Below are positions 1 through 64,000 of a stretch of 64,000 bases of DNA, piece after piece. The DNA comes from Trichaptum fuscoviolaceum. Its lineage: Eukaryota; Basidiomycota; Agaricomycetes; Hymenochaetales; Trichaptaceae. Made by a program: the position numbers and the translations under genes. Below the pieces are notes generated by a model that saw only the letters and a program-made list of their open reading frames with translations, was not told where the DNA came from and searched no databases. The stretch covers positions 2,234,707-2,298,706 of the forward strand of contig CAJSYZ010000008.1 of NCBI GenBank assembly GCA_910574455.1. The letters are read 5' to 3'. Every line of letters begins with the position of its first letter. Position 1 is the stretch's first letter.

Positions 1-76
1 GGAATTATTAAAAGAAGCTTTGAATGCTCACAATATTAACTTACTTCTACATATGATGTGATCTTGACAATCAAAA

Positions 77-295
77 TCAGCCGTAGAAGTTTAGCATACG
101 GACTTCATTCTGTTCACGGGCGGGTGCGTCGGTCTCAGGTTGCGAAGGATATGTGAGGCGTTAAGATAAAATCATCCTTGACTGAATCGAGGCTGGGCTC
201 AGACATCTTGAAGCTAGAGAGACTCTGACATACCACTTGATCAAGACAACGGAGGCCATCCCCCGGACATATTCCTTTTGTGATGTGGACACAAT
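77..295 (-). pseudogene. 3' remnant of a CmcJ/NvfI-type oxidoreductase gene
   Basis: The minus strand resembles the last two exons of the intact gene at 36732-37783. It keeps the region coding YVRGM, VVLIK, a normal GT donor in the exon 3/4 junction (GTATGT) and the final stretch ending in LNFYG and a stop. The last exon is frame-damaged and the segment coding the DPTTPPDAPP-like motif is eroded. Similarity fades upstream of about 295, so exons 1-2 and most of exon 3 are missing. It is a third, older copy of this family outside the two repeat arms. Its GT donor suggests that the GC donor of the intact copy is a derived change. Confidence 0.7.
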
Positions 296-925
296 GTCGC
301 AATTAGTTGGCTTTGGAAACTTTGGTATGCAATGAGTGAGACATGCTGATAACGGAGAGCTGAAGTAGAATCAACTTACTTCTCGAATAACAACGGATGA
401 TGAAGTCTCCGGGTAGTATTGGACGGCGAATAATTAATAGAGTTTAGATATGTACAGTCCTCCTTCATGACCCCACCCGATGAGTTGGGTGTGGCATATC
501 CGATGCATATCTGTCCTATGGCGATAATACGAAGCCAGCAAATAAAGTATGATCAGCAGAAGGACGAGACAGCGACGAAGCCATGTGAACGACTTGGTAA
601 GAGGAGGTTGAGTCGACCATAGCTAGGTCTCATAAGTGATTCAGCAAATACAGTAGAACCCTTGTACTGCCAAGTGGCATCAAAATGCAAGAATTTATTT
701 TCTGTATTCCGATCGCTCAAAAGATATTGATGAAGAATTGCCATTAGGATCCTGGATACAAGATCAAGAAGCCAAAGCATCCATGTTATTGTTGACCAAG
801 ATTTGGTCGCTGCAGCGTTGAGGATGACATGGAGGTAGGAAACAAGCGAGCAAGTTGTGGACTTAGACGTGCCACGGCAATTCCTGTAGGCACTCCTCCT
901 CCTCCCTCTCACCCCTACGCCTGCG

Positions 926-1759
926 ATGCCCCCCTCAACACCATCAACGATACCTGGCAGCACGCCCTCGCGTTCACGCACAATCCCTCGCCCGCCACCA
1001 TCGCCCATTCGCCCACCCTCGCCGTCTACTTTAGCTCCAGCCTCGTCCACCCCAGCCGCAAGCTCACCACGGCGCGCACTCACTCCCATTGGTGGTGGCG
1101 GCCCTCAGGCTGCCAGCAATACGGCCAGTGCAGGCGTAGGCCCGAGTGACAAGGCGTCGAAGGGTCGAGCGAGGGATTTGTTGAGGAGGCATTACGGGCT
1201 GGGCGTCGGCCCTCCGCCGCCCTTGCAAGGACCAGGGAAGCCGCTTGACCCCATGGATATCGGTATGTGCTCCATCGTTATTCGACTATAAGTACTGTAC
1301 TCAACCCATGTCTCTGAATGACAGATTCACCCGCCTTCGACGCAAAGTCATTCTACGAGCAGTTGATTACGACTTCCTCGCTATCGACTTTGCTGAAGAA
1401 GGAGAACGAGCTACTTTCCGGTGCGCTTGCATGCTGTACTTTATTCCGCACTTACAGGCTCAACCCCATCTCTCTCAGAAATACGCCAGCTTGACAGCGA
1501 GCGCCAGTCACTGGTGTACAATCATCATCACGAGCTCATCGCGGCTAGCGATACCATATCTGCGGTTAGTTCATACATTAGCAAGTCAAATATAATTGAC
1601 TGATAATTAGTACAGATGAAGACACGAGCTGAAAGTATTGACACGGACCTGGAGAAGCTAAGGACTGCGTTCTCCGAGATTTCGCGTTTGAACGAAGAGC
1701 TAACAATGGAGCATCATGGGAAGGAGACTGATTCCTCGAGGGAGGATAGCTTGAGATGA
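926..1759 (+). CDS. VPS51: Vps51-like subunit of the GARP/EARP tethering complex
   Basis: Four exons are inferred: 926-1262, 1325-1420, 1479-1564 and 1616-1759; all junctions are GT-AG and keep frame. The N-terminus is Pro/Ser/Thr-rich and unstructured. The conserved core starts at RDLLRRHYGL, continues through DSPAFDAKSFYEQLI and LLKKENELLSEIRQLDSER, then YNHHHELIAASDTI and MKTRAESIDTDLEKL. This is the Vps51 N-terminal coiled-coil signature. The family tethers endosome-derived vesicles at the trans-Golgi with Vps52, Vps53 and Vps54. The product of about 220 residues matches the short fungal form rather than the long animal one. The start is the first ATG after an in-frame stop; an extra 5' exon cannot be excluded. 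Confidence 0.85.
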
Positions 1760-1861
1760 ATTCCAATAAGATTGCTCAAAGCGATATACATATAAGTTAC
1801 AGCAATAAGTTCAGCAAGTGCAGCAGCTAGGCTAGTGACAAGTACCAATCCACGGATACTC

Positions 1862-4278
1862 TCAATCGTCATATCCGAGCTCCCTATCCCTCTTCGCCCT
1901 CCTCAGCGCCGCCCTCTCCTCATCTGACATACAACTCCACCCTTCAACAGTCTCCGCCAGCTCCTCCTCCCACTTCTCCTCCAGGTCCAGCATCTTCTTG
2001 GTCTTTTTCGGCGCGGGGGGCCTCGGCGCGGGTGGCGGGGGCTCCCTGCGGTTTGGATGCAGCGGCGCGATGCGCGAGAGCGCACTCCTCGAGGCCTTCG
2101 CCAAGGGACTGCTGTTGTACCCCGGCGACGGCGACGCGAGCGGCGAGTTGATCTTCGAGCTGACGCGCCGAATGAGTGCGGAGACGGACCCTTCGCGCGT
2201 CGGTATGGAATATGGCGTGAAGGAGTTCGCTCGCGGGCGTGGGAGGGGTTTGGGCGCGGATGGAGGGAGAGATGATTCCGGGAGAGGTTTTAGTGAAGGC
2301 TGAACTGTCTTCAAGTTATTGTTCTCCTGGAATAAATCTGAGTTCACAGTGTCTTACACGCTGAATGTAGAATCCACTGACCTTATCTTCGTCCGTACCT
2401 GGGATTACAGAAGATTTATGACTTGTTTCTGGTGCCTTGCTCTCTTCGTCTTCATCGTCAGAAGCGATTGTCCTCTTCTTGCTCGGCTTCGGCTTGTCAG
2501 TCGTAGCAGAACTGTGCTTGGATTTTGGTGGCCTGTCCACCGTGCTTGTAGGCTTTGAAAAGCTTCGCTCATCATCCGAATTATCCTCATCAGAAAGAAC
2601 AACATTCGTCTTCTTTGTGGTCTTTGACTTTATGACATTGGCCACGACCGAGTCCAGCGCATCGTCCAGATCGAAATCTTTCGCCACTGAATCTGGCTTT
2701 GCCTTCTTGTCCTTCCTTGCGCGCTTCTTCGGTGCTGCCACTATTTCATCACCTTTCGAGCTAGGTCCAGCTGCGCTTGGATCTTCACCGTCTCCTATTA
2801 GAGTTTTTGCTGTTTTCTTCTTTTTCTTGAGCTGATCTCGTGCTGGCGTCAATTCGACATATGGGGCTGTCTTGGAGGAAGGGTCTGTGATTGAAGGAGG
2901 GACTGATACTTGAAGTGACGGAGGATTGGAGAGGGCTGCCGACGGAGGAATTGATACTGACGATGACGATGCCTCTGTACCTGTGCTACGTCTATCGGAG
3001 ACAACAGCAGAGGGGGGCACGGAAAGTTGCGCACTGGCTGGGACGGATGGCGATGGTAACGGGTTCGTTGTTTGCTTGGAGGGTATGAAGTCGAGGTCAT
3101 CGTCGCTCGTGTCAATGAACTCCTTGCTCTTGTATTCGGTCTCCTTCGTGCTTTCCTTGGCTTTTCGCTTCTTGGGTGCCGGTGCCGCCATACTCGCGTC
3201 TCCATTCGTACTCGTGCTGCCCTCAGGTGCCTTAGCTTTCTTTTTCTTCTCGCGTGGCTTCCTTTCCTTCTTCTTAGGCGCAACAGCGACTCCAGATCCA
3301 GGCATGGTGGGCCTATCGATATCCATGCGGTCCGCTGTCACTGGCAGGTCAAACGACTCGTCGTCAACCGCGATCTTCCGTCGCTTCGCCTGACGAGGTG
3401 CGAAAGGGGAGGATGGCGGCGTGCTCGCGTTGTTTGGTAAGATTTGTTCGAACGAAGTTAGAGCAGTCGACGACGACGGGGGATCTGAAGGTGGGAGGTT
3501 GGAAGTATCAAATCTTCGAGGAAGAGGAGGAATGGGAAAGGGATTGATGCTTTGTTGGGGAGGGTCTGACGTATTGAGGACAGTCGTCCGCCCAGACATC
3601 GAAGACGAAGCAGTCGGCACAGGTCTCCGTAGGTCGTCGTCCGAAGACAGGTCGATGACTATTGTATCAATCTTCTTAGCCTTTGAACTAGATGCACCAC
3701 GCGAAGATGGTTTCGACCCAGAGCCCTTTGGCTCGGAAGAGCTTGCTTGGCGGCGCATCTTAGCTCGTTCTGCTATGTCTAAGGGGAAAGGCGATTCCGG
3801 AACCGATGGTACCGGCACACCTGAGTTTAGGGTGTTGAGCACGCTGGCAACCCGCGAAGCCGAGGAGACATTGTCGATGCTTTCGATGCTGGATAAGCGA
3901 CCCTTGTATGCAGGCCGAGGTTTGGGTCTCTGCTTCGGTTTGTCCTGAACGGAGGAAGAAGAGGCAATGTCACTTGCTGTGGCCGCTATAATCGTCTTCC
4001 CCTTGTCGGCGTTAGGAACATTGTCATTGGTGAACTGAGAGATAGATGAGGACTTGTCGAGGAGAGACCGTGCATTGCGAGCGGTGAAGTCTGAGATTTC
4101 TGAGGGTTGAGGAAGTTGTTGTCGAGGAGGTGGTGGAAGAGGGATTTTAGCTACTGTATCTCAATCTCAGAACTTTCGGTGACTCTAATTTCACGGTAAA
4201 CGTACGTTGTGCACCAGTATCTCCGCCCTCATCTTCACTGTCTTCAACTAGCCAATCTAGGCTGTCTTTTGGCGCCAT
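1862..4278 (-). CDS. Unassigned Ser/Lys-rich, probably nuclear protein (769 aa)
   Basis: Three exons on the minus strand are inferred: 4278-4206, 4153-2382 and 2326-1862; lengths total 2310 nt and stay in frame. The N-terminus begins MAPKDSLDWLVEDSEDEGGD. The middle is low-complexity, with repeated acidic patches (DLSSDDDL, DTSDDDLDFIP, LSDEDNSDDERS, ASDDEDEES) alternating with lysine clusters such as KKKERKPREKKKKAK that look like nuclear localisation signals. The C-terminal 45 residues are different: ordered and probably helical, with KKMLDLEEKWEEELAETVEGW and EEERAALRRAKRDRELG-like spacing, and would be the part to search. I do not recognise the family. It shares a 340-bp divergent promoter region with the DUF427 gene. 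Confidence 0.75.
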
Positions 4279-4618
4279 CAGCGTTGAGTGGTGGTGGCCG
4301 AGCTATAAGTCGTGGTAGCAGTACAGGAAGTCGACACGGCAGATCGCGTCGCGTTGTGTCACACTGTCTTGTGGTATCGTGACTAATAATCACGTGTACA
4401 GTGTGACTTAATATGTCATCATGACGGTACCTGTCACGCAATTATATAGCAACTGAAAGCTGAACTTTCATCACCGTTTCGACACCGAGAACTCCTTGAA
4501 AATCGGCATCGGATGCGCTTTCTTTAGCTTTGGCTTTGTCACCCCTTTAAAAGCTATGGAGGCCAAGCAAAGGGGCCAGGGCAGAAGCTCTCCACCATCC
4601 TACTTTTGAAGAAAACCC
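4279..4618. promoter_or_regulatory. Divergent intergenic region with an E-box-like site
   Basis: This 340-bp stretch separates the start codons of the 769-residue protein gene and the DUF427 gene, which are transcribed away from each other. It contains a CACGTG palindrome at 4391-4396 (bHLH-type site) and a TTTAAAAG stretch at 4546-4553 upstream of the DUF427 start. Factor binding is inference only. Confidence 0.4.
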
Positions 4619-5519
4619 ATGGCGCCGCCGTTCACTACACCATACATAGAGCAGTCTCCGAAACAAGTGCGAGTTCTGTTTGGGGGCCAATGGATCGTCG
4701 ACACGAAGGCAGCAAAATTAGTGTTCGCAAAGATCTACCATAACTATTCACTACACTCGTACTGATGAAGTCTTGACAGATGGGAGAAGCCATTTTACCC
4801 AACATACTTCTTCGACAGTAACGACCTCCCGGACAAGTACTTGCGCGCCTCGAGTGATGGTTCTGATACCTTCGACCTTGTAGTCGATGGCAAGACGGCC
4901 AAATCGGCTGTGATAAAGTACGGGAAGGGCAGCGGTGACCTGAATGGTCTGGTCAAAGTACTCTTCGCTGCAGCGGACGCATGGTTCGAAGAAGATGAAG
5001 AAATATTTGTTCATCCAAAGGATCCGTACAAGGTCTGGAAATAATTAATTATATCTAATTATATCTCGTCTAATATTCTATCGTCTCAGCGTGTTGATGT
5101 GCTACAATCATCTCGTCATGTTCGAGTGGAAGTCAATGGTGTGGAAGTCGCCAATACCAGGAAGCCTCGTCTACTCTTTGAAACGAGCTTGCCAGTCCGT
5201 ACTTATATTCCAAAGACTGATTGTCGTATGGACCTCCTCGAGCTATCTGAGCTGACAACACAATGCCCTTACAAGGTATATTCAGCAAACTTGCTCTAAA
5301 TTACTGAACTAACAAATCCCGTCATTTCAGGGAGTTGCTTCGTATTACTCTGTCCGGATTCCGGAGAGTGGTCAGCTAGTGAAAGATATAGTCTGGTGGT
5401 ATCGCACACCTCTGAACGACTGCCTGGATATCAAAGGCCTCGTCGCGTTTTACGACGAGAAGGTCGACGTCTGGGTCGACGGAGAAAAACAAGAGAGGCC
5501 CAAGACGCACTTTTCGTGA
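4619..5519 (+). CDS. DUF427 domain protein (two repeats)
   Basis: Four exons are inferred: 4619-4722, 4780-5032, 5090-5275 and 5331-5519. Junctions restore the family's core in frame. The protein carries two DUF427-like units: a first with VLFGGQWIVDTKAAKLVWEKP and PTYFFDSNDLPDKYL, and a second with VRVEVNGVEVANTRKPRLLFETSLPVRTYIP and CPYKGVASYYSVRI plus DIVWWYRTPL. WVDGEKQERPKTHFS closes the protein. DUF427 proteins are small, beta-rich, soluble and widespread in bacteria and fungi; their biochemical role is unknown to me. The double-unit layout is usual for fungal members. No signal peptide is visible. Confidence 0.9.
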
Positions 5520-6330
5520 ATAACAGGAGTTATCAAGTGTACACAAGAGACGCGAGCCTATTCAATTCTTGACAGGCAATAAAGAAACTAAGTCGAATTA
5601 GCCGTCAAATATATGCTATGTTCTGGAAGTATTCTTAACGGTAATCAGAATATGGCGAGCGCACGCAGCTTCCCTTCTCTAACGGTGGGGAATTATCTCT
5701 GATGGTCCAAGTGTATCACTATGAATCTACAGCTAACAGCTCTCACTTTGGCGCGTACACTTGTAATTTGCGCTTGGGCCCAACAGTCATATTTTTCGTT
5801 CACTTGAAAAAACACTTTGACTTTCAGCGAAGGTCTCTTGGTTCACTGCGCATTGATTAGTATCCGTCGCTTTGGCAGAGCTTGCCTTACATTGTCTACT
5901 GCCGTACCTATGAGCACCGTTTCCCTTCGCTTTGATGCCGCGCCCCTCTGGTCCAAGCGGACATGACCGGCTATTGTTCTGCAACAAGTTGTGGTGTCAA
6001 CCCTCTAAAACCACAAAATTGCTTGTGGTTCTCTAGAACTATTACCTCCCCCCCTTAGCCACATCGCAAGTCCATGATGCCTATTGTGTTTGATTGCGTG
6101 GACATATGTGAGTCACCTTCAGCCTGTGGATCGTTCATTATTCCTTTGATAGGTCACTTTGGTAAATACCACCCAAGCGTTGAAGTGTGGTTTAGACCGC
6201 CTTCTGAACACTATAAAGATGGCGAGTGTTTTATTCCCTCTTCGCCAACAACACACTCATCCAGCCTTTCACTCTCCAGTCGCATTTGACTCTTCTTCTA
6301 CACTCTCACTCTTACCTATAAGATTTCACT
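5520..6330. other. Intergenic, no gene recognised
   Basis: Roughly 0.8 kb follows the DUF427 stop. I see only short ORFs without family resemblance, a small 8-bp-stem hairpin near 6010-6031, and a CT-rich stretch before 6331 that could be a promoter or leader of the next (broken) gene. Confidence 0.4.
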
Positions 6331-7535
6331 ATGACCAGCTACGCTCCGTTCACCAGCAGAGTTCAATTACAGGCATCTAATCGAGACGAAAAAACCTGTC
6401 GCTTGAATGGCACCGCACAGTATTCTGTGAAGGAGAAAGGGTGTTTGACACTCTCTCCCCAGAACCTTCGTGAGGCTCGCCGTAACTGGGCGGGCATGCA
6501 GTCACCCCTCTCTCCTACCATGGTGAGGATCAGCAGCGTAGTGACGGCCGAGCCAACATTTGGCTCCCAGTTCGAGGCTGTCAAGGCGGGAGAGGCTGCG
6601 GCGTCTAGGCCAAGCACTCCCCCGCCGAGGCACACTGGTGGATCCTCGGTTGCCCCTCCCACCGAGCACGCCGAAGAGGTCAAAGAAAGCCTATGACGGT
6701 CTTGGTCATGGCATACCCCCGAGCCGGAGCAAGGCTATGGCCGCATCTACGATGTTCATTATGAAGCCTGGTCCGGATAGGTCATGCTCTCCTGTTCGTA
6801 GGCCGAGCGGGAGGTCCGCGAGTCGTAGCTCATCTTACTGTGGCATCCCAATTGACTCGCTCGAGAAGGGACCAGTAGTCTTGATCGATTATCCGCACTA
6901 CGAGCTAAATAAGCTGACAATTGCGACAAGGGAGTCAAGCCTCCTGCATCTTGTGCCGCAAGTCGTCCCGTGTCCCTCCTCTCTCGGGCAATCTGAGAGG
7001 AGGCCCATGATTTTCTTCACCAACGATCTCAGCGGTATTACACTTGACCATTCCGAGGGGGTGCTTCGCGAAATTCTTGAGATTTTCCCGGGAGATCCTC
7101 GAAAGCCCAATCCCCACTGCATTCACTTAGAGCTTTATGTATGTTTTTGTTCCTTTTGCTCTTTCCAAATGTCATCAAACTGACAATTACTTCCTTTTGT
7201 ACAGTATCCTGGGCTGCCTTTCATGACTAGGAAGTATGATTTCATGAGCCGTGAGAACCACAGAGCAAATTTGTTTGCCACAGTCAGAATGATGGTCAAG
7301 GACCTGGTGAAAGTGAGCCGCAGTCCATGCCTTCTCTTCCTATTGTTCACACACTAACCATTGCCTCCTTCAGGACCTCCCGCAGCCAGTAGCTATGCCC
7401 CGCGGTCTCGACAGCTGGGAACCCGTCAATTTGTACCAGCGGAAGTGGTTCCGCTTGCTGGGCCTCAAGCACATCTGCGACAATCGCTACCTCATCGCTC
7501 TCGGTGTCTCTTCGAGCCATATCCCTCTCCTATAG
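6331..7535 (+). pseudogene. Dispersed family gene (PHYE family), probably frameshifted
   Basis: This is the longest local member of a family also present in both repeat arms (12485-13317 and 39250-39950). Conserved blocks are LTLSPQNLREARRNWAGMQ, then SKKAYDGLGHG, MKPGPDRSCSPVRRPSGR, CGIPIDSLEKG, LIDYPHYELNKLTIATRE and RRPMIFFTNDLSG. Two further exons are supported by good splice sites: 7205-7312 (YPGLPFMTRKYDFMSRENHR) and 7374-7535 (ending LGVSSSHIPLL). Near 6645-6665 the frame changes relative to the arm copies, which carry about two dozen extra bases there; a frameshifting deletion or an unrecognised intron would explain it. Function unknown; no homology to a named domain was recognised. 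The arm copies lack the last two exons. Confidence 0.5.
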
Positions 7536-8586
7536 CTGATTACTCACACTCTTTCGTCATTACCCATCCCTTGTTCAGTTCACACTAGAGGAACTCCGTT
7601 CTCTCACCACACTCCTTCACTCTTTTTAACTTGATAACAATACCTAATATTTATAATTCGCTGGTCGATTGGTCCCCAACAGTTATTCCTTCCATCTCAA
7701 TCCTTTATCCCTCATATTTATTCTATACAGATATCATATAATGTATTTCCTTACCATCACAGTCGCTCTTTACGCCTATCTCAATTCACTCACTCCCTCT
7801 TCTCCTGTATTGATGTATTGCTACTACGTAGTAGTGTTAATCTACTGTATTAATATCTATCTTCTTTTATCAAAACTCTCTGTGGTTTTCAGTGTGTTAT
7901 ATTAGTACTTTGACTTTGAGTGAGCCTAAGCCTCGCCTTCAACATGAGGCCGAACGTCGATCAGGCACTCTTGAAACTTGAAGGCGTCGATCCTCCTCTG
8001 ATGCGTTCCCAGAGTTCCACTGCTTACGGTCAGTCTGATGTCGTGACATACAGTACATACCAAGGCAAAACTGGAAACGAGCACGGTAGATTGGTGAGAA
8101 TTTCGTTTATTTCTTCTGTGTTTGTAATGTACACCATGAGATGAGGGGTGATTTAATGTTAGCAACAGTCAGGGAAACAAAAGCAGTGCAAAAAGTGTGT
8201 TCATCGCAGATCATAATAAGTGCTAAGTAGTAATGAAATATAACATCTCGATCATCAGCGGCATCATCAGTGCCCAACGACCACCCAGCCCACAAAAATC
8301 ATAACTCCTGGATTATTCGAAACCAATGGCCCCAGAGTTCAAGGAATCGGCGCTGGAGTAAGGGCAGAAACGCGTAACGCTCAAAAAAGAACCAAGAGCA
8401 CAAGACAGAAAATAGGACAGAAGTGGCGGGGGAAGGTATGTAAATGCATAGCAGGCTCCTTCTAGTGATTTGGCTTTATAGATAGAACGGCATCCGAGCC
8501 CACAAGAGACCGTCCTATATGTTCCTAAGGTAATTGTATATGAAACGAGGTTGAGTCTCATCGGCTTCTAAATGATTGCTCCGAGA
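7536..8586. other. Intergenic, AT-rich, one doubtful short ORF
   Basis: AT-rich DNA follows the family gene. A short ATG ORF at 7944 (starting MRPNVDQALLKLEGVDPP) runs into a possible GTGAGA donor near 8094, but no convincing second exon is visible. The final part is the downstream region of TPS1. Confidence 0.35.
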
Positions 8587-10448
8587 TTATGTTGACTGTT
8601 GTGCTGCATTAGCAGGTTTGTCAGACGATGCAGCTACATCGCTGTTCGCGTGACCATTGGCATGGCCGTTCACCAAGCCGTTGAGGGTTTCTGGGCCAAC
8701 AACGGGAACGGACCCGACGAGGTTCGGGGATTTTCCCGCAACGTCTGCATTCGCTGCCTCCGCCTGTGCGGCGGCGTTGAGATGCGCAGGTTCACCTTGG
8801 CGGAGCTTGCTCATCTCGCCGACGAAGGACGTACCCCAGAATGCGGCGGAGTATTTTTGAACGTACTACAGAAAACCAATACGGAAGTTCGTCAGTTACG
8901 CTAAGAAGAAAGCGGATAGAAAAGGTAATGTAAAGAGAGGAACAAACCTTGAATAATTTCTTCTGGTTCTCTGCCCTTATGTCTGCGTCCATCGTGACGG
9001 CCTCATGTATCGCATCAGCGACCTGTTGGCTATCCCAAGGGTTGACAACAATACTGCCGTTCAAGCTCTGCGCGGCACCAGCGAACTCCGAGAGAATCAT
9101 GACACCTTGACGTTGTTGCTGGCACGCAATGTACTCGTACGAAACGAGGTTCATGCCATCACGGGTCGAGGACACAAGGCAGACATCTGAAACAGCGTAT
9201 AGCGCACAGAGCTCGTCGAACTGTAGGGATTTGTGCATAAAGTGAATGGGCATGAACTCGACGGTACCGAAACGACCGTTAATGCGCCCCACTAGCTCGT
9301 TAACCGTTGAGCGTAGGTTTTGGTACTCTTCGACATCCTGCCGGGAAGGAACGGCTAATTGAACAAGAACAACCTAACATCGTTCACAGTTAGACGATGG
9401 CTTTTACTCGAGCGAACTGATGGCGCACCTTTCCAATCCACTCGGGATGTTGTGTTAAGAATAACTCAAGTGCATGCATCTTTTGCGGCACGCCCTTGAT
9501 ATAATCCAGACGGTCGACTCCGACAATAACCTTCACGCCCTTAAATCGCTGCTCCAGCTCCTTGATTCGATCCTGAACCTTCGGCTTCTTCAGGTTATCT
9601 AGGAACGAGTTCGGGTCAATACCGATGGGGTAGGTGCCGACATGTGCAAGGCGGCCTTCAAACTCGACTCCATTCGGCATAGTAGGAAGACCCAGAATTC
9701 GAGTACACGAAGAAAGGAAGTGGCGGGCGTAATCGTATGTGTGGAAGCCGATGAGGTCGCAATAAAGCACACCGAGCAGGATTTCGCGTCGTACAGGGAG
9801 AATACGATAAATTTCAGAACTGGGGAAGGGTGTGTGCAGGAAGAAACCGATCTTGACGTCGGTAATGGGCTTGTCAACGGTATGCGAAGAAAGGTCACCC
9901 TCCATTCCCTCAATAATTCGGCTAAGCTCTCGCTTCATGATTCCATTCTTTACACGCCCGTTTTCCAGCAAGTTACGAAGGAGCATGGGAAGGAGCATAA
10001 GGTGATAGTCCTGCACCCAGACCATGTCTCCGGCGCGGACCTGTGTTGCGACCGCCTCTGCAAACTTAAGATTTGCTTGACGATACGCCAGCCAGTTCTC
10101 CTCGTCGAAGTTCATCTCGCCAGGGTGGTAGTGGAAAAGCGGCCATAGGATGGAGTTGGAGAAACCGTTGTAGTGGCGGTCAGCAAGCTCGTCATCGAGG
10201 TAGACGGCCTGGCAGGAGTACTCTTCCATTAGCCGGCGGTCCACTATTGCGCGGTCCTTTACGGGAATATCCTGACCTGGCCATCCAATCCAGGTGAAGG
10301 ACATGGACTTTTTGCAACCAGAAAGAGCAGAGACAAGTCCGCCAGAGGACATCTTGAAATGGTACTCGCCCTGAGCATCTTTGGAGATGGTGATGGGCAG
10401 GCGGTTTGAGACGACAATAAGCCTCTGGCCGTCTGGTGAGCCGTCCAT
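8587..10448 (-). CDS. TPS1: Alpha,alpha-trehalose-phosphate synthase (UDP-forming)
   Basis: Three exons are inferred: 10448-9429, 9373-8948 and 8865-8587, giving 574 residues. The protein is a GT20 glycosyltransferase, joining UDP-glucose and glucose-6-phosphate into trehalose-6-phosphate in the cytosol. Visible signatures include the N-terminal LIVVSNRLPITI, SGGLVSAL, FTWIGWPG, VWVQDYHLMLLP, IGFFLHTPFPSSEIYRILP, the VGVDRLDYIKGVPQK phosphate-binding block and the C-terminal SSTRDGMNLVSYEYIACQ. There is no phosphatase domain, so this is the Tps1 type, not Tps2. The last about 60 residues (Ala/Asn-rich, GHANGHANSD) are a nonconserved tail. In fungi the product also controls glycolytic flux and stress tolerance. 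Confidence 0.97.
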
Positions 10449-11962
10449 GTCGAGAGAATTAGCTGGGAGCTATCTGGCGACGACGAACTGGAGACGGGTG
10501 AATGTCGGTGCGCGGTGCGCTTTGGGGACCGGCGCCGAAGTGGCGGCTGCGGCGAGTGCGAGTACGATGGGTGGTGGTGGTTGGAGGAAGAGATGAAGAG
10601 AGGGCGTGCGGGGAGTGTTGGCGAGATTATATAGCGTCGCGGGCGTTATCTGATGTCTCGTCGTTGTTGGCTTGGGAGTGGTGGAGGAAAGAAAAGAAGG
10701 CTGTATGCTGCACTCGGTCATAACCAGCGTCATACATCATTAATTACATAAGCGTACCCGGTACGTCTTACCCCGGGTTGTCCCTTCGCTGTTTCCATAC
10801 CCTTCGCTCGACGTCGAGCACGGTCTACATCCAATTTTTCTCATTCGCCCGTCGAGCACATCATCAAGCATGTCGCCGAGGTCCTTCCGTTCCAGACAGC
10901 GATAGTGACGTGGACCTCAAACTCCTTATTGGTTCTTTATATCCATCTTGGGTCGTTTCAGGACTTTTACAGTTTCATCTTTTTCATCGAGTTGGTTAAT
11001 CTGAACTGGACACACGGGTCTTCATGTGCGTAACAGAATACTTCATCGTGTACCTCAGGATTAACGAGAACAATTGATACAAACTTAAAGGACGATCAGA
11101 TATCCTCTGTGCCGCCAGAGGTTCTGATACCCAATCTGGGCTCTTTGTCCGCGAAATTCACCGTATTTCCCTGATGAGCTGTCTGAACTCATCGCCTTTG
11201 CCATCGTAACCACGTCTCTCGCATTCGCGTAGCCTATTCGGGACTCTATGCCCAAGATGAACTCTGATCTGTGATATTTGGTTCCGACTGAACCCGCATT
11301 TCCGAGCTTACGGCTCAACGAGATCTTCGCAGAATTGCATGACCGTCCCTAAGCACCGCACGAATGCGCACGCGCGTTACCTCCGAGAACTTTTTGCTTC
11401 CGTACAGGCTGCCGCTTGTCTGATTGGCACCTTGCCTCTTTCAAGATCGCTGCCGACTGAAAGAAGACTGCAAATTTGTCGTACACCCCGGGATTTGTTG
11501 TACGTACTACTCCTCTGACCTGATGCCTGCTGATCTCTACAATGAACGCACCTGTTCCTCTCTTAGCTCTTCCTCTATCATCCTATCGGATTCTGAAGAT
11601 TCTTTCGTGCGCCGTGCTATCTCCCAAGTTATCCAGCAGTCTAAGAAACGAACGTGCCTCATATCCAAGCTAAATAACCGGAACTCTCTCTACTTCAAGT
11701 TCTGCCTCCGTTGGCTCCTCGTGGCAAACCATAGCGCGCTGTCTATTCTACTATCTGGGCCGAAGTTTCCCACTTCAATTACACCCAAACTTTTATCCTT
11801 CCTTGAATAAATGCAAGCTTACTGATTTCACGTGCCTCAGCCTTTCAGACATTATGCGCCGCATGCAGAGCCTAGAACCAATGCAAATCCACGACGAGGG
11901 CTCCGTACCTGAGAAGCTTTAAGCTAGCGGGGTTTCATTGTGCACTATATTTGCTATTTGTC
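10449..11962. other. Intergenic region between TPS1 and repeat arm A
   Basis: The first 300 bp are the TPS1 leader and promoter (GC-rich, with CT/CCA repeats on the coding strand). From about 11090 the plus strand shows VPPEVLIPNLG followed by FPDELSELIAF, which resembles the start of a basidiomycete F-box protein, but stops interrupt it and no body follows. I call no gene here. Confidence 0.35.
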
Positions 11963-12484
11963 ATGACAGAATAAACCATATCTGACTTAGTAGAAGACAT
12001 ACAGTGTAAGCTTAGCATAAAATGTAAGATAAACATGCTGCAGGAGCAACGACAGAAGCGAAGTGATTAGATGATGTGCCTAGACACTCAACGACAGATG
12101 AATGAAAGGAATGAAAGAATCGGATCAAAGATGCGAAGTATGAAAGGCAAATTGTCGAATGTCGAAGACACAAAGGAACCTCCTCATAGCGCAAGACACA
12201 ATGAAAGGGAGAAAAAAGAGTATTAGAACTCGTCGAATCAGCACAGTTTAGAGTCAGGCCCCGACAACTGGGCACCATCTTCGTCTTCGTCCAAATGTAG
12301 ATCCACGCGCTCGGTTTGCGGGAGTCCTACTCGGCTAATCGACTTCGAGAGCGACACATTCGAGGAGGAATATCACTCGACTGTGGTATCAACTACGGCA
12401 TGCGACGGCTATCCGCTGAAGTCCGATCCAGACGCACCGGATGGTTTGAGTTACACTCCGATGGGGTTCCCGTAATTCGAGCTC

Positions 12485-13317
12485 TCAACGTCTGCTGCAG
12501 AGTTGCGGCTCGGTGACCTCCAGCTCGGACACGAACAGGAGAGTATGACCGAGAATTTCGCCAAGCACCCCCTCGGAATGGTCAAGCGCAATACCGCTGA
12601 GATCGTTGGTGAAGAAAATCATGGGCCTCCTCTCAGATTGCCCGAGAGAGGAGGGACACGGGACGACTTGCGGCACAAGATGCAGGAGGCTTAACTCCCT
12701 TGTCGCAATTGTCAGCTTATCTATCTCGTAGTGCGGGTAATCGATCAAGGCAACTAGTCCCTTCTCGAGCGAGTCAATCGGGATGCCACAGTAAGACGAG
12801 CTGCGGCTCCCGGACCTCCCGCTCGGCCTACGAATAGGAGAACATGACCTGTCCGGACCAGGCTTCATAATAAACATAGTGGCCATAGCCTTGCTCCGGC
12901 TCGGAGGTGTGCCATGACCAAGACCGCCATACGCCTTCTTTGTCCTCTTCGGCGTGCTCGGTGGTCTGCTGGCCAGCTCGATGGGTTGGGCAAGCGAGGA
13001 CCCACCAGCGTGCCTTGGTCCGGGGGGAGTGCTTGTCTAGGCTGAGACGCTGCAGCCTGCCCTACCATGACGGCCTCGAACTGCGACCCAGATGAAGGTT
13101 CGGCCATCACTGCGTGTCTTATCTCAACGATGGTGGGTGAGACAAGGTGCTGCATGCCCGCCAAGTTGCGGCGACTCTCCCGGAGGTTTAGAGGCGAGAG
13201 CGTCATTCGCCCCTTGTCCTTCGCGGGGTGATGTCCTGCCCTCCGAGTCCTAGCCTCATATCGCAGGGGAATCCTCAAGTGCCTCGTCCGAAGAGAGTCA
13301 CTCGCATTCCGCAACAA
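12485..13317 (-). pseudogene. PHYE-family fragment in arm A
   Basis: The minus strand carries MTLSPLNLRESRRNLAGMQ, MKPGPDRSCSPIRRPSGR, LIDYPHYEIDKLTIATRE and RRPMIFFTNDLSG, in two overlapping frames, as in the copy at 6331-7535. After HSEGVLGEILG the sequence switches to a partly repeated SCSP-like tail instead of the two downstream exons of the 6.3-kb copy. It is therefore 3'-truncated. Compared with its partner in A' it retains the SPIRRPSGRS segment that A' has lost. Confidence 0.6.
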
Positions 13318-14601
13318 CTAAATTCTTAGACCTGCCAGCCTTTGGAGCTTACCAGTATACGAGCGACGCTATGGATCATCCCCGCAATGCCATTCATGCG
13401 ACAGGTTTTTGCGTCTCGTTCAAATGCCTGAGTAGCCGGGTATGCTACAACGACGTAGACTGGAGATGGATTGGGGGGAGGGGGGAAATGGTGCGGGGGT
13501 TGGTTGGGAAAGGATGAAGTCGCATATGCGCCCTTGACGTAGTCCAGATATTGAGCTCAACTAGAAACACTCCGTATTACCTGCCAGTAACCGACGGAGT
13601 GCATCTTTCCAGGAGCTGCGAGTGCGGAAGAGGGTTAGAAGGGGGCGGATTAGGAGATGTCGGACGAATGTATGTAGACGCAAACTTACTATATGCCTTA
13701 TGATTATGCAAGAGTTATGGAAAACAAGCGAGAGGCTGTTCCCCGAAGGGAAGGCCGTATCGATCCATCGGTCGACGGGCTTCGTCTTTTAACAGTGCTT
13801 CGGTGGCCAACTTGGAAAGAGCAACTCAGCCTAAAGCAGACCGGCGCCCACCACCTCCGTCCACCACAATGCTTGAGCCAAGTATCGACAAAAGAATACA
13901 GGTGATTGATAATGCACACTCGTCGCGGGAGGTGGTGGCCTTTCTCGCTGAGATCGCTAGCTAATCTCTGCAAGAAAGACAACAAAAAACGTGGACAGGT
14001 GGTCAGAGAGGGCAGATGATAAGGTCGGCTGTCAGCTCTTCTAGTATGCTCAGGCATCCGAAGAAAGCAAACAATGGATCAGATATTCTCGCCCGGTGTT
14101 TCTCCAGTTCCAAAGTCCCATGAAAATGGCTGCACTCACTTTCCGTATTCTCCGAAATGCAGTGCGAGATCACCTATGATCATATATAAGAGCCTGTCTA
14201 CTTTGAGTGTGCCCCGTGTGTCGTAGATTTCTGTTCCAAAGCTATGTGGGCGATTGGGTTCAAGAATTCCAGTCCTTAGACCCGCTCTTGTACATCTTTC
14301 CGACGAGACAATCTCTGCTGGGAGTTTTGCGAGTAAGACCATTGGTATGTCTAGGAGCTGTCAATTCCGAGGCCAGAGTCGGCGGAATCATAGCAATGTT
14401 GTTGACACAGAGAAGGTGATCAGAATTAGTAGGCATATCATATGCACGACAAGTTGGCGAGATATCATCCAAAATCTAAGCTGGATTCTGAAATATTGCT
14501 TGCGATGTAGGCGAGTGTTAGTGGGTTCAGATGCGTTACAAGGAGACCTCAGACAACTTAAAGATCGGTACTCCGATTCAAGTTGAAGCTCCGTCGAAAT
14601 C

Positions 14602-14646
14602 CCTTCATTTCTATTTTCATTTCCATTTTCATTTTCATTTTCAATT
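14602..14646. repeat. TTTTCA-type microsatellite (arm A)
   Basis: About seven imperfect copies of a 6-mer (ttttca/tttcca) lie in a row. The mirror copy in A' is at 37943-37990, where it reads as gaaaat/ggaaat. Confidence 0.85.
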
Positions 14647-14826
14647 CTCATGCTACCTCAACTTCAAGTTGAATCATGAATTACACACTACTACGCATTA
14701 GCTGACTGATCTGTTGATTATGTTCTTCCTTAATCATCGAGCACCCTACCGTCGTTGCCCTGCCGCATATAAACCGTTGGTCGCTTGTGCAAGCTAGCTA
14801 AGTTATTTACATGCTATTCATCTTCA

Positions 14827-15452
14827 ATGGCCGCAGTCGATGTCGTAAAGACCAGCATCCCTCATTTTGTTGCTATGAATGACGGTGAAGTGCCGTATAT
14901 CATGCACGACACGGACCTCAAGCTTGCCAAACCCCGCGCAATTTCACGCCCGAGCCAATTGACGTCGAGGTCGAGAATATACGTGGTAAAGAATATTCGG
15001 TCTCATTACTAGACACTGCCGGCTTCCAGTTCTTCCGCGCGGAGACGAGTATCCAGTCGTTTGACAGCAAGGAGGAAATTGAAAGGGTGTATTACCCCGA
15101 GAGCATTGACTTGATGAAACGGCTCACCGGTGCGAACAGAGTTGTCATTTTCGACCATAGTAAGTCATTGGAATCGCATTCTGATTGAGAAAAGCCTTTT
15201 CTTATAACTGCGTTGTAGCGATGCGTCGGAGACGCCCAGGAGAGACCGAAGACACTCTTGATCAAGTGTGCTTGTCAGAGTCTCTCGCTACAGGAACACT
15301 AATACTTAAGACGTGAACCCAGCTTCGATTCAATCCAGGATGGTAGCGTTGCAGTCTTGACGCCTCACACTTCCTTCGCAGACCCAACGACACCACCCGA
15401 CGCACCACCCCGTGAATCTATTGAAGTCCGTATGCTAGTTTTCTACAATTGA
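14827..15452 (+). pseudogene. Broken CmcJ/NvfI-type oxidoreductase gene (arm A)
   Basis: This is the arm-A partner of the intact gene at 36732-37783. The start (MAAVDVVKTSIPHFV), the block GFQFFRAETSIQSFDSK and the end DAPPRESIEVRMLVFYN are all present. A one-base loss in exon 1 just after the DTDLK codons shifts the frame. A deletion of roughly 400 bp then removes the region from MRRRRPGETED to VLIK, including the His/Asp-containing core and two introns. The two changes make a functional product very unlikely. Confidence 0.85.
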
Positions 15453-16546
15453 CTTCACTTGTCAAGTTACAAGTGTAGTATGCCGTGTTGTATGATTCGG
15501 ACGGGAGTAAGAAACAATTGTTTCATGTGTACAGTATAGCATTCCTTCGAGTGTAAAGTATATGCATTGAAAACTCTTTAATTATTCCCTTTGATTGACC
15601 TCGTTAGTTGCAGAACGAAAGATGAAATAAACAACACTGGTGCATCCAAGCGATAATTGAATGAACCTCGGGGCGGCATATGGCCCACAGAAAGGGGAAG
15701 GACATGACTGACAAAATAACAAAGGAAACTGGTACAAAGAATCTAGATGAAAGACAAACACTTGGATGAAAGATAATCATGAGGCTCAGCATACAAGCCG
15801 AATGTCGAACAGATGTGCAATTGGTTCAATAGATGGTATCATATTCAAAGACAAAGATAAAGGACACAAAGGGCATAAAGACAAAGGGCATGTGAGCGAA
15901 ACCTCGAGTTATGATTTACGCAGACCAATGAAGGACTCAAAGGAAGGAATAAGACTTATGAGCGAGAGAAAAACCAAACAGTTTGATTCGGTCGCTTGGT
16001 TGCTGCAAGCATCTATACCGTTCGGAAGGTGTGCAACGGCGGGTGGATGCTGCAACATCCATCCGCCAATGCCCCTGGGCTAGCTCATCTGCGTCTTCAC
16101 CAATGTTTAACCAGGGCCAGAAACTTGAGCTACCTCTCCACCTCTTGTACTAACGGGCATTCTATGATCAATGCAGCTCGCGCAACGATTATTTCCCTAG
16201 ACGACTTTCGGGATCAGCACGACAACATGCGCGAAGTGGGCCGCATTCTTGACGAACACCAATCATTAGATTTGAGGACAATCGCGACTTGTGAGAGGCA
16301 GGGCAGGATGTGGCTCTGCACCAGTAGGCAGTTGTGGTTGATCCAAAGGCGAATTGTTCTGCGGCGGTGTCTGTGAGCTCGACGCACACTGCACTGGACT
16401 CTGCAGATAACTTGGAGCATTGAAGGTGAACTTAAATCCTGAAGTGTCTGCAGCACGAAGGTCTGGGAACGCCCACAGGCACCTTTTATCGTGTGGCGCT
16501 CATTGGATGGCGGAAATACACGTTGTCATCCTCCCACTCTTCTTCA

Positions 16547-16672
16547 TCATCCACATCGCTCGATCGTTGGTCCTTCACTGTGCTCGTCATCAGTCTCGGC
16601 ATCCGACTCGTAGCCAGCGTCAGGTGGTGGTTCATAGTGTGTGTCATCCCTCAGGATGTACGAAAGAGACAT
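16547..16672 (-). pseudogene. Truncated acidic short-protein gene (arm A)
   Basis: Reading starts MSLSYILRDDTHYEP, matching the 84-residue acidic proteins at 23354-23608 and 59225-59479, but stops after about 41 codons because of a frame change in the acidic tract. The out-of-frame remainder still encodes DDEEEWEDD-like sequence. The same lesion is present in A' (35512-35637), so it predates the A/A' duplication. Confidence 0.6.
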
Positions 16673-18179
16673 CTTGGACTGGATGTTAACTGCACAGGTG
16701 ATTAAGTACCGAAAAACGAACGGGGCAGAGAGGGTATGACTGCGAGGGAGACTCGATTCATGGACTGCCCTTATGAAGGACGTCGGTGACCTGGGACAAG
16801 CAAGGATTTATCCCGTTCGAGGGCAACTGCCATGGGATTGGATGAGATTGGCGGCTGATATGAAGGGGTACCGGATTCAAGCCGAGATAGAACGTCAAAT
16901 ATCGCGTCGGGAGTTGGGACCCGGGGTGCATCGTCTGGCAGGATGTGTGCGAATGAGCAGAGAGGACTGAGTCGAGATGTTCGTAGCAGTATATGACATA
17001 TGATTATGCAGTATGACACATAATGGGACACAGTTTTTCGAGGAGCGAAGACTGTGAATACTAGTAGCTCGGTCGCAAAGCGGGCCCTTCTTATAGGCCA
17101 ATAGTGGCTTAGGATAACGACAACTGTTGCCCACCATCGACGTTCGGTACATACCTGATTCGTTTCGTGTAGCAATCAAATTGTCTTTGCCTGCTGCTCT
17201 AGTCGGAACAGACAAAGGATTTCTAGCCACCACTGCAGAGCTTCAAAGATCAGAGGCATCAGTTACTCCTTTACGATGGACGTAGGATGATCTCGAAGGG
17301 GGAAGCGGTGGGCTGGTGGCCCTCGATGGCGTGCGCATCGTCACTCGCTGTCTGCCTCATAGACTAAGGGCGAGTGGAAGCCCTGTAGAAGCAGACTGGA
17401 CGTGCACATTGTAAGAGTCCTTTCAAGAATCAAGTAAATATGTGATTTGTTCGTTGCTCACGATGAGATTGCGCCAACCCAAGAATCTTAATACTTTCCA
17501 GAATATCTGAGCCGTAGCAGCCGTGCTAACAAGTCTTGCTGTTATAGGTTCACAGCTATAGCGAAGGGTATTGATCTGCAAAGTTGGTTGTAAGAGGGCT
17601 GGCGCGCGGCGGCACGGCGTAGTAGTACTACTAGTAGTAGTGCCGCTATGCCAGTGATGAGTCATTGATGCGCCGGCCCGGCCACTGGTTACTCTGTAGT
17701 ACTAAGTATCTGAGCGCAAAGCTATAACTGTCGTCACTGATCAATGCAAAATGAGATGAAATCAATTAGGCACCTACATAAACAGGTCCAGTTGATACAA
17801 TACCAGTCATACATAAACTATGATTGCGGCTGAAGTTTTGTATCAGGAAATTAGCGGTAAAGTTAGTTGCGGCAGAAACTTGAAGTCTCAGATAGCCGTC
17901 GATAGTATGAATTTATACGATGCCATTTTAAATAATGAAAATCAAGGCCCAAAGGAGTGTGTGTAGTACTATGTACAAGAGAGATATAGAGACTAAGAGA
18001 CGGAAGAAGAGACGAGAGAGAGAAAGTAGGAAAGGAAACATATCAAGCCCAAAGGAGTGTGTGGAGTACTACGTACAAGAGAGGAATAGAGACATAGATA
18101 GAGAAAACAATTAAAAAGGTGAATATGCGCCAGAGATGTCGAACGATCATAATCCAATGAATTCCGGATATTGACGTGG

Positions 18180-19310
18180 TCAAATGCTTAGCCCGAAAGC
18201 GAAGGCTGAATCACAACGGCAGAAGACGATAACCAACTCTCCCTACAAGAGTGGCCGTCCCCGGCGAAGTGCAGTACCTTCTAGTAGGCCGAAACAGTGA
18301 TTGCCAGTCGGTGTCCAGTAATTACGAGTGGAAGCTTGCGAGACTCCTTGAGTATCGAGCATCAACGAAAAAAGGAGACCGGGGTATATAAGAGAGACTG
18401 AGAGAGAGAAGGTTTGATAGACATTGAGTTTTATAGCCAGTAGACCTATCCAAAGAGCGTGACAAAGAGGCGAATCAGTGTCAGATGGAAGATGGTCCTG
18501 ATGTCGACCGGTCTCGTAGGCCACCAGGAAATCCGAGTGGTTGGCGTGGTCAATTGCTAAGCCCGGCAGCGAAGATTTTGATACATCGAATAGTGTATAT
18601 CTTCTAATAGGTCGAAGCAGTGATTGCCAGCCGTTCTTCGGTATTTGCTTGCGGTAGGTCACGGGACTCCTTGAGTGTCGAACATCGCCCAGCAGGAGAT
18701 TTAAGGACGAGAGGAAAAGAAAGGAGACAGGACTAGGGAGACAACAGAAGTGTGCCAGTAGACCCATCCAACGGGCGTGGCAGAGAGGCGAATCAATGCC
18801 AAATGGAAGACGGTCTTGATGTCGATCAGCCTTGTAGACCACCAGAAATTCCGAGTGTTTGGCGTGGTCAAGCGCTAAGCCCGGCAGCGAAGATTTTGAT
18901 ACAATGACTAGTGTATATCTTCTAATAGGTCGAAGCGGTGATAACCAGCCGGTGTTCGGAACTTGTGTGTGGTAGGTCGAAGGACTCCTTGAATGTCGAA
19001 CATCGCCCAGCAGGAAATTATGATGGAGACAAGATTAAGAAGGCAAGAGAAATTTGCCAGAAGACCCATCCAAAGAGCGTGACAAAGAGGCGAATCAGTG
19101 TCAAATGGAAGTCGGTCTTGATGTCGATTGGTCTTGTAGACCACCAGGAATTCCGAAAGGTTGGCGAGGTCAGTGCTAAGCCCGGCAGCGAAGATTTTGT
19201 TACAACCAATAGTGTATATCTTCTAATAGGTCGAAGCACTGATGTCAGCCGTTCCTCGGTAATTGCGTGTTGGTAGTTCACTTGAGTATCCAACATCGTC
19301 CAGCAAGAGA
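18180..19310 (-). repeat. Tandem array, about 300-320 bp units (arm A)
   Basis: The motif ctaagcccggcagcgaagat recurs at about 18558, 18877 and 19176, with a divergent version near 18187. A second motif around ccatccaaagagcgtgac recurs with the same spacing (about 18446, 18765, 19064). This gives about 3.5 units of 299-318 bp. On the minus strand a 199-residue frame stays open across two units (HQDRLPFD-type motif repeated). Whether it is translated is unknown. Confidence 0.85.
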
Positions 19311-19806
19311 TTAGAACGAGACGAGTGAGAAGAAGAGACGGATCGACTCAGAGCAGGAGTCAATCCAGGCTGCTTTCCAGAGCTACAGCTATCCCAAGGT
19401 CCCTAGGTGAGGGGAAAGGACCACAGAAGCAGAGCGAGTACAGAGCCAAGCAGAAGTGTCAAAGAGCAGAATGTCCAGGAGTGATGGTCGTCATCGGTGG
19501 AGTCTTTGCGTGGAGAGCGGGAATCGTGAGCGCGAGAACGTGTGCGCTTAGTGGGCGACCTTGACGCCGACGAGACTGAGCCTGGCCTAGGCGCAGTCTG
19601 TCTAGTCAAACCTTGCAGCATTAGATCTGGCCTAGATCTGCCGCTGATGAGGAAATGCCTGGCCTAGGCAATCCCCCAGCAGGACTTGTGCACAGTCTGC
19701 TGTTGACAAGGCACCACAGGGAGTGGGTGAGAGGGTCGATTGACTGGTCGCCGCTTGGATTCCATTGCTAGACTCGAGATTCATGGGACCTCAGGACAGG
19801 GTGGCT

Positions 19807-20053
19807 CTACTCTTGATGTCTTCTTCGGTACTCTGCTTTCTTGGCTGCTGAGAACTGCTGGAATGGGTCCCTTTCGATCACTGTTAAAAGGAGTTAGGAT
19901 GGCAGCGCGTAACAAGAGAAAGATGGACTTACGATCATGAATAGGGGCAGCAAGTAGCAAATGTCGTGCATCACGGGACTTGACACGACGTTCGCCAGTA
20001 TCCTTGTGACTGACAAGCAAGGGTGTGTTTGGCGCTAGCCCGACAGGTCGCAT
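19807..20053 (-). CDS. Small spliced ORF (64 aa), or last exons of a longer gene (arm A)
   Basis: Two exons, 20053-19933 and 19880-19807, join through a good GTAAGT donor and a TTTTAACAG acceptor. The product begins MRPVGLAPNTPLLVSHKDTG and ends ERDPFQQFSAAKKAEYRR plus five residues. The same structure is kept in A' (32128-32374). It lies just downstream, in transcription sense, of the 255-bp exon-like array and could be that gene's 3' end. No family recognised. Confidence 0.4.
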
Positions 20054-20189
20054 GTATCGTAGGTCGCTGACAGGCGAATGTCAGAAAGCCGAGGAAACTG
20101 TCGAGTCGGAAGCGGATGATTAACGAGGTCGCTCAGTGGACGCAAACTCGGGTGCTTCGGTAACTGCACCAGGATGGTTGTTGAAGTCT

Positions 20190-21060
20190 GGATGGCAAAC
20201 TTCCTAGACTGAGGGTGAGAAAGGTAGCAAGCAAATAAGAGTGTAAATGCTCACATTTTCAGAAGTGGTTTGCCACTTAACAGATTGGACTCAGGATTGG
20301 ACCCAGGAAAATGGGTGGCAACTTCCTACACTGTGTCTGACGGTTAGACTGCATTACAAGAAAAGAAGAAGATAAAAAAACTCACGTTTTCGGAAGGGGA
20401 ACTGCCGTCCAAGCTAATGGACCCGAGGCTTCCACTAACTCTGAGGTTTAGTATATGAGCAAGGGTCGAAGAAATGTGCTGCCTACAATCGAAGAAAAAG
20501 CCTCTGCTATACTGGCTATGTCGAGTAGACAATACCAACTCGATTGGACCCAGAATGATGGATACCTGGGTGGCAACTTCCTACACTGCAATTGAGGGTG
20601 AGAACGGCATTCAAGAACAGATGGAGAAGAATATGCTTACGTTTTCGGAAGGGGACCTGCCGTCCAAACTAATGGACCCGAGGCTTACACTAACTCTGAG
20701 GTTTAGTATGTGATCAAGCATCGAAGAGAAGTGCTTCCTACAATTGAATGAAAAGCCTCTGCTATACTGGCAATGAGGAGTAGACAATGCCAACTTGATT
20801 GGACCCAGAACAATGTATTTCTGGGTGGCAACTTCCTACACTGCATCTGATAGTTAGAATGGTATTCAAGAACAGAAGAAGCATAAACTAACGTTTTCGG
20901 AACTTGAAGGGGACCTGCCGTCCAAACTAATGGACCCGAGGCGTACATCCTAACTCTGAAGGTCAGTGAACGATCGAGCGTCGAAGAAAAGGTGCCTACG
21001 ATGTAATGAAAAAGCCTCTGCTATACTGGCAATGTCAAGTAGACGATGCCAACTCTAATT
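20190..21060 (-). repeat. Tandem array, about 255 bp units with splice signals (arm A)
   Basis: The motif gggtggcaacttcctacact recurs at about 20311, 20569 and 20823, with a degenerate unit near 20192. The motif cctctgctatactggc follows the same period. On the minus strand each unit ends an exon-like block with CCGAAAAC (or CTGAAAAT) followed by a GT donor, a pyrimidine-rich stretch and an AG acceptor before TGTAGGAAG. Confidence 0.85.
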
Positions 21061-21600
21061 GCCCTGCAAGTGAGCGTCCTCAACAATCATTTCGGAGGAT
21101 ATGCTGGCGCGGCGGATGCAAAGGCGTAGATCGATGATGGACAGATCGATGGAGGGTTGTCCGGGGTGCATCGGAAGCAACACCCTGTGCGCAGAATCGT
21201 CGAAGGAGGCGAATCAGTCGACGAGTAGCACAAGAACTTGGCGAACGTTTTGGGATTGGGGTGCTTGAATAGCGAATACTGGGCTGGTCCGGCCACTGAT
21301 CGGGTGGCACGGGCGGCGAAAACAGGTTGTCGAGGAACAGGGGTACTTTCTATTGAGGTTCAAAGGTCGAATGAAAGGTAGTGTCGAGCAGACACCACTC
21401 GAGTCAAATGGTGCAGATAGTGACGAAGCAGAGAGCCTGAATGGCTAGAACACGATGGGCGAAGTATAAGCGGAGTTGGAGTGGTTGGAGAGCTGTAAAT
21501 GGCTGATGAGTTTGTCGTTGCGAAGTTCCTTGGAAGTAATAAGACGTGAGCAAAGAGAAACAAGAGAAAAGAATAGCACATACCATGTCAGGTTACCCGA

Positions 21601-22075
21601 TCACTTGCATCCCAAGCCATGGCAAGTACTAGCACTTGGCTCGGTAGCTGGTAATATCACTGACATATGGGGTTGTCCTTCGGTTGGCTTCTCATCGGAC
21701 GAATAAAGATCTCCAATGGCGTCGGTTTCCGCAAATATACTTACTATCCCGTCGGTCTGTGATTCATCTTTGGTTACGTCGTAGTCAGGTGGGCTGTAGG
21801 AGAATTCCGGCTCTCCAGGTGGCACAGCGTACCCGACAACTATCTGCGTCTCGAGACTGGTGTATGCGAGGTATACCTCATCGACCTTACTTGCTGAACG
21901 AAAGAATGTCCTGTCGGCGTCGGCCTGTTTGTTGGCAGCCCAGTAGGCGCTGCTCAAGCGTGCTTCGTGTCTGAGGTGAACAAGACTATCGAAGCGCGAA
22001 GCGGAGGGAAATTGTGATCAACGCTGCCGCTGTCGTCAGTGAGGGAACGTCCTTGACTTGCTCTTCCGTGTCCAT
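21601..22075 (-). CDS. Predicted short gene of the repeat unit (copy A)
   Basis: An ATG at 22075 (MDTEEQVKDVPSLTTAAA) can join, through a 50-bp GTTGAT...CTCAG intron, to a frame reading HEARLSSAYWAANKQADADR, then TFFRSASKVDEVYLAYTSLE, and ending at 21601 or splicing further at a strong GTAAGT donor after QTDGI. A TATATATT box lies about 170 bp upstream of the start. The three copies (also 30118 and 62874) let the frame be compared: A and A'' are open, A' is broken. The 3' end is uncertain. No family recognised. Confidence 0.4.
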
Positions 22076-22939
22076 AGAGTCGTCCTTCTCCAGGTAAGGA
22101 GCGTGGTGTGGAACGAGTGTGGTGGTAAAGGAGTGTGGTGGCAAAGGAGTGGACGGATGAAGGAGATGACAATAGGAGGTGGAGGAAGGAAGTCAAGGAG
22201 GGAATTCGATGAGGGTCTCTCTGGACGAAAACGCTAGGAATATATACGAGGTAGGGAGGTGGCTGACAGTCTAGATCGCCCGTGCTCGCTGCACCCGAGG
22301 GCTGGCAATGCACTAACGCTTGAAGCTTGAGCCGGTGCCAAAATGAGTTGCGAGTTCCTACTACGCGAAGTTCGTACAAGTCCTCAGGCGCCAGAGTTCG
22401 CAAGCTGAGAAGTTCCAGAGTTATGAGCAAGATACTATCGCGCGCAAGGCTATGATGATTGGAAACTTCAGCGGGGAGCTCGGGAAAGTGGCTGGAAACA
22501 TGAAAGTTTGGTTCTGGATCTAATGACGCGAAAGGTAGGTGGCTGGCTGTTGCCAAGATTTTGCAGCCAATTTCCTGCTAACTGTTTGGATATCGGAATT
22601 GAAGATGCCAGTGTGGGGCTTACGAGTAAAGTACCGTTCAGAATATGTTCATTCGATGAAAGAGTTGCGGCTCGTTCAAGTCCGCTGGTTTTCCAACAAT
22701 CCAGAACCGATGCACCGACTTCTCCTACGAAAGTTTAACTTATCCAGTCCTCTCAGTGGCTCATCTCTAACAGCCCAGTAAGCCATAAAGTCATCGTTGA
22801 CGAGTAAACAGATCTGAGGTTGAGCTATGAGATAACAGAAGGTAGACATGAGCGTTCGCACGAGGTGACTTAGACACACCGTGCTCTCTCCTGACTCTGG
22901 GCCTCTACTATAATCCGAACTCACTGCATGCAATGCAGT

Positions 22940-25430
22940 ATACAGTAGTAAGCCCGGTCACCTACTAATTAATCGAGTAGCAATAAGAGGAAGGAGAAGA
23001 AAGAATTAAGAGTTGAATCAGAGCTCCAGCAAACTTTCCAGAGATGTTTTTATGAAATAGTACACGTTGAGTACAGCTACTATACAGGCTTGGTTAGGAT
23101 GTAATAGTAGTGCAAATAATTTAGTAAAGTATAAAAGAGTTATTGAATAAGAAGAAGGAATGGAGCTACAATCTACAATTTTGAATCCATGAAGTACGAG
23201 GTGTTTATAAAAAATGATGGAGATAAAGAGCACTTCTGGAATGTGCTACGAGCGAGGGCTAGTGCGTAACAATAACATTGCTCAAGGTCAGAAACAATTT
23301 CCACAAACACAACAGACTTTGCAAATTTGCTCACCAAATAAATCCTCCATATATTAATCATTCCTCTCATTCCGAGTCCTCAACTGCCATTCATAATTTA
23401 TCTGTTGGTCAGAGTCCCAGTCCGAGTCGACATCCGTCCACAGTTCTTCCTCCCAGTCTTCTTCATCGTCCCCGTCGTTGGGATCGTTGGGTCCTTCACT
23501 GTGCTCGTCGTCAGTCTCGGTATCCGTCTCGTAGCCAGTGTCAGATGATGGTTCATAGTGAGTGTCATCTCTCAGGATGTACGAAATAGACATCCGATTG
23601 GCTTGCATTTTTACTGTGGAGGTAATTGATGTTATGTGCACGAGCAGAGCAGAGTGATGTCAACTGTGAGGAGACTCGATCCATGGACAGCCTTTTTAAA
23701 GGCCGTCAGTGGCCTGGGATAAGCTACAGTCTGCCGCACACCGTCAACCTCCAGCAAATAATAGCAAATAATCCTTGAGATAATCAAAGGCAGTTTCGAG
23801 TAGCTACACCAGCCGAGCGAAGACAAAGAACGCCTAGAAACCAAGGGGGCGTAGCTATGGAATGTTGTGGTTAGCATGTCGTTAGTCCGCCCTACGATTT
23901 CATCTCCAGTCGCAGGTACCCAGATCTGTGGTTTTTGACCATCAACAATGAGTTTGCGACAAGAGACAATAGGCATGGGGTAGAGTGTGGATGATGGCAG
24001 GCAAACGAAAGCATGGGACGGTAGATTGGTCGTCGGCGGGCGAGGGGTCACTGAAACGGTTCAGATTATGCCTCAAGCCCTAATGCAGACACAGGTCGGT
24101 CCGTACGTTCCATAGCAGTTGTTCCTGGTCATCAGCATTGTATCGGGTTGTAGCTGCACATATTAACCTTCTCATCGCCAACTCTTCTGTACGAGGCACC
24201 CTTCGTCACACTCACGTGCTATATGTCACATCGTGCGTCGCAGTCATCAGAGTCCAATTGTATATGCGAGCACCATCTTTATGTACATTTGCCTCTTCAC
24301 GCGAACAGGCTCTTCACATATCTCAGCAGATCCTTTGGCTGGGAAGAGAAGGTAAGCACATGATTGATCAATATTTCCAAGGAACTTCAACTTACGCCAT
24401 GGGCTTTTGCGCCCTCTACCATAGCATGGATGCCATCGACTTCCATTCTGTCAGGGTCTTCATCATCTTGTCCATTTCTTTCACTTTGTGCACCAGGCCG
24501 CGAAAAGTTTAATGATTTCATCCGCTGACGGCGGCTAAAGCCTGAGCGCAACACCACTGTTAGGACTGCACGCCAACCCTCTACAGAGCTTGGATCTATT
24601 GGATCTGGAGCCGGGTAAGGTGGAGCATTACGCGGCGTGAACGAGAAGCTGAACGACGGCAAAGGGTTGGAGCGGGAGGGTGTGGGTGGCCGAGAGCCAG
24701 TCGCCAACGCCGACGTAGAAGGCGCGTAAGAAGGCAAGGAGGGAATAGATGTTGAGCGCGCGACATAAGGGCAATATGATCGATGTTCCTTCAGCAGGTC
24801 CAACTGACGCTTCGGCAATTGAGAAATGCGTCGTGCTGCTCGCGACGGTGTGGCGGGCACCGTCGGCTGTTTGGATGACGTTGCATTGCGAGTTGGTGTA
24901 GCCGGTACAGCGATCTCGGGAGGTGAAGACTTGAAAGCCCATAGACCAACCTTCCTCTGGCAAAGCGCACAGTATAGCAGTGCGGAATCTCGATCTTTCT
25001 GCGTTTCGGTCCTATGCAGCCCGTCCGTGACTGTCGACGAAAATCGTAGACCTGACGGCCTCGATGGACCAGGCGTGTCTGGAACTTGTTGAGAATGGTT
25101 ACCACTTGTGCGATTCGGAGTTGCTGGGGCTGAAGGCGCAACTGAGGCAGAGCGGCTGGACGATGGCGTACGGGGTCGCTGTTCTGATGGGAGTTGGGTG
25201 GGCGGAAGCGACCAGCCAAACAGAGCAGTCAAAATTGCGGTCTGCGACGGTGGTGGAAGCGTGGAAGAAGAATGTTGAACTGGTGACTCCTCTTCGTGTT
25301 CTGGGTCCTCTGCTTCTGAAGAAAGCCGTACGGCCGATACGGTCAATACTAGCGCATTAAGTTGCGCCGTAGTCTGTTGGAAGATCATTAAGGACTGAAG
25401 ACTGAGATGGTTAGCAGCAAAGTACGTACC
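22940..25430 (-). repeat. Segment B, duplicated inverted at 57290-59895
   Basis: B adjoins arm A directly and includes the 3' half of the ZC3HC1-like gene, the upstream region and body of an acidic short-protein gene and AT-rich DNA. The inverted copy B' is very similar (one residue change in the 84-residue protein; a handful in the 326-residue exon). B' stops inside exon 5 of the ZC3HC1-like gene, so B is the parental copy. Confidence 0.85.
23354..23608 (-). CDS. Short acidic protein (84 aa), copy in B
   Basis: The ORF starts MQANRMSISYILRDDTHYEP, has regularly spaced Asp/Glu-Thr pairs (GYETDTETDDEHSEG), an acidic tract (DGDDEEDWEEEL, DVDSDWDSDQQ) and a more basic end (RTRNERND). No signal peptide or membrane segment. 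The A/T-rich box about 90 bp upstream reads TTTAAAAA here but TATAAAAA in the B' copy. I know no family for it; the sequence suggests a disordered, nucleic-acid-mimic-like or chaperone-like acidic protein, which is speculation. Paralogues: 59225-59479, and truncated at 16547 and 35512. Confidence 0.55.
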   Translation of the reverse strand: MQANRMSISYILRDDTHYEPSSDTGYETDTETDDEHSEGPNDPNDGDDEEDWEEELWTDVDSDWDSDQQINYEWQLRTRNERND

Positions 25431-26451
25431 AGGGGATGTCGGACTTCGAGTCCATCTAAGACATTGGACTCGTCAAGAGCGAGAGCATTCGTTTTAACCT
25501 CTTTCGCCAAGGCAGATGGGGATTTCAAAGGAATGCAGTATATTGAAGCTGATATGCAGGTCAGTACTATCCCCTTCACCGTTATATTGTTCCTCTCTCT
25601 CACCTTCGCACTGCCGTGATTTCCAAGGACACCTATCCTTATGGTTTTCTACTAGCCCCTTCCTTTGCTTTTCAAGCAGTGTACTCGCTAAGATAATGAT
25701 TATAAGAACCTAGACATTATAACAGAACGTCTTTCATACCTGCTTCCTTAGTCATTCCATCACGAGGCGCGACGACCCATGAACTCCTGCATATTCCACA
25801 TACGAGCCTATCCTTTCCATCGTTCACCCAGCCAGCTTTTGCGCACGCAAGTGCGTCTATTGCAGAGGGCTTGTTAGAGTAAGTCGCGAGCTTGAAGGAA
25901 GAAAGTCGCGATAAGAAAGAGACGGTAGAAGAAGGTCTGTATTCTGTTGCCCCAGGATAAGCTGCTACAGAATTTGGTAAGGGTGCAACGGCATGCGTAT
26001 CAGAAACTTGTCTGCGTTTCTTAGAGGCTGCGCGAGCTAAGATGGCGGACAGGTGGGGAGCAGTGCGTTGTAGCCGAGACAAATCATCTGGCTCGGATCT
26101 GCATGAGAAGCATGATTTAGCATACTTTCTCCAATAAATGGACATCATGAACGGACGATTGCTTAGGTCTCGAAGTCTTAATGCCATATTTTGCGAGTGT
26201 TGAATATAACGACGTCCGCATACGCGTCTTCTTCACTGGCGGGGAGCTGTCATCGTTCGATTGTAGAGCAGCGTCCAGAGAGTACAGGGCATCGTCAATT
26301 TTGCGCTAGTGTTTGATGTTAGACACCTTACAATGGAGTACATTGGTGAGCTCACCTTCGTCGTCTTCATTGGTGAGGCGGGCGCTATGAGGTTGGAAGA
26401 ACCGGATGGGTCTGGCTGGGACAAGCTGGCGGTTGCAGGCTCACTCAGCAT
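24297..26451 (-). CDS. ZC3HC1/Rsm1-like C3HC zinc-finger protein
   Basis: Seven exons are inferred: 26451-26356, 26305-26157, 26098-25740, 25687-25604, 25548-25430, 25373-24396 and 24338-24297. Lengths sum to 609 codons in frame (608 aa). The C3HC finger is built from exon 3 (LAKYGIKT upstream, then FLSRLSSFKLATYSNKPSAID, CAKAGWVNDG, RLVCGICRSSWV) and exon 4 (EKQRKGLVENHKDRCPW), supplying the Cys ligands and the His-Cys pair. The Rsm1 part follows: LYCALCQRKVGLWAF and LLKEHRSYCPYV. Relatives are nuclear-basket or mRNA-export proteins (human ZC3HC1/NIPA, fission yeast Rsm1). One donor (GTCCGT, exon 2) is weak but needed for frame. It diverges from the membrane-protein gene at 26889. Confidence 0.9.
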
Positions 26452-26888
26452 TAGGATATGGATGTTACTGTCAGAGGATACTGTATATGAAGGAAATGAC
26501 TTTGTCGAATTGTAGAGTACCAGTGTGTGTGGGAAGCTCACTGAACTGCAAGTGATTGAACTGGCCGATCAGTGCCTTTTACCACGATGCTTGAACTTGA
26601 ACCAAACCTTCATCTCTGTCCTTGCGCATCACCATATTTCACTTTATCTTGATACTATGAAACTATTTTCTGCTGCCTTTCTGTCTAGCCTAGACGACTC
26701 TGCATCACTAACAAGCGATGAACGTGCGGGTTCCAGTCAGCTTGCCAGCCCCTCCATGTCAGCCCAGGACAGTTGTGCATTCCACATAAGATTTGTATTA
26801 TCGGCTCTGAATGATGCACTGCAGCGTCCTGTGTCCAGCACGCACTGCTCGGTGAGGGATACGGCCTTTCGTTCCTTAATTCCTGATA

Positions 26889-28831
26889 ATGGCACCCTTC
26901 CCTGTCGCCAACAGCACTCTAGTCTCGGCAATACTCCAACACTCCTTGATAAATACTTCCGCTCTTTTGCAATCTTCTCTTCTTCACGCTCGAACGGCGA
27001 CGCCTGTAGGACCATCGACCCAAACTTCGACATCCGTAGAAGGGGTCCCTGCAACATCCTCGGGCGGAAGCACATACGCTAATTCGCCTCGTACATATAT
27101 CGGAATAGGACCTGCTATCGTAACTAATATTCCGGCCCTGGCCTACAGTAATGGGTCATCTTCTCGTGCATCAACGCACCCGAGGTTAGGCTTTATCGCA
27201 CTAGTGAGCCTCGTTCCAATTCTCTTCGCCATTGTCGGCTACCTGGTCTGGCGACGCTCTCGAAAGCGGCAGTCCCCTGCGCGACCGCCCATTCGGCCAA
27301 GACAGAAGAGAAGTGAAACGGCTCGCGCACTCGCAGCTGGGGAGGATCCTCCTCCGTCGTTGGCTTCATCCCTGCCTCGGGATATTATTCGGGCCATGAA
27401 TGCAGCGCCTGGTCCTACCACAGCTACTGGTGACGAGACTGACGGCAAGCATGAATACCCTCCTTCCTCCGCCACTCCTAATAAGCCATCGGATCCGCCA
27501 TATACTTATTTCTCGACTGCACTTGAAATTTCGCTCCCCCCTTTACCAACCTGGGAAGTAACAAGCCCAAATTCTAGTGCACCGTCAAGTCCTGGTCCAA
27601 CGACGCCCACTTTCAGCCCTTCCTCTCTCGCAGCAGACGATAAGGCCACTCTGGATAGGTTTAGTTGGGACTTCAAATGTAAGGGCAAACTTGACTCTGC
27701 AGACTCCGACTCTGGGATGCTCTCTGACGATTATGATCCAATTCTCGTCGAAGATGTTGGACGTGCAGGCGATACTTTGAGCTCAAACGACCGTGACACT
27801 GATGATCGTCAACTATCACAAGAAGATATTGGCTGTGTGGAGGTAATTACAAGCACTGAGTGCGAACCATCTGATTCGACTTGTATCAACGTCCGTGGCG
27901 AGGTCTTCGTGCTAGTCCCTAGTACTAGCAGTCCGAAAGCGAACGCAGGGAAAGAGCTTCTCGGTCCTGGATGTCCCTTATCTTCCAACAACTGTACTCG
28001 CTCTGACGCATCCTCGCCTCTGAATACGTCTTCATCCACAGTCAGCTCTGCGTTGCTCTCTGCTTTAGGTCTAGATGGTTTTGACTCGAGCACTTCTCAG
28101 AAAGCGTCAACAAACTCATCGTTTCCCATGCCCATTGCGGATGAGCCTCCAAGACTGGAACACATCGTTGCGATGGACTCTTTCTCATTCGACATTGACT
28201 TCGAGCCTTTCCATATCCAAGTCGTTCAGTCGCGCCCTGCGAGCTCGAGTACTAAGGAGGCTTCACATGCCCACGACGAGACTAAGCAATCTATGACAGA
28301 CAACCTCGAAAGTAAGCTTCAGAGTGTCATTTCGACCCGTAGATCAGCCTCCCGCTCAGCTTCCACTGTTCTTCTTTATGACGATGACGATGAAGAAGTG
28401 AACGGGAGCCCGAAAGTCCGCCCCGTTATTTGCTCCCCGATTCACCGCTCAGAATCCCCAACGACTGCGAACTTAAAGCTAATGTCTTCCGCGTCGTCGT
28501 CTTCAGTAGTAACACCAAGGCTGGATCTCGTAGCCGAAACTCAGATTCATTCGGAGGAGTACACGTTCCCTGAATGTCCAGTTGTCCTGCCGGAGATCAC
28601 TCTGACTGATGTCACCAACACGAGCTACCTCCGTAGTTGCGATAGACTTCCTGGAGCTGTTAGCTCAGGAGGGGAGGATTCTATTAGAAGTCACTCATCT
28701 CGAAACCCTGTGAGCTACTCCTCATCCTTTTAACTACGGGACTCATGCTAAACAAACTCCAGGATTTTGAGGACTCGGTCTACAAGCCTCTTATCACTAG
28801 CTCGTCTGAGCAGCTGTTGTTTCTCATGTGA
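26889..28831 (+). CDS. Predicted single-pass membrane protein (629 aa)
   Basis: Two exons are inferred: 26889-28709 and 28763-28831, joined by a GTGAGC...CTCCAG intron; ignoring the intron gives a slightly shorter end (SYSSSF). The protein has a Ser/Thr-rich N-terminal 100 residues, one hydrophobic span at about 101-121 (GFIALVSLVPILFAIVGYLV) and a stop-transfer cluster WRRSRKRQ. A long Ser/Pro/Asp-rich tail of about 500 residues follows, with motifs such as DNLESKLQSVISTRRSASRS. This layout is typical of fungal wall-stress-sensor or SKG6/Axl2-like membrane proteins, but no conserved extracellular domain is visible. No cleavable signal peptide is obvious. Confidence 0.75.
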
Positions 28832-28867
28832 ATTACTATCTTCTCTCCCTTTCATTGTGCCTTTGTA

Positions 28868-29312
28868 AAAAACGTAGCTTATATTAATGACCTGAGCTTC
28901 CTTTCAGGTTGTACAGTCGTCATTCGATCATTTGCCTGTCATCATATCTGCTTTTTCTTTGATTCATCCCATTCATCCATCTCAGCGTCCCGCTCATCAT
29001 CCAACCACTATCATTGATCTTGCAACATTGCAATGTATTCCATGGCTCCCGCTCTAGGTTACTGTACGTCTTCTATGAAGTCAATTATGCGCTTGTAAAT
29101 CGGCATGTCCAATTCACCTCTGCAGAAACCAGTTCGCTTTGAGCCTTGCCCTGACAAGCCTTCAGTCGCGTTGAACCTGAGCTCTGAATATCGCGCGAAA
29201 TGCTTGAGAGGCTGAGTGGGGCACAGCGTGCGTCGATTTGATGTAAGATGAAGATTTGGGTATAGTTCGGATACAGAGGAGAGTCAGGAGCACAACTTGA
29301 ATGTGACTAAAA
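28868..29312 (+). repeat. Junction segment J (copy next to A')
   Basis: This 445-bp stretch matches 61154-61602 in direct orientation with few differences. It starts around aaaaacgtagctta and ends at aaaagtcaat, immediately before the arm. It thus extends the A'/A'' homology outwards. Arm A retains only a diverged trace of the last 60 bp or so. Confidence 0.85.
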
Positions 29313-30117
29313 GTCAATCTCGTGCGAACGCTCATGTTTATCTTCTGTTATCTCATAGCTCAACCTCAGATCTGTTTACTCGTCAACGATGACTTTATGG
29401 CTTACTGGGCTGTTAGAGATGAGCCACTGAGAGGACTGGATAAGTTAAACTTTCGTAGGAGAAGTCGGTGCATCGGTTCTGGATTGTTGGAAAACCAGCG
29501 GACTTGAACGAGCCGCAACTCTTTCATCGAATGAACATATTCTGAACGGTACTTTACTCGTAAGCCCCACACTGGCATCTTCAATTCCGATATCCAAACA
29601 GTTAGCAGGAAATTGGCTGCAAAATCTTGGCAACAGCCAGCCACCTACCTTTCGCGTCATTAGATCCAGAACCAAACTTTCATGTTTCCAGCCACTTTCC
29701 CGAGCTCCCCGCTGAAGTTTCCAATCATCATAGCCTTGCGCGCGATAGTATCTTGCTCATAACTCTGGAACTTCTCAGCTTGCGAACTCTGGCGCCTGAG
29801 GACTTGTACGAACTTCGCGTAGTAGGAACTCGCAACTCATTTTGGCACCGGCTCAAGCTTCAAGCGTTAGTGCATTGCCAGCCCTCGGGTGCAGCGAGCA
29901 CGGGCGATCTAGACTGTCAGCCACCTCCCTACCTCGTATATATTCCTAGCGTTTTCGTCCAGAGAGACCCTCATCGAATTCCCTCCTTGACTTCCTTCCT
30001 CCACCTCCTATTGTCATCTCCTTCATCCGTCCACTCCTTTGCCACCACACTCCTTTACCACCACACTCGTTCCACACCACGCTCCTTACCTGGAGAAGGA
30101 CGACTCTATGGACACGG

Positions 30118-30581
30118 AAGAGCAAGTCAAGGACGTTCCCTCACTGACGACAGCGGCAGCGTTGATCACAATTTCCCTCCGCTTCGCGCTTCGATAGTCT
30201 TGTTCACCTCAGACACGAAGCACGCTTGAGCAGCGCCTACTGGGCTGCCAACAAACAGGCCGACGCCGACAGGACATTCTTTCGTTCAGCAAGTAAGGTC
30301 GATGAGGTATACCTCGCATACACCAGTCTCGAGACGCAGATAGTTGTCGGGTGCGCTATGTAACTGGAGAGCCGGAATTCTCCTACAGCGCGCCTGGCTA
30401 TGACCAAACCAAAGATGAATCACAGACCGACGGGATAGTAAGTATATTTGCGGAAACCGACGCCATTGGAGATCTTTATTCGTCCGATGAGAAGCCAACC
30501 GAAGGACAACCCCATATGTCAGTGATATTACCAGCTACCGAGCCAAGTGCTAGTACTTGCCATGGCTTGGGATGCAAGTGA
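30118..30581 (+). pseudogene. Frameshifted copy of the repeat-unit short gene (A')
   Basis: Same layout as 22075-21601 and 62874-63348, including the ATG (MDTEEQVK) and the putative 50-bp intron. Here a base is missing in the GGTGCGCTATGTAACTGGAG region, where A'' reads gctatgtcaactgg, creating a stop after about 48 residues of the second exon. A second single-base loss lies near 30667. The other two copies are open at both places. Confidence 0.55.
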
Positions 30582-31119
30582 TCGGGTAACCTGACATGGT
30601 ATGTGCTATTCTTTTCTCTTGTTTCTCTTTGCTCACGTCTTATTACTTCCAAGGAACTTCGCAACGACAAATCATCAGCCATTTACAGCTCTCCAACCAC
30701 TCCAACTCCGCTTATACTTCGCCCATCGTGTTCTAGCCATTCAGGCTCTCTGCTTCGTCACTATCTGCACCATTTGACTCGAGTGGTGTCTGCTCGACAC
30801 TACCTTTCATTCGACCTTTGAACCTCAATAGAAAGTACCCCTGTTCCTCGACAACCTGTTTTCGCCGCCCGTGCCACCCGATCAGTGGCCGGACCAGCCC
30901 AGTATTCGCTATTCAAGCACCCCAATCCCAAAACGTTCGCCAAGTTCTTGTGCTACTCGTCGACTGATTCGCCTCCTTCGACGATTCTGCGCACAGGGTG
31001 TTGCTTCCGATGCACCCCGGACAACCCTCCATCGATCTGTCCATCATCGATCTACGCCTTTGCATCCGCCGCGCCAGCATATCCTCCGAAATGATTGTTG
31101 AGGACGCTCACTTGCAGGG

Positions 31120-31990
31120 CAATTAGAGTTGGCATCGTCTACTTGACATTGCCAGTATAGCAGAGGCTTTTTCATTACATCGTAGGCACCTTTTCTTCGA
31201 CGCTCGATCGTTCACTGACCTTCAGAGTTAGGATGTACGCCTCGGGTCCATTAGTTTGGACGGCAGGTCCCCTTCAAGTTCCGAAAACGTTAGTTTATGC
31301 TTCTTCTGTTCTTGAATACCATTCTAACTATCAGATGCAGTGTAGGAAGTTGCCACCCAGAAATACATTGTTCTGGGTCCAATCAAGTTGGCATTGTCTA
31401 CTCCTCATTGCCAGTATAGCAGAGGCTTTTCATTCAATTGTAGGAAGCACTTCTCTTCGATGCTTGATTACATACTAAACCTCAGAGTTAGTGTAAGCCT
31501 CGGGTCCATTAGTTTGGACGGCAGGTCCCCTTCCGAAAACGTAAGCATATTCTTCTCCATCTGTTCTTGAATGCCGTTCTCACCCTCAATTGCAGTGTAG
31601 GAAGTTGCCACCCAGGTATCCATCATTCTGGGTCCAATCGAGTTGGTATTGTCTACTCGACATAGCCAGTATAGCAGAGGCTTTTTCTTCGATTGTAGGC
31701 AGCACATTTCTTCGACCCTTGCTCATATACTAAACCTCAGAGTTAGTGGAAGCCTCGGGTCCATTAGCTTGGACGGCAGTTCCCCTTCCGAAAACGTGAG
31801 TTTTTTTATCTTCTTCTTTTCTTGTAATGCAGTCTAACCGTCAGACACAGTGTAGGAAGTTGCCACCCATTTTCCTGGGTCCAATCCTGAGTCCAATCTG
31901 TTAAGTGGCAAACCACTTCTGAAAATGTGAGCATTTACACTCTTATTTGCTTGCTACCTTTCTCACCCTCAGTCTAGGAAGTTTGCCATC
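31120..31990 (+). repeat. Tandem array, about 255 bp units with splice signals (A')
   Basis: Four units carry the sequence CCGAAAAC or CTGAAAAT before a donor: GTTAGT (about 31288), GTAAGC (about 31541), GTGAGT (about 31796) and GTGAGC (about 31928). Each is followed by a pyrimidine-rich stretch and CAG before TGTAGGAAG or TCTAGGAAG. A second possible intron in each unit begins GTAGG and ends with a branch-like ATACTAAAC (or similar) plus CTCAG. I found no single long frame through the array. Confidence 0.8.
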
Positions 31991-32127
31991 CAGACTTCAA
32001 CAACCATCCTGGTGCAGTTACCGAAGCACCCGAGTTTGCGTCCACTGAGCGACCTCGTTAATCATCCGCTTCCGACTCGACAGTTTCCTCGGCTTTCTGA
32101 CATTCGCCTGTCAGCGACCTACGATAC

Positions 32128-32374
32128 ATGCGACCTGTCGGGCTAGCGCCAAACACACCCTTGCTTGTCAGTCACAAGGATACTGGCGAACGTCGTGTCA
32201 AGTCCCGTGATGCACGACATTTGCTACTTGCTGCCCCTATTCATGATCGTAAGTCCACCTTTCTCTTGTTACGCGCTGCCATCCTAACTCCTTTTAACAG
32301 TGATCGAAAGGGACCCATTCCAGCAGTTCTCAGCAGCCAAGAAAGCAGAGTACCGAAGAAGTCATCAAGAGTAG
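32128..32374 (+). CDS. Small spliced ORF (64 aa), copy in A'
   Basis: Exons 32128-32248 and 32301-32374 mirror those at 20053-19807 exactly in length and splice sites. Only conservative differences occur (IHDRKS region, RRS versus RRR near the end). Conservation of the intron in both arms fits either a functional gene or simply a recent duplication. Confidence 0.4.
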
Positions 32375-32884
32375 AGCCACCCTGTCCTGAGGTCCCATGA
32401 ATCTCGAGTCTAGCAATGGAATCCAAGCGGCGACCAGTCAATCGACCCTCTCACCCACTCCCTGTGGTGCCTTGTCAACAGCAGGACTGTGCACAAGTCC
32501 TGCTGGGGGATTGCCTAGGCCAGGCATTTCCTCATCAGCGGCAGATCTAGGCCAGATCTAATGCTGCAAGGTTTGACTAGACAGACTGCGCCTAGGCCAG
32601 GCTCAGTCTCGTCGGCGTCAAGGTCGCCCACTAAGCGCACACGTTCTCGCGCCTCACGATTCCCGCTCTCCACGCAAAGACTCCACCGATGACGACCATC
32701 ACTCCTGGACATTCTGCTCTTTGACACTTCTGCTTGGCTCTGTACTCGCTCTGCTTCTGTGGTCCTTTCCCCTCACCTAGGGACCTTGGGATAGCTGTAG
32801 CTCTGGAAAGCAGCCTGGATTGACTCCTGCTCTGAGTCGATCCGTCTTTTCTTCTCACTCGTCTCGTTCTAATCTCTTGCTGGA

Positions 32885-34010
32885 CGATGTTGGATACTCA
32901 AGTGAACTACCAACACGCAATTACCGAGGAACGGCTGACATCAGTGCTTCGACCTATTAGAAGATATACACTATTGGTTGTAACAAAATCTTCGCTGCCG
33001 GGCTTAGCACTGACCTCGCCAACCTTTCGGAATTCCTGGTGGTCTACAAGACCAATCGACATCAAGACCGACTTCCATTTGACACTGATTCGCCTCTTTG
33101 TCACGCTCTTTGGATGGGTCTTCTGGCAAATTTCTCTTGCCTTCTTAATCTTGTCTCCATCATAATTTCCTGCTGGGCGATGTTCGACATTCAAGGAGTC
33201 CTTCGACCTACCACACACAAGTTCCGAACACCGGCTGGTTATCACCGCTTCGACCTATTAGAAGATATACACTAGTCGTTGTATCAAAATCTTCGCTGCC
33301 GGGCTTAGCGCTTGACCACGCCAAACACTCGGAATTTCTGGTGGTCTACAAGGCTGATCGACATCAAGACCGTCTTCCATTTGGCATTGATTCGCCTCTC
33401 TGCCACGCCCGTTGGATGGGTCTACTGGCACACTTCTGTTGTCTCCCTAGTCCTGTCTCCTTTCTTTTCCTCTCGTCCTTAAATCTCCTGCTGGGCGATG
33501 TTCGACACTCAAGGAGTCCCGTGACCTACCGCAAGCAAATACCGAAGAACGGCTGGCAATCACTGCTTCGACCTATTAGAAGATATACACTATTCGATGT
33601 ATCAAAATCTTCGCTGCCGGGCTTAGCAATTGACCACGCCAACCACTCGGATTTCCTGGTGGCCTACGAGACCGGTCGACATCAGGACCATCTTCCATCT
33701 GACACTGATTCGCCTCTTTGTCACGCTCTTTGGATAGGTCTACTGGCTATAAAACTCAATGTCTATCAAACCTTCTCTCTCTCAGTCTCTCTTATATACC
33801 CCGGTCTCCTTTTTTCGTTGATGCTCGATACTCAAGGAGTCTCGCAAGCTTCCACTCGTAATTACTGGACACCGACTGGCAATCACTGTTTCGGCCTACT
33901 AGAAGGTACTGCACTTCGCCGGGGACGGCCACTCTTGTAGGGAGAGTTGGTTATCGTCTTCTGCCGTTGTGATTCAGCCTTCGCTTTCGGGCTAAGCATT
34001 TGACCACGTC
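32885..34010 (+). repeat. Tandem array, about 300-320 bp units (A')
   Basis: Mirror of 18180-19310. Units are marked by cttcgctgccgggcttagca-type sequence and by the HQDRLPF / DSPLCHALWMGLL coding-like motif. The 199-residue open frame at 33341-33940 is identical in sequence to its partner in A. Confidence 0.85.
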
Positions 34011-35511
34011 AATATCCGGAATTCATTGGATTATGATCGTTCGACATCTCTGGCGCATATTCACCTTTTTAATTGTTTTCTCTATCTATGTCTCTATTCC
34101 TCTCTTGTACGTAGTACTCCACACACTCCTTTGGGCTTGATATGTTTCCTTTCCTACTTTCTCTCTCTCGTCTCTTCTTCCGTCTCTTAGTCTCTATATC
34201 TCTCTTGTACATAGTACTACACACACTCCTTTGGGCCTTGATTTTCATTATTTAAAATGGCATCGTATAAATTCATACTATCGACGGCTATCTGAGACTT
34301 CAAGTTTCTGCCGCAACTAACTTTACCGCTAATTTCCTGATACAAAACTTCAGCCGCAATCATAGTTTATGTATGACTGGTATTGTATCAACTGGACCTG
34401 TTTATGTAGGTGCCTAATTGATTTCATCTCATTTTGCATTGATCAGTGACGACAGTTATAGCTTTGCGCTCAGATACTTAGTACTACAGAGTAACCAGTG
34501 GCCGGGCCGGCGTCATCAATGACTCATCACTGGCATAGCGGCACTACTACTAGTAGTACTACTACGCCGTGCCGCCGCGCGCCAGCCCTCTTACAACCAA
34601 CTTTGCAGATCAATACCCTTCGCTATAGCTGTGAACCTATAACAGCAAGACTTGTTAGCACGGCTGCTACGGCTCAGATATTCTGGAAAGTATTAAGATT
34701 CTTGGGTTGGCGCAATCTCATCGTGAGCAACGAACAAATCACATATTTACTTGATTCTTGAAAGGACTCTTACAATGTGCACGTCCAGTCTGCTTCTACA
34801 GGGCTTCCACTCGCCCTTAGTCTATGAGGCAGACAACGAGTGACGATGCGCACGCCATCGAGGGCCACCAGCCCACCGCTTCCCCCTTCGAGATCATCCT
34901 ACGTCCATCGTAAAGGAGTAACTGATGCCTCTGATCTTTGAAGCTCTGCAGTGGTGGCTAGAAATCCTTTGTCTGTTCCGACTAGAGCAGCAGGCAAAGA
35001 CAATTTGATTGCTACACGAAACGAATCAGGTATGTACCGAACGTCGATGGTGGGCAACAGTTGTCGTTATCCTAAGCCACTATTGGCCTATAAGAAGGGC
35101 CCGCTTTGCGACCGAGCTACTAGTATTCACAGTCTTCGCTCCTCGAAAAACTGTGTCCCATTATGTGTCATACTGCATAATCATATGTCATATACTGCTA
35201 CGAACATCTCGACTCAGTCCTCTCTGCTCATTCGCACACATCCTGCCAGACGATGCACCCCGGGTCCCAACTCCCGACGCGATGTTTGACGTTCTATCTC
35301 GGCTTGAATCCGGTACCCCTTCCTATCAGCCGCCAATCTCATCCAATCCCATGGCAGTTGCCCTCGAACGGGATAAATCCTTGCTTGTCCCAGGTCACCG
35401 ACGTCCTTCATAAGGGCAGTCCATGAATCGAGTCTCCCTCGCAGTCATACCCTCTCTGCCCCGCTCGTTTTTCGGTACTTAATCACCTGTGCAGTTAACA
35501 TCCAGTCCAAG

Positions 35512-35637
35512 ATGTCTCTTTCGTACATCCTGAGGGATGACACACACTATGAACCACCACCTGACGCTGGCTACGAGTCGGATGCCGAGACTGATGACGA
35601 GCACAGTGAAGGACCAACGATCGAGCGATGTGGATGA
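35512..35637 (+). pseudogene. Truncated acidic short-protein gene (A')
   Basis: Begins MSLSYILRDDTHYEPPPDAG and stops prematurely at the same position as the arm-A copy (16547-16672). The intact relatives are at 23354-23608 and 59225-59479. Confidence 0.6.
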
Positions 35638-36731
35638 TGAAGAAGAGTGGGAGGATGACAACGTGTATTTCCGCCATCCAATGAGCGCCACACGATAAAA
35701 GGTGCATGGGGGCGTTCCCAGACCTACGTGCTGCAGACACTTCAGGATTCAAGTTCACCTTCAACGCTCCAAGTTCTCTGCAGAGTCCAGTGCAGTGTGC
35801 GTCGAGCTCACAGACACCGCCGCAGAACAATTCGCCTTTGGATCAACCACAACTGCCTACTGGTGCAGAGCCACATCCTGCCCTGCCTCTCACAAGTCGC
35901 GATTGTCCTCAAATCTAATGATTGGTGTTCGTCAAGAATGCGGCCCACTTCGCGCATGTAGTCGTGCTGATCCCGAAAGTCATCATGGGAAATAATCGTT
36001 GCGCGAGCTGCATTGATCATAGAATGCCCGTTAGTACAAGAGGTGGAGAGGTAGCTCAAGTTTCTGGCACTGGTTAAACATTGGTGAAGACGCAGATGAG
36101 CTAGCCCAGGGGCATTGGCGGATGGATGTTGCAGCATCCACCCGCCGTTGCACACCTTCCGAACGGTATAGATGCTTGCAGCAACCAAGCGACCGAATCA
36201 AACTGTTTGGTTTCTCTCTCGCTCATAAGTCTTATTCCTTCCTTTGAGTCCTTCATTGGTCTGCGTAAATCATAACTCGAGGTTTCGCTCACATGCCCTT
36301 TGTCTTTATGCCCTTTGTGTCCTTTATCTTTGTCTTTGAATATGATACCATCTATTGAACCAATTGCACATCTGTTCGACATTCGGCTTGTATGCTGAGC
36401 CTCATGATTATCTTTCATCCAAGTGTTTGTCTTTCACCTAGATTCTTTGTACCAGTTTCCTTTGTTATTTTGTCAGTCATGTTCTTCCCCTTTCTGTGGG
36501 CCATATGCCGCCCCGAGGTTCATTCAATTATCGCTTGGATGCACCAGTGTTGTTTATTTCATCTTTCGTTCTGCAACTAACGAGGTCCATCAAAGGGAAT
36601 AATTAAGGAGTTTTCAATGCATATACTTTACACTCGAAGGAATGCTATACTGTACACATGAAACAATTGTTTCTTACTCCCGTCCGAATCATACAACAAG
36701 ACATACTACACTTGTAACTTGACAAGTGAAG

Positions 36732-37783
36732 TCAATTGTAGAAAACTAGCATACGGACTTCAATAGATTCACGGGGTGGTGCGTCGGGTGGTGTCGTTGG
36801 GTCTGCGAAGGAAGTATGAGGCGTCAAGACTGCAACGCTACCATCCTGGATTGAATCGAAGCTGGGTTCACGTCTTTAGTATCAGGGTTCTTGTAGCTAG
36901 AGACTCTGACATGCCACTTGATCAAGACAATCTCTTCGGGGGTCATCCCCCGGACGTACTTCCATTTGTGATTTGGGTTATGACGCACATTGAACGTCTC
37001 GCCCTCTCGGTCAGGGTACCTGAGCATGGTTACGACGAGGTCATTCTGCGGATCGACGCTGCGATAATCATAGAGCGCGAGAGGATGGTCAAGGGCCGGG
37101 TGGTGGATCGGTCGCCATAAATTAATCTATGATACAACATCAGACAAGTAAATGAATTAAACACGATAATTAGCAAATCGAACAGGTGAAACCAGGAGAC
37201 GCTACGCGAGCAATCGGCATACTTACAATCTGGAAGCGCTTCTTCAGCAGTGCGGGGACGTCCTCGGGAGGGAGGTGACGATGTACACGGGCAACCGCAG
37301 CAGCAGATGTCTGATCGACATGCGCGCGTGAGACGGGTTGCCGCCTCCCGGGAGCGTCTTCGGTCTCTCCTGGGTGTCTCCGACGCATCGCTACAACGCA
37401 GTTGTAAGAAAAGGCTTTTCTCAATCAGAATGCGATTCCAATGACTTACTATGGTCGAAAATGACAACTCTGTTCGCACCGGTGAGCCGTTTCATCAAGT
37501 CAATGCTCTCGGGGTAATACACCCTTTCAATTTCCTCCTTGCTGTCAAACGACTGGATACTCGTCTCCGCGCGGAAGAACTGGAAGCCGGCAGTGTCTAG
37601 TAATGAGACCGAATATTCTTTACCACGTATATTCTCGACCTCGACGTCAATTGGCTCGGGCGTGAAATTGCGCAGAGCTTGGCCAGCCTTGAGGTCCGGG
37701 TCGTGCATGATGTACGGCACTTCACCGTCATTCGTAGGAACTAAATGAGGGATGCTGGTCTCTACGATATCGACTGCGGCCAT
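36732..37783 (-). CDS. CmcJ/NvfI-family (GA4-desaturase-like) oxidoreductase
   Basis: Four exons are inferred: 37783-37450, 37390-37227, 37126-36915 and 36861-36732; total 840 nt, 279 residues, the usual length for the family. Signatures in order: FFRAETSIQSFDSK, then HPGETEDAPGRRQPVSRAHV with DQT, RFQIINLWRPI, HPLALYDYRSV, RYPDREGETFNVRHNPNHKW, YVRGMTPEEIVLIKCFDS, LTPHTSFADPTTPPDAPPRE and SIEVRMLVFYN. Members of this family are iron/2-oxoglutarate-type hydroxylases or desaturases, often in fungal secondary-metabolite clusters, but no cluster is seen here. Intron 3 must start with GC (GCATGT) to keep frame. The ATG at 37783 is the first in frame. It is the only intact copy of three in the window. 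Confidence 0.88.
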
Positions 37784-37942
37784 TGAAGATGAATAGATAG
37801 CCTGCACAAGCGACCAACGGTTTATATGCGGCAGGGCAACGACGGTAGGGTGCTCGATGATTAAGGAAGAACATAATCAACAGATCAGTCAGCTAATGCG
37901 TAGTAGTGTGTAATTCATGATTCAACTTGAAGTTGAGGTAGC

Positions 37943-37990
37943 ATGAGAATTGAAAATGGAAATGAAAATGGAAATGAAAATAGAAATGAA
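37943..37990. repeat. GAAAAT-type microsatellite (A')
   Basis: Six-base units gaaaat/ggaaat repeat about seven times; mirror of 14602-14646. Confidence 0.85.
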
Positions 37991-39249
37991 GGGATTTCGA
38001 CGGAGCTTCAACTTGAATCGGAGTACCGACCTTTAAGTTGTCTGAGGTCTCCTTGTAACGCATCTGAACCCACTAACACTCGCCTACATCGCAAGCAATA
38101 TTTCAGAATCCAGCTTAGATTTTGGATGATATCTCGCCAACTTGTCGTGCATATGATATGCCTACTAATTCTGATCACCTTCTCTCTGTGTCAACAACAT
38201 TGCTATGATTCCGCCGACTCTGGCCTCGGAATTGACAGCTCTTAGACATACCAATGGTCTTACTCGCAAAACTCCCAGCAGAGATTGTCTCGTCGGAAAG
38301 ATGTACAAGAGCGGGTCTAAGGACTGGAATTCTTGAACCCAATCGCCCACATAGCTTTGGAACAGAAATCTACGACACACGGGGCACACTCAAAGTAGAC
38401 AGGCTCTTATATATGATCATAGGTGATCTCGCAGTGCATTTCGGAGAATACGGAAAGTGAGTGCAGCCATTTTCACGGGACTTTGGAACTGGAGAAACAC
38501 CGGGCGAGAATATCTGATCCATTGTTTGCTTTCTTCGGATGCCTGAGCATACTAGAAGAGCTGACAGCCGACCTTATCATCTGCCCTCTCTGACCACCTG
38601 ACCACATTTTTATGTCTTTCTTGCAGGGATTAGCTAGCGATCGCAGCGAGAAAGGCCACCACCTCCCGCGACGAGTGTGCCCTGGATTTCTTTGTCGATA
38701 CTTTCCTCTATCTTTGTGGTGGGCGCCGGTCTGCTTTAGCCTGAGTTGATCTTTCCAAGTTGGCCACCGAAGAACTGTTAAGAGACGAAGCTCGTCGACG
38801 GATGGGTCAATGCGGCCTTCCTTTCGGGGAACAGGCTCTCGCTTGTTTTCCATAACCATTGCATAATCATAAGGCATATAGTAAGTTTGCGTCTACATAC
38901 ATTCTTCTGACATCCCCAAATCCGCTCCCTTCTAACCCTCTTCAATCGCAGCTCCTGGAAAGATACACTCCGTCGGTTACTGGCAGGTAATACGGAGTGT
39001 TTCTAGTTGAGCTCAACATCCGGACTACGTCGAGGGCGCATATGCGACTTCATCCTTTCCCAACCAACCCCCGCACCATTTCCCCCCTCCCCCCAATCCA
39101 TCTCCAGTCTACGTCGTTGTAGCATACCCGGCTACTCAGGCACTTGAACGAGACGCAAAAACCTGTCGCATGAATGGCATTGCGGGGATGATCCATAGCG
39201 TCGCTCGTATACTGGCAAGCTCCAATGGCTTGCAGCTCTAAGAATTTAG

Positions 39250-39950
39250 TTGTTGCGGAATGCGAGTGACTCTCTTCGGACGAGGCACTTGAGGATTCCC
39301 CTGCGATATGAGGCTAGGACTCGGAGGGCAGGACATCACCCCGCGAAGGACAAGGGGCGAATGACGCTCTCGCCTCTAAACCTCCGGGAGAGTCGCCGCA
39401 ACTTGGCGGGCATGCAGCACCTTGTCTCACCCACCATCGTTGAGATAAGACACGCAGTGATGGCCGAACCTTCATCTGGGTCGCAGTTCGAGGCCGTCAT
39501 GGTAGGGCAGGCTGCAGCGTCTCAGCCTAGACAAGCACTCCCCCCGCACCAAGGCACGCTGGTGGGTCCTCGCTTGCCCAACCCATCGAGCTGGCCAGCA
39601 GACCACCGAGCACGCCGAAGAGGACAAAGAAGGCGTATGGCGGTCTTGGTCATGGCACACCTCCGAGCCGGAGCAAGGCTATGGCCACTATGTTTATTAT
39701 GAAGCCTGGTCCGGACAGGACAGGGAGCCGCAGCTCGTATTACTGTGGCATCCCGATTGACTCGCTCGAGAAGGGACCAGTTGCCTTGATCGATTACCCG
39801 CACTACGAGATAGATAAGCTGACAATTGCGACAAGGGAGTTAAGCCTCCTGCATCTTGTGCCGCAAGTCGTCCCGTGTCCCTCCTCTCTCGGGCAATCTG
39901 AGAGGAGGCCCATGATTTTCTTCTCTCAGCGGTATTGCGCTTGACCATTC
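39250..39950 (+). pseudogene. PHYE-family fragment in A'
   Basis: Carries LTLSPQ-like (LSPLNLRESRRNLAGMQ), MKPGPDRT, LIDYPHYEIDKLTIATRE and RRPMIFF blocks. Relative to arm A it has lost the SPIRRPSGRS codons and a short stretch at the NDLSG motif (MIFFSQRYCA), so the frame is damaged twice. The C-terminal tail continues to a QLSGPDSKLC end at about 40287 that also resembles the end of the ORF at 60937-61131. Confidence 0.6.
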
Positions 39951-40779
39951 CGAGGGGGTGCTTGGCGAAATTCTCGGTCATACTCTCCTGTTCGTGTCCG
40001 AGCTGGAGGTCACCGAGCCGCAGCTCTGCAGCAGACGTTGAGAGCTCGAATTACAGGAACCCCATCGGAGTGTAACTCAAACCATCCGGAGCGTCTGGAT
40101 CGGACTTCAGCGGATAGCCGTCGCATGCCGTAGTTGATACCACAGTCGAGTGATATTCCTCCTCGAATGTGGCGCTCTCGAAGTCGATTGGCCGAGTAGG
40201 ACTCCCGCAAACCGAGCGCGTGGATCTACATTTGGACGAAGACGAAGATGGTGCCCAGTTGTCGGGGCCTGACTCTAAACTGTGCTGATTCGATGAGTTC
40301 TAATACTTTTTTTTATCCCTTTCATTGTGTCTTGCGCTATGAGGAGGTTCCTTTGTGTCTTCGTCATTTGACATTTTGCCTTTCATCCTTCACATCTTTG
40401 ATCCGATTCTTTGATTCCTTCCTTTCATCAGTCTCAGGCCAGGCTGAGTGTCTAGGCACACCATCCAAACATTTCTCTCCTGTCATTGCTCATAGAGCAG
40501 ATTTATATTATTTCTTATGCCTATCTATTGCTCGAAAGTAGCTTTCACAATGTTTTTATTACAAATCAGAATGTTTCTGTCCTGTGTTCTATGAGTTCTC
40601 GACACCTGTGATTTCCTCAGCTATAAATCTAAAATTCATACACTGCTGTCTTACACGTTCTTTTATTTTTAAACATGACCTTATTATCTTTGAAATTCTA
40701 TATTATGCTGCTATGGATACAAAAGGGATACAAGAAGCGAAAACATATGAATATGAAGAGAGGAAACTTATATTGACAT

Positions 40780-43700
40780 TTATGATGATCCCGATGCTTC
40801 CTGTCCATCTCTGTCTGCATGCTTTCGTAATCTCTGCATTTTTCCGTTCTCCGCGAATGACTGGCGAACCCCTTCCTTCATAGCCTGCGCCTGGAGGAGG
40901 CGCAGTGACTCCAGCACGCCCCGCGCCGCGTCCTTATCCCCCCGCGCATAAAACGCCTTCACAAACATCTTGTACAGTGGCCGGATGTGCAAGTCGAACG
41001 AAGCCCGCTTGGAGTGCGCAGCGAACGGGCTGAGACGGATGTTCAGGCGGTGCGGGGTGCGCGTTCCGTCTCTCTGATTTATCACGGCTGTCTTGATGGA
41101 CAACACGTCCTCTGCGCTTGACGGCAGCCCCCGTGGCGCACCCTCTTCCTCCGACGAAGGCGGCTTGGACACCGAGTCGAAAAAGCCCACAGGGGCGCTC
41201 AGCTTCGCGAAACCACTCTTGACAAGCTTATCGAACAGCTCTCGCAGCGTATCCGCGGGAGTCAGATTCTCCCACCGCAGAAGCGACTTCATTAGGATAT
41301 TCAGCGTGATACGATCGGGTACGAACCCGCGCTCCTGTATCAGCTTCTGCAGACGCCGAGCAGCGTGTTCAAATTGCCTTAGATTCCGACGATTCCGCTT
41401 GGGAAGTAAACTGGCTCCGAGTATGATGTTGCCTGCCCTTGTCGAGATCGAAGGCTTTCCTTCCTTCGTCTTTTTGGAGTAGATATCGAGAATCTTAAGC
41501 GCAGCAGAGCTGCGTCCTATGCGAACGAGGATGCTTGCGATTCGCTCGAGAGTCTGTTCGTCTACCCCGCTCTCTCTGTGTCTGAGGGACTTGATAGCAC
41601 TCGATAGTTGTAAGGAGATAACGCGCTTGTCCTCCAGGGCTAACTTGGGGCGGAAACGTACGAAACGACTTAACGTCGGCCAATCGTACCGAGAGAAGGG
41701 GATGGACTGTCTGAGGAGCCTCTTGTTGACCCTCGCGCGAGAAAAATCGGGCGTTTTCCCAGGCGTGGTCGAAATAAGACGACGGACAAAACGAAGCTCT
41801 GGATGCTTGAGCATCTCCGTGCGCAATGCGTCTGCACTCCGTTTGTCACTAGACGATGTGCCGGTCGTCTCACTCGAGACCGTGAGCATCTGCGCAAGGA
41901 GGCGATATCTCCGGTTGGAGAGCAGGCTTCTGACTAGCCGCTGCACGAACTTGGGGCGCAGCAAGGCAGAGCCGTGTCCATTATCATTCGTCGTCTGCCT
42001 CTGCAGGAGTTGTACTACTTGCGCTGCCTCCTCCACGTGACGCGACCGGATGCACAGATTAACGAGCCCTTCGACATATTGCCTTTTCGATAGCTTCAGC
42101 ACGGTGCCGTCTGGCCTAGTGTCTACCATGACTCCTATAAGCGAGCGTATTAAGTGCAGATCGAGGAACCCCCCTCGTGACCGGACGATGTCCCTCATTG
42201 TTGCGTCGAATAGCTGTTGTGCTGACGTCGAGGAAAGACGTTCATCTCGAATGCAGACTAAGGATAAGTCATGGTTTCCGACAGAGTTAAACGCACGCCC
42301 GAGGGCAAGGATCGTACTCTCGGCGAGGTCGACTCCAACGTCTCTGGCCGTAGTATATAGGGAATAAGCCCCTTCGATGGAATAATCTGTGAGCTCGAGA
42401 AGAGCTCTGTTTGCCACTGCGTTCGACCAATTGACATTTTCCTCTCTATCCCTGAAGTCAGGCAGCAAGCGTTCCGCGTACATGGGCTCGAACACTGAAG
42501 TCCATGTCCACTGACTCGGATGGGTCTCTGCTTCAAGCGTAAATTTGTTCCCAAGCACGGCGCCGCCGACGCACGCACGCACCGCGACCGCTTGTAAAGC
42601 ATCATTCGATACGGTTTGACCAGCAAGCTGCGCCGGTTCCACAATGATTCGCTCGACATGTCGAAGCACAGCTCGGTGGAGGCGGACGTCCTCGACCTGT
42701 GCCGCCAGTCGTAAAAATGAGCTTGCTACAGCGCATAGAATGGATGTGGGTACTTCCGCGCGCGGAAGGTGCGACCCTCCACTGATATACGCCTCTGATA
42801 TAGGGCCCGGTTTCGTGAACGCGTGCATCATAGAGAACGACAGAGCGTGCTCTGTCTCCCGGCGCCAAAGGACCCAAAGACTCTGGACTAGTCCCCGAAC
42901 ACCTTCCTTGTCATCTTGTAAACCGCCATCCTTCACAACGCGCTCGATAGCTGATAATGAACAGACAACAGTCCATCCAGGAGTGGTCGCTGCGCCAGAT
43001 TCGCGATTTGAAGCATTCGCGTCCTGCCCTTCATTATTGGACTTCACCGTTTGAAGCGACAACGCAAGAAGCCTTAAATTGCTCCAAGCAACTTCAAGGC
43101 ATCTTTTGTCGTCACCAGCGTCAGTCGGACCCAATACAAATTGAGTCTGCCATAAAATCCAGTGACGAGCGTCTTCGAATTGATCGGTTTTCGTTGCAGT
43201 GAGCGGGGAGAAGAGTAACTCAATGAATAACTCCTGCACGCTTCCTACTGAATACGGGCTCGCGCTTCGTACTGAAGGATTGACTATAGTTGTATGCTGA
43301 GGTCCCGAGGACTCGTTGTTAAGGTGCCTTCGGAGTCGAGCACTCTCCTTTTCTAGCTTTCGTCTTAGAACATACACCAATTTTGCCTTCGCTTTGGTGG
43401 AGATTAAGTCCGATGGAAACAAGAAGGCGCGCCAAACGAGGTTCAAAAGCATGGGATGGAGTGCGATCCGCCAGCCGAGTATAGATGCCAATCGTTCTAC
43501 GACTTCGCCATTCAGCCTGGCTGACGCAGGCCTTTGCAGATCGCGAGAGAATGTCATAAGCGTGTCGAGAAACGTGTGATGAGTTCGCCAAGGATGGTGT
43601 GAACGAATGTTGAAATAGTATGTGCGGGCCCGGTCAAGGTGGTCTCTTAGAGCGTTCTCTGGAATTGACGCTCTGCCTCAGAGTATTTCCAGTTGATCGG

Positions 43701-44408
43701 ATGAGACACGCTTACCATCTCTATTCTCCCTTTCAACCAATTGACGAGCATCCTGCAAAGCCGCACGCATGAGCCAATAGTTGTCCCCGTCGCTCAACTG
43801 GTATCCTGATTTGCGTTTGTCCTGGGCGATAGTTACGACAAATGACCAATGCATGTTTGGAGGCACCTTTGCCGGTACCTTCGCATTAACTAACAGTTTT
43901 CTAGCCAATGGGTTGGGCGAGAATGTACGGTCAGATGTATCGGAGGCGGACGTTTCTGGTTCTGCCTTCGAAGTGCATTCCTCAGGAATGGAAAGTGAGC
44001 CAAAGAGGCTGATGAGAGAGCTGAACTGCTCAGGAGAGAGCGACACATATCGACCAGATCGCCGAGAGGATAGGTACTGGCTTTTGAATGTCTGAACATG
44101 CCTGAGCTCTGCCAATGGTGCGAAGGGTGAGCAGAGAATGTTCATTCCAGTGAGTTCCGGTTTTGCGGACGATTCGCATGACTGCTGCAAAGTTGGCGAT
44201 ACAAAGCTGCGACATGAGGACGAAAGACTTGGAAGTCCCAAGTGGCAATGTAAGAATGTATGTGAAATAGATGCTGCCGCCTGACGTGCTCTGAAAATGA
44301 CATTAAAGGCGACTCAGGACATGGAACTGCTAACACTCACATAGCAAAGTCAGACGTTTTGCGAGCTACGACGTACCTTGACGTCCTAGAAAGCCAGCAT
44401 AGTGACAT
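40780..44408 (-). CDS. Large PPR-like, probably mitochondrial protein (1161 aa)
   Basis: Three exons are inferred: 44408-44377 (only 32 nt), 44290-43716 and 43658-40780; together 3486 nt in frame. The spliced N-terminus MSLCWLSRTSRARQAAASIS looks like a mitochondrial presequence. The rest is alpha-helical, with helical-repeat-like segments: EGAYSLYTTARDVGVDLAES, RQYVEGLVNLCIRSRHVEEA, IASILVRIGRSSAALKILDI and RGFVPDRITLNILMKSLLRW, then LFDKLVKSGF and FVKAFYARGDKDAARGVLES. These match pentatricopeptide spacing loosely. Basidiomycete PPR-like proteins of this size usually act in mitochondrial RNA processing or translation; the exact target cannot be told. It ends only about 200 bp from the outer edge of A'. 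Confidence 0.82.
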
Positions 44409-45688
44409 TCATGCTGTGCCCAAGCTCGACCACAGCTGGATACTATCAAGACGTTCAAGTTTTGTTTCTCGTGAAGCACGATCACTACTATGAGCCTACC
44501 CTAAAGCTAAGCCAGAGGACCTTGGTTGACCGGAGTCAATCACTTCAACTTACTACTTACCTCTCTTCAGACAACTCACTTGAAATCATTCATTCACCTT
44601 TGCGCATGGGAGAGGACTTGAGCCAATAAGTAGTGGACGCATACATCTGTGGACTGGTCTTTGAGATGCGATGGACAACCGCCGAATGTCACTTACGACG
44701 TCTTGAGTCACCGGGATGAATGAGCAAGTATGTGCTGTCGGAAGCCTATGCTCGTGGGTGGAAGCGTCGATTAAATATCGCCTTTTCATACAACCTAAGC
44801 AACGGCTAAGCATCATTGAACTTAGTGACAGGATGTGTTGCAGTATTTCCCATGTCCTGGCCCCGCCCTCCCTTGATAGGGCGTCCGAGACGATACATCA
44901 TGAAATTACTTCTTCACTTTAAGGACTGGATGTTTGTGGCCTAGCGGCGACACTTCTTTGCGATAGCACTGACCTTGGATGATCAAAGCCTGAACATCCG
45001 CTCATGATAGGCCTCTCTATAAAGTTCGCCTCGGGACTTTAATCCATGTCTTTTTCCACTATCGTTGGAGATCTCATCAAGGACATGGGATACCGGGTCT
45101 CCGACAGCAACCCGGAAGTATATCGCGAGTTCTCTAGCAACAACCTTGACTCAGATCGCAGGGTCTTTGGCTGTAATCCCTCCTTCCCTGGCACTGACAA
45201 CTGGGGAAGCGTAAGCACGTTGGAGGCTTGAATACCTTATATTGCTTGTGTCTTTGTGCTCGATGTATGATAAGTAGAATTTATGCTTACAAGATTTTGT
45301 CATGATTTTTCAACACACCACACCAGTTTATCTCCTCAGGCTCTCCGAGTCGCCGGAAACATCCGAAAGCGATCTTCGAGTCCCGTAGTCCTAAAAAGGA
45401 TGGCCAAACCTTAAAGATGCAACTGTATAGCACCAACAAAGGGGGTAATTATGCATTATGGCAGAATTTTGCTCAACATCATATACGTCCGGCTGCCTTG
45501 AAAAATCCATTGGCACCAAAGGTAAGCTTTCGATAGATACAAGGAACATAACTGTGCTGAACAATGTCGTTCTAGAGGTCAATAGGGAGGCACTGGTTTT
45601 AAAAGCAATCAAAAGTACTTCGTGAGCAGGAATCAATCGGGTGCAGAGATACGGTGTCTAACAGGTGTGGATAGTCAAAACATTTACG
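44409..45688. other. Intergenic region with one possible short gene
   Basis: A TATA-like ctctataaag at 45013-45022 precedes an ATG at 45046 opening a 61-codon frame (MSFSTIVGDLIKDMGYRVSD at its start). A GTAAGC donor near 45209 might lead to another exon, but I could not build one with confidence. The last few hundred bases serve as promoter for ribosomal P0; otherwise nothing recognised. Confidence 0.35.
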
Positions 45689-46866
45689 ATGGGTGCCTCT
45701 CGCGCAGATAAGGAAAAGTACTTCGAGAAGCTTAAGGAGCTTCTCGAGAAGTATCGTGAGTATTACGATCTTCATAGTAAATAAATGGATATTGACTTGA
45801 CATGCAAGCCACGATCTTCTTGGTCAATGTCGACAATGTCGGTTCCAACCAGATGCATCAGATCCGTGTCTCCCTTCGTGGCAAGGGTATCGTTCTGATG
45901 GGTAAGAACACCATGGTCCGCCGTGCTCTCCGCACCATTCTCGCAGAGAACCCGCAATTCGAGCGTCTCCTTCCCCACGTCAAGGGCAACATCGGTTTCG
46001 TCTTCACCTCGGGCGACCTCAAGGAGATCCGTGAGATCATCGTTGCGAACGTTGTCGCTGCCCCCGCGCGTGCCGGTGCCTACGCACCCAAGGATGTCTT
46101 CGTCCCGGCCGGCAACACCGGTATGGAGCCGGGCAAGACCTCCTTCTTCCAGGCTTTGAACATTCCGACCAAGATTGCCCGTGGTACGATTGAAATCGTC
46201 TCCGACATCAAGGTCGTCACTGCTGGCACCCGTGTCGGTCCTTCCGAGGCGACGCTGCTCAATATGTTGAACATCTCGCCGTTCACCTACGGTATGACCG
46301 TCGTGCAGATCTTCGACCAAGGCAACGTCTTCGCGCCCTCTGTCCTTGACGTCGACGAGCAGGAACTCATTGACCGCTTCCTCAGCGGTATTAAGACCAT
46401 TGCTGCCATCTCTTTGGCTCTCAACTACCCGACGATTGTCAGCGTGTCTCACACTCTCGTCAACGCGTACAAGAACCTCATCTCTATCGCGCTCGCTACG
46501 GAGTACACATTCGAAGGTGCTGAAAAGGTACGTTTATTTTTATTTGTTTATTGCTTTTGTTCCTTTGCCAAAGATGTTCTTAACTCAATACACACTGAAA
46601 ATACTGACTGTTTTCGGACGCTTGGTGACAACTTAATACCCTTCTGATGGATCATTCATTCTTCACTCTTCGCGTCACTCGAATATTTGCTGACATCAAC
46701 CTATTGGAAACAGATCAAGGATATATTGGCTAACCCTGATGCCTATGTTGCTGCGGCACCCGTAGCTGCAGCGACCTCTGCTGCCCCAGAGGAGACGAAG
46801 GCTGAAGAGAAGGAGGAGGAGAAGGAGGAGTCCGATGATGACATGGGCTTCGGTCTGTTCGACTAA
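45689..46866 (+). CDS. RPP0: 60S acidic ribosomal protein P0
   Basis: Three exons are inferred: 45689-45755, 45809-46527 and 46714-46866, total 939 nt, 312 residues. Start [20 protein letters not shown]; then [64 protein letters not shown] and KIARGTIEI. The C-terminus is the classical flexible acidic tail ending [12 protein letters not shown], which binds translation GTPases. P0 anchors the P1/P2 stalk on the large ribosomal subunit. Codon use is strongly biased to C-ending codons, as expected for a highly expressed gene, and this bias leaves a false 226-codon frame on the other strand. Confidence 0.98.
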
Positions 46867-46950
46867 ACGAGTACCACGTGTATCCTGTAATTGCTTAGTA
46901 CATGCCTTTACTTGCACTGCATTTTAATATGAGCATGGCTTCATATGTTA

Positions 46951-47329
46951 CAGCAAGTTCAGAAAAGGATGGCAGTGCGCCACTTTTGTGATTTTTTTTG
47001 CCGGACCCTGAATAGCCTTATGAGGAAGCTCCGGCTTTGGTCATATCCAATGTAGCTGCCAATATTGTGACTCTGAATACATGTTATTATCTGGTCTCCT
47101 CAAGTCTATATCTAAGGATATAGGAGCTTTTAACTACTAAGATGCTCACGATGTATAAATTCTATTGATAATTATTGAAGATAACTACTACTCACTTCCC
47201 GGCACTCGGCATTTGCTGGTGAAACTAGATTACCGGAAACGTATACCCGGGGTTCCTCATAAGGCTATTCAGGGTCCGACAGAAAAAATCACAAAAGTGG
47301 CGCACTGCCATCCTTTTCTGAACTTGCTG
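46951..47329. mobile_element. 379-bp TA-flanked MITE with 77-bp terminal inverted repeats
   Basis: The left end (46951-47027) and the right end (47253-47329) are near-perfect inverted copies, starting CAGCAAGTTCAGAAAAGGAT, and flanked by TA on both sides (46949-46950 and 47330-47331). CA(G) ends with a TA duplication are typical of Tc1/mariner-type elements. No coding capacity. It sits 84 bp beyond the P0 stop and 135 bp beyond the CYP51 stop, between two convergent essential genes, so it may contribute to their 3' ends. Confidence 0.88.
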
Positions 47330-47463
47330 TAGTGATTAGAGATGTTCTTCACGTTCTTTATTTTGTGACAGTAAGTCATAACAACCGTAAGTTATTCTTA
47401 GATTAAACAATGTCTATGATGCAAATGAAACCGTAAAACCAGCAAGACAGATGAAAATTCTCC

Positions 47464-49420
47464 TCAGTCGAAATGTCGGCGGCGATACCGGATTTCTTGA
47501 GGGTTTTTCGGTACCACCATCATAGTCTACAAAAGCCAGTCAGTAGATTAAATAAAGCAACAAAGGAAGCACTTACTTGGTAGTTAGGCTTAGGGACATC
47601 AGTGTCGAGGCGCAGCTCAACCTTGCGTATAATTGCCGCAATAATCGAGCCAATCTGAAGGTATGCAAACTGCTCGCCAATACACCGATGTCGACCCGCA
47701 CCGAACGGCTGGTAAGGACTCTCTGTGCCTTTGCTGACCGCACCGAAACCGTAGTCGATCTTCTCGCCGTTCTCGTCGGTATAGGCCTTGAACGCTTGCG
47801 CCGCAACGCCTTGCGCATCGAACCACCGCACGGGATCCCACTCGTCCGCGTTCTTCCAGATGGCGGGGTCGACTTGGCTGACAGCGGGAGCGGCGAGCAC
47901 GAGGTGGCCTTTCGGGACGACGTACGAGATGTCGGTCTTCTTTGATGCAGCGGCAGGAAGAGCGATTGAAGCAGGGACGGGGATGTCCTCCTTCACTTTG
48001 CGCATGATACTGTGGATCGGGGGATGGACACGGAGAGTCTCGCGGATCACGGCGTCCAGCCAAGGTAAGGACTTCATTTCGTCATAAGTCATCGGACGGA
48101 ATTTGCCCTCTTCCCCTGTCCCGAAATGCTCGACTTGTTCCTTGTAAAGCTCCTCTCTGAAAAAGGAAACATTAAGTACATCAAGATACCACAATGTAGG
48201 TAACTTTCACTCACGCAATCTCAGGATTCTCAGCCAGGTGCAGCATAGCCCAGGAGCCAGTTGACGAGCTAGTGTGCTGACCGGCCATAAGCAATGCAAT
48301 CATTATATGAGCGATCTCACGGTCACCGAGTTCCCGTCCATTCTTGTACCGTTGGCCAAGGAGTGCCTCAATCATGTCATGACCACCGTCGGTGTCGAGA
48401 TTCTGGCCAGACCTCCGCTTCTGAATAAGGTCCACGTAGAAATCGCTCATCTTCTTCTGCGCAGCATCACGTTTCCGGTTAAACTCGAGCGGGAGATTCG
48501 GGAAAAGCATGTTCACAGGCACGAAACCTCCGTCGAGATCGTGGTAAAGGTCAGCGAACGACTTATCGAGCGCATCACGGACATCTTTGCCCTGCAATGT
48601 GCGAGAGGCAGTAAAGATTGTGATTTCGGACATGACCTTGTGAGTGTGGAATGAGCCCCATTCGTTGATGTCGTCCATCTGCCAGATTTTGAATGCAGCA
48701 TCGGTGGACATGTATTGGTTTATCTCGTCAAAGATCATGCCCACATATGCGCGGAAGTTGTCCAACGAAAGACCGACTTTCATGAACTTCTTCTGCTCCA
48801 TGAGAACCTCGTTAGGAACATCATATACAACATCCTTCCCGAAAACCGGAGTGGTAAGAGGCTGCCATTTTGTTAGACAAATACAAACACATCGATTAAG
48901 CTAAGTCCTACCGTATACACCTCCTCAGCGTTCAGTTGGGAATGTTTTCCACCTAATACAAAGTTGTTTCCCTTCGGGCCCAAAAGAACGGTCACCGGAC
49001 GACCGAAGAGAATGAAGGTAAATACTTCGCCGTACTACGGCGAAACGATATCAGTATGCCATCGCGAACCCGGATATGATTAGCTTACCTTCTTGCGACA
49101 GTCAAAGAAAAACTTGATGGGGTCGTTGCCATAAGTCACTGCAGAGCCAATGAAAGGGAACCAGTGGAAGACAACGGGTGGTAGCGATGGGTCTCTGGGT
49201 CTAATCTAATAAGATATCATGCTCAGTCTCCATAGAGTCAAAATTGAATACTGCCACACACCTTTTGCCAGATAGCATTCAAGAGTATAACGATAAGGGG
49301 GATGTTTACCAGAGCAAGCAAAGCCAATCGCTCGCGTGAAGGTATGCGCGTCTGTGCCTGCTGAACATATCCTGACCAGGATTCCACGTTGAACGCCGTG
49401 AGCGTTGCGTTGAGCGACAT
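47464..49420 (-). CDS. ERG11: Lanosterol 14-alpha-demethylase, cytochrome P450 CYP51
   Basis: Six exons are inferred: 49420-49262, 49205-49089, 49034-48912, 48861-48215, 48156-47577 and 47526-47464, giving 562 residues. An N-terminal anchor ([20 protein letters not shown]) places it in the endoplasmic reticulum. Family marks: [40 protein letters not shown], the [11 protein letters not shown] block, the oxygen-binding helix [13 protein letters not shown], the ExxR motif ([17 protein letters not shown]) and the heme loop [15 protein letters not shown] with its cysteine. The enzyme removes the 14-alpha methyl group in ergosterol synthesis and is the azole target. The tyrosine in the [15 protein letters not shown] region usually examined for azole response looks normal; resistance cannot be judged from this. 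Confidence 0.97.
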
Positions 49421-49694
49421 GGTGCTGCTCGCTGTCGTGGGCGATGAGGAACGTAGCAGTGAGAGCGACCACGCCCTGGCGTCTTTTTATACAGGATAAT
49501 ATTTCTTCGGTCGCACGAGAAAATGTCGTACCACGACCACGGCGTGGGAATATCTACGATACGCCGGCGGCACCGTAGAGATTTTCGTGTTTTAGCAGCC
49601 GTGCGATAAATTTTCCTCTTTCTCCGCCTATTTCGTCCAATCATTCTCTAGTTTTTACACATCTCTCTTCTATCCCGGAACCAGATATACAGCA

Positions 49695-50913
49695 ATGTTC
49701 AAGCGTATGGCGAGGAAAGTGAAGAGAAAAGAACGCGATGAAGAGCTTGGGTTGGATGAGGAAGCAAAACAGGTGCTTGGGCTACAAGACACAGACAGCG
49801 ACGAGTCGGAAACGGATTCTGAAGTGAATTCTGACTTGGGCTCGGACTCGGATTCAGATGCTAGTTTGGATAGTGATCTCGATGTAGGAAGCGATGCTGG
49901 AATGAAAACGGAATGGCTAGGCGCAGAAGGATACGGCTCAGAGGAAGATGAGGGCAGCGACGACGACAGTTTAGACCTGGATTTTGACGACGATGATGAT
50001 CCCCCCATGACTCTTGTCGAGGCTACGAAGAAACCAATCTACCTCACGTCAGCTGATCCTGACATTCATGCGTGTATAGTCTGCCCGAAAAAAGCCCTTA
50101 AAAACCAAAAGATGGTGGAAGTGCACCTTCAGAGTTCGGTAAGGTCAATATCACCCCTTCTCATTGTGGGCCTTAACTAATGGCACGACGTGCAGGCTCA
50201 TAAGCGACATTTCACTAAGTTCTGCGAGGCAGCGCAACTGCCAAAGAATCGTGACAAAGATCCTAGACGCATTGTAGCCTCGATCGCAAAGGGAACTTCC
50301 CGGTCAGTGAAGAATGCAGATGGACTGTCTAATCGCGCTCTCAAGCGGGTACGTCAATGCCCTCCATATTTATACATCTTTCTGATTTAATGGCTTTTCA
50401 TCGATCTAATCCGGATAGAAAAAAAAACTAGAGCAGCTCAAGAAGAAGCGCAAGGTACAAAAAGAAATCGTTGCGAAGAAGAAACGAAGGCGCGAAAAGA
50501 AACTCTCTGGTGAAAGCGGTGACGCTAATGCGCCTACGGGATCGGGTAACGAGAGTTCAAGTCAACCTAAGAAGAAACGCAAGGTGGAGATTGGGGAGAC
50601 AACCGAGAGAAAGGATAGCGTCGAACCGGCGAAGACGACGAAGAAAGGGAAGGTTTCGTCGACTTCAAACGGGAGAGGTCCGTCGAAAAAGGAGAAAGGA
50701 CCAAAGCCTCCTACTAGTACGCCTCAGACCGATGGGATTACAGACAAAAAAATACCTCGAAGTAAAGCGCTACAAGAAGAGAACGTGAAGGAAGTGAAGC
50801 TGAAGAAAAAGAAGAGCCAGGAGTCGATCATCGAAAAGACGGAGGATAAAAGCGATTCCAAAAAGCAAAAGCGAAAATCTACAGCAACAAAGGAACTAGT
50901 AACATTCGACTAA
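49695..50913 (+). CDS. Nucleolar-type acidic/basic protein with one C2H2 finger
   Basis: Three exons are inferred: 49695-50138, 50196-50348 and 50419-50913 (363 aa). A basic start (MFKRMARKVKRKERDEELGL) is followed by a strongly acidic Asp/Ser region, then a zinc-finger-like CIVCPKKALKNQKMVEVHLQ / SSAHKRHF unit (Cys-x2-Cys ... His-x5-His). The exon border falls within the finger. The C-terminal half is a set of lysine-rich nuclear/nucleolar signals (KKKLEQLKKKRK, KKKRRREKK, QPKKKRKVE). Proteins of this make-up usually work in ribosome assembly, but I do not recognise the exact orthologue. It diverges from CYP51 with only 274 bp between start codons. Confidence 0.8.
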
Positions 50914-51129
50914 AATTCATTTATAACTGCTCCATCTATTGTTAAGTCCACTTGTATCATTATTGCATTTATCGCTCTCCTTCATGCTGTTGAAATATTG
51001 TATGCAACAATTGTTTATTCTCAAGATGCCTGCACCCGAAACATATAAGCTTATCATAGAAAAGTCCAGGATCAACATAAATTATGACATATAACAATCT
51101 ACTACATAGCATGCAATGAATGAAATGAA

Positions 51130-52954
51130 CTAAGCAAGAGTTCGCAAGACACGATCAACTTGCTCGATAACCTACGCAACCTGTCAGAATCGCAAGTAGT
51201 AGAGCCTTGAGACAAAATGTACCTGATGGATATCTGGCCGCTGACTTGGATCCGGCTTCAACATACTGTCTATTAAATCCCTCAAGCCCTGAGAATATGC
51301 AGAGTTGGTTGGGTGTTTGTACTGCGCATTCATGACAGCCATCGCAATCGATCCACCCTGCTCTGTCGTTGCAAGAGTCTCGAAAGGCGAATGGAGGTAT
51401 GCGAGCGCGTAAAGAGTGCACCCAAGAGACTGAATCAGGTGAGTATTCAGTTTCGAATAAAGGTGTATGGAAAAGAGCAAGAGTGGAAATACGTACCCAG
51501 ATATCTACTTTCTCGTCTATTGTGACTCCTGTTTTAACGTCGAAGAGCTCTGGTGCACGATATGCCATTGTACTTTGTTCTGCAGCAATGTCCTACAATG
51601 AATGTCAGAAACTGAATGTATATCTTCCTTTTTGCTCACCTGCTGCAACAACGCCTGTTGCCGGGTTTGAATGGGAATACGAGCCTTTATCGCACTGCCG
51701 AAGTCCATAAGTATTGGCGAGCCGTCATCTGCAATCATGACATTTCTTTGGCGCAAGTAAGCCACACGTACGCGCAAAATCCTAATGGCAGACATACCCG
51801 GGCTTCAAATCGCGATGTGCATATGGTACAACCTCTGTTTGACTAGGATCGGCATTACCATTGCTCAGCCCGTGGTTCGCCAACTCCTCATCACCGTCGA
51901 AGACAACGTCACCCTCATCTTCTACGGCATGCTTCGTGACCAGGGGTATGCTCGCGCCCCCATCTGCACCGTAGCTATATCCTCCATCACCATCACCCTC
52001 CGGCTGCGGTAACATGTCATCGTCTTCGTCGTCTTCGTCGTTGTGCGATACAGGTCCCCCACGGCTGCCACCGTTTTGCTTTGTCCGAGGCCGGGCAGAG
52101 GCGGGGATCGATTCCCGAGACGGAGCTGTATGATGTCTCTGTTGCGCCGTTGAGGACGAAGCGAGCGGTGCACGGTAGGTGTGCATTGCCTTAACCGCCT
52201 CGCATGTCCCACGGAAAAGGCGCAGCATTTCAGACTCGGAGAAGTGCGTGCCGTTGATGAGGTGTGCGCTGATGGCGTCTTGGAGGTTCCCTCGCTGATC
52301 CAAATGTCAGAACTGATCTTCGAATATACGTAGCGTTGAGGAAAACATGCCTTGTACAGGGGAAGGAACAGGTAGACGATCTTTCCTTCTCCGTCAACGT
52401 CCTGGACAACAGCTGAATCCTACAAAGCAGCAAAGGATGCACTGAGTTTCGGATTGTCGAGATAGACAAGAGCTTTCGTACCAAAATCCGAATGATATTT
52501 GGGTGTCTAATTTGTTCCTCAGATTGCTATAAGTACCATACATGAAACATACATACTTAAATCGCCTATAAGCCTCAACTTCTCTCATAGCTTCCTTCAC
52601 GCCTTCGGAACCCATTGGACATCGGATTTTTTTGAGAGCGAATTGCCGCTAATGTGGAAGTCATTAGAACATTGGCATAAAGCCTGCACGAGAGGTACTG
52701 ACTCCACTACTTTCATCCTGTACCAAATAGACGAACGAGAAGCCTCCCTCTCCTAGGACTTTGACTATTTTGACTGGAAACGCAACGCTAGTCAGTATGT
52801 GTCGGTGTTCGATGTTGCGGTACTGACATGTTCGCCCGTTTATTTTCACTGACGCTGATTGTTTACAGAGACACGATGTGACCGCCCAGACGGCATCTTT
52901 TGCGCGCTCTTTGAGGCTGTCGAGGGATTGCAACAGCTGAGGAGGGAAAGACAT
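51130..52954 (-). CDS. STK16/Env7-like Ser/Thr protein kinase (NAK family)
   Basis: About eight exons. A short N-terminal lead (MSFPPQLLQSLDSLKERAKD, then a Cys-containing CLCKQ that could be palmitoylated) precedes the P-loop VKVLGEGGFSFVYLVQD, the lysine strand FALKKIRCPMG, HPNIIRI, then a long Ser/Asp-rich insert (AQQRHHTAPSRES, EDDEDDDMLPQPEGD) before the catalytic HRDLKPGNVMIADDG, the DFGSA metal site, AYRAPELFDV and SLGCTLYALAYLHSPFE. The end is DLIDSMLKPDPSQRPDI and VIEQVDRVLRTLA. Kinases of this group are Golgi or vacuole-membrane associated. The about 130-residue insert between hinge and catalytic loop is a lineage feature seen in many fungal Env7 relatives. Exact exon borders were not all fixed. 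Confidence 0.88.
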
Positions 52955-54060
52955 GAGTGTGCTGCGCGAAGTGACGTTTACGGATTCCCAGCACTGCTGC
53001 ACCGGACCCTGAAAGTTGCCACACTCAGGCTTGAGTTGAAGCTGAAACGCACCTCTACTCTTCATCCCTCGCGTTTTGTAAAACTCATAATATCTGAAGA
53101 GACACCAATGTTTCTTCTGTCTTTTCTCTCATCCGTCTGCAAAACAAATGACACGGGTTGTGGTTGCAATCCATGGAAGGTAACCACAAGAACGTTCAAG
53201 TTTTATCCAAGTGTATTAGGCTACGGACGGGGAGCTTAGACGAAGTAGGGGATATAGATTAGGCACTCTTATACTTCAGTAGGCTGCTGTATTTCATGAG
53301 CGTCTACTGGTCACATCTGGCAAAGGTCGGCGGAACTGTCTGAACCAGACGGTAAACTCAGGCTAGAGTGAACGGAACCACAACGGCCACGTAGACTACA
53401 TAGTCGAGTAAGGTGAGTCTCATCTATTTCTATCTCGGATTTACATGTATCATTGTATTTACCCTCAAGTTACTGTTAAAGGCATCACCAGTCGACATAT
53501 GGTCGACAAGGAGTTGCCTCCAATATTTCAACCTCACCGGGCGAAAAAAGAGAAGAGTATCGAGAAAATATACAGTCTACCGAACCGGTGCAAGCAAAAA
53601 GGAGAATTGTGGCTTCTGTTGGGCAAGACTTCAACAAGTAAGAACCAAAGGAGCAAATTGTCGTTCAAGATTGAACAGATATCAGACATATGTCTCAAGA
53701 GTGAAATTTTTCACACTTTCAAGTGCGATAGGTGGACTCTCCGGCCAAGGAGACCTGTATTTGCTCGTGTGGCAGACTACTTTACGGGCTGATAGCGTCC
53801 AAGGGTTGCTTCGTGCAGTGTGGAAATCTTTCCAGCTTCTTTACCACTAAGTATTTGGGTCCTTCGCACTCAGGCTATAAACATCGCGAACGTTTGGATT
53901 CTCGGGACCGAATGTGCAATTATCTAACCTCCGACTTCCTCGCACTTCAATCAGGTCCTGACAGCACTGTAAGTCCACAAACTGTGCTGATGCTCTCTTT
54001 GCGTGTGTATATTTACATACGTGCTACGCAGGTCACTCGAGTTCTATCCTCATATCATGC
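52955..54060. other. Intergenic region with an unassigned 145-codon ORF
   Basis: A plus-strand frame at 53413-53850 starts MSLIYFYLGFTCIIVFTLKL and overlaps a second frame (53445-53792) that reads more evenly (EIFHTFKCDRWTLRPRRPVF). Neither resembles a known family. Upstream is the kinase 5' region. The segment just before 54061 could hold promoter of the decayed phosphatase gene. No further feature recognised. Confidence 0.3.
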
Positions 54061-55447
54061 CACGATTACGCTCTGACATACTCATACCAGCCATTTTTCT
54101 CTTCAACATCATCTATGCCTTACATTCATGTGACTGGCTTTGCGTGAAATTAGGAAAGGGGGATGACGCGCCTAAACAGTTGTTGGTTGACAAGATATAC
54201 CACAACGGAAACCAAGAGATTTTCGATGCCGAGAAGAAGCTCATACGCCGGATTGTGGCAGTCGGTGACCTACATGGAGACTACATTAACACATTGAAAG
54301 TGCTACAAAAAAATGTCAGGTGTTGTCGATTCGGAAGGTAGGTGGATGGGTGACATCGACATATTTGTGCAGACAGGAGTCATCATAGACGGGTAAAACA
54401 TTAACTCCTTCTGAACAACAGCATCGTCCTGATTTATTTCAAATCTGCAGAGGCGATGATACAATCAAGCTATTCTTTGTGGATAGAAGAACTGCGAGCT
54501 CAAGCTAGCTCTGTCGGAGGAAGCGTTCTCTCATTATTAGGAAATCACGAATGGATGAATCTACTAGGTGCGTAAAAATTTCGAGTGGCCATGTGTTATC
54601 TCAAAATGATTCGCTACTACGTAGGAGATTGGAGGTGCGCTAAAGGATGCTAGCGAGCGGTCAATTGCTAATTGATATACTGCAGATTTGTGCAGCCAAG
54701 TGAAATAAAAACATTTGGCTCTGTACGCGATCGTCAGAGTATGCTCCAAAAGGGACGTATTGGCGAGGCATGGAAGCGAAACTACCCTCTCGCCTCGCGC
54801 ATTCTCTTGTACCCTTCTATGGGTTCTATTAGTCAGGATCTCTTCCATCGAGAGGAATTCCCCCCTTTTACGAACAGCACTATCATGTATACACGCTGAT
54901 CTGCCGCCATCATATAAATATCTCTCTCCATATCCTTACCGATTAAGCGAGTTTGGTGCTCGTCTTTTCCAGCGCCTGCTGGAACGTGAATTTCCTCAGC
55001 TCCATCCTCCACATCCACCTTACCTGTATCACGGGCTTCCGGACGATGCTACACAGATGGACCGATGTGGTATAGTAAGGAGTGGGCGATGGGGGATGAG
55101 AAAGAGGAAAGCGAGAAAGTCGATAATGTCATCACAAACTTTCATGTCAGTCATCTTTCTTTGCAGAAGAGTCGTTGTTCATGATTTCAGAAAACTGTCT
55201 CTCGTTGTGGCGGGAAAGTCATTTTGATAGACACTGGTGCGCTCATTGAATTACATACTTTCGGAGTAGCTCTCACAGTGTATCACCGGCACAGGAATAT
55301 CGCGTACATTTAAAAGGCGGCATACTTTCTGCTCTTTCGATTCATTATGGCCTTACTCTACACGAGGATGACAACACACATAGGATTGAGCAAGAAATTA
55401 TCATTGCAATGTATCCGACCAGACAAGATGTTCTTCTTACGCACTAA
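54061..55447 (+). pseudogene. Decayed Shewanella-like (SLP-type) metallophosphatase gene
   Basis: The start MPRLRSDILIPAIFLFNIIY gives a signal or anchor sequence. VAVGDLHGDYINTLKVLQ is the first metal motif; a frame change follows at an A-run (54302-54313). VDSEGRWMGDIDIFVQTG leads to VIIDGGDD, where the family has GDxxDRG: the metal-binding Asp and the Arg are gone. After LFF another frame change is needed to read WIEELRAQASSVGGSVLSLL and GNHEWMN, the third motif. Further pieces are IKTFGSVRDRQSMLQKGRIG, LSEFGARLFQRLLEREFPQ and YHGLPDDATQMD, with more frame breaks. At least three frame lesions plus a lost catalytic residue indicate a dead gene. The family is normally secreted or vacuolar. 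Confidence 0.8.
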
Positions 55448-55762
55448 GACGAAGTCATCAGGGAGGATTAACTTATTTTCCTAATGTCATTTAGTTGTGC
55501 GACAAACTGTGACGAAGTGCAACAACGTATCAGTTACCACGAAGCATCTGTGGACAGAGGAATGAAGCAAAACGTTGCACAGGACAGCGCAGGAATAGCC
55601 ACTATGACCGTTCAGTCCAAGCCAGTAAAAGAAATCACAGAAAAAAGCACCCTCCTTCCCAGGGGCTCCCTACGGTCGCCCGATCCGGTTGCTTAAATAA
55701 TAATTACCCAAAATGTAGTTAGGACAAACAATAAAACTTTTGAACCAAACAACCGGGCGACC

Positions 55763-56450
55763 TAGTCTCGTAACCAGACCAGGCGTAGCTCTTTTTAGAT
55801 GTTTGCAATAGCAAACCGGCGCTAGCCGGTCTGGAATATACCGTTCGCACGTATAGGGAGGTGCCGCGGACTTTCAACATTTACTGTATTAAGGACGTAC
55901 CACTGATGTAATACTAGTTCTTTTAATGATATCATCGTGCTATTTTAAACAAAGTTGTATCATCACATAAAGAATTAGGTTCGTGTCACACTCACACGCG
56001 CAGGCACGCGCAGTAAACGATCGGTGTGAGCGCTTCGCTGGCGCTTGCACGTCTAACTCTGTCTCGTCTCTCATTTCTTTGCTTTACTATCTTTATTTCT
56101 TAACTATGGTATATGGCTGCTCAACATCGTACTTGTTCACGCAAATTCAAGCACTAACTGACGCTCATCAAGCGCGCAGTTGCGTAAATATCCGTAAGAA
56201 AGAACTTGAAGAAGTTGCGTGAGCTCACGTATGCTCACGTCTGATGTGACAAGGAACCAAATTTTTATTTTTAACTACTAAATTACATCATCGGGTACCT
56301 GCATACCCTGGCTTTACAACCTCCATAAGGGAGGATTTCGAAGTCCGCGGCACCTCCCTATAGGCGCGAACGGTATATTCCAGGCCGGCTAGCGCCGGTC
56401 TGCCACAGCAGACATCTAAAAACGCTACGCCTGGCCTGGTCACGAGGCTA
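55763..56450. repeat. Inner inverted repeat 1 of the nested element
   Basis: The left half (55763-55876) and the right half (about 56335-56450) are inverted copies sharing accaggcgtagc, ggcgctagccgg, ggaatataccgttcgc and gggaggtgccgcggac. Sequence identity is lower than for the outer repeats, implying an older structure. About 450 bp of AT-rich DNA lie between the halves. Confidence 0.75.
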
Positions 56451-56454
56451 CGGG

Positions 56455-57086
56455 CGACCGTTAGGGAGCCCTGGCAGAATAGTCCAAATCGGGAAGACCG
56501 ACTGTCATGAACCAAATAAAATAAAACACGCAGCTCATCGCTCGGACTTCTCCGAGAGTCGGGATTCGTGGGTAAAACCTCCCCGCGGCAACCTGTAAGT
56601 TATGCTCTCCGCCTTGCCCAACGCACTTCAGCAACTTCTCGTGCCAGTCTTGCAACCCCTGGGATCTAAGCACGGACTCTTCCCTAGAAGCTTCCAAATC
56701 ACGATATAAGGGCTTTACATTAAGACGCAAACACACTGTCTCTAATGACTTGCCGCGGCGCGTCATTTCGCGGACAGACCGATGAGCTTATTGGCGGACC
56801 AGATAACATTGCAAATGAGGCACAAAGAACGCGCAAGCCATCTTCAAATGAGCCCTTCAGAAGGACTAGGTCAAGCAGACGAGCCTCTAGATGTTGTTGT
56901 TGTAGAATATATTTAAATTAAATGTGTGGACTTACTAAGTTACAGCCTGAGGTTACTATAGCACAAACTTTTACCCACGAATCCCGACTCTCGGAGAAGT
57001 CCGAGCGATGAGCTGCGTGTTTTATTTTATTTGGTTCATGACAGTCGGTCTTCCCGATTTGGACTATTCTGCCAGGGCTCCCTAAC
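56455..57086. repeat. Inner inverted repeat 2 of the nested element
   Basis: The left half (56455-56579) and the right half (about 56969-57086) are near-perfect inverted copies, starting cgaccgttagggagccctgg and reaching the gattcgtgggtaaaa block. Its edge shares the core agggagcc..ccctgg with the outer TIR, suggesting related elements inserted into one another or end duplication. Confidence 0.8.
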
Positions 57087-57289
57087 GGTCGCCCGGTTGT
57101 TTGGTTCAAAAGTTTTATTGTTTGTCCTAACTACATTTTGGGTAATTATTATTTAAGCTACCGGATCGGGCGACCGTAGGGAGCCCCTGGGAAGGAGGGT
57201 GAGAAAAAAGCAGCTCGACAAGCTCGGGAAGCCAGAACTTCCCACACACAACCTCAACTTTCGTACCGCAGCTCAACATCATCACATAT

Positions 57290-58535
57290 CTTATAGTGAT
57301 ATAATCATCCCTTTGAAATGCCCGCCTGCCTTGAAAAAGGAAAGTGAAAACAAATGCTCTCGCTCTTGACGAGTCCAATGGAGTCGAACTCCGACATCCC
57401 CGGGTACGTACTTTGCTGCTAACCATCTCAGTCTTCAGTCCTTAATGACCTTCCACAGACTACGGCGCAAGTAAATGCGCTAGTACTGACCGTATCGGCC
57501 GTGCAGCTTTCTTCAGAAGCAGAGGACCCAGAACACGAAGAGGAGTCACCAGTTCAACATTCTTCTTCCACGCTTCCACCACCGTCGCAGACCGCAATTT
57601 TGACTGCTCTGTTTGGCTGGTCGCTTCCGCCCACCCAACTCCCATCAGAACAGCGACCCCGTACGCCATCGTCCAGCCGCTCTGCCTCAGTTGCGCCTTC
57701 AGCCCCAGCAACTCCGAGACGTACAAGTGGTAACTATTCTCAACAAGTTCCAGACACGCCTTGTCCATCGAGGCCGTCAGGTCTACGATTTTCGTCGACA
57801 GTCACGGACGGGCTGCATAGGACCGAAACGCAGAAAGATCGAGATTCCGCACTGCTATACTGTGCGCTTTGCCAGAGGAAGGTTGGTCTATGGGCTTTCA
57901 AGTCTTCACCTCCCGAGATCGCTATACCGGCTACACCAACTCGCAATGCAACGTCATCCAAACAGCCGACGGTGCCCGCCACACCGTCGCGAGCAGCACG
58001 ACGCATTTCTCAATTGCCGAAGCGTCAGTTGGACCTGCTGAAGGAACATCGATCATATTGCCCTTATGTCGCGCGCTCAACATCTATTCCCTCCTTGCCT
58101 TCTTACGCGCCTTCTGCGTCGGCGTTGGCGACTGGCTCTCGGCCACCCACACCCTCCCGTTCAAACTCCTTGCCGTCGTTCAACTTCTCGTTCACGCCGC
58201 GTAATGCTCCACCTTACCCGGCTCCAGATCCAATAGATCCAAGCTCTGTAGAGGGTTGGCGTGCAGTCCTAACAGTGGTGTTGCGCTCAGGCTTTAGCCG
58301 CCGTCAGCGGATGAAATCATTAAACTTTTCGCGGCCTGGTGCACAAAGTGAAAGAATAGGACAAGATGATGAAGACCCTGACAGAATGGAAGTCGATGGC
58401 ATCCATGCTATGGTAGAGGGCGCAAAAGCCCATGGCGTAAGTTGAAGTTCCTTGGAAATATTGATTAATCATGTACTTACCCTCTCCTCCCAGCCAAAGG
58501 ATCTGCTGAGATATGTGAAGAGCCTGTTCGCGTGA
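57290..58535 (+). pseudogene. 5'-truncated duplicate of the ZC3HC1-like gene (in B')
   Basis: The copy begins within exon 5 (residual ALTLDES-like codons altered), keeps the intron with the GTACGT donor, exon 6 from TTAQVNALVLTVSA to AKAHG, the last intron and exon 7 (PKDLLRYVKSLFA). Exons 1-4, with the whole C3HC finger, are absent. The 326-codon exon 6 is still open with only scattered changes, so the duplication is recent. A transcript could encode only the Rsm1-like half. Confidence 0.85.
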
Positions 58536-59132
58536 AGAGGCAAATGTACATAAAGATGGTGCTCGCATATACAATTGGACTCTGATGACTGCGACGCACG
58601 ATGTGACATATAGCACGTGAGTGTGACGAAGGGCGCCTCGTACAGAAGAGTTGGCGATGAGAAGGTTAATATGTGCAGCTACAACCCGATACAATGCTGA
58701 TGACCAGGAACAACTTCTATGGAACGCACGGACCGACCTGTGTCTGCATTAGGGCTTGAGGCATAATCTGAACCGTTTCAGTGACCCCTCGCCCGCCGAC
58801 AACCAATCTACCGTCCCATGCTTTCGTTTGCCTGCCATCATCCACACTCTACCCCATGCCTATTGTCTCTTGTCGCAAACTCATTGTTGATGGCCAAAAA
58901 CCACAGATCTGGGTGCCTGTGACTGGAGATGAAATCGTAGGGCGGACTAACGACATGCTAACCACAACATTCCATAGCTACGCCCCCTTGGTTTCTAGGC
59001 GTTCTTTGTCTTCGCTCGGCTGGTGTAGCTACTCGAAACTGCCTTTGATTATCTCAAGGATTATTTGCTATTATTTGCTGGAGGTTGACGGTGTGCGGCA
59101 GACTGTAGCTTATCCCAGGCCACTGACGGCCC

Positions 59133-59140
59133 TATAAAAA
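59133..59140 (+). promoter_or_regulatory. TATA box of the acidic short-protein gene (B')
   Basis: TATAAAAA lies 92 bp before the ATG at 59225. The same place in copy B reads TTTAAAAA (minus strand near 23700), so the two copies differ in their core promoter. Confidence 0.5.
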
Positions 59141-59224
59141 GGCTGTCCATGGATCGAGTCTCCTCACAGTTGACATCACTCTGCTCTGCTCGTGCACATA
59201 ACATCAATTACCTCCACAGTAAAA

Positions 59225-59479
59225 ATGCAAGCCAATCGGATGTCTATTTCGTACATCCTGAGAGATGACACACACTATGAACCATCATCTGACACTGGCT
59301 ACGAGACGGATACCGAGACTGACGACGAGCACAGTGAAGGACCCAACGATCCCAACGACGGGGACGATGAAGAAGACTGGGAGGAAGAACTGTCGACGGA
59401 TGTCGACTCGGACTGGGACTCTGACCAACAGATAAATTATGAATGGCAGTTGAGGACTCGGAATGAGAGGAATGATTAA
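59225..59479 (+). CDS. Short acidic protein (84 aa), copy in B'
   Basis: Differs from the B copy (23354-23608) by one residue (Ser for Trp in the EEEL-TDV region). Same start MQANRMSISYILRDDTHYEP and acidic tract. A proper TATA box and short leader make this the better candidate for expression. Not recognised as a known family. Confidence 0.6.
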   Translation: MQANRMSISYILRDDTHYEPSSDTGYETDTETDDEHSEGPNDPNDGDDEEDWEEELSTDVDSDWDSDQQINYEWQLRTRNERND

Positions 59480-59895
59480 TATATGGAGGATTTATTTGGT
59501 GAGCAAATTTGCAAAGTCTGTTGTGTTTGTAGAAATTGTTTCTGACCTTGAGCAATGTTATTGTTACGCACTAGCCCTCGCTCGTAGCACATTCCAGAAG
59601 TGCTCTTTATCTCCAACATTTTTCATAAACACCTCGTACTTCATGGATTCAAAATTGTAGATTGTAGCTCCATTCCTTCTTCTTATTCAATAACTCTTTT
59701 ATACTTTACTAAATTATTTGCACTACTATTACATCCTAACCAAGCCTGTATAGTAGCTGTACTCAACGTGTACTATTTCATAAATACATCTAACTGGAAA
59801 GTTTGCTGGAGCTCTGACTCAACTCTCACTGTATCCCGGAGCCTTCGTCTCATTGCTATTCAATTAATGAGAAGGACTGTATACTGCGTTACCAG

Positions 59896-61153
59896 CAGTA
59901 AGCCACAGCAGGTGCTACTAAGTTAGATTACAGATTTAACATGCAAACTTCAAGCTGAGGTAACTCTAGAGTAAGAGCTCCAGACACTTGCGATCAGGCC
60001 TAGGACACTTGATGTGGCAATTGACTTGGCTACGTCGTCGGAGGCTCAGGCGCCTTCACGCTGCGCATTCGCCACCGTGATAGACATAATAAATACCGGT
60101 GCAGACGCTACAGAAGAAGATGGAACGAGCTATGGTGTCATGCTCGCTAACAACAAGTATCACCAGTAGCACTTTCCAAGAATATCGTGGACTGCCCTTA
60201 CTGCATCAATCATCGAATCCAAATCGAATCCGGGTCGGCTTTCTCGGAATTAGGGCGACACATTCCTGTACCATTTTCATGACAGATGGACCGATGTGCT
60301 ACTTGAGGCCAGGTGTTATTGAGGTCTGGCGCATTGGATTGCCATACGTCTTCGTAGACGGCTCTCCTGGTACTTCAACAACTCCGCCCACGCATACACC
60401 GGCAAGATACTTGCGCTTTGCAAGATTTTCGAAACCAGGAACCGAGTTCTTTCGCTGGTGATATACTCGTTCGGAAGCAAATGTCGCTTTATTCGAGATC
60501 ATAAGCAACTTACGCTGACCATATGGAGAACAGAATGAGGAGTTGAATCGCATGTGCACTGTGCCCAGAAATGGATCTATAAGCAACTGGTGATGGGTTT
60601 CCATGCCAAATTGTGTACTCACCATAGTGCCAGCGGGCCAGAAAAGCTAGAGATCTTAGGCTCAACGCGAGTTGCATTCTTTCCAAGCCTTCCTCCCCTT
60701 TCCTCTTGGGTATCTGAGTTCGAGACCTCCTCAGCTTTCTCTGCTCGGCGCGACGACTTCGGTGCCGCATTACAGCCACGAAAAACGAGCCAGGTATTCC
60801 ATCGAAATCGCTTGCGAGCATTGAGACTGAAGAACGTTGGACCAACGCAGGCTTTAGTGTCTTGCCCTTGATCGGAGCATGGACTGTAGCTGGAATACCT
60901 GAGCAACTTGCAAAGGTAACGTATGATCTTGAGTAGTTGGCTGAGGCGGGACCGCCTGCAGTATCGTCGCTCGTGAGGTCGATCACCTCTGCCTTGCGCA
61001 TTAGCGACCTGCCTTCTTCGGACACGGAGACCATCCAGGAGGACTTGCGAGCGCTCAGAAGATATCCTCCGCACACCACCGATGATGATGATGAAACCCA
61101 GTTGTCGGGGCCTAACTCTGCTCATGTCTGAGTCGACGAGTTTTAATACTAGT
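59896..61153 (+). other. Inserted DNA between B' and J with decayed coding fragments
   Basis: This stretch has no partner at the A/B border. The plus strand reads, with one in-frame TAG (near 60934), ERWTNAGFSVLPLIGAWTVA, then a block ending at 61131 with TIQEDLRALRRYPPHTTDDD and QLSGPNSAHV. The last part resembles the end of the PHYE-family tail in the arms (QLSGPDSKLC, about 40287). Further upstream, 60099-60461 is open but unassigned. I read this as the remnant of an older repeat unit. Confidence 0.45.
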
Positions 61154-61602
61154 CAAAAACGTAGCTTAATGACCTGAGGTTCCTTTGTGCAGTCGTCATT
61201 CAATCATTTGCCTGTCATCTTGTCTGCTTTTTTCTTTGATTCATCCCATTCATCCATCTCAGCGTCCCGCTCATCATCCAACCACTATCATTGATCTTGC
61301 AACATTGCAATGTATTCCATGGCTCCCGCTCTAGGTTACTGTACGTCTTCTATGAAGTCAATTATGCGCTTGTAAATCGGCATGTCCAATTCACCTCTGC
61401 AGAAACCAGTTCGCTTTGAGCCTTGCCCTGACAAGCCTTCAGTCGCGTTGAACCTGGGCTCTGAATATCGCGCGAAATGCTTGAGAGGCTGAATGGGGCT
61501 CAGCGTGCCAGTGCGTCGATTTGATGAAAGATGAAGATTTGGGTATAGTTCGGATTACAGAGGAGAATCAGGAGCACAACTTGAATGTGACTAAAAGTCA
61601 AT
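61154..61602 (+). repeat. Junction segment J (copy next to A'')
   Basis: Direct copy of 28868-29312. The right end is interrupted exactly at aaaagtcaat by the 479-bp element that follows. Confidence 0.85.
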
Positions 61603-62081
61603 AGAGCATATTCGGTATGTGTAATTCAAGTTACACATGAAGTTACACATGAGATTTCACATCAAAAGTCTTTGATCCGGTGAACATGCCGAAGTGGCGC
61701 TAAATTTATGGCACCACTTTTCCGGCTACCTGAGCTTGTTATTCCCACGATGCTTTCACTTGTAAAACAGCTCAGATTATTTTGCTCTTTGCAGGTCATG
61801 AGATCTACTTTCATTTATTGAGCATTTAGAGGATATATACAGAATAATGTCTACTTCTGAAGACTAAAATAGCTAAGGTGGTTTTAATCTGAGACAAACA
61901 ATTTTGTTCCGCAATGTCACGGAAGCGCTATGTGAACAATCCATCACTTAATTTGGATGAAGGGTTCGGATGCCGCGTCAAGCCGCATTTGAAGTCCGAG
62001 CTTCCTATTTAGTGCAACTATGTGTAACTCTATGTGAAATCCTATGTGAAACTCAAATTACACATGCACCGAATATGCTCT
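61603..62081. mobile_element. 479-bp MITE with AAT target duplication and known empty site
   Basis: Both ends read AGAGCATATTCGGT in inverted orientation, continuing into imperfect inverted repeats of about 60 bp made of gttacacat / ttcacat subrepeats. The element is flanked by AAT (61600-61602 and 62082-62084). At the equivalent place beside A' (about 29313) the sequence is uninterrupted and holds a single AAT, so this is a genuine insertion. A 3-bp duplication suggests a PIF/Harbinger-like source. No coding capacity. Confidence 0.92.
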
Positions 62082-62873
62082 AATCTCGTGCGAACGCTCA
62101 TGTTTATCTTCTGTTATCCCATAGCTCAACCTCAGATCTGTTTACTCGTCAACGATGACTTTATGGCTTACTGGGCTGCTAGAGGTGAGCCGCTGAGAGG
62201 ACTGGATAAGTTAAACTTTCGTAGGAGAAGTCGGTGCATCGGTTCTGGATTGTTGGAAAACCAGCGGACTTGAACGAGCCGCAACTCTTTCATCGAATGA
62301 ACATATTCTGAACGGTACTTTACTCGTAAGCCCCACACTGGCATCTTCAATTCCGATATCCAAACAGTTAGCAGGAAATTGGCTGCAAAATCTTGGCACC
62401 AGCCAGCCACCTACCTTTCGCGTCATTAGATCCAGAACCAAACTTTCATGTTTCCAGCCACTTTCCCGAGCTCCCCGCTGGAGTTTCCAATCATCATAGC
62501 CTTGCGCGCGATAGTATCTTGCTCATAACTTTGGAGCTTCTCAGCTTGCGAACTCTGGCGCCTGAGGACTTGTACGAACTTCGCGTAGTAGGAACTCGCA
62601 ACTCATTTCGGCACCGGCTCAAGCTTCAAGCGTTAGTGCATTGCCAGCCCTCGGGTGCAGCGAGCACGGGCGATCTAGACTGTCAGCCACCTCCCTACCT
62701 CGTATATATTCCTAGCGTTTTCGTCCAGAGAGACCCTCATCGAATTCCCTCCTTGACTTCCTTCCTCCACCTCCTATTGTCATCTCCTTCATCCGTCCAC
62801 TCCTTTGCCACCACACTCCTTTACCACCACACTCGTTCCACACCACGCTCCTTACCTGGAGAAGGACGACTCT

Positions 62874-63348
62874 ATGGACACGGAAGAGCAAGTCAAGGAC
62901 GTTCCCTCACTGACGACAGCGGCAGCGTTGATCACAATTTCCCTCCGCTTCGCGCTTCGATAGTCTTGTTCACCTCAGACACGAAGCACGCTTGAGCAGC
63001 GCCTACTGGGCTGCTAACAAACAGGCCGACGCCGACAGGACATTCTTTCGTTCAGCAAGTAAGGTCGATGAGGTATACCTCGCATACACCAGTCTCGAGA
63101 CGCAGATAGTTGTCGGGTGCGCTATGTCAACTGGAGAGCCGGAATTCTCCTACAGCGCGCCTGGCTATGACCAAACCAAAGATGAATCACAGACCGACGG
63201 GATAGTAAGTATATTTGCGGAAACCGACGCCATTGGAGATCTTTATTCGTCCGATGAGAAGCCAACCGAAGGACAACCCCATATGTCAGTGATATTACCA
63301 GCTACCGAGCCAAGTGCTAGTACTTGCCATGGCTTGGGATGCCAGTGA
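62874..63348 (+). CDS. Predicted short gene of the repeat unit (copy A'')
   Basis: Open version of the gene described for copy A: MDTEEQVK start, putative 50-bp intron, LSSAYWAANKQADADR and TFFRSASKVDEVYLAYTSLE, end SASTCHGLGCQ or alternative splice at the GTAAGT near 63205. In the middle it shares bases with the broken A' copy (CAMSTGEPEFSYSAPGYDQT) rather than with A. Confidence 0.4.
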
Positions 63349-63889
63349 TCGGGTAACCTGACATGGTATGTGCTATTCTTTTCTCTTGTTTCTCTTTGCT
63401 CACGTCTTATTACTTCCAAGGAACTTCGCAACGACAAACTCATCAGCCATTTACAGCTCTCCAACCACTCCAACTCCGCTTATACTTCGCCCATCGTGTT
63501 CTAGCCATTCAGGCTCTCTGCTTCGTCACTATCTGCACCATTTGACTCGAGTGGTGTCTGCTCGACACTACCTTTCATTCGACCTTTGAACCTCAATAGA
63601 AAGTACCCCTGTTCCTCGACAACCTGTTCTCGCCGCCCGTGCCACCCGATCAGTGGCCGGACCAGCCCAGTATTCGCTATTCAAGCACCCCAATCCCAAA
63701 ACGTCCGCCAAGTTCTTGTGCTACTCGTCGACTGATTCGCCTCCTTCGACGATTCTGCGCACAGGGTGTTGCTTCCGATGCACCCCGGACAACCCTCCAT
63801 CGATCTGTCCATCATCGATCTACGCCTTTGCATCCGCCGCGCCAGCATATCCTCCGAAACGATTGTTGAGGACGCTCACTTGCAGGGCA

Positions 63890-64000
63890 ATTAGAGTTGG
63901 CATCGTCTACTTGACATTGCCAGTATAGCAGAGGCTTTTTCATTACATCGTAGGCACCTTTTCTTCGACGCTCGATCGTTCACTGACCTTCAGAGTTAGG
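63890..64000 (+). repeat. First 255-bp unit of the array in A'' (partial)
   Basis: The sequence from agttggcatcgtctacttga to the window end matches the start of the array at 31120. Confidence 0.75.

Follow-up and report, generated by a model that had tools for sequence, protein, structure and literature searches.

A large inverted repeat in Trichaptum fuscoviolaceum and probable gene conversion among copies of a dispersed repeat

The DNA analyzed here, termed the window, is a 64,000 nt stretch of contig C8 of Trichaptum fuscoviolaceum (C8:2234707–2298706) and contains a palindrome with arms of about 11 kb. The palindrome is very probably a genuine inverted segmental duplication. Each arm appears to consist of a gene segment joined to one copy of a dispersed repeat, termed E, and the inner arms would have been overwritten by ectopic gene conversion without crossing over. 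This explanation rests on one assembly of one strain. The assembly totals 59.09 Mb in 12 contigs, C8 is 4.36 Mb in length, and the palindrome is located in mid-contig.

Structure and identity of the palindrome arms

Self-BLAST of the window displays one dominant inverted pair, in which 12015–22898 matches 40520–29280. Positions 15246–22898 and 36939–29280 are 99.1% identical over 7.66 kb (E = 0), and positions 12015–15257 and 40520–37352 are 93.9% identical over 3.26 kb with gaps counted. With a BLAST E-value of 0 the palindrome is far beyond chance. The original prediction of a very large inverted repeat with arms of about 11 kb is thus confirmed by self-BLAST. Its edges, 11963–22935 and 29313–40590, are correct to within approximately 70 bp, and the loop, given as about 6 kb, is about 6.4 kb. 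The palindrome and associated features are as follows.

12015..22898, + strand: left arm of the palindrome (self-BLAST, global alignment)
16901..22820, no strand: left-arm section that is homogenised (outside one patch, 6 of 5859 sites differ)
22899..29279, no strand: loop, approximately 6.4 kb (global alignment)
24387..26232, − strand: loop gene with zf-C3HC and NuBaID_C domains (Pfam)
26880..28733, + strand: 617 aa open frame in the loop, without a Pfam match (ORF list, Pfam)
29280..40520, − strand: right arm of the palindrome (self-BLAST, global alignment)
6429..7077, no strand: older third copy of an outer-arm piece, 83% identical to the left arm and 78% to the right (self-BLAST)

Self-alignment and a sliding-window identity curve, the checks proposed with the original prediction, display the inverted pair and show that identity is not uniform along the arms. 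In a global alignment read in 250-bp windows, identity is 96.0–99.6% from 12.15 to 16.9 kb with a single window at 89.5%, and 99.6–100% from 16.9 to 22.65 kb with a single window at 96.0%. The longest runs of complete identity between the arms are 1234, 1011, 797 and 788 bp. The near-identical stretches beside diverged patches that had been described are therefore present. The outer arms (12015–16900) differ at 128 of 4799 sites, versus 6 of 5859 in the inner arms (16901–22820) outside one short patch (Fisher p 4e-37). An arm identity greater than 99% is reached in the inner section outside the patch and not in the outer section. In addition, 426 bp are present in the right arm and absent from the left. 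CpG-directed mutation was considered as the source of the outer-arm divergence and rejected; CpG transitions account for 14 of 99 substitutions in one arm section, 3 of 29 in another and 4 of 31 in a third, which is no strong bias.

The outer arms carry two copies of an enzyme gene.

36732..37783, − strand: right-arm copy, with an open frame across four inferred, hand-delimited exons (GC-AG borders at one inferred intron)
14800..15480 (limits approximate), + strand: left-arm copy, disrupted by a frame break and by the loss of 426 bp

The exon-joined right-arm protein has 2720 relatives at E ≤ 0.001. PF27522 is found on all 120 of the matches listed, and some of these carry the name “7alpha-cephem-methoxylase P8 chain related”. 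Only the right-arm copy of the gene is still open, therefore conversion does not appear to have preserved the gene and would have acted on the adjoining repeat.

Repeat E and its dispersed relatives

Each arm has, as its inner 5 kb, one copy of E, a non-coding repeat of approximately 5 kb. A genome search with the left arm gave at least 110 matches (from the scoring of 38 out of 162 first-look candidates) and eight copies of E on C8, some in each orientation, in a span of about 254 kb. Strands are given relative to the left arm.

C8 2201171–2205578, − strand: E1
C8 2218042–2222108, + strand: E2
C8 2228416–2232585, − strand: E3
window 17869..22898, + strand: E4, inner left arm
window 29280..34314, − strand: E5, inner right arm
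C8 2296788–2301743, − strand: E6 (window 62082..64000, running past the edge to 67037)
C8 2394070–2398299, − strand: E7
C8 2450985–2454902, + strand: E8
window 57299..59875, + strand: partial inverted copy of 22961–25543 beside E6, 96.7% identical (self-BLAST)
window 28865..29318, no strand: E5 flank in common with the E6 flank (61152–61602), 93.5% identical (self-BLAST)
window 61602..62084, no strand: short dispersed repeat with inverted ends adjoining E6, with six longer matches elsewhere in the genome

The third copy of the inner 5 kb and the eight-copy family on the contig had been overlooked previously.

Relatives of E are found on nine other contigs (C2–C5, C7 and C9–C12) and elsewhere on C8. 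In matches longer than 800 bp those on other contigs are 81–89% identical, i.e. 11–19% different. A core is common to all eight copies and the dispersed relatives. Within E there are tandem repeats of 255 and 318 bp. Sharp ends of E were not found on C8, where the copies taper off at positions that vary from one to another.

A coding role for E was considered and rejected. Two E open frames, among nine proteins searched, have no Pfam match, indels in E show no preference for multiples of three, and there is no consistent 3-base periodicity, single windows reaching an uncorrected p of 0.0008. An RNA gene was likewise rejected, as there is no Rfam match and no tRNA within the window. A 377 aa frame in a C4 relative of E had been considered as a captured piece of a cell-wall glucan synthase, an idea that was dropped when Pfam and PDB sequences gave no support.

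On C4 and C2 the relatives form elements of 4.05 and 3.97 kb, and these share sharply defined ends. One end displays TCCCCTGGCTTG, and the other displays a hairpin followed by CCATATTGCAA. The hairpin of the dispersed relatives, GCCACCACGGTGGC, lies ahead of CCATATTGCAA and about 11 nt before the 3′ end. The 3′ end reads GCAA in the six copies read and is followed by T in all six; none of them reads CTRR. A 5′ TC end is found at 14 sites (controls 0), and the base preceding TCCCC is A at 11 of the sites and G at three. Both flanks could be read for two copies: the C2 element has no target duplication, and the C4 element has TTGA on both sides, perhaps by chance. The 3′-end pattern occurs at 27 genome sites (15 exact and 12 with one mismatch; control 0) and the 5′-end pattern at 14 (control 0), and 12 of the latter are paired, in the expected orientation, with a 3′ end at a distance of 3.4 to 7.7 kb. 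Two of 27 Helitron Rep matches sit 4.1 kb inside a 3′-end pattern, with a sense opposite to that implied by the ends.

Fungal Helitrons, as described in PMC4289320 and PMC5148889, have a 5′ TC, a 3′ CTRR and, some 11 nt ahead of the 3′ end, a hairpin. Helitrons insert between A and T without target duplication, and autonomous elements encode a Rep-Hel protein. The dispersed relatives of E are similar in the 5′ TC and in the position of the hairpin; a T follows their 3′ end, and two such ends lie 4.1 kb from a Helitron Rep domain. They differ in the 3′ GCAA and in the sense of the Rep domains. The E1–E8 copies differ further, since a search of C8 2.20–2.46 Mb for the end patterns, allowing up to 3 mismatches, found none. 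Also unlike the Helitrons so described, the E core is found in an element with 14-bp inverted ends in another pair of relatives (C9 and C4). A pair on C7 and C11 shows similarity for 4.2 kb or more, with no ends to be seen. The dispersed relatives have Helitron-like features with a non-canonical 3′ end, and E is transposon-related by virtue of these ends in its relatives, the ends being absent in the eight C8 copies. The best description of E is that of a sequence module which several mobile elements carry.

Probable gene conversion among the E copies

A short tract in E4 matches copies that lie outside the palindrome.

21776..21830, no strand: putative conversion tract in E4, with the bases of E1–E3 at 10 of 10 sites (eight-way alignment)

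This patch holds 10 of the 15 differences between E4 and E5 in 3690 ungapped eight-way columns. At all 10 sites E4 has the base of E1, E2 and E3, which lie 20–50 kb away, and outside the patch it has the E5 base at 265 of the 267 other sites where E1 and E5 differ. The patch is bounded on both sides by E5-type sites, at E5 positions 30210 and 30483. Its sequence is exact in E1 and E2, has one mismatch in E3, 9–10 mismatches in E6–E8, and 8–11 in seven dispersed copies where readable; E5 was left out of this scoring owing to an indel.

Longer tracts are suggested elsewhere in E. E1, E2 and E3 are mutually identical in five successive windows comprising 1415 aligned columns (E5 32487–33963), and at their edges they are diverged yet homologous, with identity down to 46–88% on one side and 57–98% on the other. 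E1 and E3 are 98.6–99.7% identical to E5 in 32188–33078, between stretches near 90%. E6 is 98.9–99.1% identical to E4 and E5, and the co-duplicated flanks are less alike, at 96.7% and 93.5%. The longest agreeing run exceeds all 2000 column shuffles in 21 of the 28 copy pairs. The P values of the remaining pairs are 0.0025 (E2–E4), 0.020 (E4–E5), 0.070 (E4–E6), 0.026 (E4–E7), 0.32 (E5–E6), 0.036 (E5–E7) and 0.001 (E6–E7), in a test which is weak for pairs among E4–E6 and whose column shuffle ignores rate differences along E.

The alignment shows that the E cores on C8 are mosaics, with copies outside the palindrome taking part in the putative conversion. Gene conversion is supported by the mosaic tract together with the sharp divergence step, in agreement with the earlier proposal that conversion keeps the arms alike. 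However, that proposal holds for the inner half of the arms only, and it had not included copies that lie outside the palindrome.

The starting point would be an inverted segmental duplication in which each arm comprised a gene segment and one dispersed copy of E. Subsequent double-strand breaks in or near E may have been repaired from another copy by ectopic gene conversion without crossing over, overwriting the inner arms again and again, by kilobases per event and sometimes by less than 300 bp. The outer arms would have escaped conversion recently, and therefore the two gene copies would have diverged and one decayed. Arm identity would thus be a by-product of repeat recombination and not of selection for keeping a gene.

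Inverted arms of such high similarity are a recognised source of misassembly, and the palindrome could be a fold-back, or an artificial join between the two haplotypes of a dikaryon with one of them reversed. An assembly error is unlikely, and this form of it is given a very low probability, since the left flank, loop and right flank are non-homologous over the arm edges, the loop is unique, 144 substitutions separate the arms in 12015–22820, a third copy is located some 28 kb beyond the palindrome, and E4 has a tract from other copies. Nor is it probable that the step arose with no conversion at all, through re-duplication of the inner part much later than the outer or a recent insertion of E at both places. 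A later inner duplication would likewise give a divergence step, and a very recent duplication of the inner part alone may apply to E4 and E5, however the step at 16.9 kb is inside one collinear arm and roughly 1 kb beyond the limit of E, exchange is required to account for the E4 tract and for the way E1–E3 fade at their edges, and the C8 copies are without the element ends found in the dispersed relatives.

Selection might instead keep E alike as a functional RNA or gene, and the core shared by all copies and relatives would fit this. The core is 11–19% different on other contigs, therefore constraint does not explain the identity on C8; the window has no Rfam match, E has no coding signal, and a block of linked differences is not made by selection. 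This reading is extremely improbable. Ectopic conversion of E may have a wider role, in which E is a mobile recombination hotspot, distributed by transposons of Helitron-like and other types, that attracts breaks and serves as the repair template between close copies, first making palindromes and then keeping them alike. Such a role is improbable. If it were true, an inverted pair of E relatives on C5, 98.9% identical over 3.5 kb, would be a second case.

Comparison with known systems and surroundings of the palindrome

Concerted evolution is known for multicopy repeats, and the E copies are similar in that those on one contig are more alike than their flank-judged age allows. Unlike the units of tandem arrays, E copies are scattered, inverted and single among ordinary genes. 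Palindromes kept by conversion are best known from sex chromosomes. The palindrome described here, which is probably conversion-kept, lies among ordinary basidiomycete genes, and a search of titles in the open-licence literature found no report of such a palindrome in a fungal nuclear chromosome. It displays the putative conversion tracts directly, one of them short (54 bp or more) and others on the scale of kilobases, together with the point where homogenisation stops. The eight copies, co-duplicated flanks and diverged relatives elsewhere are built-in controls, and the system would allow measurement of the rate and bias of ectopic gene conversion in a mushroom-forming fungus.

Mammalian sex-chromosome palindromes, according to PMC8981503, have inverted arms around a unique spacer with greater than 99% identity kept by intrachromosomal conversion, and the median arm of the primate X set is 37 kb. 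The original prediction had likened the present arms to sex-chromosome palindromes. The likeness holds for the inverted arms, the unique spacer and the signature of gene conversion. It does not extend to the arms as a whole, where only the inner half is more than 99% identical, nor to their length (11 kb, versus the 37 kb median), nor to what is homogenised, which is a non-coding eight-copy repeat instead of a gene. Neither Homeobox_KN nor the STE3 matches listed gave a link between the palindrome and a sex or mating chromosome. Homeobox_KN, the one homeodomain family searched, matches only on C7 and C2 and not in the window. STE3 has 176 matches, and among the matches listed the nearest is about 81 kb left of the window and none is within it. 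A mating-type locus is therefore without support from these two families.

The surroundings are gene-dense, and among the encoded proteins are a Ribosomal_L10 protein and a cytochrome P450. Among the matches listed for the TPS1 protein of the window, the best named one is TPS1 of Rickenella mellea, with 87% identity, which places the organism close to Rickenella within the basidiomycetes. A reverse-transcriptase domain is located about 23 kb left of the window, which from its motifs we take to be telomerase.

Relatives of the E repeat on other contigs

The stretches at C7:1145600-1149900 (L046) and C11:2469200-2473500 (L047) share 4.2 kb at 99.7% identity, and inside the shared stretch is a core resembling E, the approximately 5-kb non-coding, transposon-related repeat. 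The likeness runs to both limits of the compared sequence, and the shared stretch appears to be part of a longer element, which has spread recently.

A further pair of E relatives, in inverted orientation, is found at C5:1595292-1604351 (L012, L013), with 3.5 kb at 98.9% identity. Their Helitron-like 3′ ends point at each other and are about 0.7 kb apart.

Other repeats with inverted ends

Window positions 55648–57201 hold a repeat with inverted end pieces (115–127 bp, 99%–100% identity); both C9 and C1 carry inverted pairs of its 202-bp end pieces. A short inverted-end repeat at window positions 61602–62084 adjoins E6, the E copy at the window edge, and its top match elsewhere is on C3 (93%).

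Neighboring genes and STE3 receptor matches

To the right of the window on C8, L035:1361-3499 is a 713 aa frame with matches to MORN and MACPF_SNTX. Near it is an AIG1-like GTPase frame (L035:4517-5458).

The STE3 pheromone-receptor family displays 176 exon-level matches in this genome, with dense groups on C8 among the matches listed, e.g. C8:94-466 kb and C8:2.10-2.15 Mb. The number of receptor-like genes here far exceeds the four putative receptors that PMC8970355 describes in Trichaptum.
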